A stretch of DNA of 64,000 nt from Mytilisepta virgata (lineage: Eukaryota; Mollusca; Bivalvia; Mytilida; Mytilidae). This document shows positions 1-64,000 of this stretch, piece after piece. The notes beneath the pieces are model-generated. The model did no database searches. It was not told where the DNA came from and saw nothing but the letters and a program-made list of their open reading frames with translations. Position 1 is the first letter of the stretch, and every line of letters begins with the position of its first letter. The translations under genes were made by a program, and so were the position numbers. Location of the stretch: contig CM051516.1 of NCBI GenBank assembly GCA_028015205.1, positions 47,000,230-47,064,229 on the forward strand, in the 5' to 3' direction.

Positions 1-390
1 GGAGAAAACCACTACTTCCGGTTGCGCATGCGCGCAAACTACTTCCGGTTCCTAGACATGCGCGGACCACACATCCGGGTCTGTGACTTACGTCACTTCC
101 GTAAAGAAATGGCACGAAAATCCACTACTTCCGGTTGCGCATGCGCGCAAATTACTTCCGGGTACTTCCTGTTCCGCCTACGCATACGACACATTCGGGT
201 CCTAGCACGTGACTTACGTCACTTCCGTCAACAAATGGCGGGAAAACCCATAACTTCCGGTTGCACATGCGCGCAAACCACTTCCGGTACTTACGGTTCC
301 GGTCACGTGACTTCCGGTTCCGGTTACGTCACTTCCTATGGCGTCATTTCCGGTTCCGGTGACGTCACTTCCGGCACCTCCTCAGCACCT
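1..390. repeat. GC-rich tandem repeat dense in ETS-like and CRE-like words
   Basis: About two and a half diverged copies of a 112-125 bp unit start near 4, 115 and 240. Each opens with a purine-rich word, then ACTTCCGGTTGC(G/A)CATGCGCGCAAA, and the first two end with GTGACTTACGTCACTTCCGT. The word ACTTCCGG (complement of the ETS core CCGGAAGT) recurs many times, and TTACGTCA or TGACGTCA (CRE/ATF-like) occurs at about 88, 213, 325 and 361. GC content is far above the flanks. The open frame at 22-441 runs through this repeat and looks like a by-product rather than a gene. It could be a satellite fragment or a promoter-type CpG-rich element; the sequence alone does not decide. Confidence 0.7.
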
Positions 391-912
391 CCTCAAATGC
401 TAACTGAAAACCGCATATATACTACTTGCGTTGCGAAATGACTAATTAATTACATGTAGAAAACAATATGGCTTATCGTGATCTTGATCTTCCTCATGTG
501 TAGCAACGCATGTAAATAAAAAATAAAATAATACAGGTTAATAATCCGTTAACATAAGGTAGAGAATTATTTTACATAATTATAACATCATAACAAATGA
601 AAAAGTACATGAAAAAAATAAACAATAACAATAAAAAAGGTGTATTCATCTCAGTATCTATTGACAAATAAATTTATTTCTTTTAATTATTCCCCTTGGA
701 TATAAGGTGCCTAGTTCTTTTATCTAGAAGCTTTCTCTTGTCTGCCTTTCATGATCACTCCAATTAAAATTTTGTTCTATAATAGAATCTTTCATTTTAC
801 CAAAGTACCCAGGATTGTGTCCAGTCGACCGAAAGTGCTGGCTGACGGGTAAATATATATATATGAATATACTTACTGTATGTTAATTCATTTTGGCAGA
901 AATTAAAGTTAC
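391..912. other. AT-rich stretch, no gene seen
   Basis: Nothing is recognised between the GC-rich repeat and the third exon of gene B, apart from short A/T runs. It would be intronic in gene B if that gene continues to the left of the window. Confidence 0.5.
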
Positions 913-1052
913 CTTTTTCTTTGTTGTTTTCATTTTCGAGGCAACAGCAGAGTGAAGCTGTAAGAGAGTCTATCGTTTCATTATTGGGTGATGCAATTAT
1001 ACCATATTTTCCAAGTATGTCTCTGATAAGATGGGACAAAGAATCGACTTCA
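913..1052 (-). CDS. Gene B exon 3: NB-ARC segment after Walker A
   Basis: The acceptor is TTTTTTCAG| and the donor is G|GTAACT. It begins EVDSLSHLIRDILGKYG and aligns in position with the start of gene A exon 3, giving IDAR-E against IELR-E across the junction. It is 140 nt against 194 nt in gene A. It is probably followed by a Walker B exon outside the window. Confidence 0.65.
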
Positions 1053-4000
1053 CTGAAAAAGATATGTATTAACAATTAACCTATCCACTAAGCCTATTTA
1101 ACAACACGTAGAAACTATTTAAAAAGCTTGTCTAACCTCCGCATTCAATTTATTGACCACTTCAGTTTTGTCTGACTGCAGCTTTCATATGCCTACTTTC
1201 TGAATAGACTGACCTGATCTTTTCAAAAGTGTTCCAGCAATGTTAGTTCAGTATCAATTAAACGGTTCGGTCCAAACTGACATAAGGATGATTTGAGACC
1301 TGTTCCAGAATTATCAATTTTTCAATGCAATGGAATCTTCAGTAATTAAATTATCGCGAAAATGAGATGCAAGTCACACAAGCATGAAATTAAGGACAAG
1401 TTTGGATGACAAGTATCAGAATTGTTTTTTTTCAGAACAAAATATCTTTATTGCATATATTCAGCTGTTAACAATCTTATCACGGTAGTCCAGCTTCCTA
1501 CCGGATATCTCTGTGAAGTATAAAAAGAATATCGCCAGAGATACGATATGTAATTAAATAAAAGAATATTATTACATGTATTATGTTTTGATATATTTAC
1601 ACAAATGTAATAAAAATCTATATAATATACCTATTGGGATTATGATTAACATGAGTAATGCATCTTTGGATTTAATTACGGAAATTATTCTAGGCATTTC
1701 TATATTGTTTTGTATTTATAATCGTTCTATATTTTGACCGACTATTTTGTTTACAAAATTAACACGCCAACCCATGCAAATGCCATGTGGATGTCTATTA
1801 GCTATTTTGTTTAAATGATGGAGAAATGATGTTTCATAAGACAATGCATTAAGCATTGTCAAGTTAATTCTATTTGTAAAACTCTATTTGAGCAATGATC
1901 AGATATTCCCTACTACCATGACTACCAAAGAAAATAATATCAGGTATAATTTATATATTAGAAGAAAACATTATACAAAATATAGTACTCAAATAATACT
2001 GGCTAATTTCTGTATGAAAGGATCATTTGTTTTTATGAAAACATGTTTTTTAATTTCACTTTTGAAAAGATTAAACACATTTAATGGATCTCTCTTATGA
2101 TTTGAAATATAGTAAGCTTTGAATATTGAAAACAGTATAATTGTTAAGACAAAGTTTAGCCCATAGTAATTCTTATCGTTGATTTTATATCCAAATACTA
2201 AATTTTTCAAATTTACGATGTTGTTTTTAATTTTAATTTTATTTAAAAGTTCTTTTATTTCACGCCAAAAGCTTTCATAATATTTGCAGTCTATGAAAAA
2301 ATGTGTATAGTCCTCCTCTTGTTGACAAATATTACACAGTGGTGAATCTGTTATTTTCCAGGAGAACAATAGTTTTTTACAAGGGAGTATAAAGTGCAGT
2401 AACTTCCACCTAAGCATTTTAAGTTTATTGTCATTGAGATAATTAAAAATGAAACATAGGATATCTTTGATTATGAATGTGAAATTTTCTATTTCTAATT
2501 TATTTTTCCACTTCAAAAATCCAATTGGTAATTCTTGATTTTTGCTTACTAAAGTTATATATAAATCTTTCACATTTAAAGTTGATATATCAACCTTTAA
2601 CTTTTTTTTATTTTCAAAAGTAGTTTTTTGAGTTGTATTGACTTTTGTTTTTATAGATTCTTCTGATTGTAGCAAAGTTTTCCAACTTTGGGGTATTGCT
2701 TTTAACAATTTAGAGTATTCAGAGAACCAGTTTAGTTTTATTGTAAGTTTTCTCAAAATAAATTCTTGTGAGATCTTTCCGTCATTGTCTATTATGTCAT
2801 TTATAAAAATAATTTTGTCTTTTATCCAGCTATTAAACAATAAGCACTTATTTTCAAACTTAATGTATTTATTCCCCCATATTGTTTGTTGTCTTATTTC
2901 TCGAATTGTGTTAGGACTTTTAGTGAAAGTATTTTTTTTCCATATTTCTAGGAGATCATAATAAAATTCTGGTAAATTATGTTTGACATTTGGCATTGAA
3001 GCGAAACTATCAAAATTCATGTTAAATATTAGAAAATTTTCCCCAAATTTATTGAAATAAAAGGTTGGGATAATTTTCCAGCTAGGCATAATATCTTCTT
3101 TTTGGATAAATTTTTTAATCCAATTAATTTTAATTGCCTCTATATATTTATCTATATCTATTACTTTTAATCCTCCCTCTTCATAATTTAGACTAAGCAC
3201 AGACCTTTTAACCTTCTCTTTTTTATTATTCCATATGAATTTGTAAATAAGAGTTTTAAATTTTGTGATAAATTTTTTGTCAATATTAGTTACTGAAGCT
3301 ACGTATGTAATGATAGGTACAATTAAGGATTTTACTACTGTAATTTTACCCATCATTGTAAGATTTCTTTTATTCCAGTCTTGAAGTATTCTTTCAGATT
3401 TAAGTAGCTGTTTTTCAATATTTAAGTTTTGACAGTTCAATTTATTATGACCAAAGAATATTCCTAAACTTTTTACAGTATCAGACCATTTTATTCCTTC
3501 ATATTTTTCTTTACAGTGTTTCAACCTACCAAGCCAAATGCCTTCTGTTTTGTTTCTGTTTAGCTTGAGACCAGAAAGAGAACCAAATATTTCAATTATA
3601 TTTAGAGCAAGTGATATTTCTTTTTTAGATTGGACAAAGATAGTAGTATCCTCAGCTAATTGACTGAGTTTTAGGCTATACGAATTACCATCAATTTTAA
3701 TTTGAATTCCTTTGATATCATTCTCTTGTCTAAGTCTACAAGCAAGAATTTCTACTGTAATTACAAAAATGAGAGCACTCACCGGACAACCTTGTCTTAT
3801 TCCCCGGTTAATGTTAAATGTACTAGAAATCCACCCATTATTTAAAATACATCCTTTTATATCAGTGTAAAGAGTTTTAATCCATCTTATTATTGAGTTT
3901 TTAAAGCCAAATTTTTTAAGAGATTGGTACATAAATTTCCATTCCACTGAATCAAATGCCTTAGAAAAGTCGAGGAATAAAATTGCTCCAGCTACATTAA

Positions 4001-7000
4001 ACTTATCTGCGTAATCAATTATGTCTTGTATTTGCCTAATATTAAATCCAATGTATCTGTTTTTAATATATTCATTTTGATCACTGTGGATTATTTTGTG
4101 AAGAACAGGTTTTAATCTTCATGCTAAAGCATATGCAATTATTTTAGTGTCTACATTCAGAAGAGTTATTGGCCTGTAATTGTCTAGTTTTAAAGGATTA
4201 TTTTTTTTATAAATTAAAGTAATTAATCCAATTTTTTGCAGATGAGTTAATTCATTATCATTGTAACATTTATTGAAAACAGAAACAACAAGTTCTTTCA
4301 AAGTTGGCCAAAATGTTCGGTAAAACTCAACAGTAAGACCATCAATTCCTGGAGATTTATTTAATTTCATTTTGAAAACAGCCTCTGTACATTCATCAAT
4401 AGTCATTTCGCCTTCTAATTTCATACTTTCTTTATCAGATAGAGTATACCCAATATTTGTTTTGTCAATATAGTCTTTTATTTGATCTAAATTTGGTGAA
4501 ATGGATGTATATAAATTAGAATAATATTTTCTTTCCATTTCTAAAATTGTATTTTGATCTTTTATAATGTCCCCTTTTTCATTCTCTAATGCCACAATGT
4601 TTTTTCTTGTTTGTCTTGCCTTTTCCAGACCTAAAAAGTATTTAGAATTTTTTTCCCCTTGTTCAATCCATTTTACCCTGGCTCTTACCTGTTCCCCTTT
4701 TGTTTTATTTATATATATTTGATCTAGCTTTGCTTCAATTTCTTCAATATTTTCATTATAATATCTTTTATTTTTATCATCATCTTTTAGTCTGTCATAA
4801 TTTGTATATAGGTATTTTAATTTGGATTCTAATACAGCAATTTCTTTTCTTTTTTACTGATGCTTTTTTCTACAAAAATTTACTGTAATATCTCTTACCT
4901 CTATTTTAAAAAGATCCCACATTGTTTTTAAATTTTTATTAACTAGATTGTTTTTATATTTATGAATCAAATTATTTATTAGGTTTTGATAATTGATATT
5001 TTCTAAGATACTGTAGTTTATTTTAAAATAACCATTTCCTTTATTTTCAGTTTTATGGTTTATTTTTAATGAAACTGCTTGGTGGTCTGTATAACTAATA
5101 TTTGCTGGTCTGATATCAGTATTTATGATTCTAGGTCGTATATCTGGGGCTACTAAAAAGTAATCTTTTCTGCTCGCTATTTTTTTGTCACTTTTTCGTC
5201 GCCAAGTATATTGAGTTTTATTTGGATACAATATTCGCCAAATATCTATTAATTTAAAGGATTTTATCAGATTTTTCAAACTATTTACAGGTGTGTTAAT
5301 TTTCTTACTACTTATTTTATATTTTCTATCTAGAGTTGATAATGTATCGTTCATATCTCCCCCTATTATCAGTAATCCCAGACTATGAGTTTTGATAATA
5401 TTATGAACTTTTTTAAAGAAAGGAATTTCTTTCTTTTTGTGTATTAGGTGCATAGACGTTAACAAGTGTTATAATTGTATTATCTATTTCAATATTTAAT
5501 AATACTATCCTACCTTCTTTATCAATAAAATGGTCAATTAATTTATGATTTAATTCTTTTTTCATTATAATAGATACTCCTCTAGAGTTTGAACTCCCAA
5601 GACTATGATAATAATTTCCGTTAAATTCATTTTCCAAAAAGATACATATTTTTTTAGTAAAATGGGTTTCTTGGGCAAAAAGAATATTGCATTTTTGATT
5701 TTTTATCCATTGAAATAATCGCTGTCTTTTATTTTTTTTGTCCCAATCCCTGACAATTTAGAGAACATAAATCTATATTCTGAACTATTTCTGAAGTCAT
5801 GGCTTAAAGCTAGTATTTTAGATAAAATAGATTGGTTGCTTCTTTTAATACTAAATTTTTTTTCCAATTTTACTCATTGACACATGATTGAAGGATTAAT
5901 TTTGCCCTTTTCTCCTTTATGATTAAAATATACAGAGTTTAATATACATCTTTTTTCAAAATAATACATATTATTTTCATTATAATATATTTTGCTAGTT
6001 TTTATCAATGAAAGATTACATTCATATTTTTTGTACATATATACCAAATATATGATAGTTATAAAACTTTGTATCATGAAAAGATCATCTGTAAACATGA
6101 ATGTTATTGACATGTGAACATGTACAATGGAAGCGTATACAACAAAACAAAGATATATGTACAGCTTTATATTAAACATAGTTACAAACTTCATCTTCAT
6201 ATTAAAATATATACTGAGCAGTGTTGCCCAACATTAGTATGTGTTTGCATTTTGAATAAAAATATAAAGTATATTGTTTGGGATTTTTTGGGGCAATACG
6301 CAATAGAATGAACAGTTTTTTAATATATATTTTCAGAAATACCCTATTTCTAAAAATAATTATTGTCTGTGAATTAGACCTGTGGCCTTGACCTGAATAA
6401 TGGTGATTTTTGTTGAATGAGGGTCTGTCGTCCCATTACGGGATAAATATGGATATTGGATTGCTGCGATACCACTGAAAGGTTTGTTCACTTTTTGTTT
6501 ATTATTTTTGTTTGTTTTTACAGCTGCTACGAATAGTTTATTGATGATTTGTGAATATGTTAGGCCTAGTACGTATCCGTACTGCTCTTTCTCTAACGTA
6601 GCTTTTGACCGGGCTGTATAATTGACAACATTCACGTTTAAATTTACACGAAATGTGTTGTAATCATACTGACGACACATATCAAAAGTATCAGAATTGT
6701 ATGTACCTACCAAGAACTATCTATGTGCCAAATACAGTGAGTCTTGATAGTATTGTTGCTGGAAAATGGACTTAATTGGAAATATGTGACACACGTAACT
6801 CAAGCATAGAATTGAGGTCAAGTTCTGGATACACGTATTAGACTGAAAAGTACCCACCAAAAACTATCTATAGACCAAATATGGTGGGTCTAGGTATTAC
6901 AGTTGCTGAGAAATTGACTTGATCACAAAATGTTTATGAAGTCAGTGAACCATGAAAACAAGACAAGCATGCGTCTGCTAAATTTTATTCATGTGGAATA

Positions 7001-9858
7001 TGTGGACCAAATTTGTTAATTGTTGGTATTATTTTTGCAAAGTTATTTAGATTTTTTTTTAAAAGTTAACGTCGTCGCCTGAAGCTAATAATTATATATC
7101 GCCTTCAGCGGCATTTGTTAGCGTGAAAAAGATACTAAGGGGGAAATAATTGTAATGGAAACACTAACAACGTCATAAAAACAGTTCTGTGTAACTAGAT
7201 TAAGGACAATATCAAAGGTTCAATGTACGATAAAATCTGAATTCACATACCCTCTTAAGTTTGAAATTGTTGACTGACGCTCGGAGTATAAAGTACACAT
7301 TAAAAAAATGCAATTCAGTAGTACCGTTAGCTTTGTGTTCCACATGGTTTTTAACCTTCAAATTGTTTTAAATATGAGAATTACTTTTGAAAATTAAGTA
7401 GATGAAAGTAATGTTTGACAAACTCTATTTTGAAAATTGATGTAGGATCAACAAAACCAGAGGGCCTTTCGACCCCTCACCATCCTAAACTATGTTGATT
7501 AAGTTTTTTTTTTTTATCTTACATCGATTTTTTGATGTCGTCTCTTATCGACAATGTTATTTCAAAATTGATTTCATACCATAGTCTCGTAGAAAAGTCT
7601 AAGAAAATAATGATCTTTGGCATGACCTACTAAGTATTTGGCTTTAAAAGAATTCAATTCCGGTAAAAGATTTTTGCTAGCATGAATGATACATGTACTT
7701 CAAAATTTACTGTTATAAAAATGTTAGATTTTATGAAAACTAAGAAAATCTGGCTCATACATGTACATAGCTCTGTCCTTTGTTCTTGGCTTTACCTTCT
7801 TGGTCCACTTAGCATGTGAATATGCTCTTCAACGTGTTGGGTTATTATATTGTCTTTCAACATGTTTGACCTTGAGCACAGCTATTGACTCCTATGTCCA
7901 CGTTGATGGACATCTTGTACATCAAAATTGATATCAAAGAATATGCATTTTTTGGACGAGGAACTCGTCCCATATCCTGGTCATGTTGTTCTTTTTGGGG
8001 TTTCGTTATAAAACCCTAAGGCTCCGTTTGTATTCTGGATTAGATTTGCGAGGGAATGAAGAAGGGTGGTTCTGGACAGGGTTAACGGTTTGTTGACCTT
8101 GATATAGCGCAAGGTGTATTAAATGACTTTGTATTTTTTATTATGTTTCCTTCTCAAGGCAAGTATAAAACTGATGTCAAAAGTCCAGAAACATCCCATA
8201 TGTATAATAAAAACCCACTGATCGTAACAAGGTCATGGAACTTACACAGTACATACGTGATACTCTTATTTCTAGCGTGATACGATCTTCTAGGGCGTAG
8301 CTGTATCTTTACACAGTCGTAAGAAGTGCAATATCGAGCTTGGCGCGTGATGTGCTCGTGGTAGGACCATAGCGGGAACTTACCGCTGACGTATAGAGCG
8401 TGGTACGGTCGCAGAAGGACGGCGTTGTAGTAGCTATTTTGCACGTACTAGGAGCGTAGCAGCGTCGTAATTGCCTTCACACTGAATGTGGTTTTCTAGT
8501 TTTTCCACGATCTCGATATGACCTTGCAAGTCGTGGAGGTCGTGTAGAGCGTAGCAGAGTGGGGGTACATATTAATCCGGCCTAACAGACAAAATCCAGG
8601 TAAAAATGGTAAGGCCATCTTTTGTCCGAGAAAAATATTTTAGATTTCATTTAAATCATTTAATGGTGGCATTTCATGGTTTTAGGACGACGTCTTTTAA
8701 TCTCTGTTTATAGTATCAGTAACAACTTATACATGAATCAGATTCATAATTTAATTAATTTTGAAATTCGGGTGGTCTTCCAAAATTTGCAATGTTTCTG
8801 ACTTTTTAGTTATTTCCAAGAAGTAAATGCTCTCTAAGCAGAATAGAATGCAGAGCTTACCGCGCATCTATTTTGTCAAAACACTTTCCAGAATGTCGAA
8901 ACTGTAATCCAATATGTTCAGCCAGAGTTGTTTTACCGTTCCCCGCCATCCCGGTGATGCACACCCCTAGACAAAAGTATTCAATAAAGGCGCAAATAAA
9001 TTGCAAGCAAAACATTAATATGGCGTCACCTGAAATATTATTGGAGCATTAGATAAACTACGTATCAGCGGTATTTACTCTAAAAAATGCTCTTCGAATA
9101 TATTTTTAGGAGGCAACTATACATTACGCAAATATTGTAGCGGTTATGCTTCACTGTGTTGTTTTGCGTTTTATATTAATTATTTTGTAAATACTTGATT
9201 TCAAAAAGCTTTACATGTGAGAAATCATAACAATACCCGTAAGCGTTCAATTAAAAAATTAATCAACGATTGAAATATGTTAAAGTTTATTATAATAAGA
9301 TAAACCAGTTTTAGACCTTCCAAGAGAATACATGTATTGAAAATCTGAGCTTGGAACGCTTTTATTTATTTTCTGAGTATACATGTACATGTATGGGCTT
9401 TTTATATGTCAACTTATATTAGCCTTACCAACATAAGATTTTTCAGTCATGTCCTTTACAATCTGCTTAATATCACCCTGTCTGCCTATTAAATGCCTTT
9501 TTTCGTATTCTTCTAGGAATTGTAATTCTTCCAAACTATTCTGTATTGTTTCTTTATATTGTTTGCACATATCAGCTACTTTCGTATTTCCTAAATCTGT
9601 GTGTAAATCAAGCGAATCAGCAGCTACTGATAAATCTTCAAGTATTTCCTCATCGGAACGAATCCTATTTCTCCGTACTATATTAATACTGTCAATTAAA
9701 TCTGTACTATGTTCGTAATATGGACTATTTTTTTTCAATTCGTTACTGAAATCCTCGTCAAGAAGTAGATTTTCATCTAGCTTTACCAGTACTGCTTCTA
9801 CAGGGTCTATTTGAGAAGGTCGCCCAACACTACCTATTGATTTTAAACTACTGGCCAT
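913..9858 (-). CDS. NLR-like NB-ARC gene B (partial, exons 1-3; 3' part outside the window)
   Basis: Three minus-strand exons join in frame: 9429-9858, 8861-8966 and 913-1052. Exon 1 encodes an unknown helical domain of about 140 residues ending in a GR-x-D-I-K-Q-I segment, the usual entry to a STAND NTPase domain. Exon 2 carries a Walker A loop, GMAGNGKTT, at about residues 149-157. Exon 3 encodes the stretch that follows the first NB-ARC strand. Exon 2 has exactly the same length (106 nt) and phases as exon 2 of gene A, and the exon 1/2, 2/3 and 3/4 junction phases (1, 2, 1) are also the same, so the two are paralogues. The role is inferred: a cytosolic ATP/ADP-switch protein of innate immunity or cell death. 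Walker B and everything after it lie left of position 913. Intron 2 (7.8 kb) is swollen by a LINE in the same orientation. The short reading frames within that intron are not convincing exons. Confidence 0.75.
1053..1879. repeat. Intron 2 of gene B, with a diverged mussel repeat fragment
   Basis: A stretch around 1250-1420 matches part of the element at 6700-6960: both contain a CAAGCAT-A-AATT-AGG-CAAGTT-GGAT pattern. Nothing else is recognised. Confidence 0.4.
1989..4595 (-). pseudogene. LINE reverse transcriptase and C-terminal zinc-knuckle region (broken)
   Basis: The upstream frame (4119-4595) carries the SPGIDGLTVEFYRTF and NYRPITLLNVDTKI motifs. The downstream frame (1989-3947, 652 codons) carries GIRQGCPVSALIF and the active-site region, which here reads QLAEDTTIF. 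The family motif is (F/Y)ADD, so the first catalytic Asp is replaced by Glu. Between the frames (about 3950-4120) the sequence is still RT-like (FDSVEWKF end) but shifted. Near 2330 there is CNICQQEEDYTHFFIDC, a C-x2-C-x7-H-x4-C knuckle typical of LINE C-termini. Confidence 0.8.
4854..5790 (-). pseudogene. LINE apurinic-type endonuclease region (frameshifted)
   Basis: Fragments run from an N-terminal NCQGLG motif near 5770, through QETHF near 5670, VNVYAPN near 5450, a GGDMND motif (the usual GDFN) near 5355, SRKDYFLV near 5170, to YTDHQAVSLKI near 5075 (the catalytic SDH segment). The order matches an L1-type APE endonuclease. The pieces occupy at least three frames: the two main ones overlap at 5413-5465, and another shift lies near 5740. 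The TDH residues are present, but the product would not be continuous. Confidence 0.75.
5831..6700. other. Gene B intron, AT-rich, nothing recognised
   Basis: Short opposing frames near 5874-6713 show no domain, no codon bias and no splice support. I see no gene here. Confidence 0.4.
6700..6960. repeat. Interspersed repeat with internal direct duplication
   Basis: Two diverged copies follow each other, starting near 6708 and 6854. Each has the core CCNANNAACTATCTAT, then CCAAATA, then a T/G-rich stretch. A related fragment lies near 1250-1420, so it is interspersed. Confidence 0.5.
6961..8860. other. Gene B intron with mussel-type repeat at about 8000-8600
   Basis: No exon found. Around 8200-8580 GC content rises and short words such as AGCGTGATACGATCT, AGCGTGGTACGGTCG and AGCGTAGCAG recur, which suggests a degenerate repeat. 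The open frame at 8154-8444 lies in it and looks spurious. Confidence 0.4.
8861..8966 (-). CDS. Gene B exon 2: Walker A (P-loop) exon
   Basis: The exon lies between the acceptor CTAG| and the donor |GTAAGC. It encodes VCITGMAGNGKTTLAEHIG followed by a short Phe- and Lys-containing strand ending in IDAR. The GxxGxGKT loop is complete, including the catalytic Lys. The last two bases (CG) are completed to an Arg codon by the first base of exon 3. The 106 nt length equals that of gene A exon 2. Confidence 0.85.
9429..9858 (-). CDS. Gene B exon 1: N-terminal helical domain
   Basis: The start chosen is the ATG at 9858-9856, with A at -3 and G at +4; an in-frame ATG at 9945 would add 29 mostly hydrophobic residues and is less likely. 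The exon encodes 143 full codons, then one base before the donor G|GTAAGG. The sequence is acidic and helical. It has a Leu-rich run, then LDLHTDLGNTKVADMC, then HLIGRQGDIKQI near the end. Gene A has the matching pattern in the same order. I recognise no named domain in it. Confidence 0.75.
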
Positions 9859-9945
9859 TTCTATTTTCTTAAATGAACACGCAAATATAAAAATGTCACC
9901 TCCATATTTGAGTATTACACAGGAAGTCAATTTAAATAAATACAA

Positions 9946-10429
9946 ACTGTAAAAATACCGATAAGCATGAATACTTATTTATCCTTTGTAGGTCAAACAA
10001 TCTTTAAAATAAATTCAGTAAAAAATACAGTTAGATATAAATTCTTAAAAATAATAAATATTAAATGTTGCTCCTTTGCAAATATTGTATTATTGTAATA
10101 ATGCTAGACAGAATGATTTGGGTCATTACTTTCCATCCTTATCTGTGAACATACCTGAGATCAATAATACTGTGTAATTTATATTCATTGAACTTATTCA
10201 TTCATTCATTCATATCTTTAATTGTTCAAGCATGAGATATAAAGAACATATATTTTTCAAACACATTTACATATGAGATGACTATAATTACAATAAATAA
10301 AAGAAACTACGATAAACGGTACATCGTTCAATTAATTATAATGAAGTTAGTGGACAATCATATTGGCTGATGACATACATTGCCCTGCCCAGATAACCCA
10401 ACTCCTAATCACAGTTTAATCGTTCGGAA
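9946..10429. other. Upstream flank of gene B
   Basis: AT-rich. It holds an (ATTC)n microsatellite near 10195-10213. The gene B promoter should be here, but I see no diagnostic element. Confidence 0.4.
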
Positions 10430-11500
10430 CGTCCATATTCCGCGACACATTGCACAACATGCGTGTGCAAAGTTTTTTGAATTGACGATATCCTTCGTCA
10501 TCGACAAACTCGTGGATCGGTTTTCTTCCTAGTAACACTTGAAATAATAATTCGTCGTCTTACAGTATAATGTTAACGGGTAATTTTCTAATATAATATC
10601 CCATAAAGTATCACGAAGTAGCTGGGTGTATATGCAGTTGCAACATGCATGCAAGTAAACGTCTCCGAATTGTTTTGTACATAAACCACAATTATTTCCT
10701 GTTCAATTTGGAATTTCTATAATCAGTTTGGTAATAAAATAAGAAGTTCGGATTTCTCTGAGTGATTTCAAATTTTTCCCAAAATCTGCCATAGATACAA
10801 AGCTGTGAATATTCTTAAAACGCGTGAAATTGATGTCTGATTCTATGCGTTCTAACCATTTGTCATGTTCACGAGAATTGATTGATTTATGCACAATTTT
10901 TTTCCATTCTGTTTTAGTTGGAAAATATCCATTTTCAATATAGTCTGAAAGGAATGTCAGAAGTCCATACATGCAAAGAATATCAATAATATCAGGGACA
11001 AATCCGTATTGGTTGCGCTGAGGGTTCGTGAGAAATGAAAATTGTTTCGTCAAATATTTAACATTTAATGTGCAGAGTTTCTATAGGAAAAACAGCTTCC
11101 GTTTATACACAAAAGTCATTATGTGGTTGATACCAACGATACTTTCGCACATGTCTGATATGGTTGATACTTTTAAGTTCAAAATGTGTTTTACTATAAA
11201 ATGCTGAAAGCGGTTCAGTCCTGAAATGTCGAGCGGTTTTAAGTTAGTCCAAATCTCACTCCCAAAGAGAACGCACGGTAAACTACAGTTTTATATAAGT
11301 TTACTAAAACAACTGGATTCGTAGAACTAGACATTACACCGTTCAATGCGAAATATGCATTTTTACCCTTTCTGCATGCTTTATTAGTCCGTTCTTTAGA
11401 TTTAAAACGTGAATTAAGCTCAATTCCTAGATGACAGTAATTATCGACTACCGGAATGTTTCCTTCACCAGTATGCCAGTTAAAGTTTTCAGTGTTTTTT
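10430..11500 (-). mobile_element. 3' fragment of another non-LTR retrotransposon
   Basis: Minus-strand pieces resemble the tail of a LINE reverse transcriptase: YCHLGIELNSRFKSKERTN near 11420, VVLVNLYKTV near 11310, then after a frameshift a FGSEIW-like motif near 11265. Nearer 10700 there is a Cys-rich knuckle, NCGLCTKQFGDVYLHACCNC. The 10703-11053 frame lies between them and is part of the same region. Several frameshifts are present. The endonuclease and RT core are missing, so this is a typical 5'-truncated insertion. Confidence 0.65.
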
Positions 11501-11645
11501 TGTTGTGCTTGTGGTTGTTCATTCGTCTTCCCGGGTTTATCTGTAAAATGGATTGCTTTTTTTTTGGCGTTTTTTTTGGTTTGCTCTATGGGTATATTTG
11601 TCCTCTTTTTATATATAATGTATTTCTTAATCACACATTTGGTTG
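11455..11645 (+). repeat. Interspersed repeat family X, copy 1
   Basis: The core GTTCATTCGTCTTCCCGGGT, followed by TGGATT, a T-rich run, and TATATTTGTCCTC, matches copies at 35945-36075 (same strand) and 16255-16375 (opposite strand). The overlapping open frames in all three are by-products of the repeat. Confidence 0.65.
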
Positions 11646-13499
11646 CTTTCAATAGCAAATCATAAGAGGACACATACCAGCCTTTGCCCTGATACATTTT
11701 GAAAAGTATTATAAGACTTTTCAACAAAAAAAAATCCCAAGAATGAACGCAAATCAGGGGAAAATGGCTCATTACTTTGACAAAAAAAGCCCAAAATCAA
11801 AATTCGAAATAGATTTACTATTGACTGACCAACTACATACTTGCGATATTTCGTGCAGGTCTCATTTTAAACAGAGAAGCTTGTTCGTGTATAAGTGATA
11901 ATTTGCACCAATGAGCGTTTTCTTCCCAAAGAATAGCGTAAATTCAATATGAATTTTGCACTGAAATTAATTTATCAACGTATAAAAAACGTGATATGTG
12001 TTTCTTGTTTCTAGAAATCAATACAAAGTATAATTTATTCGAAGGTAGGATTCGAACGATAAGCGAGCGGGACGATCTCATTTGTGTAAAAATGGAATAC
12101 TTGCATCCCGTGCAGACATTGTAGTTCTGATGTGAAGCAACTTGTGTTACAACACGCTTTTAAAATCGCGTTGAACTTAACAAAATTTAATGCATTTTGA
12201 ACGTTATTTTCAAATTGTGTTCCATTGTTCCTTATATATTTCGAATCGAGTTCTGTAGTCAAAATTTTAACACATTTTGAAGAAAAACAAAGCCATCGTG
12301 TATAGTTTACGGGAGGGATAGGTATGAATTTCTGTAACATATTAAATAACTTTTGATCTATTCTTTTATCAAATATTATTTCCGAATTACGCACATTTGC
12401 AATATTGATGCATTGGATGAAATTTTATAAAATTGGTATGTAATGAAAGAATATTTAATGAGAGGCGGACTGACAACAGGTCAAGATCATTAAACCCCCA
12501 GCAAATATGCTGTATTATGATAGTAATTTGAAACATTATGTGTCAGGGTTAACTAAAGTAATACTTATTTCATTTAAATGTGGTAAACAATTGTTATTAG
12601 TTTTAGTAATTCTCAATTATGTAATGCATGTAGCCACCATTTACATAATTTATTCCCTTAGTTTAAGATGTGAATGGTGGGCGAAGTTCCCTTCATGTAA
12701 TAATTTCCTTAAGAAATAGATACAAAATGTTTCCTCGTGATTGAGGATCGAGGATACTTCCTGTGTTTCTACAGTTGTTGAGCTCTGCTATCTCGCGATA
12801 ATACCCTTCAATTTATTTATCGTACACCGCATACAAGTTTTATACATCAACGTTTCTCCTCAGTATTCCTGAAACCTGGATTTTGATTGTACCCTTTGGT
12901 TGACTCTATCTTTGATTGAGTTATGATTTTATGTTTTTTGTTCACACTTTTCGGAGGAACACTTTATCAATAGCTATATTTTATGATTTATATGTATTGA
13001 CACGTGTAGCAGCGTTTAATTTGATGCTAGGTAACTTAGGTTTATTGTAAAACACCTAACAGTGACTCCCAAGATGAAGCTGAAACAATAAAAGAACTGC
13101 TCATGTAATTTTTTATAATGTTGCAATATTACATGGGTTTTTTATTTCACACTATTTTTAATACAGGCTCAATATCCCTTCTTATTTACATAAACAATGT
13201 CAAAATAATTACAGAATGTAAGGGATGATTATTTAATTCGATTAATTCAATGTTTGTTCTTATGAAGAAATAGAAACCTTCAATTCTTATTCAAAATACA
13301 GATACTTAAATTAAATAACTCTTCAAAAAAGAAATTCATAGTGAAATTTGGGGGAGATATGAAAACAAACAAATTCAACGAACAATGATCAATAAATAGA
13401 TGGATAAATAACAACTCAAAACAACCTTCAAATGTTCATTTCCATGGAACGTTCATTGCACCCTTAAGTTCGGTCACTACAGTTCAATACCTCAAACAC
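11646..13499. other. No supported gene
   Basis: The frame 12035-12394 (minus) has several Cys residues but no recognisable domain, and nothing supports it as an exon. Otherwise the stretch is AT-rich and featureless. Confidence 0.4.
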
Positions 13500-14220
13500 G
13501 AAAGCGGCGTCCCTTGACGAAATCAAATTCCGAATCACTACTCATCTTGTAACGCATGAACAAGTTGTTGTAAGGATTGAGGTTGTGGTTGCCGTTTCCT
13601 GATACCTCTGAGTCGTCCAAAAGATGGTCGGAGGGGGGAGTGATTTTGACGGCCAGGGAAGCACCGCAGCGTTGATACCCATCAGGATGCGGTTGTTATT
13701 CTTGCAATGTGGGGTCGGGCATTATCATGTTGAAATTTTGACCCACTCTGCTCCATTAAAGGTAGAACGTGTGGCTGCAGGATTTCATCACAATACCGAT
13801 GGGCTGTGATATTTCCTTGAATGTGCACAACGCTGTCTTTCCAGTATGCGATATTGGAGCCCACATTTTTACACTACCACCACCGAATCTGTCGATTTTC
13901 AGTTCTCGGCAAAGCACTCATTTCGTCGTCGGTATACCCTCGCTCTACCATAGCTGTGGCCATACCCTGTGTGCCCGAGCCGTCTATGAAAGCCTGCTGC
14001 AGTAGAGGTCGCTGTTTTGAGTCGTTCCCGCAAATGAGGTAGCCGGATGTGACGATCCTGGGCAGATGTGGTCACTCTTAGTCGGCCTGAGCGTGGGCAA
14101 TAACGTGTTGAACCTCGCTGTCGGTACCTATCACAAAAGGCGAAAGCTTGGCTACATCTGTCTGGGATTCACTGCTTGTATCTGACCTGTGTTGTTGGTT
14201 TTCGTTTAGACGTGGCATCA
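13500..14220 (-). pseudogene. Tc1/mariner-type transposase remnant
   Basis: On the minus strand, pieces of a Tc1-like DDE transposase appear in order but in different frames. There is an N-terminal part with DRHIRLPHLRERLKTAT near 14040, then GGGSVKMWAPIS near 13870, VHIQGNITAHRYCDEIL near 13810, QHDNARPHIAR near 13720 (the second catalytic Asp segment), a LPWP-like motif near 13660, and RKRQPQPQSLQQLVHALQDE near 13570. At least two frameshifts separate them. No terminal inverted repeats were identified. It is clearly inactive. Confidence 0.8.
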
Positions 14221-15835
14221 ATTGGCTCGTTGAGTGTCTACATGTGCAACTGATTTTGAAACCGGAATTCTGAATGCCTTAGATTTGGGTTTCATGCAAA
14301 AAGCCTGCAGAGATGATAAACTCGTGTGTCTTTGTACAATCAAGCGAAAAAAAATCGGCAAACAGAATGACCAGTCACAATTGGCGACCCTGCATTTAAA
14401 ACCCAAAATGAATTTCTTTTGTCCTTACATAATGACATTAAAGCATGCAAGATTTATAAAACAACGATTACGTTCAAATAAAACATGATGAAAAATTAGG
14501 CTACGCGTTTCCCTTTTTTTTCTTTTTGTTTTTTTTTTTTTGAAGTGTATATATGAGAAAAGCCCTGTGTCCAAGAAGTACTACCAATGGATGCAATTAC
14601 AATTTTTTTCTGATATATAATTGTCTTCGATTATTGAAGGAACTTTCTAAAGTGGAACCATTATGTCCAAGTATTGTCCGTAGAATTGTGTGTTTTGTAT
14701 GAATAAAGGAGCTGTCTACTTGTCTAGGTTTACCAAATCATAACAGTCTGAATGTCTTCCAGCATATTCTGATTTTGTTGCGATGTGGATGCTAGGTACC
14801 TTTTTCGAAAAACTTGATGTCTGAACATGGAATTGCAATCTTTTAAATTCAATTGATTTAAACCATTGCTATTTCATAGTATATGGTTGCTTGGTATTTT
14901 TTCCAAGAAGTTTAGGTTTGAGAGCCAATCAGGATATTGTATAAAGTTGACATTAAACAATGCTTGAAATCCAAATTTTCCAAGAACTTGCTATTCCATT
15001 TGTCGATTTGGATGGTATATGAACATACTACTTGGGGACAAAAACAATGAGTAGTGTATTGTAAGGATACTGGAATTTTTACATCGATAGTATATGTGTT
15101 GAATTTATTAAATTATTATTTTCGAAAAATCACATATCATTCCTTTATTTTTTCTTGTAATAAAATTTTAATAAACATCTTTAGAGTTACATATCTATTG
15201 TATCTTGAATACATACAATATCCAGTTATTAATTAAGAGCTTTTTATCATTCTATTTTATTAATGTTTGATGTTATTTTTTCTTTTCTACTTTTTCACTG
15301 CAGGTATAAAGGGATATTTTGAATAAATTCTTAATACAAAATCCATACAGTCATACAGAATTTAGTACGTTAGCTCATATAGGAACAAGAGAGTCGGAAA
15401 GAATGAATTATATTTGAAGAGATACACTATATTGGGTCCAATACTTCACATTGTTACTGTGATTGGTATGGTACATTACGGTGAATACATTTTGGACACA
15501 AATCCACATCTAAGTAATCGGATCTAATTGCTTTTCTTCCTAGTAAAGTAAAAATGGACTTCCAAAATTTCTAGTGTAGTAATTTCTAAAAGAAAATTTA
15601 TGTATTTTCCTGTCGTTACACCGAAAGTTGATGTGTTCTGTGGATGCAATGCTTGTTGCAAAAATTGCGTTTTTCTTTTTCAGTTTGAATTTCTAATATT
15701 CATCAACGTTCACACAAGCAAAGAAAAAATGGAGTAAACAGTTTATTGTAAAGCTATCACTCAACATTATACATGTACACTATAATAATATTAACACATT
15801 ATAGAAATATACTAAAGAACCACATAATTAAAACT
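14221..15835. other. No supported gene
   Basis: AT-rich sequence with short frames on both strands and no domain signal. Part of 15660-15830 weakly resembles 38670-38830, which hints at an old repeat or duplication. Confidence 0.4.
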
Positions 15836-17040
15836 AGATGCTCCAGGAGCCTGTATCGATCAAATGGATTTATCAATCTAAGGCCATAAAAGCAGTAACT
15901 GAAAGGTTACTTGATTGGTCATCTACACGTAATTACCATTGATAACAAAGTTTTATAAACTTTATGAACTGAATTTTCCCGTCCGATCCTATGGAAGCCT
16001 CAGCTCGCAAAATGGATTTTTGGAATTTTGAAAGTCTAAATAGCAGAATTATGCATTATTTTTTTTGTACGTTGATTACCCTCCATCAGTCGTCCGAGAA
16101 ACATAAAAAAAAATAGCATTGTTTATAAAGATTAAATATATGTATATTAACCGCAAATATCATTTTGAATAGGGGATTCACAATGGAAAAATATATGCAC
16201 TCAAAAACTTGAAAAATAATTTTATTAAAAATTGAAATGACTAACCCAGGCCTATCTTAAAGAGAACTAATATACCTGAGGAGCAAATTAAAAAAAACGT
16301 AATTCATTGCACAGACAAACCCCGGAAGACAAATGAACAACCAATAAACACTGAAAACTAAAAAACAATGAACAACACGAACTATCATAAAAACCAGGAG
16401 TGAACCCTGGTGCTCCGGAAGGGTACGCAATTCCTGCTTCGTATACGGCACCGGTCGTGAAGTTCAACAAAGTCAATCCGGTGGAAGTCACAAATCGGTG
16501 GAGGCACATGAAATGTTACGACAGAGGGAACAGGTCCAATATCTTAAAATTTGCAAAACCATTATTTTCAATATAGTCCATGCAACCCGTGCGGGGATTT
16601 AATACTAAATGATTGACATGATCGAATTCAAATCAGATAAATTTATCAGTAGTTTCAGTGTATATTTTAGGTGAATTGTTTACATGGGTCCTGTCTTTAA
16701 GTAAGTTCAGGTGCGGGAGCCATCTTGCAGTTGGCCACGGTCATCAGACTCAATTATGAGAAAGGACCATTGCTGCCAAGTTTTGTTCCATATGCCCATG
16801 TATTTTTATAGAAGATTTTTTTTATAATTCCCCCTTTGTTTTATATTTTCAGTAACAGCAGCCATATCAGATTAAAGTCGGAGACGCCTGACAAAGTTTC
16901 GGAAGGGCCCATTCCACCAAAGTTAGGTCCCAATAGGTGCAGTGGTTTTAGAGGAGAATACTTTTAAAAAAAAACGTTTACGACGACGGACGCAAAGTGG
17001 TGGCAATAACTAATATGGCCCTTTGAGGCAGGTGTACCTT
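15836..17040. repeat. Fragments of the bivalve GCTCACCTGG-type element, interrupted
   Basis: The left end has GGAGCCTGTATCGATCA, close to GAGCCTGTATCGCTCA at 21975. The right end near 16980-17040 has GACGACGGACGCAAAGTGGTGGC, close to the end of the 21960-22745 element. The middle is interrupted by repeat X on the minus strand (16255-16375) and unrelated sequence. Confidence 0.5.
16255..16375 (-). repeat. Interspersed repeat family X, copy 2
   Basis: It is the reverse complement of the 11455 and 35945 copies, including AACCCCGGAAGACAAATGAAC and the T-rich run followed by the CAATGAATTACG side. Confidence 0.65.
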
Positions 17041-18713
17041 TATTATTATCTGCCTTTTTCATATCAAGAATCCAATATACATATATAGTGAAAGTTAAAA
17101 TTTTGCGGTGACTTAATACAGCGGGGTCTCCGAGCCAGTAACAAACCAGTAATCATTAAGTGAACATTTTGACCTTTTAACAAATTATTTTCTTAATGGC
17201 TAGCTACATCTAAATATTCAGATTTTAAAAGCCGAGTAAAACATTTTTCCTAGAAGGGGATCAGTTTATCCATGAAAGAAATATGTGTCATTAGAGCATT
17301 ATCTTAAACTAAAGATTCAACAGGTCTGGGACGTTGTTTTTTTCCTATTTATCAAGCGGACCTATTGAAATCGGCAGTATATATGAGAAGCAGGTTTTGA
17401 ATCCATCGAGAGAAAACGCCATTTTACAAAATGACATATGGCATTTGTGTCTTTAGCTCTTGCCGGAAATGATGTTAAGGTACGACCTAGTTTATGGGTT
17501 ACTGACAAGATGTTTTCATTTGTTAACAGCATTGCAATACAAAGGAGGATGGAAATACATTTATAACTTCCAACCTCAAACTTAGTTATAAAATAATGGT
17601 AACAATTAAAGTACTTTTTGAAGCAACTTTTTAATTATGAATTTTGTAATAAAACTGTATTGTAATTTCACATTGTTTTCAAATTTTTCCAGATAAAAAG
17701 ACACTATGAAGATTCTTCCTCCATTATCTACATGTACTAGACTAATTGATAAAATGAAAATTATATAAGCATTACAATTCAAAAACAAGGTTTATCCCTA
17801 TGGAAAATATGTAAAATATATTAAGAATTAATATTTCATAAAAAAATATAAACTGTATAAAAATAAAAATAAAGGCTGCATAACAGCTTTTAAAAAAGCA
17901 AATGACAGAGGGTCAAGGAACTGTCGGATATGCTAAAGGTAAATAATATGAACGCAGAAATACTCTTTTAATATATAAACAACAAGAAAATAAAAGATGA
18001 AAGGAACAAACTTTCGGATACACAGCCTTTGTCACTAGCACAAAGAAGAGACGTAATTAAACAATTTAAAATCATTTAGCCCAATCATTTGACAGCTGAT
18101 TGGCCCTTTGTCGTTTGTTTAAAGCTTTTACCTTAATATTACTTCTGTTGAAGGGTAAAGTATGAAAAAAACCTCTAACATATAAGAAAATTAAAATGTA
18201 CAAAAAAGGAATTTTTAAGTTAAATTTTTAATATAAAAATAATCAGAAAAAAGTGCAATATTTAAACTTTACCGTAAAAACAACAAATTAGCTGCCATAT
18301 TATTATATTGAAATATGTTACATGTGTATATACATGTTCCAGGCATTTCACTGGTTTGTCTTTCTTCTTGTGTACAATAACCCACATCCGTTTTATCTTT
18401 TAGTACAATTATAAATAAAGTAATGTGGACTTTTTGATGAATGTTTCTCAACCATGAAAGTAGTGTTTACGCCAATCTGAATGAAATGTAATTATTATTT
18501 TCCAGACACAAAAAATCAAAAAATAAAGTAGTATAACAATATGTTAAAAATTATGGTCTTTGAAATTAATAAACGTATATATAATACATGTAATATCTTA
18601 TAAAAAAATGAAGAATGGCCAAAAAACCACAAAAATATCAACTTACTTCATAAAAATGTAGAGATCATAATAAATATTGCCATGGAGTTTACATAACTTT
18701 AAATATCTTACGT
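17041..18713. other. No supported gene
   Basis: AT-rich, no domain-bearing frame and no clear repeat structure seen. Confidence 0.4.
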
Positions 18714-18982
18714 AAACGGTTAATCAAAATGAATCATGTGGTCCCTGTATCATGATTAATCTTACCCAACGGTTAATCAAAATGAATCATGTGGTCCCTG
18801 TATCATGATTAATCTTACCCAACGGTTAATCAAAATGAATCATGTGGTCCCTGTATCATGATTAATCTTACCCAACGGTTAATCAAAATGAATCATGTGG
18901 TCCCAGTATCATGATTAATCTTACCCAACGGTTAATCAAAATGAATCATGTGGTCCCTGTATCATGATTAATACTTACCCGA
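18714..18982. repeat. Five-copy 53-bp tandem repeat with internal hairpin
   Basis: Five nearly identical units have a period of exactly 53 bp; the shared word TAATCAAAATGAATC starts at 18721, 18774, 18827, 18880 and 18933. Each unit contains AATCATG and, 12 bases later, CATGATT, so it can fold into a 7-bp hairpin. The only clear variant is C/T to A in the fourth unit (TCCCAGTATC). Near-identity means recent amplification. Confidence 0.9.
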
Positions 18983-19894
18983 AATGTTACATAATGTAAA
19001 AAGCATATTATAATAAATACAATTGGAATACCTAGTCGCACGAATATATTACACTAATGTAGACTCTTTGGTTGACTAATTTTCAAATATCAAAGTTCTG
19101 GTTAGAGTTTTGACCATTTTCTTATCCGTGAGATTCCTGTGCGCCAATAAACTTTAACACATCGTGGGACATATATTTTAAGACTAATAAATATTAAAGT
19201 GTTTTTAGATAGGGGTAAGAACGAAATAAGGATCTATAGATGAATATTTTATTTTGTCGTATGTTAACTTTGGTAGTAAGCATATCTTACAAAAACACTT
19301 GCAGATGACCATTTCACTGCATGACAAGAAACAATATACGTATTAATGGTTAACTTATTAGAACTAGTCGACATTAACTCGGTATAAAATAGTCACAGAT
19401 CAAACAGAGTTCGTTTCAAATAATAAGAATTGCCATAGCCTTTTCATGTAGGGATGAAACATTTAATTGGGTCAAGTAAACATGACAAAATGAAAATGCT
19501 GACAATTTATGTCTCGTCAATATTGCTGGAGGCCGAAGGTGTGGAATGTCAAATCAATTCATAACCCAAAAGGACCAAGAAGGTAAAAATATCTGAGTAA
19601 GAGAGATATTTTTTTCACATTTCATTTCGAAACTTTTAAAGCTTACAATTTTAAAACTTAAAGTATATATTTAATATGAGTACCGTGATACTAGCTACTG
19701 AGAAGACCATACCCTCCGTGTGCAAATAAATTACAGAATATAAATATGTAGTAGCAATTTAGAAATCTTCACATAGTAAAACTGATAAATACTGATTATT
19801 TTTTACTATTAATCTCACATAGAAAAAAAATCGGTATTTCCAGTTTGTTCATTAATCTCCAGCTGCAGTACATTGTTGCCACTTGGTTGGCATA
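18983..19894. other. Downstream flank of gene A; possible 3' UTR and repeat fragment
   Basis: If the terminal exon is right, the 3' UTR of gene A starts at 19894 and runs to lower coordinates. A segment at 19515-19620 (GTCTCGTCAATATTGCTGG) matches a similar one at 39405-39510, so it includes an interspersed repeat. I could not fix a poly-A signal. Confidence 0.4.
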
Positions 19895-19916
19895 TCATTT
19901 TTCTTTAATAATATGA
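19895..19916 (-). CDS. Gene A exon 12 (proposed terminal exon)
   Basis: After the acceptor ATTTCAG| the frame runs HIIKEK and a TGA stop at 19897-19895. It is only 22 nt, so support is limited to the splice site, the phase and the fact that the whole model then has an exact multiple of three. An alternative acceptor in the same intron, near 20218, would give a different short ending. Confidence 0.4.
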
Positions 19917-22900
19917 CTGAAATTTAAAAAAAATAAAATATTTATGTTAATTAAGTTCACAGCAACTCATCTGAAAAACTTTAGCTTGATTATATTTTGA
20001 AATATATGAACATGTCTTGTGGTATACAAATACCAACCCATTGTTGCATGTTTTATAATCTGCAATTTGCAATGTTTATTGTGAATAGAAGTGCTGTCCT
20101 TTATATACGTTTTATATCAATTTCTAGAGTGCAACGAGGGTTTCTTGATTAACATGAATTAACACCGGGAATAACCAAAACATTACAAATATTGTAACCA
20201 AGAATATAAAATAGGTCTAAAAAAAATATTAAAAGTATACTGTCTTACTTACTGCAACATATCACCTGTATACTCAATAATCGGTCTTCCATTCTCGTCA
20301 TCAATTAATTGTGCTGATTGAAGAAAAGAGAACAATATGTTTACAGAAAGGATTATTATTTTTAAATATTTTAGAATTTTCTCATTGGATGAAAACTGTC
20401 ATGTGATTAAAAATAAATTGAACGTTTTTACAAAAAATGAACATCGCGGGAAACAACCCTATTGTTTACCTCAAAAACATCCCAATTTTTCCCCGCAAGG
20501 TAGACAACAGCGTGATCGCGAGAAACAACCCTATTGTTCATCTCAAAACATTCCAATTTTCCCAGCAAGGGAGACAACTGCGTAATCGCGAGAAACAACC
20601 CTATTGTTCATCTCAAAACATTACAATTTCCTTCCGCAAGGGAGACAACTGCGTAATTCGTCTGCATTAAAAGTCATGAGGGTCAAATTAAGTCTTGCTC
20701 CTGTGGAAAAAATAATAAAACAATTACGGCCCTCAAATGTAGCCGTAATTGGATAATATAAAATTATCTCTTTCATTATAAACAAGTTATATTGCTGAAA
20801 ACATTTCTTACAATTAATTTTTTATTCCCATTTTCATAACACTTAACATTTTAGAAAGACAATATTATTACTTTAATGGTTTTCTCCAAATACAATGTAT
20901 GTGCCCATATTTCTCTGGACTCTAGGTTTCCTTCGTGGATGGTCGATAAAAAAATATCCTTACTTTGCACAATTCGTAAATGAACAAGTTAATGATCATT
21001 TCCAAGTATGAATTAAATCAAGGAATGTATATGAAGCCCGCCTCCTTGTGTGGGATTTTCTCGCTGCGCTTAAAAATTGGTAGCCTTAAGCTGTTATCTG
21101 CTCTTTGGTCGGGTTGTCTCTTTGACACATTCCCCGTTTCCATTCTCTATTCTATAGTTCTTTTTTTTTAAATAAATTTGTATATTTAGTTTCCAATTTG
21201 ATATTTGTCAATCGGGTTTGTCAGTTTAGGAGTCTTACCATTTCCTGATTCCAGTGTCATGACCAAAGTCCTCAATCTTGGAGTTGCTGCTGGCAAAAAC
21301 CCTTCCAAATCTTTAACTGTATTTGCTTTTAGAAGAATATACAGATAATCCGAAATTTTAAACTTCGTTCATTTCATTTGAATGTTTTGATGAAAATACT
21401 AAATGTTTATACTTATGTGATATTTCACATTAATAATTTTATTATAATTTTCTTAATTCTAAATCAGCCAATGGGCCAGTTTAATAAAAAATGATGGTTT
21501 ACGTTGGTTTCATATATGTAATTTGAAACGTACTAATAACGTCATTAGGCAAAGAGCAAATTACCATTTAAAATAGTTTGAATTAAGTAAAACTGGTTAA
21601 TTGGAATTTACCTAGTGACCAATTATCTGTCTGGGAACTTTTATGTATCTTTTTGCCTTCGAAAAAAGGCGAAAGTTTATCTTTCATCACCCAATCATCC
21701 GACTTTTGTTTCTTCAGAGGTGTTTCACCTGCAGACGCACTTTCTTTAGCTTTATGAAAAAAAGTATTGATGGACTAAATTATCTCCGCTGTGTAAATTT
21801 TCTTATCAGTTCTTACAAACCTAAACTAACTTAAAATTGAGGTATATTAATGTATTTTCTTATTTTTAACATCCAAATTATTGCGTGGAAACAATATCAG
21901 TATCAAAATAAAATTCAAAGAAATATACAAAAGGTGTTCAACCATGTAGACCATAACTGAAACAAGAGGCACACCAGAGCCTGTATCGCTCACCTGGAGT
22001 CTGGTTTTCAACTATTTGACCAAGTTTGTTGCAATTGGTTCAATTGTTCAGGGAAAATTTATTTGACAAAAAAGGGCAATAACTCCTAAATGGGTTTTGG
22101 GATTTCCTTTAAAATTTCAGGGTATGTAAACCTCAACATGGCAAACATTTTTCAAATTTACATTTCACTTCTATCTCAAATAGTTTTGGAGATAAATGAC
22201 GAAAAATGTTAAATTTTGAAAATTTGACGAAAAACGGGCAATAACTCCTAAATGGGTTTTGGGATTTCCTTCAAAATTTCAGGGTAGGTAGATCTTGTCA
22301 TGCTGATCAATTTTACCCCATATCAGATTTTTGATATCTGTAACGATTTTTAAGTTATAAGCCAAAAACCACACATGCACCCCTATATTCTATTTTTAGC
22401 TACGACAGCCATATTTTATGTCAGATCAAAATAAATTGAGGATCGTTTGTAGAGGACATATTATAGATCATTCCTATTAAGTTTCATACCAATCGCCCCA
22501 GCGGTTTCAGAGTAGAAGATTTTTGAAAATCAGCCAATCAGAAACAAGAATTGCCTCTGGTGGCCATGTTTCTTGACCAATCAGAACTAAATGAGGAAAC
22601 TTTGTTGAGGACCTTCCATACACCACTCATGCAAATGGTTTCTGAGGAGAAGATGTTTGAATGAAAAGCTAACGACGGACGGACGACGGACGCCAAGTGA
22701 TGGCAAAAGCTCACCCTGGCAATAACCAGGTGAGCTAAAAAGACATTAGCATTGTCACAAAATAAATGAAATATTTTTTTCACATTCGATGTCATTAAAT
22801 GAACGAATTTCTTAATTGGCGATCTGTATATGTAACGCAGTGGCAGCATTAAAAGACATCGAACAATTAATCACTGTTGTGAGTATCAGCAAAAATAATA

Positions 22901-25900
22901 CAGAAGCGATAATGTAGTGGTGAACACCCATAAGACCAAAATTCGAAGATAAGGCAAACAGTAAATACTGAAGTGTAGCTCATCTATCATCTGCCACGAT
23001 CAAATAACCAATTGATTACTCACGGCCTAACGTATTAGTCAAATATGGTTAGCAGCGTTATATATATCATACTTTTATCATTTTGAAAATTCCGTTTTTC
23101 AGTTAATGCAAATATCAGTAGACACTTACTCTGAGCAAGCTTCCGTTTATTCTGTCCATTTTCAGGCTTCATTTCCATGTCTGAACTATCTTCCAGTGAT
23201 CCAGAACCAAATGATCCAAGCTTGGATCGGCGTTTCTGCCAATCAGGATTCTTAACTAAGTCCCTTCTGTCATTGAAAGTCGACTGCCGGTTTGGAAACA
23301 CTTCATCCTCAAATGAACTTCCTTGGCCAGAATCCAAACTGGCTCTGGTGTCTCTTATGTTCATATTTTCTAAATCCGGGGTAAGGCCACCAGTACTTGA
23401 AACTCCAGAACTTGAGCTCCGTTTTGTTCTTTTATTAGGAAAGCCATGAGACACTGTATTCATTGTTTGTTTTGATTTCATGGGGGCTTGAAGTGGTAAC
23501 TTAAAATTTTGTTTCTGTTGTGAAATATCATTTAAATTATTATTTATTTGGGTATTATCATTTATCTGTGATGAGTCAGATTCCGTCGAGGATTCCTGTG
23601 ACAATGTATCCATTTGGGTATGGATAGATTGATTATCAAGGCATCTGTGTGGTTCCTCAACATCGTCACCACTGTCTGAACTCGTCTCAGACTGACTTCT
23701 CGAAGAATCATCTCCATCAGATAAATTTGTGTGATATGCCTATAAAGACATTTTCGATACTTTATATAGTATCTAGTATACTAGTATTTCTTTTGGATCT
23801 AATCGTATATTATATCATTGTGTAAGATGTAAACATAAGGAAATATTTGATAAACATGTATTTGATTTTTTTTTCTCAATAAAACGAAAGTAGTTGTTTA
23901 TCCAAAATTATTGTGAAAAAATGATAGGATTTATATATTGTATTAAATTTCTTCCTGACTCGTGAATGAAAAGGAGCCATAATTCGGGATATGGACATTT
24001 CCTCCAAATCCCTACAAAAGACATTATGTTGTTTACATTTATCAAATCAGCGATCACTCTAGTTGATAATAAACAACAAAATGGATAACAAGAAAAAAAT
24101 GACATACCAATCAATAAACGCCACTCAAAAGTCAAAATCCCGGACAAAAAAGCAACATTAAAGGGCACAAAACTCAAACATAAACATAACAGAGAGTCTG
24201 GATAGTCTGATTGTCACACTCTGAAGAGTAATGGGGTTAAACCGGTTTTATGGGTACCCATACCTTCCCTTATTCCATCCCGACACTCTGGTGTATAAAA
24301 CATACTATAAAAGCTAAAACAGTATGATTACCAACAAGGTAACCGCTTGACGGATCTGAAAAATTCGGTTGAACGGGACATAATTTTAATAGCAGGGTCA
24401 TGAACTGTTAAACTTCAAGTATTTAGACACTGCCAAACTTTACCATTTCTTAAGTATACGACGATGTAAATTCTCACCGAACAACACATTCATGATATTG
24501 TCTCAATTACTTACGGAATACTTTCTCTCAACATTTTCTAGCATTTCTGTCTCATGACCTTGTTTCAAAAAGTATACATGATTTGTCTTAATTTTCTCGA
24601 AATACTCGTGGTCACCTGGTAGAACATCTTGGGTCATTATTTTAAAGACATCATTGTAGAGCTTTATTCCTTCCTGTAGCAAGTCGATGATGACAGGATC
24701 ATTAACCTTTTCATCATTACTTTTACCGAAACAACCGGAATCTGAAATAAAAATGATTACATATACATGTACTTTCAACTTGTTGAAATGGACGCTTATT
24801 TTATACTACTCTTTCTTTTACAACATAGTACTTTAAATTAGATATACAAAGAAACCCAAAATCAAGGTGTTAAATTGCACCTCTTCATGAGACTATAATT
24901 TATTTTGTAAGGAAAGAAAACCATTGTCATACCTTCAGAACGTATGTGACTTCTAATTTTTCTCCGAATCAAATCTCCTTTCGCATGTAAACAAATTATT
25001 TCTTTGCGACTTGGAGATGGATACAGCGTTCGCACTATTTCTATGCACTCGCTGTAATCTTTTTCAGCCTCTGTAAATTTCTTTAACATGGTATAAACGT
25101 CTCCTCTGTTTTTCAGCTTTTTAAGATAGATATCCGTTTTCTGCATTTTTAAAGCTTGAGCTACACTAATGCTATCTCGGTAATGTTTCAGTGCTTTTTC
25201 CATCTCCTTTTGGCATTTGCCTTCTTCTTTGATCCTCAAATGTTGTATTCCTAATCGGAAATGACAAGCACCTATGTTGGCATAAAATGTGAGAATGCTT
25301 TCATTTTGTGTTAGATTTCTTCCCAATGTTTGGAGAGCTTTTTCGTGCATTTTTATAGCATCTTCAGCTTGATTTTTGCGATAGTATATACACCCTAAAC
25401 AGTTGTAAATGTCAGCTAGATACAACTTGACATCCGATCTTCGATTAATATCACGCGAACTGAATTTTTGCATTGCCTCTAGAAAATAATTTGTTGATAA
25501 TTCTTGGTTACAATCCATTTCCAGAAGACCTCTGTTATACAGCATTCGACCTTTAAGTATCAACAACTGATGTGCTTCATTATCGTTTAGTAGGTCTTTA
25601 GGAAATTTGTCCAATGTGTTTGTTACGTCTTTGCATTTTTCAACAATATCTGAAGGAATCTGCTCATATCTGATGATTGCAGATATATGTTCAACCTCCC
25701 AGCTGCACCTTGCCAATGATACGCCCTTAAACTTTAAAGTCATAGACTGTAAGTACGACAGATGCTGGCCAGGATTATGTATCATTTGTACAACATTGCT
25801 CCTTCTTTTTACTTCTTCAATTGATTGCAGATTTTGAATAAACGGAATTTTCATGAGATTATCGTAGCCTTCCATGATTTGAAGGTACTTTAAAATATGA

Positions 25901-28900
25901 ACCTTCATTTTTTCAGATTTTTCTCTTGCAAGTAGTACATTAGAGTCGTACTCTTCCCCAAGTCCTACAACAATTTCATCCAACAAAGATAGAAAGTTAT
26001 ACTTTGATCGTTTAACGGCATCAGCAACTTCTATGTCCTTTTCCCTTTCTGTAAGGAACTTGCATACTACAGGGTGAAATGAAAATATTTTCTGATCTGC
26101 AAGATATTCTTCAAATTCGGTTCCAGAATCGTATTGCCCAACATCATCTTCATAATCGTTTTGAATTTCTAAAAGATGACGACTCTTAAAGAGAAGTAGC
26201 TTCAGTTGGATGTCCCTGAGATTTTCGCTGCTTGTTCCTTCCTTACCATATACAACTCTGGCAGCAGATCGAAGATTAAATTTTGTGCTTCCAAATAAAG
26301 ACAGCTGACAAAGAACTGGTTTGTATTCCTTCAGATTTTCGTATGGTTTGCTGAGACATTGTTGCATGTTCAACACTGACGTTGGAAGGGCTCCAACAGT
26401 TTCTCCAAGTACAGATATTACCTCAGCAGCATGGATGGAATTGTTGATCAGGTCACTTACCACACGCAGAGCAAGTGGACAGGATCCACATATACGAACA
26501 ACACAGTTTATTTGATCATCGGTGATACCACACTGAAATTAGTTAAATAATTTTAAAATATAAGTTATAATTAAGAAATGTCTTAATTGATATGGCTGAA
26601 ATTATTGTAAAAATAATTGTTCAAAGGAATAACTAAGTGACTAGATAATGACGGAATACCGCAAAAGATTATCTAATAGCAAGGAAGAGTCGTGTAAAAT
26701 TAAATACTATAACGATATCACCAAAAAATTTTAAAAAAAAGTGCCAAAAAAATAAAATTGGAAGCACAAAAAGCATACGGACCCCCATAAAAACGGGAGC
26801 TGACATGAGATGTCCAGTTAACTGTATAAAGTGGGTAATATCCGGTAAAGTGTCAAGTCCAGAGAATCGTCATATCCAGTCGGATATGAAATATAACTGA
26901 CGATTTTTATATAGAACTTCGTATTGATCAATTTAATTCGTAGTGACCACCATAACCCTTTCGAAGTGATGATATCACAGACTGAACATACAACTATCTT
27001 AAGTATATATGTGGCAGTAATTTTGCGAACATACAACTATCTTAAGAATATATGTGGCAGTAATTTTGCTTGATGAGAGAGTCACTAATATCAAATGTAC
27101 GAAAATAGTAAACACAAGGGGAAATGCTGGATATTTTAGCTATGTTTTTACTATGAAATGGAAAGCTCAATGAAGTAAAATCGTCACGTTTGTCATATTT
27201 ATTTTTATTTATCATCTAAGTACAATAGTATTAGTCTAGTTGTGAAGCAGAAATGGATGTGACGGGGTTCACTTCAATCTCAAATTCACTGGGTTAGATA
27301 AGATGCATGTTATCCTTAAAGTGAGGATGATCAAAGGATATCGCATCATGTATATAGCGGAAAATGAGCATCGTTAATTTTAAATCCACTGATAATGGTT
27401 CAAACCACTCCTGGAGTAGGCTTTGTCAAATTCATTCTTGAATCCACTCTTTGTTGATGTAACTAGCAATATGGAATTTTGATAGCGATTTACTGGTGTA
27501 CCTAGGAGACCCTGCGATATTTCTCTGTTCGAGTGGACACGTATGATTTTTGGTTTTCCAGTTTATTTTTGTTATCACGTACTGCATAACCGAAGAAACA
27601 ACAGAAATGTGATTGATAATGTGTCCTCTAAAATCGAAGTGGATATGTAAGTGGGTTTGCATTGATTATATGTAACAAAAGTAAATTAAAAACATTAGGA
27701 TATTTCTAAATATTGTTTATAGTAACAATGTCATGATAAATTACAGAACTCTTAGTTTCTTTTAAAAAATGCTGAACCAGATTTCAAGACTTTTTTCTTA
27801 TAATGGAGTGGTATCAAAAGTATCTTGGAACACTGCATTAAATTCTAGTACTCAACCATATTTTAGATAATCTTTTTGTTGAATATAATATAAATTTATT
27901 ACACTTCTTTTTGATATTTTATAACTCCACAAAAAGACAAAGCTTTCATTTGATTCTAACTGTTTAAACAGATGTAATGGCACGTAATCAGTCCTCAACA
28001 ACTTTGATTTTTATTACCCTTCTTGTGCATTTCTCCACCAGTTTTGTTGCATTCAATAAATCCAATTTCTTGACTTCTGTTTTATGTACCAAATATTTCA
28101 GCTGTTGCCTGAGTTGGCTTGTGGATTCGTCGCTGGTGTTTATAAGAAAATCCTCTTGCGATGTTATGACAATTCTTATCTGGAACAAAAAAACGTCACT
28201 ACTAGAACCAAGGTGAGAATGAATTTTAGAGCGGTAATGAATGCACCGTCACTTGTTAAAAATGTGTCATTACACAATTGTCCTGAATGCTTTATTTTGA
28301 ATTGTATAAATGGAGAGGGAGACATTCCGATCCAACACATGGTCAGTGTGTAATAATTTTTCTGATGTGATCTTGTGCGGAGGGTACCCTCGTACAAAGT
28401 CTTAAACGGTTTTAAGGTAGGGTCTTCCAAATAGGGTTACATACAAAACATTAGGCTCAGCCCAAGATTGTGATATACCAAAAATTATTACCCATGATTT
28501 AACGAAAGAAGTGATAGGAATGTTAAATGGAAAATAAATATACAATTAGCATATGCCTATATGTAAGTAAGTAAAGTCAAGAAATACCAAACTGATATTC
28601 GAAGGAGGGAAAAATCGAAATAACTGACAAACTCCGGAGAACATCGAAGACAAGACCAAAACAATACGTGCATTATAATTAAAAACTATAAACATATGAA
28701 AAACATGGACCCCACCAAAAAACCGGGGGTAGACTCGTATTTCTCCGTAAGAGTAAGTAGTTTCTGCTTCCTGCAGGACACCCGCCATGCTGTCATGTCA
28801 AATCTTGTATGAGGAAGGGATAAAATCAATGGAACAGGTCCATTTTCATTTGGAAAACGGTTTTTTCATACCTGTCAACGAAGACATGATGACGTCCTTA

Positions 28901-30399
28901 AAACTTTAATAAGGATGACTCCAACTTAGGAGAAACATACCTCTGTCAGGAGCTATTTTGTAAAGGTCTTCGTTTTAGGACTAGTCTTTTTGACCTACGA
29001 TGCTGATTTTATTGTTTGTTTGGTTAACTATTGACCGGGAATGTATTTTTGTTATCAATTATAGCAACATAACGGAAGACCAGTCATTAAGAGTTTTATC
29101 CCAAAATTCTAACCAAAATCTGATCCAAGTGCCCGATCAAAAATGCTTAAACCGAAGAGTCCATATGGACACTGCTATTTGAGACGGATACATTTGTACT
29201 TATTTTCGAAAAATCGATTTCGATGATTCTTTAAAAGTTTGCAGTTGTTTTTTTATTTCTAAGTGATAAATCACCTGACGAAATGCAGTTCGTTAACTTC
29301 GTGATTTGCCTTTCGGAACACTGTCCACGAACAATGATCCACAGTAATCAATCCAAAGTACATCTTAGTTTCCAAAAATTTGCTTTTATGACTGAAACCA
29401 GATACAAGATATGTTTACCTGTAGATAGATCGTGGAAACCAGTTTTTATCAATAGATGAAGCCGGGACAAACAGAAACAGCTATACCGTGTGCCAGATTC
29501 AAACTGGCAACCTCATTGGTAAAAGGCTGTTGGTAATTATTAGTGATGACACCGCCTCTTCAGGGTTGATATTCCAACGCGCATTTTTGGAAAATCAAAA
29601 TAATTCTTTTTTTTAACTGTCTCTTAAAAGCTACTCAATTCTCACATCAATATGGGCAAATGTTTAATTTCACCACCGGTATCGTTATTGTTCTTATACC
29701 TTGCAATCGTTTATGTTTTTCATTACTTCCAGTAAAGATTTAAGGTAACCCAAGACTTTCAGTTTCTCCATTGGATCTGTAGTTGAATCTTCCAGGTTGT
29801 CGAATAAAAATATTTCTGAAATACAGAAAACATCCTACAACTATATTATAAAAGTAATGTTGATTTCCATCTGAATTTCAGTTTAATATATTCATTAGCT
29901 GCAACAAATAGACAGAAGAACTTTTCATTCTGTATTTAGTTCACTAAAAAGACATTTATTGCATGGAACGAGCATACTAGTAGAGAACATACAAATATAC
30001 TTGTAAACTTACGTTTTCTACTCTTCTTGTCTTTAATATAATTTGTCAGAATGTCTCTCAAAGCAGACTCCTCCATGAACACTGCATCTAAAGTCTCTAC
30101 TTCTTCACCATTTTCTGTTACTTTAACCGAACCAGATGTAGACCCCCTCAGTTCAGATATACTATGTATTGTAGTCCGTAGAAAATGTCTAAAAGTTCTT
30201 TGTTCTCTGAAACAAGAAATGTTATTCAAGTACCAAAAAATCCCAAAAGGGTAAAACCAAACCTGAGCTATAATGTGTATGTTAGGGAGATATTCCTGAG
30301 AATCCAAATTAGTACTGAAATACTAGAGTTCCTGATATCCAAAACTCACCAGTCAGTCGTAACTATATATATATATATATTTGTAAATTGTGCTCTTTG

Positions 30400-30430
<31 letters not shown>

Positions 30431-32508
30431 GTCTGAGGGTCTGTATATTTGATGGCGTTAATTGAATGTTGTGTCATTTTTACCTCTCCTGTTATCAACT
30501 TAAGTTAACGCAAGGTGCAGCACTGGGCGGAAACCTCGATTGTAAACGTTATATTTGGTACCCAAATGGTCTATAGATAGGTGATAAATATTTTTAACCC
30601 AATTTTTAAATAACTTCCGGAAAACAACTCCGCTGAAGTTGATACTGTAATATCATTTTAATTGTACTTGATTAGCAAATTTCGAGATGTTTTATCGCTA
30701 ATTAATATTTAAATCAAAAAACGATAATTGAAAGGCAGGTTCAATGCCAAATGCCATACATACGGAGCAATACATGAAGGAAGTATTCCTTATTTTACTA
30801 CTTTAAACCGTAGTAAAGCATAACGGATACAAGATTTGACAGAACTGGTTCTCCGCATATAGATGTAATGCAAATTATATCATCAAGATTTGTCTTCTAC
30901 ATTTCACATGGCTTAAGTGTTCAGTTGATAGGTTTTTATTTTTTACAATTTTTTTCTGGCCATCACCTGGTGTATCAAGAAGTCCAGCATTAGAATCCTG
31001 CCGAATAGGATGTCCGCTTGGCTATGAAGATCTATTAAATTTTAGCCGCATACGGTCAGCATTATGGTTTCATATCCTATGACAGGTTCTTTGAACAGAT
31101 AAAGGACATTTGCAACGAATCTTCAGATATTCAGGCCTAGTACTTACGAAATGGGCAGGAATTTTTATCATAAATAATGGAGAGAAGTAATAAAAAATGA
31201 TATGATGTAAGGCTGTTTTGTACTAGACCAACATGATTAGCTGTATTTTTAAATGACAAGAATACAGGGTTGGCAGGTTCGAGAAAGACTTAAGTGGAAA
31301 ATTTTACAGCATTACTGTTGCTCAAATTAATTTACAATGAAATACAAATATCCGCAGATTGTTGACAGCAGGCATTAAAAGGGCTAGAGCTATAGTATTA
31401 CTCTTACTAGTATAATCTAACCATGAAATAAGTAAAATATGCGAACGTTCAGATAATAACCAACCACGGTACCAAATATAAAAAGAATCTTCCAAAAGAT
31501 GAATTACTTATTGTGTACATCAGATTTGCAAAAGGGCAATATACATAAAGACGTAAATGCAAACTAAAACAACCTTAAAGTGGATATTATATTGAATTTC
31601 ACATATGTTCAAACTATGCCCAAATATGATACGCTACTCCGTAGTTTTATTTGTTTTCACAGTGGCTCATTATCATTTTTCAGCGGTTTTCTCATGTAAT
31701 TTGGTTACTCTACATTATTTCTTACCGTAGTTCAATTCTTGTCGTTGGCCAGTTTTCACGGCGTAACTCGTAACACACTGTATTAGCCAGACAAGTTTTC
31801 CCCATTCCTCCCAATCCACACAAAAGAATTCCTTGAACAAAATGACAATAGAGGAATGATATTTTACAGAATAAATATGGGTATTAAATAGATGCTGATG
31901 AAAACATAGGTTTTTAATGTATTGCCAAATATGGAGGTGTGTTATTCTCTTTGACAAGAAAGAAGAGAAGAGAAAGTAGCTTAAGTTTTGTTTAAATTTT
32001 CTTCATAAATTTTTCAGGTAAGTTTAGATAGTTTGAATAATTTGTACTTATTGATCAACATACCTTTTTTGTCTCCACTTTGTATTAGTTCTTGGATTTC
32101 TTTCATTTCATTTTCTCTGCCAACAAAATGTTGATCTTTGAAAATCCCTCTTTTTATACAAATTTGTCGAACTTTTCTCAAATTCTGTCGACATTGTTGC
32201 AAACTTTCTTTAACATTAACTGATCCTAATTCGGTATGGTAATTTAGATAACCAGTTAGGTTGATAAGAAACTCTAACAAGTCATTTTTATCACTAAAGT
32301 TGTTTTCCAAAGCTTCAAAATAGAATGAAGTATTGTTTATATCTCTTGCCTGTACACCAAGCTGCCTGTTTGACAAGTTTAGAACCTGTTGGAAAATATC
32401 TGGTTGTCCATCCCAATATTCCGTGAAATAATGCTTCAATTTCGTCCATATATCAATATCTGTGATTTTTTCTGTCGACACAGCTTGTACAATATCCTCA
32501 AGACTCAT
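19895..32508 (-). CDS. NLR-like gene A: N-terminal domain - NB-ARC - TPR - Ser-rich tail, 12-exon model
   Basis: Minus-strand exons 32064-32508, 31726-31831, 30013-30206, 29700-29815, 28018-28179, 24933-26532, 24515-24741, 23130-23739, 21612-21743, 21239-21316, 20253-20313 and 19895-19916 join with matching phases and total 3753 nt, or 1250 residues plus stop. Residues 1-140 are an unknown helical domain. A complete NB-ARC ATPase follows: Walker A GLGGMGKT at 154-161, Walker B IFLFDN at 250-255, a strand ending in VITS near 291-294 (the usual TTR region) and GSCPLAL at 357-363. About 660-865 is helical with TPR-like repeats. After 940 it is Ser/Asp/Gln-rich. This is the architecture of STAND-class innate-immune or cell-death ATPases. 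The specific ligand and partners are unknown. Introns hold several repeats. The last exon is the weakest part; extra small exons cannot be excluded. Confidence 0.8.
20253..20313 (-). CDS. Gene A exon 11
   Basis: The acceptor is AATCAG| and the donor |GTAAGTAAG, a strong site. It encodes QLIDDENGRPIIEYTGDML, then two bases. Phases fit exon 10 and the proposed terminal exon. Confidence 0.6.
20445..20660. repeat. Three-copy tandem repeat of about 70 bp (gene A intron)
   Basis: Units start at 20445, 20517 and 20587 (periods 72 and 70). Each begins CGCG(G/A)GAAACAACCCTATTG and ends with GCAAGG(T/G)AGACAAC. Two open frames on the plus strand here (20337-20585, 20437-20670) follow the repeat and are not genes. 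Confidence 0.8.
21090..21165 (-). repeat. Interspersed repeat family Y, fragment
   Basis: Its reverse complement contains AAACGGGGAATGTGTCAAAG and AGACAACCCGACCAAAGAGCA, matching 42006-42065. It lies in a gene A intron. Confidence 0.7.
21239..21316 (-). CDS. Gene A exon 10
   Basis: The acceptor is ATACAG| and the donor is G|GTAAGA. The exon is 78 nt and encodes KDLEGFLPAATPRLRTLVMT and a short end. Phases fit both neighbours. Confidence 0.6.
21612..21743 (-). CDS. Gene A exon 9
   Basis: Entry is phase 1 after CTAAAG|, preceded by a T-rich tract; the donor is G|GTAAAT. It encodes 43 full codons rich in Lys and Ser, including TPLKKQKSDDWVMKDKLSPF. It is phase-compatible with exons 8 and 10. 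No domain recognised. Confidence 0.6.
21960..22745. mobile_element. Non-autonomous bivalve repeat bounded by GCTCACCTGG / CCAGGTGAGC
   Basis: The ends carry a 10-bp inverted word, GCTCACCTGG near 21988 and CCAGGTGAGC near 22727. The right end has GACGGACGACGGACGCC. Internally a segment starting GGGCAATAACTCCTAAATGG is present twice, near 22073 and 22227, 154 bp apart. An inverted copy with the same terminal features is nested at 37186-37870. There is no coding capacity. It sits in an intron of gene A. Confidence 0.75.
23130..23739 (-). CDS. Gene A exon 8: Ser/Asp/Gln-rich linker
   Basis: The acceptor is TTTATAG| and the donor is A|GTAAGT. It encodes 203 codons rich in Ser, Asp, Gln and Asn, with RSQSETSSDSGDD early, SSSSGVSSTGG in the middle and KRRSKLGSFGSGSLEDSSD late, plus basic patches (KRTKR, KRK). 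It looks disordered and phosphorylatable, and might carry a nuclear-type basic signal; those roles are inference. Confidence 0.75.
24080..24300. repeat. Mussel-type interspersed repeat fragment
   Basis: It is purine-rich, with AAACGCCACTCAAAAGTCAA and GGGTTAAACCGGTTTTATGG. It resembles repeat sequence I associate with mytilid genomes; no second copy is evident in this window. It lies within a gene A intron. Confidence 0.35.
24515..24741 (-). CDS. Gene A exon 7
   Basis: The acceptor is TTATTTCAG| and the donor |GTAAGT. It encodes about 75 residues, helical and acidic, with DPVIIDLLQEGIKLYNDVF and ending in NVERKYS. No domain recognised. Entry is phase 1 and exit phase 0, both matching the neighbours. 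Confidence 0.75.
24933..26532 (-). CDS. Gene A exon 6: GxPLAL motif, winged-helix-like and TPR region
   Basis: The acceptor is ATTTCAG| and the donor is G|GTATGA. This is a single 1600-nt exon. It opens with VVRICGSCPLALRVVSDLI (the GLPLAL motif of NB-ARC proteins), then a basic stretch ending in HPVVCKFLTEREKD. It finishes with helical repeats of TPR spacing: ADIYNCLGCIYYRKNQAEDA, then YANIGACHFRLG, then LKNRGDVYTMLKKFTEAEKD. An internal GTAAGT near 26458 is read through, because the frame continues for 500 codons. Confidence 0.9.
26984..27069. repeat. 43-bp tandem duplication (gene A intron)
   Basis: GAACATACAACTATCTTAAG occurs at 26984 and again at 27027, followed both times by (T/A)ATATATGTGGCAG. 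Only one or two bases differ, so it is recent. Confidence 0.9.
28018..28179 (-). CDS. Gene A exon 5: NB-ARC sensor strand and ARC1 start
   Basis: The acceptor is TTGTTCCAG| and the donor is AGG|GTAATA; it is exactly 54 codons, phase 0 on both sides. It begins IRIVITSQEDF, in the place of the conserved TTR strand of NB-ARC proteins, and later has VKKLDLLNATKLVEK, like the L-x-x-L-x-x-x-x-A-x-x-L segment before ARC. It fills the gap between exons 4 and 6. Confidence 0.8.
28555..28850. repeat. Mussel-type interspersed repeat fragment
   Basis: It contains AAACTGATATTCGAAGGAGG, TGACAAACTCCGGAGAACAT and ACACCCGCCATGCTGTCATG, a pattern I associate with mussel repeats. It lies between exons 4 and 5 of gene A. 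The open frame at 28546-28788 is part of it. Confidence 0.35.
29700..29815 (-). CDS. Gene A exon 4: Walker B exon
   Basis: The acceptor is ATTTCAG| and the donor is AAG|GTATAA. It starts with IFLFDNLEDSTTDPMEKL, a hydrophobic strand ending in Asp-Asn as in NB-ARC kinase-2, and ends VMKNINDCK. Confidence 0.85.
30013..30206 (-). CDS. Gene A exon 3: NB-ARC segment between Walker A and B
   Basis: The acceptor is GTTTCAG| and the donor is C|GTAAGT. It encodes REQRTFRHFLRTTIHSISEL, an acidic insert, and EESALRDILTNYIKDKK. The copy in C (52197-52393) is clearly related. Confidence 0.85.
30403..30430 (+). repeat. Long poly-T tract
   Basis: A run of more than 25 T follows a (TA)n block near 30364-30380. 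It is in the intron between exons 2 and 3 of gene A and could be the tail of a minus-strand retroelement, but no element is recognisable next to it. Confidence 0.8.
31726..31831 (-). CDS. Gene A exon 2: Walker A exon
   Basis: The acceptor is TTCAAG| and the donor |GTAAGA. The exon encodes ILLCGLGGMGKTCLANTV and then a strand ending TRIELR. All P-loop residues are present. Its length, 106 nt, and its phases (1 in, 2 out) equal those of gene B exon 2. Confidence 0.9.
32064..32508 (-). CDS. Gene A exon 1: N-terminal helical domain
   Basis: The start is the ATG at 32508 (MSLEDIVQAV); 148 codons plus one base follow before the donor G|GTATGT. It contains LKHYFTEYWDGQPDIFQQVL, then NDLLEFLINLTGYLNYHTEL, and ends HFVGRENEMKEIQELIQSG. 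The HT-x-LG and (F/I)GR-E/Q patterns are shared with gene B exon 1. No death, CARD or TIR signature is obvious. Confidence 0.8.
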
Positions 32509-33900
32509 CTTTATTACCTGTTCTCTAAATCCTCATTCTGCAATTTTTGAGCATTTATGATAGAACAGTTCTAATCGATTTTATCCTTTCGACTTTTGTA
32601 ATTGATTTAAAAACTATATTTTTTTCTATTCTTATCTTTTTTAATATGTTCTAACAAGTAAACTTTCTCACTGAAATTTAAATAGGGATGATTATATGTT
32701 ATAACTGTCTAATAAATATAGTTCCTTGTCTTACATGATATTTCTCTTTACAATATCAGGATAGTAACACGTAAGACATGTTTTGTTTAAGAATAAACGA
32801 ATTAATATAGATTTACATCAGGTATATTGTACGTATAAACGAATATGCAATGTATGTCTATACTTTAATAAAAAAAAATGACATTTTGTCGATATTGTTG
32901 TACAATGTTCTCAATACTCATCTTTTTATATTAATCTTTAATCTGTCAGTCTTTTATGCTTTGGTCTAACAGACTTTGTATTTTCAGTTTTTGTTATTGA
33001 TTTTTGAACAATGCATCTTTTTAAATTTTTAAAATAAAATATAATAATGGGAAGATGTATCATATCAATTGTTATGCATGTTTTTGTAAAGTTTGTTGTT
33101 TTTTCACTATTAAATATAAATATAAACAAATTTAATCAAAGTTCAAAATGTCTATGTTATTTGATTTTTAAAAACATTGGGACATGGAAAATACATAAAA
33201 TAGGAGAGGTGGGAATAGTGTTTCTAACTTTAAGGCTCCTACTGTATACAGATCCTTATAAATACACCATTAACAGGTGATATATGATTATTTCAAACAT
33301 TTAAGCATTTGATAGATATAAACTTTGATATATTGTGTTTCAATCTTTTTATTTTTATTTTTTTTATTATCATTTAATTAATATTTTTTACTGATATTCA
33401 CAACAAACTATAAATTGATTGCAATTTCCGTTTGAATTTTACAGACTTTTAAAAAATCGCAGGGTCTGAAACCGTGTAATGTAACGTTTGAATTGTGTAC
33501 GTGTCGTTTAGTGCTCTGTGTATATGGTGTAGACGAGGGTGTAGATAAATTATAGTTGTCGTATAGACACATTGTATTTCCTTGTATGACGTTTATATAA
33601 TATTCTCTTTTGAACGTCAGAAGACCGTGACCTGCCTTAACCTTTAATACATACATACATACTAGTATAGATTTTTAAAAGATAGATTTGTTCTGGCCTG
33701 CATGTCAATAAATTCAGAAACTTTAATATATAATTCTAATCAAATTTAATTTTCTTGTGGAAAATAAGAATACACCTCTACATGTATATTTGAAGCACAT
33801 TTATTATTGTTTATTACACTTTCTTGGTTTTCTTTTCAACCGAGTGTTATAACTTGTCGTTAATTAAATCTCTTGATACCATTTTTGATGCACAAGATGT
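32509..33900. promoter_or_regulatory. Upstream region of gene A, partly duplicated at copy C
   Basis: The segment 32653-32760 (starting CAAGTAAACTTTCTCA) matches 54412-54520 upstream of copy C, so the duplication includes sequence 5' of the coding start. No promoter motif could be fixed. From 32760 to 33900 the sequence is AT-rich without a supported gene. Confidence 0.45.
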
Positions 33901-36900
33901 GCATATTTCTTCGTATTGTTGAAGGTTGAAGAGCAAATTGAAAAATACCAAAATCACCAAAAGGGATATATTTAAATTACTTACCGTCTAAGGACAGTGC
34001 TATGCACGAGGGAGATGCTCCTTAGTTTTAATACATTTTACAAATTTTAAACGGTAAATTTTAAGCATCAATATCGTGCTAGTATCGAAATACTAGCAAC
34101 TGAGCTTGGGATACTCCCCTGGATACCCTCGGGGACTTGTAGTCCACAGCAGTGGCATCGACTTAGTGGTACATGTATAAATAAATTCTTTGATACCCAT
34201 TTTTATGCACAAGATGTGCACATTTTGTCGATTTACGACTCATCAGTTGTGCTTAATACCTAAAATGTTGAAAACCAAAACAAAAAATCCAAAAGGTTGA
34301 ATTTAAGAGCCTCATTCAAAAATACACCATAATTATGTTAAGTTTATATTAACCAAGTTTGAAATACAGTTAAATTTAATTTTTATTTGAATTTTTATGT
34401 CTTACATGTATATACATGAACCTTTTAATTTAATCACAAACTTATATATTTTGTACTTCAAACTTAATTTACTTTTGTACGTACATGACTTACCATGTTA
34501 TTTGTTTGTTGTCTGACACAAGCGGGAAGTTAATTCAGTTCAAATTAGAACATCTCAAAACAAAATATATTTTTAGAAGAAATCGACGTGTTTAAACAGA
34601 GGTCGCTGCATTTCAAACGGATCGATATTATGTGTGAAATATGCTATTCATAACGTTAAAGTATAATGAAAGAGGTTTTATTAGTAAGAAATGATGAATC
34701 TTAAAAAATAACTTAATGCTGTTTTTTTACATTCTATTTTTAAACATTTATTAAAATATGAAGAAAAAAATTTTTACTAATGCCTTAATATTTACACGTA
34801 CATACAATAAAATAAAACTTCTGAAGATGTTATATATACCGTTTGATTCGGTACCTGCATTTTAAAAATGTGGAACAGTTGTAACCTTGGTTTTTAGACG
34901 AAAGCGGATTTTGTTTCAAATTAAATTCGAAAATTGTGGCCAGTACATGTAGGTCAATATAACAGATGAATCAATATTGAATATAAGAGCGGATATCCTT
35001 TTTCAACAATATATATAATTAATATCTTTATAAAAAGTATTACAAATATATTTTAAAATTAATGAATATGAATGATATTCGCTTACTGTACTTGCATAAA
35101 AAGGCATCATCCAGTGATTTTATCTAGTTGTTAAAAGTAATGTAAAAAAAAATATAGTCAAAATCGATCAAATTCTAAACTTTTTGTACACCGCAACATG
35201 TCTATTCTATATGATGTATATGTTAAATAAAGGCCAAATTGTTATCAATATTCAGGATAAATACTTCACAAAATAAGCTTTCTTGTTTGCACCAGTTGCG
35301 GATTTCTTCACATCTATATGTCACTGAAGGACATTAAGCTGCAAGATGAAATATAAGGAGATCTAATCTAAATCTTCCCCAGTGTCAAAGTTTAAGCCGA
35401 AGATATAACAAACATACATGCATATATAATCAAGTTAACTGATCAAATGTATATATATATTAAGACAAAAACTACCGTTTTACAACAGGGGCAACCAGTA
35501 CGTGATTAACCCCTTCCGTTAGCCAGATAAGTTATGTTAATCAGACAAAAGAAAAAGACAACACAATTAAGAGCTTCCCACGTATCCACAGACGCAGCAA
35601 ATTGAAACCCGTTGCCCTAATTAATCCGCAGACGCGGCAAATTAAAACCCTAATTAACAAAGTGAACTCGATTACATTCCTCATTTTCAACTTCCCATAT
35701 TGCAGATATTCTAGTCTTTCCTTCTCGGCTCTACTGGAAATATCTGGTGTGTCTATTCCTCTGCACTTGGTGTAAGCAACCTCTTGTATTTGAAATAATA
35801 TGTTCAGAAAAACTAAAATAAATGGATAGAAAACTCAATATTTCGCAACATTAAACCAGTTTGAATTAGTTAATTCATTTTCATTTCCCCGCAATGTATT
35901 TAACAAAATTGATAGTTCTTATTTTAAAGTTTTGTTAAATAATAGTTTTCAGTAGTTTTCAGTGTTTATTTGTTGTGCTTGAAGTTGTTCATTTGTCTTC
36001 CCGGGTTTGTCTGTCCAATGGATTACGTTTTTTCATTTGCTCCCTAGGTATATTTGTCCTCCTAATCACACCTTTTCACAATTAAGTACCTGTACAATAA
36101 GCCCTTTAGTAATAAACAATATTGTTCGCAAATGCAATTTTAAAAAGTGCGTAAATGTTATGCTGCCGTATCCATCATATCCTTTCTACCAATTAAGATT
36201 GCTTTTATAAATTCTCCTATAATATTGCATTGCTCTAATGATACATATATAGATTACAACTTGGCATTTTTCATATCACACCTATTATCAGCACTAGGTC
36301 AAGATATCAGCCTGTGCTGAAAATGGATCTAATATGAATAATGATATGTTATGATATTTTTATCATATAGTACTTCTACATTGGTCTCCATGAAAATTCT
36401 TATCTCAACGATTTCAGAGTATTGCCGAATATCATCAAATCGCTGCAAATTATCATTGCCCCTCATCCATTTAGGCAATATGTTTTGTCACTTTATGTTT
36501 TTCTGTTTGTTTTAACATTTTTGAGCGAATTAATATAATCCACAGTTTCGTCCCGCTTCTCGTCTGCCGTGTTTCTATGTGCTAATAAGTTTAGAATCGA
36601 TTACGGAAACAACTGATTTATAATGCGATTACGGATTAGGAGTGTGATATAAACCGGAAACAGTTGATAACAAAGTCATATAAGCCCTCTAAGCCAATTC
36701 TTATAAGATTTGGGCAGAAATATGTATAATTTCCAATTTTATCGTAGGGTAGAATTTTACCTTTATTTTCTATAAGTATATGATAAAACATAATATATTA
36801 CACTGTCTGACCGTGTCAGGTAAAAAATGACCAAATTAAATGTATGTCAACACTCACAAAAACAGTGTAAGTAATAGAATTAAAATAGGCTTAATTTTCT

Positions 36901-37096
36901 CGATTGAACCGTGTAATTTAATATCATATGAGTGAAAATTATTTACTGAAACAGTTAATTCAGGTGTTATCGATGTTAGATAAAACTGTAGATTTTATTG
37001 GGTCTGCTCATTAACAAGTATGCAGAGTACAATCAGTAAACAATGAACCACATGCCTTATTTTGTCAAGTACATTAAGCTCGTGTTTTCTTAATAA
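33901..37096. other. No supported gene; scattered repeat fragments
   Basis: AT-rich. 33900-34260 contains degenerate mussel-type repeat text (GATGCACAAGATGTGCA twice, near 33887 and 34208). Repeat X copy 3 lies at 35945-36075. Nothing else is recognised. Confidence 0.4.
35945..36075 (+). repeat. Interspersed repeat family X, copy 3
   Basis: It has GTTCATTTGTCTTCCCGGGT followed by TTGTCTGT-CAATGGATTACG and TATATTTGTCCTCC, matching copies at 11455 and 16255. Confidence 0.65.
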
Positions 37097-37185
37097 GGGA
37101 GCAACCATTTGATTTTTATGGGGGAGGGGGCATGGAAGTGATCTTAAGTCATACCTTTTTTCATCAAAATTTCGAGACTGCCTTT

Positions 37186-37870
37186 TTAGCTCGCCTGACC
37201 TGAAAGGTCAAGTGAGCTTTTCTCATCACTTCGCGTCCGTCGTCCGTCTTCTCATCACTTCGCGTGAGTCGTCCGTCGTCGTCCGTTAACTTTTACAAAA
37301 ATCTTCTCCTCTGAAACTACTTTGCCAAATGTAACCAAACTTGGCCACAATCATCATTGGGGTATCTAGTTTAAAAAATGTGTCCGAACACCACGCCTGC
37401 CAATCAATATGCCGCCATGGCTAAAAATAGAACATTGGGGGTAAATACAGTTTTTGGCTTGTATCTCTGAAATTAAAGTATTTAGAGTAAATTTGACAGG
37501 GCTAAAAATGTTCATCAGGTTAAGATCTATCTGCCCTGAAAATTTCAGACGAATCAGACAACCCGTTGTTGGGTTGCTGTCCCTGAATTGGTAAATTTTA
37601 GTAAATTTTGCATTTTTTTGTTATTATCTTGGTGTAAAGGAGGTAATCCAAACACATTTAAAATAAAATGTTGTGTATGATTCGATTACCTCCCTTACAC
37701 TGCTTGTAAATTATGTATAAAGAAATATAGATTGTCTTGGGGTGATTTATAGCTGTCAATTTAATTTTAGAAGTTACTATTAATTAATATTTATTTTAGC
37801 CATATGTCATTTTCTATTTTAAGACTTTTATGATGTATTTAAATGGGTAATTAAGATTGCAAACTGCATG
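37186..37870. mobile_element. GCTCACCTGG-type repeat nested in the Harbinger-like element
   Basis: It starts AGCTCGCCTGACCTGAAAGG and has CGTCCGTCGTCCGTC near 37230. It is in the opposite orientation to the copy at 21960. The insertion point inside the Harbinger-like element means it arrived later, or that it was carried along. Confidence 0.65.
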
Positions 37871-37904
37871 AGAAATTTGAATAGGGATTATGACCATATC
37901 GTGA

Positions 37905-38100
37905 GGGAAAGATTTTTTTTTTTAAAGGGAAAGGGGGGTGAAAAAAATTTAGGGGGGGTAAATAAGAAATTGGGGGGGGGGACCATTTTTTCTCATTTTC
38001 AAATTAAAAAAGAAAATTTCTTGAAAACTTCTTCAAATATTCTTCTTTTGCAAAAAAGGGCGGGGGGTACAATAATTTTTTTTTTGGGGGGGGGGGGGTC
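37905..38100 (+). repeat. G-rich runs (possible G-quadruplex)
   Basis: Several runs of 6-12 consecutive G occur near 37931, 37951, 37971, 38060 and 38088, separated by short A/T-rich spacers. At least four runs within about 160 bases meet the general quadruplex pattern, though the longer spacers weaken it. Confidence 0.6.
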
Positions 38101-39659
38101 GATACGCAACAGCATAGAGTATTGCACAAAAGGCAAAAAATTGAATATAAATTCAAATCATATGACCAATTCTAAGTCTTTGACTACAGTTATTCTGTAT
38201 CAGAAACCTATTATGTGTCAAATATTTAATTACAATCCAAATTCAGACCTGTATCAAGCGCGAATATTGTGTCCATTTTTGCCCCAACTTTTCAGGGTTG
38301 GACCTCTGCGGTCGTATCCAACTGCGCTCAGCGAAGCAATTTATTAATGCTTTTCATTATGATTTTAACCTTATGTTACATGATTTCAAAAACCACAGTA
38401 GATACAGGTAAGCGACACAGGCTCTTGAGAGCCTCTAGTTTTTACTACCTGGTGTTGTCCTGCCTTTTTTCTGGGTTCATGCCTTTTTTCACCAAATTTT
38501 GCATCCTGCCTTTTTTCAAATTCCTTCCATGCCCCCACCCCCATAAAAATCAAATGGTTGCTCCCTAATATTAATATGCATAAACAGTTCGACAGATTTA
38601 TACTGTTTTCTGTCTTTGATACGGACAATTGTTCTCCGTAAAATGTGTATGTAATGCTTGATGGATATATGTTCAGTTTTAATTTCTAATATTTCCATAA
38701 TTCAAACCACCAAAGATTAAAATGTTTCAAAACGTTTATTGTAATTCTATCACTTAAAAACTAATGACATGACAATAAAGTATATACTACTAATAACAAT
38801 ACAAATCAAGAGTTCAAAATATAATCCAAGTCCAAATTTTTACAGTGCAGTTAAATGATAATATTATGATTCTATACTGATTTTAAATGTATAAATCACT
38901 ATTTTAATTTTTTAAATAAAATATCGTGGTTAACATCAGTTTATGTTGTATTACTGATAGGATAAACATTTATATTTAATTGGCACCACCATTATTGACA
39001 ACCAGGGTATATAACCGATTACAAGGATACTGGTATTTTAAGAAGAATCTTTAGGAAATGCAAGGAAAATGTAATATTTTTAACATTAAAAAAATGACAG
39101 TTCTATTAATTAAAAAAAATATATCATTAAAAAAAATTATAAACCAGCGCTTCAACAAAGATGTGAGATTGGAAATTTTGTTGCAGTGTTAATTGTGTGT
39201 GGGGGGGGAGTTTCAAACTCTTTTGCCAATTTATCTACTATTTGATGAGGTTAAAACATTATAAGCCAAACCATAATAGGATATACAAATGATTTTAGGG
39301 TCTAGAGAATGACTGTTTCCGAGCTTTTTTTCAATAGAAACGACCTAAGATTTGTAAAAATGTTAAGCTACAAAAACTATGTTCATCATAAATTAACAAA
39401 ATTGTCTCGTCAATAGTGCTCGAGACCGAAAACATAATAAGTGAAAACAATTGCCTAAAATGACTAAAAGGTAAAACAAAACATATGCATGAGGGAAATA
39501 TTTTCATTCCATATGCAGCTATATCGGTCATAATTATGTTAGGTAACTCTGTTTAGACTTATTAACTGGTTACCCAATATCGAGAATCTACTGGTCCCGT
39601 TCATGCTAGGCATTCATCGTACTTCGATAACTCTGTATTGATTATAGCACGTTCTCCAC

Positions 39660-41400
39660 GTCTTCACTTTAAAAAACTTTTTATTTGAAATATGTAGTAA
39701 TATTCACATGGATTATAATTTCAATATATGAAATTGTGACAATAATTAATAATATGAAATTTATCACCAATTTATACAAACTGTCAAAAGTACATAATTA
39801 CACGTGATAAATGGTAATGGTGCAAGTTTTTTTTTAATTTTTTAAGCCGCGAGAAAAGCGATTTTTTTTTTTGGTAAAATTTATTTGAGTTTTATCTGAA
39901 GAAAATTATTATGCGCAATTAACATGCTGTGTGTTTCAGGTAATTATAACTAATTAACGATTTGACATGTATATTGTACCTTGACTGTCCGGATGTTTAT
40001 TGTTCCAACCGTTAATTAAGGTACACAGGTACATTGTATGTATACAGGTAAACCGTTTGCTGACCAAAAACAGCGTGATTTCATTTTTAACGCCACATTT
40101 TTTGATAATTAATGCAACATTTTAATAAAGAGGTGTGTGTGTGTGTGTGTTTAAGGGGGGATCACAAAAAATGCAGTGATGAAATATAATTTCAAGTGTC
40201 AGATAAGTAACATTTTAATTTATTTTAAATTAATAATTTATCTTTTTGGTATTTATATATTTAACATTTGACATATTATATGAGTAATTCTATTTACTGG
40301 TATATATATTTACTTTGTTATTGCAAGGTAGAAGCTGATTAGGATGGGCGCCATCTTGAATAATAATAGTAAAAAATAACACATTTTAATAGCTAATTTT
40401 CAAATCAATTTGGAAGGGACATAATCAAAATTTACACTATTGCAATTACGATATTTCGAAAAGTTATGAAGGTTTTACTCAAACATATGATATATGAAGA
40501 CCAAAGGATGTACTTTATTATAGTAACATCCGAGACATAAAACAATATGTCTCTAGTAATATATCAGTATCTATAGTATGCATATCCCCCTTTTTATTAT
40601 ATCTTCATCACACAAACATTATATAATAAAATCCTCGATTGAAAAGAAATGATGTCTGTATGAAATGATCTATCATCTGTGTTAGTTTTAATTAATACTG
40701 GCAAAGGTGCGTTTTTTCCATAATCTATATCACCCTTGGCGAGGATAAGTTAATATGCAGTGCAATTGGAAACTATACACTTATTAATAAGTAATGTCAG
40801 CTATTTATATATATTTATATATACTTTATATTTCAAACATAAGCGTTTGTTTCGATGCAAATATGAAATTGAAAATCATTAAATGTTTGTATTTTTGCGC
40901 CTCCGGTCATCGTCGCCATCTTGAAAAATAATAACAGATTTTCCGAAAATAGCTAATTTTCAAATCAATTTGGAAGGGATATAATAAAAAATTAAACTAT
41001 TGCATTTACGATGTTTCAATAATTTATAAATGTATTAATGAGCACATAGCACCAAAATTTTTCCATCAGTTTTGGTTAAATCGCAATTTTATGTTAAAAA
41101 CAACAAAAAAGCCAATTTATCAGAGTTAGATGATTTAACAATATGGACTTAACGGGAAAATAAGACAAAATTTTCAAAAGCATTTGGAAGGGATAAGACA
41201 AAAATTTAAACGTTTCCAAATAGCATAAATATATTTCTAAATATATGAGGAAGTACTACATAGCACCAAAATTTTTTCAGCACGAACTAAAAGTAGTTTA
41301 TTTTATCGATTCCTGATCGCCTAAGTGCATTTCTATACCATTTACTTGGGCATGGTATAGGTGATGTGTGACGTCACCAAAGTCACGTGATGACTTCTAT
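39660..41400. repeat. Diverged long repeat, copy 1 (partner at 49970-51780)
   Basis: Matching blocks in the same order include ATTTCAATATATGAAATT-TGAC, a poly-T with CGCGA/CGCAA then AAGCGA, GGTAAAATTTAT, AATTTGACATGTATAT and, near the end, GTCACGTGATGAC. Within it, a block starting with GCCATCTTGAA is duplicated (40348 and 40915). No coding capacity, so it is either a long non-autonomous element or an old segmental duplication. Confidence 0.5.
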
Positions 41401-42005
41401 AGTTGGATATGTAAAGCTTTGATTCAGTGATACTGGCTGCAGAGAAGGTGATACCCTACAGGACTAAAACCTACATTCATTGCAAGTACATTAAAGTGTA
41501 TACATACGTTTATTGCAAATGGGATAAAAAAATATAAAAACAAATACAGTATACATCAATATTGATTTAATATGTAGGTATATCATTACAGCAGTAACAG
41601 CATGAACGATCATAATGTAAGTATAACTAATTCTTTTTAAATCTGTGAATTGAAAAAGGTCATTCTTATTTATCAGTTATAATAGCGAGCGCTATAGGAG
41701 CATATGGGTCATTTAGAAAAGTCCTTGTTAATGGGGCAGCCATTATGCAATCCGAAGTGAATGTATTTGTTAAAGCGAATATGGACATATTGTGCCACAT
41801 ACTATAATGCTAGAAAACGTTTCGTTCGCCGGAAACGGAAGTAAGTACCTTAAGGGAAATAACTTGCTTCAAATTATAATTTAAGAGTCAGAATCGTGAT
41901 ACCGGAAATGGTTTTCTGGAAAGGGCTATTGCTGTGCTCGCGTCATTGGCAACGCCAACAGCATATTACATTTGAATTAATCAGATTCAATTTTGTTTAC
42001 AGTTT

Positions 42006-42260
42006 TAGAATAGAGAATGTAAACGGGGAATATGTCAAAGAGACAACAACCCGTCCAAAGAGCAGAAAACATCCCAAGGCTACCAATGGTTCTTCAAAGC
42101 AGCGAGACAATCCCGCACCCAGAGGCGGGCTTCAGCTGGCCCCTAAACAATAGTGTATACTAGTTCAGCAAAATCGACGGCACACTTAAACTCCGAAACA
42201 TAAAAATGAACCAAAATGTAAAAAACACACAAGACTAACAAAGGCTAGAGGTTCCTGACA
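42006..42260 (+). repeat. Interspersed repeat family Y
   Basis: It contains AGAATAGAGAATGTAAACGG, then GTCAAAGAGACAACAACCCG, then GCCCCTAAACAATAGTG-type text. It matches 21090-21165 in reverse. This sequence is what I most associate with mytilid genomes. The open frame 41896-42153 runs into it. Confidence 0.7.
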
Positions 42261-44076
42261 GTTTGTTTTCTATTCAAACTGTTATTAATTCAGCTGGCAC
42301 ATTACTACCCATTAAGTATATAAGACTGAAACAGAAAAAACCGAAATGTTTTGTCAGGTATATAGCAATACATCTGATAAGGAAATGAAATCAGTGAATG
42401 TGTCAAATGATGTAAAAAAAATACAATTCGTGTCATTTTAAAACTTTTAATTTTTTTTATATGAAAAAAGCACTTCTTTATCCGTATTTATTTACTATCA
42501 TTATGATTAATTATAAAAATGACAAAATATTACATTAATTATGCAATATAAACACAGACACGTGTGATAAATGTGTATTTCTTGATTAAGAAAGTTCATC
42601 AAACTTTTATAACATTGTAAGCAAGATATCAAATTGGCCTGAGCAAACAATGATTTGAAATACATCACCCATGTACCAATTTCTCTTCTCGTCATCATTG
42701 TGTTGAATAGAAAATTAGGACAATAGATGTAAATATATAGATATTTGAAAAAAATTCTCATATTGCATAAAAACAACCAATAACAATGTAAGTTTAAACT
42801 TAATATAAAGACAAAACACTTTTTTAACGTTTTAAAAGTTGGGTTTTTTATAACATGAAAAAGTATATTTTCGGCTTCGAGAATACCTGATGAGTCGTAC
42901 ATTGACGAAGGAGGCATAACATGGGCATTAAAACTACAATCGGATAATCCTCGGCTATTTCCGCCTATCGATTTTTGTCGGAAATGGCCGAGTGATGTTC
43001 CGATTGATCGAAACTGTTACCATACAATATTTAGGATTACAAATGAGAGTGTACCTCTGATGATGAACTCCCAGTGGGTATTACTAGCTCAGTTGCTAGG
43101 TTTTCAATAATGGCTTCAAATGATACATTGAAATGTACTGTTATTACAACTTTTAATTGCGAAAAAAACTCAGCATATACCTCGTACTTCTCACTGTCCT
43201 TAGATGGCTTCTGCTTTACCCGCTTTGTTGTTTTAGCATTTTCTCTTATTCTTTAGTTCTTCATGTGGTATCTGATCAGTTGAAAAAATATTTGATAAGC
43301 CACGTATGACTGGTAGTTGTCGATCGCTGATTCTTCGATGAAATTCCCTTTTGGTTTTCTCGATGTTTTTCGACGATTATATAGCAACTTAATCATCTAA
43401 AGTTCATGTCTGTTGTATTCTGTGCGAAAAAAAGATGCCCCGTAACGACAATTACAAAAGGAAAAAAATCAGGCTACTTGATCGATCAATGTGGATCATC
43501 AAGGAGTCCACCAACATGTAACGTATTGATATGCTGCGTCATACGGAAAACGTGTGAGAGTCAATGGGGTTCATGGTAAATTATAAATCATACAGCTAAT
43601 TCAAAAGTGTTAAAATTGAAAAAATATAATCTTCGCTAGCCGTTGACTGTACAAACTTTAAAAATGCTAAATATTTACTATCTCGACTGTAGAAATACGA
43701 TGATCAACTGCTTGCAAAATAAGATTCTATATGAATATGTCATAAAATATTTTGACCTGTTATTTCGGCTTTGAGCACAACCGTAATGAATACTCTTACT
43801 GTAAACATATTTTATTAATTAATTCAATAAAACATACAATAATTAAATGCAAGTAATATACAATACAATTGAATAATCAATATAGGATTCGGAAACAAGT
43901 TTTTGGCTTATATAAATCCGTATCCTACGAAAAATAATTTTCATAGTTAATTTTCTCATACTCAAAAGATTATGTATTATGAATCAATACATTAAATTTT
44001 TTTAAAGAAGTGATGAAAATTTAATTTTGATAGATAACATGCACTGAAATGTTGATGAATAATGATGAGTATTTGT

Positions 44077-47000
44077 TTACTGTCTAGCAAATCGTTTGCT
44101 ACTCAAAATATATGACTGAACTGCCAAGAAAAGTTCTATATTTTGTTCATCGCTGAAATGATGAGACCCGAAGAGAAGAATCCTATTGTCAAATCTAGGA
44201 CTATTTATAATATATTCAATATGCTGCTGACGCTGGAGGTCAAAACGCGGACAGTGAAGGAGATAGTGATCAACAGATTCGATAGCACCACACTGGCAAA
44301 GGGGGGAGTTAACAATATTTTTTATAAAGAGGTGCTGATTGAGAGAGCTGCACTGCATCCTAAGTCTTGCATGAAAAATTTGACCTTGGCGCTTACCGAC
44401 ATAGTAAAAGGGGGGCGTTCTTAGACTAGTGTTTTGCGATTGTAAAGTAGTTTTAAAGATTCCTAGAGACGTACTTGATTTTGTATTTTCTGGTAATAGG
44501 TTCCATGATCGCACTGTCGCTGGAAGGAAATAATTGGAGTATAATGCGGTTCTGGCTATGATGGGTGGTATAACGGATGGATTTCTCGTATTATAATTAT
44601 GAATATTTCTGTTTGTCTCGGGAACTAGGTCAGATAAATATGCTGGTACGGTTTTATTTTTCATTTTATAGAAGTAAAATAGTCTATGTTTTTCCCGTCG
44701 GTCCTTAAGTTTTTCCCACCCAGTCTCAGTGTATAAGTTACTCAAGGAGACCAACCTTGTGCCTCCGGTCACAATCCTGGCGGCTTCTATTTGAACCTTC
44801 TCAATTTTATTTATTAATAAGTTAATGTTATTGTCCCACACTACATCGGCATATTCCAATATTGGTCTAACATATGTGAGATAAATTGTCTCAAGTGTCT
44901 GTCTGTCAAGAATAAATTTAAATTTACGTAATACATTTAAACGCCTGTAGGCCTTTTCAGTAATCAAATCAATATGTTTGTGCCACGTACCATCATTGGA
45001 TATATAAACTCCAAGATGCTTATGACAGGAAACCTCAGAAACCAAATTATTATTCATATATAAGTTTGGATGATATGGTTTATGAAGTTTCCTCGAGATA
45101 GTCATGGTCTCAGTTTTTTGAGGATTAAAAGAAACCAACCACTCAGAAGACCATTTGTGAATTTTAGAAATATCACTATTCAAGACGTTTGCCGATTCCA
45201 GTGGATCATCTATTATGAGATACAAGCTTGTATCATCAGCAAACAATTTGATAGTTGAATTAACGTCCAAGACTGTATCATTTATAAAAATGATAAATAA
45301 TAGAGGTCCCAGGATTGAGCCTTGTGGCACACCAGCTAATACAGACCCCCAATTAGAGCATACATTATTAATAACTACCCGTTGTTTTCTATTTGATAAG
45401 TAGTTTTGAATCCATGCCAAAACAAAGTCCCTAATTCCCATGGCATATAATTTACGTAATAATCCCCGATGCCAAACTCTGTCAAAAGCTTTACTAATAT
45501 CACAAAATATTACCCTAATTTCTTTCCCTTCATCCAAGGCCCTCCCAAAGTCGTTGGAAATACTCAATAATTGGTTAATCGCGGAGTCTCCTCGCGTAAA
45601 TCCTGATTGGTTTGGTGTGACTATTTTTTCGGCCAACAGATAATTATGAATGTATTTATATACACATCTTTCCATAACCTTTCCTAGTATACTGATTAGG
45701 GAGATCGGACGATAGTTTTTATAATCGTTAGGAGAGTCCTTTTTAAAGACAGGAGTAACATTGGCACATTTCCAGTCGTCTGGATATTTACCCTGTGTCA
45801 ATGATAAATTAAAAAGTCTACATAATGGGTATTTTAATATCATAGAGGCTTCCTTAAGTAGTCTAGGGCTTAGACAGTCAGGTCCAGATGCTTTGGTTAC
45901 ATCTAGCGTATTTAGAATATCTTCAACGTCTTTTTCAGTAATAACTATATTTCGAAGTCCGTCAGTCAGTCGGTCAGGAATATCCGGTAATGGAGTGCTT
46001 GAATCATCAAGAACAGATTGACCACAGAAATAGTTGTTAAATATCTCCGCTTTCTGTTTATTATCACATATCAAATCGTCTTCAAATTGTAAGGGGGGAA
46101 TCACACGATTGTCGTTGGAGTCACAATTCATCAAGCTTTTAATTAATTTCCAATATTGTCTCCCACCACGTGTTTCTGAGGTAATTTTGTCAGACAATTT
46201 GGAGAAATATTCGCTTTTGGAGTTAACAACCAATTTATTACATATATTTCTAATTTTTCTAAACTTGGTCCAGTCAAACGCAGAGTTAGTTCGCTTAGCC
46301 TTAGTATGCAGTCGGTTCTTTTTGCGAATATTTCGCTTAATTATATTTGTCAACCATGGGGGGTCATTTTTCCGTACTGTTATAATACGATTAGGAACAT
46401 GTTTGTGAGCTATAATTTTTATTTTTTCTGTTATAGTACGGGTCAGCACATCGACGTCATTTGTTTCAAAAATGGTATTCCAGTCAACAAGAGATAGTTC
46501 GTGTCTGAAAGAATCGTAATCACCTTGATCATACATAAAAACTTTGCGCTTAAATACGGGTCTATTCATACAAGGTTGATCAAGTACACCAAAGATAGGT
46601 AAATGATATCGTACTCGGTCAAGTAGAGGGGCTCCAACATCAGAGTATAGGATATTTGATGGATTGTTGACAAGAATAAGGTCAAGTAACGACGCACTAT
46701 ATTCAGTGATATTAGTAGGGTCAGATATAAGTTGTTGTAAACCAAATTGTGCTTTTAGTTGACCAATTCTGTCGTTAGAATTATTTGCCATCTGGTTTAC
46801 ATTAAAATCACCAGTAATTATTAGGTCAAGATTACATGATGAAGCAAGATCAATAGATTGTTCTATCTCGTCCCAAACATGTTCTGTACTATTTGGGGGG
46901 ACATAAAAAGTTCCATATAAATATTTCTTGGTTTTGAACCGGATTTCAAGCCAGATACATTCTGTGTTACCAACTTGAAGGTCAGATCTCAAACGACAAT

Positions 47001-47733
47001 TTATATTATCTTTAACATAAACTATCACACCACGATCTTTACGGAAAGGAGTCTTAAAGCCCGATAATATTAAATCATCGTTTTCTACTCGATGTGTAAG
47101 CCAGCTTTCGGTAAATGACAAAATATCATGACTTAAATATTCGGCTGAAATTAACTCAAGTTTCGGAATTATACTCTGAACATTCAGGTGCATGAATGAA
47201 ATCGCGTTCCTAATAATATTAGTTATGTTACTAGTATCAGTAGCACTACTAACAGACGATGACGACGGTGAATCGGACGACGATGACGACGCTGAATCGG
47301 ACGACGATGACGACGCTGAATCGGACGACGATGACGAAAACGGGCCAGGGTTGGGTTCTATTCCAGAGATCAATAATAATATACAGATCACATACAATAG
47401 ATAAGCTAAAAAGTGATTTGAACCATTTTGAATTAGAAAACTACATTCAGAACTATCCACACCACTTTTTACGGTATATGTAAATACACAATTACAGATT
47501 TGAAATAAGAAAAATAATTCTACTATAACCGGAAGTGCATGTATGCCGCATTTTGCAAAAAGGAAAATACAAATCATATCTAAAAGCGATAGTCTCTTAC
47601 GCGTCTTGACAGTTACTGCTGCAGAATAAAATCGGCCTATTCTCTCCCTCATGCTAATAACGTCACTACTCATTAACTTAAGTAACGCCTGATGTATGCA
47701 CGATATTTTCATGAGGGAGATTGACCAGATCAT
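44077..47733 (-). CDS. LINE polyprotein: 2A-like peptide, endonuclease, reverse transcriptase
   Basis: This is one uninterrupted ORF of 1218 codons. Residues 1-122 are hydrophobic with two membrane-like stretches (about 50-85 and 105-122). They end in LLLISGIEPNPGP at 119-131, which resembles a ribosome-skipping 2A peptide; canonical 2A has D-(V/I)-E-x-NPGP, and here the Asp is Gly. A Ser/Asp tract follows at about 133-160, coded by a 24-bp tandem repeat. The endonuclease runs from about 180 (HLNVQS, TESW, GDFN at 308-311, then RYHLPI at 375-380). The family's S-D-H reads R-Y-H, so Tyr376 replaces the catalytic Asp. RT follows from about 675 (NYRPISLISILGK) through AGVPQGSILGP at 800 to FADD at 831-834. 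The C-terminus has CQCGAIESVDHYLLHC. The ORF is intact, but the endonuclease may be dead. Confidence 0.85.
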   Translation of the reverse strand: MIWSISLMKISCIHQALLKLMSSDVISMRERIGRFYSAAVTVKTRKRLSLLDMICIFLFAKCGIHALPVIVELFFLFQICNCVFTYTVKSGVDSSECSFLIQNGSNHFLAYLLYVICILLLISGIEPNPGPFSSSSSDSASSSSSDSASSSSSDSPSSSSVSSATDTSNITNIIRNAISFMHLNVQSIIPKLELISAEYLSHDILSFTESWLTHRVENDDLILSGFKTPFRKDRGVIVYVKDNINCRLRSDLQVGNTECIWLEIRFKTKKYLYGTFYVPPNSTEHVWDEIEQSIDLASSCNLDLIITGDFNVNQMANNSNDRIGQLKAQFGLQQLISDPTNITEYSASLLDLILVNNPSNILYSDVGAPLLDRVRYHLPIFGVLDQPCMNRPVFKRKVFMYDQGDYDSFRHELSLVDWNTIFETNDVDVLTRTITEKIKIIAHKHVPNRIITVRKNDPPWLTNIIKRNIRKKNRLHTKAKRTNSAFDWTKFRKIRNICNKLVVNSKSEYFSKLSDKITSETRGGRQYWKLIKSLMNCDSNDNRVIPPLQFEDDLICDNKQKAEIFNNYFCGQSVLDDSSTPLPDIPDRLTDGLRNIVITEKDVEDILNTLDVTKASGPDCLSPRLLKEASMILKYPLCRLFNLSLTQGKYPDDWKCANVTPVFKKDSPNDYKNYRPISLISILGKVMERCVYKYIHNYLLAEKIVTPNQSGFTRGDSAINQLLSISNDFGRALDEGKEIRVIFCDISKAFDRVWHRGLLRKLYAMGIRDFVLAWIQNYLSNRKQRVVINNVCSNWGSVLAGVPQGSILGPLLFIIFINDTVLDVNSTIKLFADDTSLYLIIDDPLESANVLNSDISKIHKWSSEWLVSFNPQKTETMTISRKLHKPYHPNLYMNNNLVSEVSCHKHLGVYISNDGTWHKHIDLITEKAYRRLNVLRKFKFILDRQTLETIYLTYVRPILEYADVVWDNNINLLINKIEKVQIEAARIVTGGTRLVSLSNLYTETGWEKLKDRREKHRLFYFYKMKNKTVPAYLSDLVPETNRNIHNYNTRNPSVIPPIIARTALYSNYFLPATVRSWNLLPENTKSSTSLGIFKTTLQSQNTSLRTPPFYYVGKRQGQIFHARLRMQCSSLNQHLFIKNIVNSPLCQCGAIESVDHYLLHCPRFDLQRQQHIEYIINSPRFDNRILLFGSHHFSDEQNIELFLAVQSYILSSKRFARQ
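47260..47335 (-). repeat. 24-bp minisatellite coding the Ser tract of the LINE
   Basis: Three units of GACGACGATGACGACG(C/A)(T/A) plus GAATCG on the plus strand give SSSSSDSA-type repeats on the minus strand. It is in frame, so length changes would keep the ORF open. Confidence 0.85.
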
Positions 47734-48181
47734 AGCTCATCGCTTTCATCATTAAACCTTTTTGATCAGTGCAGTTCATGTTATCATACAATTTAAAAGA
47801 AAACATAAGATTAACAAAAAGAAAAAAGTGTATCTCAACGTAATGGAGATAAAAATATGTTATAATATAGTTAGAATTAAAATTAAGGGATACTGGATAT
47901 ATGATTTGTTAATCATTTTAAACTTTGTAAGAAAACTGATTAATTTATTTTATAATGATCATGCTCAAACTGCTGGTGAGTATTTGTCTATTGCTAAGTA
48001 TACAAATTAAATATTAATTAACTTGGATATTGGATTATGTAAATGCTACAAAACTACATACAAGCGTATACAAACCCATTTTTACATATATATACATTGA
48101 GGAAGAAAGGTTTCATTAAAAAAACAAAACAAAAACCGTGAATCCGAAGTGCTATTTGCATGATTTGTGTGATTTGAGAGA

Positions 48182-48231
48182 TTGTATAGCTACTGCAACA
48201 TTGACCCAGGGTATGTGCAGCAGCTATACAA
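48182..48231 (+). repeat. Hairpin 1 of a pair (16-bp stem, 18-nt loop)
   Basis: The arms are TTGTATAGCTACTGCA (48182-48197) and TGCAGCAGCTATACAA (48216-48231); 15 of 16 positions pair, with one A-C mismatch. The 18-nt loop contains CATTGACC. Confidence 0.85.
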
Positions 48232-48340
48232 GTTCATGATAACACTAAGAACATGAAGAAACCGCTATACTTTTATACTTTAGTCAGTGAATAAAAATGA
48301 TATTTTGTCATTTTTAGATAAATATATTAATATAATGAAG

Positions 48341-48390
48341 TTGTAGAGTCGCTGCATCATTGACCTGTGGTGTGTGCAGCGACTATACAA
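48341..48390 (+). repeat. Hairpin 2 of a pair (16-bp stem, 18-nt loop)
   Basis: The arms are TTGTAGAGTCGCTGCA (48341-48356) and TGCAGCGACTATACAA (48375-48390); 15 of 16 pair, with one G-A mismatch. The loop also has 18 nt and CATTGACC. Relative to hairpin 1, two adjacent stem pairs change C-G to T-A and T-A to C-G, which keeps the pairing. Both are followed by a (C)(A/G)T(G/C)ATAACA motif. Confidence 0.85.
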
Positions 48391-49247
48391 ATGCGTCATA
48401 ACAATTTAAAATTAATACAAATCACAAAATATTTACGTTTAATTACGTTTTACAATGTCACGTGGTAATGATGATATATCGTGGGAAATATATTAATCAC
48501 GTGTATACGTTGTCCAATGAAAAATTACTGGTTCTCAATGCAATGACCAAATTTCTCAATGGAATTTATTACGACTGAAGTCTGATGAGTAGTATATTTT
48601 GTTAGATAATTAAATAACATAATAATATAATTCAAAAGGGATTTAATCCGAATTAGTAATATATATTCCTATAACGTTTAGGACCATTACGAACAATAAA
48701 AGTTTATACAAAGCATGACAAATTCACGTTTTCACGAAGTCGTGTTTGTATTATTCGTGGGTTTACCAATGAGAATTTACTATTTAAAACCGACTGGTTC
48801 TAGATGACCTTCACCACAATGGAATTTACTACGAGTGAGTAGTAGTAAACAAGGAATAGTATATATTTGGCGAGATAATCAAATCATATATTTCAGACGG
48901 GAGTTAAACCGAATTCAAAATATATATACATATAACATAATTTGCGAACTTTACGATCAAAAAGTACTTAATATAATATAATACATGTATACTAATTATA
49001 ATAAGGAAGATAGTAATTTTATTAAGTTTTTGGCTCATATTGGTGAGCATAATAAACGGAGAAAATGCTACAGAAAACTCTCCGGGAGGTGATAAGATGG
49101 GTCAATTTGTCTAGCAGCCATACTAGAATACTCTTATGATCGTTATTAAAAATACTTTAAAACTGCTAAATCTAAACTTTTTTCAAGAAAACATAGCTCA
49201 GTGTATTTGCAATTGACCTGTAACAAACTCAATATAATCCAACTTAC

Positions 49248-49346
49248 ATTTTAAAGACAGCAATTTAATTTCTAGGACACCCATGGCTTTCATTTTCTCC
49301 ACGAAATCCGTAGTGTGATCTTCGATGTTATCAAACAAACATATTT
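49248..49346 (-). pseudogene. Pseudogene C exon 4 remnant (Walker B)
   Basis: After the acceptor CCAG| the frame gives ICLFDNIEDHTTDFVEKM, close to IFLFDNLEDSTTDPMEKL of gene A. The 3' end is altered, and the donor is T|GTAAGT with a different phase. It is 2.9 kb from exon 3 against 0.2 kb in gene A, so the intron has grown. Confidence 0.75.
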
Positions 49347-49969
49347 CTGGATAAAGGAAAGCACCTTCATACATAAATTTACAATATTTAGTTTTAATTT
49401 ATTCATTACTTAAATGATTAAAAATGATAAAGGTGTAGAAAAACTATTGCGAGAAATCCCCTTTTAGAACGAACATTTACCTGAAAATAGTGTATATAAA
49501 AACATAGTTCCTTGCGCTGCTCGGTTTTATATAAATTAATTAGTATTTTGAATTAAATGTAGTATCTATGGAAAGCTTAGGGTCTTGGCAGAATTTTTAA
49601 ATGTATTTCAAACTATTTTGGGTGTACACACTGTCAGGGATGACCATAAAAAATGATTGACTCTCTGTTTTGATGTGCAAACTTCAGGACCTTAGAGTTC
49701 CAAGGCACATTTCTTATATGCTAGTTAAGTTGAGGCGAGATTTTGAGAAAAGAAAAGAACTGACATGATGCTGTTTTCAAATGATATGCTTCTCACTTTA
49801 TTTAAAATCGACATACATTTTCCATATAAGATTGAAATTTGAAAATTTAACATAGAATGCTATGGGGAAATCTAATGGGATTTTTACTCTTAAACAAATA
49901 TGTCCAAGTATGTCGGCCATTTTTTACGTCACATAACTCTAAAAACAGCACCTACTCTCGTTCAATTAA

Positions 49970-51780
49970 ATTCGTTTTCGCCTTTTCCATTCTTTCATAA
50001 ACTTCGTTTTGAAACATTTAATAACACTTCAAATTGATTTAATTCCAATATATGAAATTATGACATTATGAAATTTATTACCATATTATACGAACGTGGC
50101 AAAAGTAAATGTAGAAAAGACTGAATGATGGCGCATTAATTTTTTCAGGTTTTTTTATCCGCAAAAAAAGCGAATTATTTTTTGGTAAAATTTATGTGAT
50201 TTTTATCTGAAATCAATTTACACGTAACAAATTTTTTCGCGCCATGTGGTGTGTTTAAGCCAATTAACAATTTGACATGTATATCGTATCTTGACATTCC
50301 GAATGTAAGGTATACAGATATGTATACAAGTAAATCGTTTTGATGCCAAACACAGCGGAATTTCAAGATTTAAAAACACAACCATTTTTTAATAATTTAT
50401 GCAGCATTATTATAAAGGTGTTTACGTGTGAGTGGAGAGTGGTTACAAATTTCAATGCATAGATGAATTATTTCAAATGTTTCAGATAAGTAAATGGATT
50501 TCAATTTAATTTAATAATGTATTTTTTAGAATTTATACATTGTTAACATTCGCTATATTAAATAATTAATTTTATTTGCTCATGTGAACGATATTTAATT
50601 TGTGTTGATAGGGTACATTGTAGAAGACAATTCCGCTCAGTGCCGCAATTTCGAAATACAACAATTTGATCGAAAGTGATAATTTTCAAATGAAATATGG
50701 GACGGGCATAGATCTAAAATTCAGCTATTGAATTAGCATAGGCTTAAGAAATACACACTCAAATTAAACTATATGTACATAACACAGACTAAGCGATATC
50801 GTGTGTGTATTGAAAAAAAATATATAGGTTAAATGTGGTGCATTTCATCAATTTTATCGAAAAATTACATAGAAATAACATAAATAATATTACATGGAAA
50901 TCTTGCAATAAATTTTCAATACTGTATTTCTGACTTAGTCCGGAATTACCGCATCCGAGACAGAAATTATCATGACTATAGGGAAAACGGTAGTATTTAT
51001 TTTGCGATAGGGATAATTAAACCCTTTTTCGAATTTTAACCACCTTTTAACAAAAACCCAGAACCAACATTCATATTCAATTAAAGTACTTTCATAAAAG
51101 TATTCAGAAATATATTTGAAAATGCATGATGACTATCTTCCTATTAAGCCAGCTTTACAAATCTAGGGTTACCGCTACTTTGCCGCCCTTTTCTGTGCAG
51201 TGAATACAAAATTTCAAAAAATTGTCAAAAATTCATTTTCACATGTATGTAAAATTCTTTCGTATTTTTATACACCTAATTCATCCTACAACATGAAAAA
51301 ATACGCGTAGTACACACTGACTTTTTGTTCAATCTACAATGTTCTTAAATTTTGACCTGAGTATGGTACACAATTGAGCAACCGAGTAAATACTACCATT
51401 TTCCCTTTAGTGTTGAATGTTACGAGAGTAAAGAGAAATTTGAAGGATAATGAAAGTCGGGTGAGTTTTAGCTTTCTGTATTCATGGCATGATATAACCC
51501 TCTGGGACAGAAATTGTCGCAACTCTGGTACAGTTTTCGTCGCAAATTTTCCCGAGGCTGCCATATTGTTATTGTTTCTTTGCCTAACAAAACGTCACGT
51601 GATACGTCATTCTTTACCTCCGTCGACGTCGCAAAGAGCGATCGATCTCGAAAAAGTCGTAGTGCTTAAATCATCTAGTTTAAGATTAATAGACATTTTC
51701 CAAACTATTTCCGTGCATTTCTATGTAAGAAAATTACCGATCACATGATAGCCTGATACGTCATGCAGCCACGTGATGAC
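49970..51780. repeat. Diverged long repeat, copy 2 (partner at 39660-41400)
   Basis: It matches copy 1 in block order. It lies in the expanded intron between exons 4 and 3 of pseudogene C. The 51374-51748 frame on the plus strand runs over the GTCACGTGAT-rich end and is not a gene. Confidence 0.5.
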
Positions 51781-51903
51781 TGCCAAATTTAATGTTATAC
51801 TAAAAGCTTGTATCGTAAAAAATAGTCCCATTTAACATTTTTGTACATGTTACGCCATCCCTCATTAGTGAAATTCATCATTAGGCATTGATATAAATAG
51901 ACA

Positions 51904-52068
51904 TAAATAGACAATAACTGCGCATTGACTTGACATAAAATCGATATACGGATGAAGCATAGAATCGGGTCAAAATGTGCATAGGGTTTCCCCAAGTATT
52001 TTACCCGATTCGTACCGAATTCGTATATCAAATTTCATGTCAAGTCAATGCACTGTTATTGTCTTTAT
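51904..52068. repeat. Long fold-back (near-perfect inverted repeat)
   Basis: The left arm 51904-51952 pairs with the right arm 52020-52068; both contain GACAATAAC(T/A)G(C/T)GCATTGACTTGACAT. An inner pair, GAATCGGGT at 51962 with ACCCGATTC at 52003, continues the stem. The whole would form a hairpin of about 165 nt. It is in the pseudogene C intron. Confidence 0.85.
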
Positions 52069-52196
52069 ACTGTAAGTAGGTGTGGCCTATATGTTATATA
52101 CTGTCAGTGACCCTATATCACTTGTCAATATACTGTCAACGCATTTTGATTGTTCAAATAGAACGATTGCAGTATATAAAAAAGTATTAAACATAC

Positions 52197-52393
52197 GTTT
52201 CCTATTCTCCTTGTTGTTTAAATAATTTGTCAGAATCTCTCTCAAAGCCGATTCCTCCATGACAGCTGTGTATAAATTTTCTTCTTCATCTTTTTCTGTT
52301 GCGTAAGCAAAGGCACAGGCACATGGAGATCCCCTCAGTTCACTAATACTATGGACTATTGTCCTTAGAAAATCACTAAAGGTTCTTTGTTCT
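52197..52393 (-). pseudogene. Pseudogene C exon 3 (still open)
   Basis: It encodes REQRTFSDFLRTIVHSISEL, a Cys/Ala-containing insert and EESALREILTNYLNN. It is 197 nt against 194 in gene A, with both splice sites and phases intact. Confidence 0.8.
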
Positions 52394-53359
52394 CTGTAAC
52401 AGAAGAGAAACTGTTACAATCTATGATATGTATGACTTGATATACACATTTCGAAACACTATGCAGTGTCAGCAGTACTAAATGAACCTTTTTATTTGCA
52501 TTAGATTTAGGAACAAAATTAATGAACATATACTTTTACCATATTCAGGGTTGGAAGTGATCCCTGTACTGACATTGTACTTTACATAGTTAACTCTCAA
52601 TTAACACAGGACACTTTCGCATCCGAAGAAATAGCACCATTATATGACGATAGCCTCGAAGATAGTGACGATACAACACCGTATATTTAAACATCGAGAC
52701 TTGTACCTACGTAGTCCGATCCTCTTACCACTATATCTAGGTGTGTTTAAAGTACTAGTAATGCACGGTTATTGTTAAAAAAAATGTACAAAACGGAAAT
52801 AATGAATAGCAATTTTTAATGACGACAAAAAGTGTAAAGTCTAAATCCATAAAGGATTCTGACAAGAGGAATTAATACAAATCCCCTGTACGATAACAAT
52901 TATGAATGTAGAGGTAACGTGAAATTTATGGTCCATTTTTATCGTCTTTATTTTCTTTCTTTTTTTTTATTTCTTCAAATTTTCAACGATGCAAGTCGCC
53001 ATTTACATACATCTTCATCGTCCGTTCACATCCTTTAGATTAATACCTGAAATCACATAGAATAACTTGCCTTTTGTACATATAAAAACGAAGAAGTACA
53101 TATAATGGTTGTCAGACAAACAAGATCCCTTGGGTTGATGCCAGGACTCGTCTTGATAATCGAGTAGGGCATGAGCTTTTAGCTCAATGTTGAATACCAT
53201 ACAGCTACTTTTGAGATGAAGAAAAGACATAAATTCGCTGTTATCCTGTAGAACCATTGTGTTTGTCCGTGGTCTTAATGTGGTTCGAAGTTCTCTTCCT
53301 TTTTTTTCTTTTTTTTGAAGTTTTATTCGTTTTACTTTGGATTTTTTTTTATTTCGTAC

Positions 53360-53454
53360 CGTAGTTCAACTTTAAATGTGGTCCAATTTTCGCGGCGAAA
53401 CACAACACACCGCATTAGCCAGACATGTTCCTCCTAATCCACACAGGAGAATTC
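53360..53454 (-). pseudogene. Pseudogene C exon 2 remnant (Walker A lost)
   Basis: It reads ILLCGLGG then TCLANAV: the codons for M-G-K are missing, so the P-loop Lys is deleted. Further on, a 2-base loss shifts the frame to a stop. The donor has decayed from GTAAGA to GTACGA. Confidence 0.85.
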
Positions 53455-54011
53455 CTAGAACAAAATGACAATATTGGAGTGATATTCTACAGGATAAATG
53501 CGGATGTGCTTACCTATTTATTCATAAAATGGTTTTTTTAATATCAGAAATAAGTTTTGCATTATATTTGCTGCTATTGTAGATGATTACATTCAGAGTG
53601 GTGAAATATGGTAAACTTTGGGTGAAATAAAAGTTAACCAAAAATTTCGTATTCCAATCTCGGAAGTGATAACTTTCGTTATTCTGAAATTTCGAAGCGT
53701 AGTCTTATAAGATTATAAACCCTTATATTTTCTCATTAAATCTTCTCAGTTTGTTTGTGTTGTAAATAGAATAACTTACCTTAAAATTTCGAATACCTAA
53801 TATATACAATACAAACTCATTTGCTATATGCGGATTCGTAAATTAATAAACACAATGAGTTGCTGAGTCATAAGTTGTTCGAAATCACGCTTAGTTGTTC
53901 CATGAATAATATTTTAATTGAAAAGAAGAGAATACAAATTAGCTTACCTAAGTTCTTTTCCCAACGATGTTCATATTTCATTAATAATTTTGATCTAATT
54001 GGTAAACATAC

Positions 54012-54400
54012 ATTTCTTGTCTCCAGATTGTATTGCATCTTCGACTTCTGTCATTTCCTTTTCTCTGCCAATAAAATGCTGATCTTTGAATAGTCCTCTT
54101 TTTATACAAATTTGTCGAACTTTTCTCAAATTCCGTCGAAATTGCTGCAAACAGTCTTTAACATTACCTGATCATAATTGGGTATGGTAATTTAGATAAC
54201 CAGTTAGGTTGATAAGAAACTCCAACAAGTCATTTTTATCACTAAAGTTGTTTTCAAAAGCTTCAAAGTATAAGTTAGTACTGTTAATGTATCTTGCCTG
54301 TACACCAGGTTGTCTGTATGACAACTTTATAACCTGTTGGAAAATATCTGGCTGTCCATCCCAATATTCTGTGAAATAATGCTTGAATTTCGACACGATT
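54012..54400 (-). pseudogene. Pseudogene C exon 1 remnant
   Basis: It is collinear with gene A residues from KHYFTEYWDGQPDIFQQV to the GR-E-K/N-E-M segment, with an in-frame stop after HTQL. Beyond the stop the frame remains open through LRKVRQICIKRG and HFIGREKEMTEV, so the stop is a recent single change. The donor T|GTATGT is still present. Confidence 0.85.
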
Positions 54401-54420
54401 TTTTCTTGTTTTAACAAGTA

Positions 54421-55800
54421 AACTTTACCATTAATTTAAGTAGAGATAGATGTATGTTATATTTTTCTAATAGATATAGTTCCTCGTCTTGTATGATATT
54501 TCTCTTTTTAATATCAGTTGACCAAAACTTAACGTAACAAAATCAACGACTTAATTTAGATTTATATTAGATAGGTATAAAATAATATATGTGTATACTT
54601 TTTTGTCGAAATCATTCTTTAAAGATTTTAAATGAAGACGTGATGTTTTCAAGTAATTCATAGATAAGTTTTTAGAATTACATGTACATAATGTACATAG
54701 CCAAAAAACGGCTAACAACATTACAATAAAGAATCGTTTACCTAGATGTACTTTTAACTGAACCAACGTAAGGAAATTTCAAAAAATAATTCGGTTTTAT
54801 GTATACGATTAATAGAGAATTGCGTGCTCAATTTTAAGGTAGTTTTTGTTATTATGATATTTCACTGTTATAATGTCATGTCACTTTATATAAAACTAGC
54901 TAACTACCATAAAAAGGTGGAATAGCTTTTCGTAGCCCTGAGCAGAGTGCCCCACCATTTTCGGAGGGTTATATATTTGTTGTTGTTTTTTTTTTAAAGC
55001 AATGGGTTAAAACATTATATTGCTTTCCAAACGAATTCGCCCTACTTTGTCGTTACTATGACTTGTTTATATCCTATAGCAATAATTGTAAAACAAAAAG
55101 AAACAATATTCAAAAGTAAACCGAAAAACATTGTACTTTAATTGCCTTCATTTAAAAAAAAGTTCACTTGTTATGCGCTATATTAGGTATGTTTGTTTTG
55201 AAAGCTCACTAAACGTGACTTATAATTCTATGTTATATCCAAGTGTGAAATAAATTTTTCGTTTTCTAAATTAATTGTTCTATTTATTGTGTAAAAATAT
55301 TCAGCACATAATCTCTTTGTCATTGTCTTATCTTCTCATTGCTCATTAAAAAAAACATGGAAAAAACCACCCGCTTTTAGAAGTGAAAAAGTACTTTATT
55401 AATACATGTAGTATCATCTGCGGTATAATTACTGCGCATATAATTGTCATGGTGTCATTTTTGTCCAAAATTCTTAGATTTCGAAAAATAAATCTTTAAT
55501 GAAAGTTTATAAGATTTAGTCAATGTTACAACATTTGGTCAATTTTACTTTAATATTTTCAGTCTTAAACAAGTTTACAATTTGTTTCAAATATTTTATA
55601 AATATCATTTTCGTGAGAAAATATCTAAAACATTTTTAATGTAATAAAAACCAAATAATCCCCTATTAAAAGCTCCTTGCATAGATATACTTTTATAAAT
55701 AAATTATGTTTACTAATTAGTTGAGATATAAAGTGTAGACAACTCAAGTGCCTCAAGTGCCTCAGTCTCATCATTTCAAAGTCAAACTAAAACATCTAAC
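54421..55800. other. No supported gene
   Basis: The segment 54412-54520 is the copy of gene A's 5' flank. Beyond it the sequence is AT-rich and unremarkable. Confidence 0.4.
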
Positions 55801-56062
55801 TTTGACCTAAATTTTGACTTGTCACAATCTGGTCTTACTAAACAAAAAAAGGATAAATTGAATAAATTTTTACAAGAAAATAGGTCAAGCTTTGCAACAT
55901 CATTATCAGAATTAGGTAAAACTGAGGTTTACAAGCATAGAATTGCGACAATACCTGGTGCTAGACCAGTAATATCTATTTTTTATAGAAATAGAATAGG
56001 GAGCAAGAAAAACAAATTCAAGAGCTAAAAGATCATAATTTAATAGGAGAGTCTAACTCCGA

Positions 56063-56395
56063 ATGGTGATGGTAAAGAAAAAGAAAGGGGAATTTAGGTT
56101 TGCTGTTGACTATAGAAAACTTAACAAAGTCACAGTTCCCATGTCTTTTCCTATACCACACATTGAAAGTGTGTTTGATGCTTTAGGAGAAGCAAAAGAC
56201 TGTAACTTCACAAATTTAGATTTTAAAAGTTCTTTTTTGCAAATTCCGCTGGACCCTGAAACAAAACACAAGAGTGCTTTCATAACTCAGTCAGGTGTTT
56301 ACGAATGGAAGCGTCTCAGTTATGGCTTGATGAATGCAGCCATCACTTTTCAATGCTTAATAACTCAAGTTTTAAGAGGACTCAATTGGAACTGA
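56063..56395 (+). pseudogene. Gypsy RT core fragment
   Basis: It is an open stretch of 110 codons carrying the RT entry motif DYRKLN and LDFKSSFLQIPL (usually DL-x-S-G-Y-x-Q-I; here the Gly-Tyr is changed) and ending before the YxDD box. The catalytic box is lost by deletion. Confidence 0.75.
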
Positions 56396-56471
56396 ACACA
56401 GCGCTCTTACCTGTCTTAAAACCGCTAAACTTTCAAAGAGGTTAGAAAGATGGGCTATCCAAATACAGGAT

Positions 56472-56894
56472 TTGGATTTTGAAATCATTCATAGGCCAGG
56501 TCGTAGCAATGTTGTCGCTGATTGTCTGAGCAGTAGGCCATATCCAAAAGAGCCGGCGATTCAGTCATCAACGATGTTACAATCTGAGTCTGCAGTGGAA
56601 TCTTTAACTGAGGGTTGGCAAACAGTCGTTACTTTTGATTATAGTGATGATGTTCCTGAGTCTTGTTCAGTCATTTCTGCAATTGATGACGAATTTCAAG
56701 AGGATTTGAACAATCCTGTTTCTCTGTTTCACAAACAGAAGGAATGTCCTGATTTTTGTGATATTATTAAATATCTTCAAGATAGGACTCTTCCTGAAGA
56801 TGAGAAATTGAGAAGGTTCGTGGTTGCTGAAAGTCCTTATTACTCAATCTCTGAAGGTATGTTGTTTCATTTTTATCAGAGGCTGTGTCATTAG
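56472..56894 (+). pseudogene. Gypsy RNase H end and linker fragment
   Basis: It starts DFEIIHRPGRSNVVADCLSS, the well-known RNase H C-terminal motif (…N-x-x-A-D-x-L-S-R), with the terminal Arg preceded by SS. It continues into a linker typical of the region before integrase and stops at a TAG. Confidence 0.7.
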
Positions 56895-57298
56895 CTTCCC
56901 AAGGAGTTACGTCAAATTAAGCAGATTGCACTACACAGGTCATTAAGAGAGGAAGCTCTTCATGCATATCATGATGGTTTGGCAGGTGGAGGGCATTAAG
57001 AATCAGGCAAGGTCTATTCATCTCTTTGGAAAAATATTATTGGCCTAAAATGCACGCAGATGTGATACATTATATCAAGATTTGTGATAGATGTCAACGT
57101 GCTAAAAGGAATAATAATCCAAACAACCCACGGTTGTCGCCTATGCCTTTAGTTCGTAGATTTCATCGTTAGCACATAGATATTCTAGGTCCATTGTCAA
57201 AAACAAAGGATGGGTTTGAACGAGTAGGGTCTATCAGGTACATCCATGAGGGTACTCGTACATCATTATACAGGCACGCATATACCGGAAGTTGTAAT

Positions 57299-57619
57299 AT
57301 GAAAGTTGCGCATAAAACGGAAAGTAAAAGTAAGATGATGAAAGCGAAAGTGAAAACACATGTTTTTTTTACATTCGTAATGGAACAACGAGCTGCCGGT
57401 GTTTATGATTCTTTGGAAAGTATAATATGTAATTTGGAAAGATGCAGGGACTGCTGCACAGGAGACTATACGTCATATCATTGTCCACTCTGTCCTGTGT
57501 GGAAGTATAAACCTAGACAACTGTCTAAAGTCAAGAAACATTTGGAGGTACACTGGAAAACAGCCGTGCAAGGAAGAAATGGTGAGCACATCGATTCAGT
57601 AATATCTAAAATGTACTGA
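57299..57619 (+). CDS. Small ORF with a C2H2-like zinc finger, directly after the gypsy fragment
   Basis: The frame that enters as gypsy integrase (57194, SKTKDGFE) leaves homology near 57220 and runs to a stop at 57619. An ATG at 57299 would give 106 residues: a basic start (KTESKSKMMKAKVK) and then YHCPLCPVWKYKPRQLSKVKKHLEVHW. That fits C-x2-C-x15-H-x3-H, with extra Cys residues (CRDCCTGDYT) before it. Just upstream is CCGGAAGT (57285), an ETS-type word. It may be the first exon of a gene or a second element's ORF captured by the gypsy insertion. No splice support. Confidence 0.4.
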   Translation: MKVAHKTESKSKMMKAKVKTHVFFTFVMEQRAAGVYDSLESIICNLERCRDCCTGDYTSYHCPLCPVWKYKPRQLSKVKKHLEVHWKTAVQGRNGEHIDSVISKMY

Positions 57620-58079
57620 GCTATAGTATTCGCATTCTAAATTTATCTTGACCTGTAGTCACTTCCTTAATTTTACATTTTATTTTTGTCGCGCGGGTAT
57701 GAATTTAGTAATTGAAAACATAAGATTTATAAAAATAATTGTAGTAAATGTTTCATGTTATACACGCGACTAAAGTATTGCCTCTCCTGATAATTTCCCT
57801 ATATATTTTATATAAAAGCAATACACTAGAAAATCCCGTCAAGGCACTCTCGTATCCGATTTTTTACACAGTAAAAAGAAGAATAAACCACATATTTTAA
57901 ATCTAATTTTGTTAAATTTCTAGGGATTGTGTAATCTTTGGTTTGAAGTATTCAAAAGATAAATTTCAGTTGTGACACCACTAGTACTGTTTCATATACA
58001 TGTATGGGTTTATTCTGCTGAATTAGCGGTATGGTCTTTAAAAAAAAAAAAATAATTTTTACTTGTGAATTCTTTCTTA
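57620..58079. other. No supported gene
   Basis: AT-rich flank between the zinc-finger ORF and the MITE; nothing seen. Confidence 0.4.
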
Positions 58080-58369
58080 GGGAGCAACCATTTGATATTT
58101 ATGGGGGGGGCATGGAAGGAATTTGAAATAAAAAGGCAGGATGCAAATTTTCAATGAAAAAAAGGCAGGATCAAATTTGTGAAGAAAAAAAAAGGCAGGA
58201 TGCCAATATCCCAGGATTCAAATAGTGTTGAATATTGAAAAAAAATCTAGGCGCGCTTGCGCGCCGAAAAAAAAAGGCAGGATAAAAAATGTCGCAGAAA
58301 AAAAGGCAGGATCCAAAGTTCCTTCCATGCCCCCCCCCCCCCCCCCATAAAAATCAAATGGTTGCTCCC
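58080..58369. mobile_element. PIF/Harbinger-type MITE (290 bp)
   Basis: The terminal inverted repeats GGGAGCAACCATTTGATATT and, at the right end, the complement (CATAAAAATCAAATGGTTGCTCCC) are flanked by TTA on both sides (58077-58079 and 58370-58372), a TWA target duplication. The inside has five AAAAAGGCAGG motifs and an 18-C run near 58330. It shares its ends with the 37097-38565 element. No coding capacity; the minus frame 58218-58406 is an artefact. Confidence 0.9.
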
Positions 58370-58665
58370 TTACTATCATATCATAATACGCGATGACAAG
58401 TAACATTTCAACAATATGCCAAGACCACGAGAAGAAATATATTTGACTTAGCTTCTAATAGAAAAAATTAACTGTAAATAGCAATATATATAGTTGATTT
58501 GAAAATAAGTTGTTTTACAAACAAGGATTAAAACACCTCAGTCACAGTTAAAAGTATTTTCCTTACGCAATAATTTCAAAAAACAAAAAGGACGAAGGGA
58601 TTAATGAGAATATTATACACCATATCCCTTCTTTCTTATTACTTTTTGCAAAAAAGAAATGTAAT
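58370..58665. other. Short spacer, no gene seen
   Basis: AT-rich sequence between the MITE and the satellite. Confidence 0.4.
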
Positions 58666-61600
58666 AAAGAGGGTAACTGTAGTATATAAGGTATATTACA
58701 TCCTCTGACATTACATCCATGGGGGCACCTGTGGTAATTAAGGTATACAGAACATGCACGAGGGTACCTGTAGTCTACAAGGTCTACTACATCCCTAGAT
58801 ATTACATCTACGAGGGTACCTGTAGTATATAAGGTATACTACATCCCCATACAGTACATCCATGAGGGTACCTGTTGTATATAATGTATAATATATCCCA
58901 ATACAGTACATCCACGAGGATTCCTGTGGTATATAAGGTATACAACATCCTCAGACATCACATCCATGAGAGTACCTGTGGTATATAAGGTCTACTGCAT
59001 CCCTAAACAGTATATCCACGAGGGTACCTGTAGTATATAAGGTATAATACATCCCCAGAGAGTACATCCACGAGGGTACCTGTAGTACATAAGGTATAAT
59101 ACATCCCCAGACAGTACGTCCACAAGGGTACCTGTGGTATACAAGATAAACTACACCCCAAGACAGCACATACACGAGGGTACCTATTGTATATAAGGTA
59201 TACTACATCCCTACACAGTACATCCACGAGGGTACCTGTAGTATATAAGGTATACTACATCCCCCGACAGTACATCCACGAGGGTACCTGTGGTATATAA
59301 GGTATACTACATCCCCAGACAGTACATCTACGAGGGTACCTGTGGTATATAAGGTATAATACATCCCCAGACATTACATCCATGATGGTACCTGTAGTAT
59401 ATAAGCTATATTACATCCCCAGATAGTACATCCACGAGGGTACCTGCGGTATATAAGGTAAACTACATCCACAGACAGTACATACACGAGGGTACCTATT
59501 GTATATAAGTTCTACTACCTGTAGTATATAAGAATTACTACATCCCCAGACAGTACATCCACGAGGGTACCTGTGGTATATAAGGTATACAACATCCCCA
59601 GACATCACATCCACGAGGGTACCTGTAGCATATAAGGTATAGTACATCCCCAGACAGTACTTCCACGAGGGAACCTGTATTATATAAGGTATCTTACATC
59701 CCCATACAGTACATCCATGAGGGTACCTGTATTATATAAAATTAACTACATCCCCTACAGTACATCCACGAGGGTACCTATAGTATATAAGGTATAATAC
59801 ATCCCCAGACAGTACATCTACAAGGGTACCTGTTGTATATAAGGTATACTACATGCCCAGACAGTACATCTACGAGGGTACCTGTGGTATATAAGGTGTA
59901 CAACATCCTCAGACATCACATCCACGAGGGTACCTGTAGTATATAAGGTATATTACATCCCCAGACAGTACGTCCACCAGGGTACCTGTGGTATAAAAGA
60001 TAAACTACACCCCAAGACAGTACATACACGAGGGTACCTATTGTATACAAGGTCTACTACATCCCTAAACAGTACATCCACGAGGGTACCTGTAGTATAT
60101 AAAGTATACTACATCCTCCTACAGTACATCCACGAAGGTACCTGTGGTATATAAGGTATACTACATCCCCAGACAGTACATCTACGAGGGTACCTGTGGT
60201 ATATAAGGTATAATACATCCCCAGACAGTACATCCACGAGGGTACCTGTAGTATATAAGGTATAATACATCCCCAGACAGTACATCCACGAGGGTACCTG
60301 TAGTATATAAGATATATTACATCCCCAGATAGTACATCCACGAGGCTACCTGTGGTATATAAGATAAACTACATCCCCAGACAGTACATACACGAGGGTA
60401 CCTATTGTATATAAGGTCTACTACATCCCTACACAGTACATCCACGAGGGTACCTGTAGTATATAAGGTTTACAACATCCCCAGACAGTACATCCACGAG
60501 GGTACCTATTGTATATAAGGTCTACTACATCCCTACACAGTACATCCACGAGGGTACCTGTAGTATATAAGGTATACTACATCCCCAGACAGTACATGAA
60601 CGAGGGTACCTGTATTATATAAGGTATATTACATCCCCAGACAGTACATCCACGAGGGTACCAGTGGTATATAAGATAAACTACATCCCCAGACAGTACA
60701 TCCACGAGGGTACCTATTGTATATAAGGTCTACTACGGCCCTACACAGTACATCCACGAGGGTACCTGTGGTATATACGGTATACTACATCCCCCTACAG
60801 TACATCCACGAGGGTACCTGTGGTATATAAGGTATACTACGTCCCCAGACATTACATCCACGAGGGTGCCTGTGGTATATAAGATAAACTACATCCCAAG
60901 ACAGTACATCCACGAGGGTACTTATTGTATATAAGGTCTACTACATCCCTACACAGTACATCCACGAGGGTACCTGTAGTATATAAGGTATACTACATCC
61001 CCAGACAGTACATCAAGGAGGGTACTTGTGTTATAGAAGGTATACAACATCCTCAGACATCATATCCTGTAGTATATAAGGTATATATAGGGAAATTATC
61101 AGGAGAGTATCAGACAGTACGTCCACGAGGGTACCTGTGGTATACAAGATAAACTACACCCCAAGACAGTACATCCACGAGGGTACCTATTGTATATAAG
61201 GTATACTACATCCCCCCGACAGTTCATCCACGAGGGTACCTGTGGTATATAAGGTATACTACATCCCCAGACAGTACATCTACGAGGGTACCTGTGGTAT
61301 ATAAGGTATAATACATCCCCAGACATTACATCCATGATGGTACCTGTAGTATGTAAGGTATAATACATCGCCAGACAATACATCCAAGAGGGTACCTGTA
61401 GTATATAAGCTATATTACATCCCCAGATAGTACATCCACAAGGGTACCTGCGGTATATAAGGTAAACTACATCCACAGACAGTACATACACGAGGGTACC
61501 TATTGTATATATGTTCTACTACCTGTAGTATATAAGAATTACTACATCCCCAGACAGTACATCCACGAGGGTACCTGTGGTATATAAGGTATACAACATC

Positions 61601-64000
61601 CCCAGACATCACATCCACGAGGGTACCTGTAGCATATAAGGTATAGTACATCCCCAGACAGTACTTCCACGAGGGAACCTGTATTATATAAAGTATCTTA
61701 CATCCCCAGACAGTACATCCACGAGGGTACCTGTATTATATAAAATTAACTACATCCCCTACAGTACATCCACGAGGGTACCTATAGTATATAAGGCATA
61801 ATACATCCCCAGACAGTACATCTACAAGGGTACCTGTTGTATATAAGGTATACTACATGCCCAGACAGTACATCCACGAGGGTACCTGTGGTATATAAGG
61901 TATAATACATCCCCAGACATTAGATCCACGACGGTACCTGTAGTATATAAGGTATAATACATCCCTCTACAGTACATCCACGAGGGTACCTGTGGTATAT
62001 AAGGTATAATGCATCCCCAGACAGTACATCAAGGAGGGTACTTGTGTTATACAAGGTATACAACATCCTCAGACATATCCACGAGGGTACCTGTGGTATA
62101 TAAGGTATACTACATCCCCCTACAGTACATCCACGAGGGTACCTGTGGTATATAAGGTATAGTACGTCCCCAGACATTACATCCACGAGGGTACCTGTAG
62201 TATATAAGGTATAATACATCCCCATACAGTACATCCACGAGGGTACCTGTGGTATATAAGGTATAATACATCCCCAGACATTAGATCCACGACGGTACCT
62301 GTAGTATATAAGGTATAATACATCCCCCTATAGTACATCCACGAGGGTACCTGTGGTATATAAGGTATAATACATCCCCCTACAGTACATCCACGAGGGT
62401 ACCTGTGGTATATACGGTATACTACATCCCCCTACAGTACATCCACGAGGGTACCTGTGGTATATAAGGTATACTACGTCCCCAGACATTACATCCACGA
62501 GGGTACCTGTGGTATATAAGATAAACTACATCCCAAGACAGTACATCCACGAGGGTACTTATTGTATATTAGGTCTACTACATCCCTACACAGTACATCC
62601 ACGAGGGTACCTGTAGTATATAAGGTATACTACATCCCCAGACAGTACATCAAGGAGGGTACTTGTGTTATATAAGGTATACAACATCCTCAGACATCAT
62701 ATCCACGAGGGTACCTGTGGTATATAAGGTATACTACATCCCCTACAGTACATCCACGAGGGTACCTGTGGTATATAAGGTATACTACGTCCCAAGACAT
62801 TACATCCACGAGGGTACCTGTAGTATATAAGGTATAATACATCCCCAGACAGTACATCCAAGAGGGTACCTGTAGTATGTAAGGTATAATACATCGCCAG
62901 ACAATACATCCAAGAGGGTACCTGTAGTATATAAGCTATATTTCATCCCCAGATAGTACATCCACGAGGGTACCTGCGGTATATAAGGTAAACTACATCC
63001 ACAGACAGTACATACACGAGGGTACCTATTGTATATAAGTTCTACTACCTGTAGTATATAAGAATTACTACATCCCCAGACAGTACTTCCACGAGGGTAC
63101 CTGTGGTATATAAGGTATACAACATCCCCAGACATCACATCCACGAGGGTACCTGTAGCATATAAGGTATAGTACATCCCCAGACAGTACTTCCACGAGG
63201 GAACCTGTATTATATAAGGTATCTTACATCCCCAGACAGTACATCCACGAGGGTACCTGTATTATATAAAATTAACTACATCCCCTACAGTACATCCACG
63301 AGGGTACCTATAGTATATAAGGCATAATACATCCCCAGACAGTACATTTACAAGGGTACCTGTTGTATATAAGGTATACTACATGCCCAGACAGTACATC
63401 CACGAGGGTACCTGTGGTATATAAGGTATAATACATCCCCAGACATTAGATCCACGACGGTACCTTTAGTATATAAGGTATAATACATCCCCCTACAGTA
63501 CATCCACGATGGTACCTGTGGTATATAAGGTATAATGCATCCCCAGACAGTACATCAAGGAGGGTACTTGTGTTATACAAGGTATACAACATCCTCAGAC
63601 ATATCCACGAGGGTACCTGTGGTATATAAGGTATACTACATCCCCCTACAGTACATCCACGAGGGTACCTGTGGTATATAAGGTATAGTACGTCCCCAGA
63701 CATTACATCCACGAGGGTACCTGTAGTATATAAGGTATAATACATCCCCATACAGTACATCCACGAGGGTACCTGTAGTATATAAGATATATTACATCCC
63801 CAGATAGTACATCCACGAGGGTACCTGTGGTATATAAGATAAACTACATCCCCAGACAGTACATACACGAGGGTACCTATTGTATATAAGGTCTACTACA
63901 TCCCTACACAGTACATCCACGAGGGTACCTGTAGTATATAAGGTTTACTACATCCCCAGACAGTACATCCACGAGGGTACCTATTGTATATAAGGTCTAC
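58666..64000. repeat. 52-bp satellite array, about 100 units, open at the right edge
   Basis: Tandem units have a modal period of 52 bp, as from TACCTG at 60191 to 60243. The unit reads roughly ACATCCACGAGGGTACCTGT, then (A/G)GTATATAAGGTATA(C/A), then TACATCCCCAGACAGT. Each unit has a KpnI word GGTACC, a TATA-box-like TATATAAG and a small palindrome GTAGTATA-TAAGG-TATACTAC. Units vary by substitution and by shorter or longer forms. Minus-strand frames up to 140 codons occur only because 52 is not a multiple of three and the units are mostly stop-free; they are not genes. The array shows higher-order duplication. Confidence 0.95.
61405..63775. repeat. Higher-order duplication of 1526 bp inside the satellite
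   Basis: The block starting at 61405 recurs at 62931, and markers keep the same offset: TAGATCCACGACGG at 61921 and 63447 (1526), and the ACATATCCACGAGGGTACC context at 62075 and 63601. The match ends near 63775, where the second copy switches to sequence resembling 60299-60480. An older partial copy starts at 59401 (offset 2004). Confidence 0.8.

Follow-up and report, generated by a model that had tools for sequence, protein, structure and literature searches.

Two adjacent genes, A and B, in the 64,000-nucleotide stretch of Mytilisepta virgata DNA analysed here (the window) encode proteins that begin with the same N-terminal domain, which we consider probably a divergent death-fold head, nearest in shape to the death effector domain (DED) and the pyrin domain (PYD), on bivalve NB-ARC/STAND-TPR (NLR/APAF-1-like) intracellular sensors. 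The family fits a known receptor plan; what is new is that its head, a predicted death fold, escapes curated models. The two genes are adjacent paralogues that have diverged; they lie on the same strand, with A downstream of B and the remainder of A beyond the window edge. Searches of the open-access literature, judged on titles and opening abstracts, listed no paper describing the domain.

The first-pass annotation had described a pattern common to the first exons of A and B together with low overall identity, and both observations held. L-x-x-HT-(D/E)-LG-x-x-x-V occurs in the six frames of the whole window only at 9612 and 32247, both on the minus strand, and the direct resemblance of A and B is slight: the Smith-Waterman score was 76 for the whole of exon 1, a value that 0 of 2000 shuffles equalled or exceeded, and 53 for the domain alone, which 3 of 2000 equalled or exceeded, the highest of them scoring 66. 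Comparisons through bridging relatives found by profile search, namely P0018 (M. galloprovincialis), P0019, P0020 (Solemya velum) and P0021/P0022 (Ostrea edulis), confirmed at the sequence level that the two domains are homologous. This kinship is evident because an HMM of the domain in P0018-P0022 scores both types above decoys (window A 21.8 bits, A-type relatives 30.0-30.7, B-types 81-104; best of 5100 shuffled sequences 14.2). With an HMM of the B-types alone, the A-types scored 10.0, 14.2 and 15.7 bits and were not separable from decoys (best 15.3). Profile-profile comparison gave a probability of 47% for A against the B-types and 97% for the A-types against all others. The exon structure agrees with a shared domain, since exon 1 of both genes, which runs from an ATG start to a GT donor, ends in the same intron phase (1) and is followed by a P-loop exon of 106 nt.

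Gene B is a complete minus-strand gene of 11 exons, from the ATG at 32508 to the stop at 20249 (Table 1), and its product of 1244 or 1246 residues, depending on the choice of one acceptor, comprises in order the N-terminal domain, a P-loop NTPase, TPR repeats and a Ser-rich tail. Its relatives are Mytilus proteins, with 55-59% identity in five of six and 48% in the remaining one; exon 6 and P0005 share 51% identity across 531 alignment columns. For A, full-length relatives are known from M. edulis and M. trossulus (P0009, P0010), and given the probable third exon A itself is not known to be truncated. The C-terminal tail of P0009/P0010 is quite unlike the Ser-rich tail of the B-types, and the Pfam scan listed no match there.

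Table 1. Features of genes A and B and of the decayed copy C (positions in the window).
Feature	Position	Strand	Evidence
B exon 1, N-terminal domain and NTPase start	32064..32508	-	ATG, open frame, GT donor; Mytilus protein matches
B domain core, residues 17-121	32146..32460	-	AlphaFold model; structure matches
B motif LNYHTELGSVNV, carrying H91 and G95	32212..32247	-	Alignment, pattern search
B exon 2, P-loop (GLGGMGKT)	31726..31831	-	106 nt; splice sites, match to relatives
B exon 3, NTPase	30013..30206	-	
B exon 4, NTPase, FLFDNLED (which we take to be the Walker B region)	29700..29815	-	
B exon 5, NTPase	28018..28179	-	
B exon 6, NTPase end, then TPR repeats	24933..26532	-	TPR_1 1e-12, TPR_12 8.8e-12
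B exons 7-11 together	20249..24741	-	Splice sites and P0005 match
B exon 7	24741-24515	-	
B exon 8	23739-23130	-	
B exon 9	21749-21612	-	
B exon 10	21316 (or 21310)-21239	-	
B exon 11, includes stop	20313-20249	-	
A exon 1, N-terminal domain and NTPase start	9429..9858	-	ATG, open frame, GT donor; P0009/P0010 matches
A domain core (residues 18-121), with a reduced helix 3	9496..9807	-	AlphaFold model; structure matches
A motif LDLHTDLGNTKV	9577..9612	-	Pattern search
A exon 2, P-loop (GMAGNGKT)	8861..8966	-	106 nt; 8.8e-08 with P0010
A exon 3 (probable), NTPase continued	913..1052	-	tblastn match to P0009 (E 0.51); compatible reading frame and splice sites
C exon-1-like part	54013..54392	-	337/380 bases identical to B; start absent, in-frame stop
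C exon-3-like part	52197..52393	-	151/191 aligned bases identical to B
C exon-4-like part (weak)	49231..49347	-	tblastn E 1.3 with P0005

In Pfam scans of the relatives, curated cut-offs were exceeded by NB-ARC in P0006, P0010, P0019, P0021 and P0022, by nSTAND1 in P0003, P0004, P0005, P0021 and P0022, and by NACHT in P0003 and P0005; NB-ARC also scored below its cut-off in P0003-P0005, P0007, P0009 and P0020. Because these scores vary among relatives the NTPase class is mixed, and the NB-ARC/STAND class of B is read from the scans of relatives. TPR matches exceeded the cut-off in B exon 6, P0003-P0006 and P0020-P0022 and fell below it in P0008-P0010, P0018 and P0019, while no C-terminal LRR was among the Pfam matches listed for the scanned B exons and relatives, the lists for P0021 and P0022 comprising 25 matches each. 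With a P-loop NTPase and C-terminal sensor repeats both present, the domain content places the A/B family among NB-ARC/STAND NLR-type proteins.

In NB-ARC NLRs and APAF-1, nucleotide exchange leads to an oligomer in which the N-terminal death-fold domains are gathered. Since the order of parts in this family is the same, the TPR region may sense, the NTPase may switch and the head may recruit. By analogy, the C-terminal TPR region would hold the protein off until a ligand or partner is met, whereupon the NTPase would exchange nucleotide and oligomerise; the gathered N-terminal domains would then act as the nucleus of a stack that includes a death-fold adaptor or the pro-domain of a caspase, and this stack would start inflammatory or death signalling. 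It is from this analogy that we infer oligomerisation, partner recruitment and an immune role for A and B.

An NB-ARC with a death-fold head is also the plan of APAF-1 and CED-4. A serious rival, which we regard as a real if lesser possibility, is that the head is a death fold but the proteins regulate cell death or development in the manner of APAF-1 and are not immune sensors; it draws on that shared plan, on the lack of LRRs among the matches listed for B or its relatives, and on a placozoan study that deems LRR-less NLR-like genes unlikely to recognise pathogens (PMC6321704). The presence of adjacent copies that have diverged strongly, and of one that has decayed, argues indirectly against it, as this suits a fast-changing receptor cluster. 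The decayed copy, C (54392-49231, minus strand), is a third member that the first-pass annotation had overlooked, and tblastn (E up to 10) found no P-loop exon between its parts. Since the M. trossulus relatives of B and A carry the gene names LOC134687421 and LOC134687422 and lie on contigs of equal length, the A-B neighbourhood is probably old.

The domain had been thought helical, and the AlphaFold models of A and B are indeed predicted helical bundles. The B model (pLDDT 79.1, pTM 0.65) has six helices (17-32, 36-45, 47-56, 60-70, 74-87 and 99-119), and the core of the A model (pLDDT 71.3, pTM 0.58) has five helices of at least four residues and one short third helix. The best structure matches of both models are death-fold domains (DED, PYD), well above other chains, and the domain is probably not a new fold. 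By Foldseek E-values alone these matches are not significant, and none of the 10 domain rows matched the DED, PYD, CARD or Death models of Pfam (E up to 10) in a scan whose HMMER filters remove most matches above E 0.1. The proposal that the domain matches none known, and is an unrecognised signalling module of bivalve NLRs, survives in part: no Pfam model recognises it convincingly, and it is a common helical head that probably signals, but its predicted fold resembles known death-fold domains. The confident death-fold match that was named as refuting the proposal is present in part, by structure comparison and not by sequence or Foldseek E-values.

Among death-fold domains, DEDs, which along with PYDs serve animals to trigger inflammation and cell death, are marked by an RxDL charge motif near helix 6, PYDs by a short or absent helix 3, and CARDs by a CARD-type topology with a bent helix 1. 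The mussel domain differs from the DED (PEA-15, FADD, caspase-8; PF01335) in having no sequence match to it, in heading an NB-ARC/STAND-TPR protein, and in bearing an H-x3-G signature where the DED has RxDL; at the corresponding place, set by a weak alignment, none of 10 rows has R at B 90 or D at B 92. It differs from the PYD (AIM2, NLRP10), again without a sequence match, in that helix 3 is full in B (47-56), although reduced in A. Because helix 3 differs, the A and B domains may have different partners. The absence of a sequence link to any death domain, the Foldseek result, general cautions about comparing helical bundles and the moderate confidence of both models would also suit a distinct helical bundle unrelated to the death fold, such as one serving oligomerisation or autoinhibition and comparable to plant NLR coiled-coil heads, with the death-fold match a small-bundle coincidence. 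We judge this quite unlikely and prefer the death-fold head, to which the best structure matches of both models point. Among PDB sequences, the domain profile matched best to 6kjo (E 0.0024), a segment of a dynein heavy-chain stalk, over B residues 17-70 (32299-32460, minus strand); this is probably a chance match.

The domain is shorter than the 140 residues first assigned to it, the domain proper being approximately B residues 17-121, and the (V/I)GR-(E/Q) segment is not part of it, since it is here that the NTPase starts to match AAA_16 (at residue 128 or 129 in P0003-P0007 and 123 in P0009 and P0010). HT-(D/E)-LG, although common to A and B of the window, is replaced in relatives by HIDSG, HTESG, HVDDG and HSNMG. 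Full conservation within the domain (15 of 15 sequences) is limited to two residues, H91 and G95 in B numbering, and L81 comes close to it. The hydrophobic positions retained in at least nine of 10 rows follow the predicted helices (18, 21, 24, 28, 32; 42; 64, 67; then 77, 78, 80, 81, 82, 84, 88, 90; 99, 103, 106, 110, 117), and the domain is retained across bivalves in relatives from Mytilus, Solemya velum and Ostrea edulis. A helical domain with an invariant His might suggest a HEPN-type RNase effector, such heads being common on pearl oyster NACHT proteins (PMC9646362), but this is very improbable, as no row of 10 has an Arg 4-6 residues before that His (R-x4-6-H), the string occurs elsewhere in two rows only, and no HEPN family is among the Pfam matches listed.

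In the order of its parts the family resembles placozoan and cnidarian NB-ARC proteins that combine CARD, DD or 'Death-like' heads with WD40 or TPR tails. Trichoplax has 39 NB-ARC and three NACHT genes, with heads that are mostly CARD or 'Death-like' (DD in two) and tails of WD40 or TPR (PMC6321704). Unlike these, with which it was compared by layout, the present family is bivalve and its head is missed by Pfam models. Pearl oyster NACHT proteins, which carry DD or HEPN heads and in some cases TPR (PMC9646362), are likewise bivalve and tripartite, but have recognised heads and NACHT, whereas A/B relatives score mostly as nSTAND1 or NB-ARC. Crassostrea has expanded TRADD-N proteins with DEDs, and oyster DEDD2-clade genes are associated with nearby retrotransposons (PMC8195603); these expansions too are bivalve, but no TRADD-N was among the matches listed for the scanned A/B relatives. 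A sponge study excluded NACHT-TPR proteins from its bona fide NLRs (PMC12909245), a 2012 Mytilus edulis transcriptome study looked for NLRs and NACHT and reported them absent (PMC3308963), and a figure legend on apoptosis-related domains in a paper on the hard clam mentions both NB-ARC and DED (PMC7831173).

The family illustrates one route by which bivalve NLR-type sensors can escape notice, namely an NB-ARC/STAND-TPR body with a model-evading head. If confirmed, the death-fold head would offer a testable way into the link between cytosolic sensing and caspases in bivalves, and the domain profile could be used to count such sensors in other molluscs. A further possibility, which we hold to be doubtful, is that these heads form a separate bivalve-wide death-fold subfamily, marked by an H-x3-G signature located between helices 5 and 6, which builds an inflammasome- or apoptosome-like complex with a dedicated adaptor or caspase, A and B acting as a sensor and helper pair.

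Repeated and mobile sequences also occur in the window. LINE-like reverse-transcriptase frames interrupted by stops lie at 1989-5757 (minus strand) in the probable intron 2 of A (RVT_1 match 4.5e-26 over 1992-4118), and a 1219-aa open frame with Exo_endo_phos endonuclease and RVT_1 (44077-47736, minus strand), possibly a recent retroelement, lies between B and C. Tandem arrays are found at 18715-18980 (53 bases x 5) and, directly downstream of the last exon of B in window coordinates, at 20443-20657 (70 bases x 3). A 52-base tandem repeat of about 100 copies occupies 58747-64000, and four minus-strand frames of 135-153 aa fall within it.
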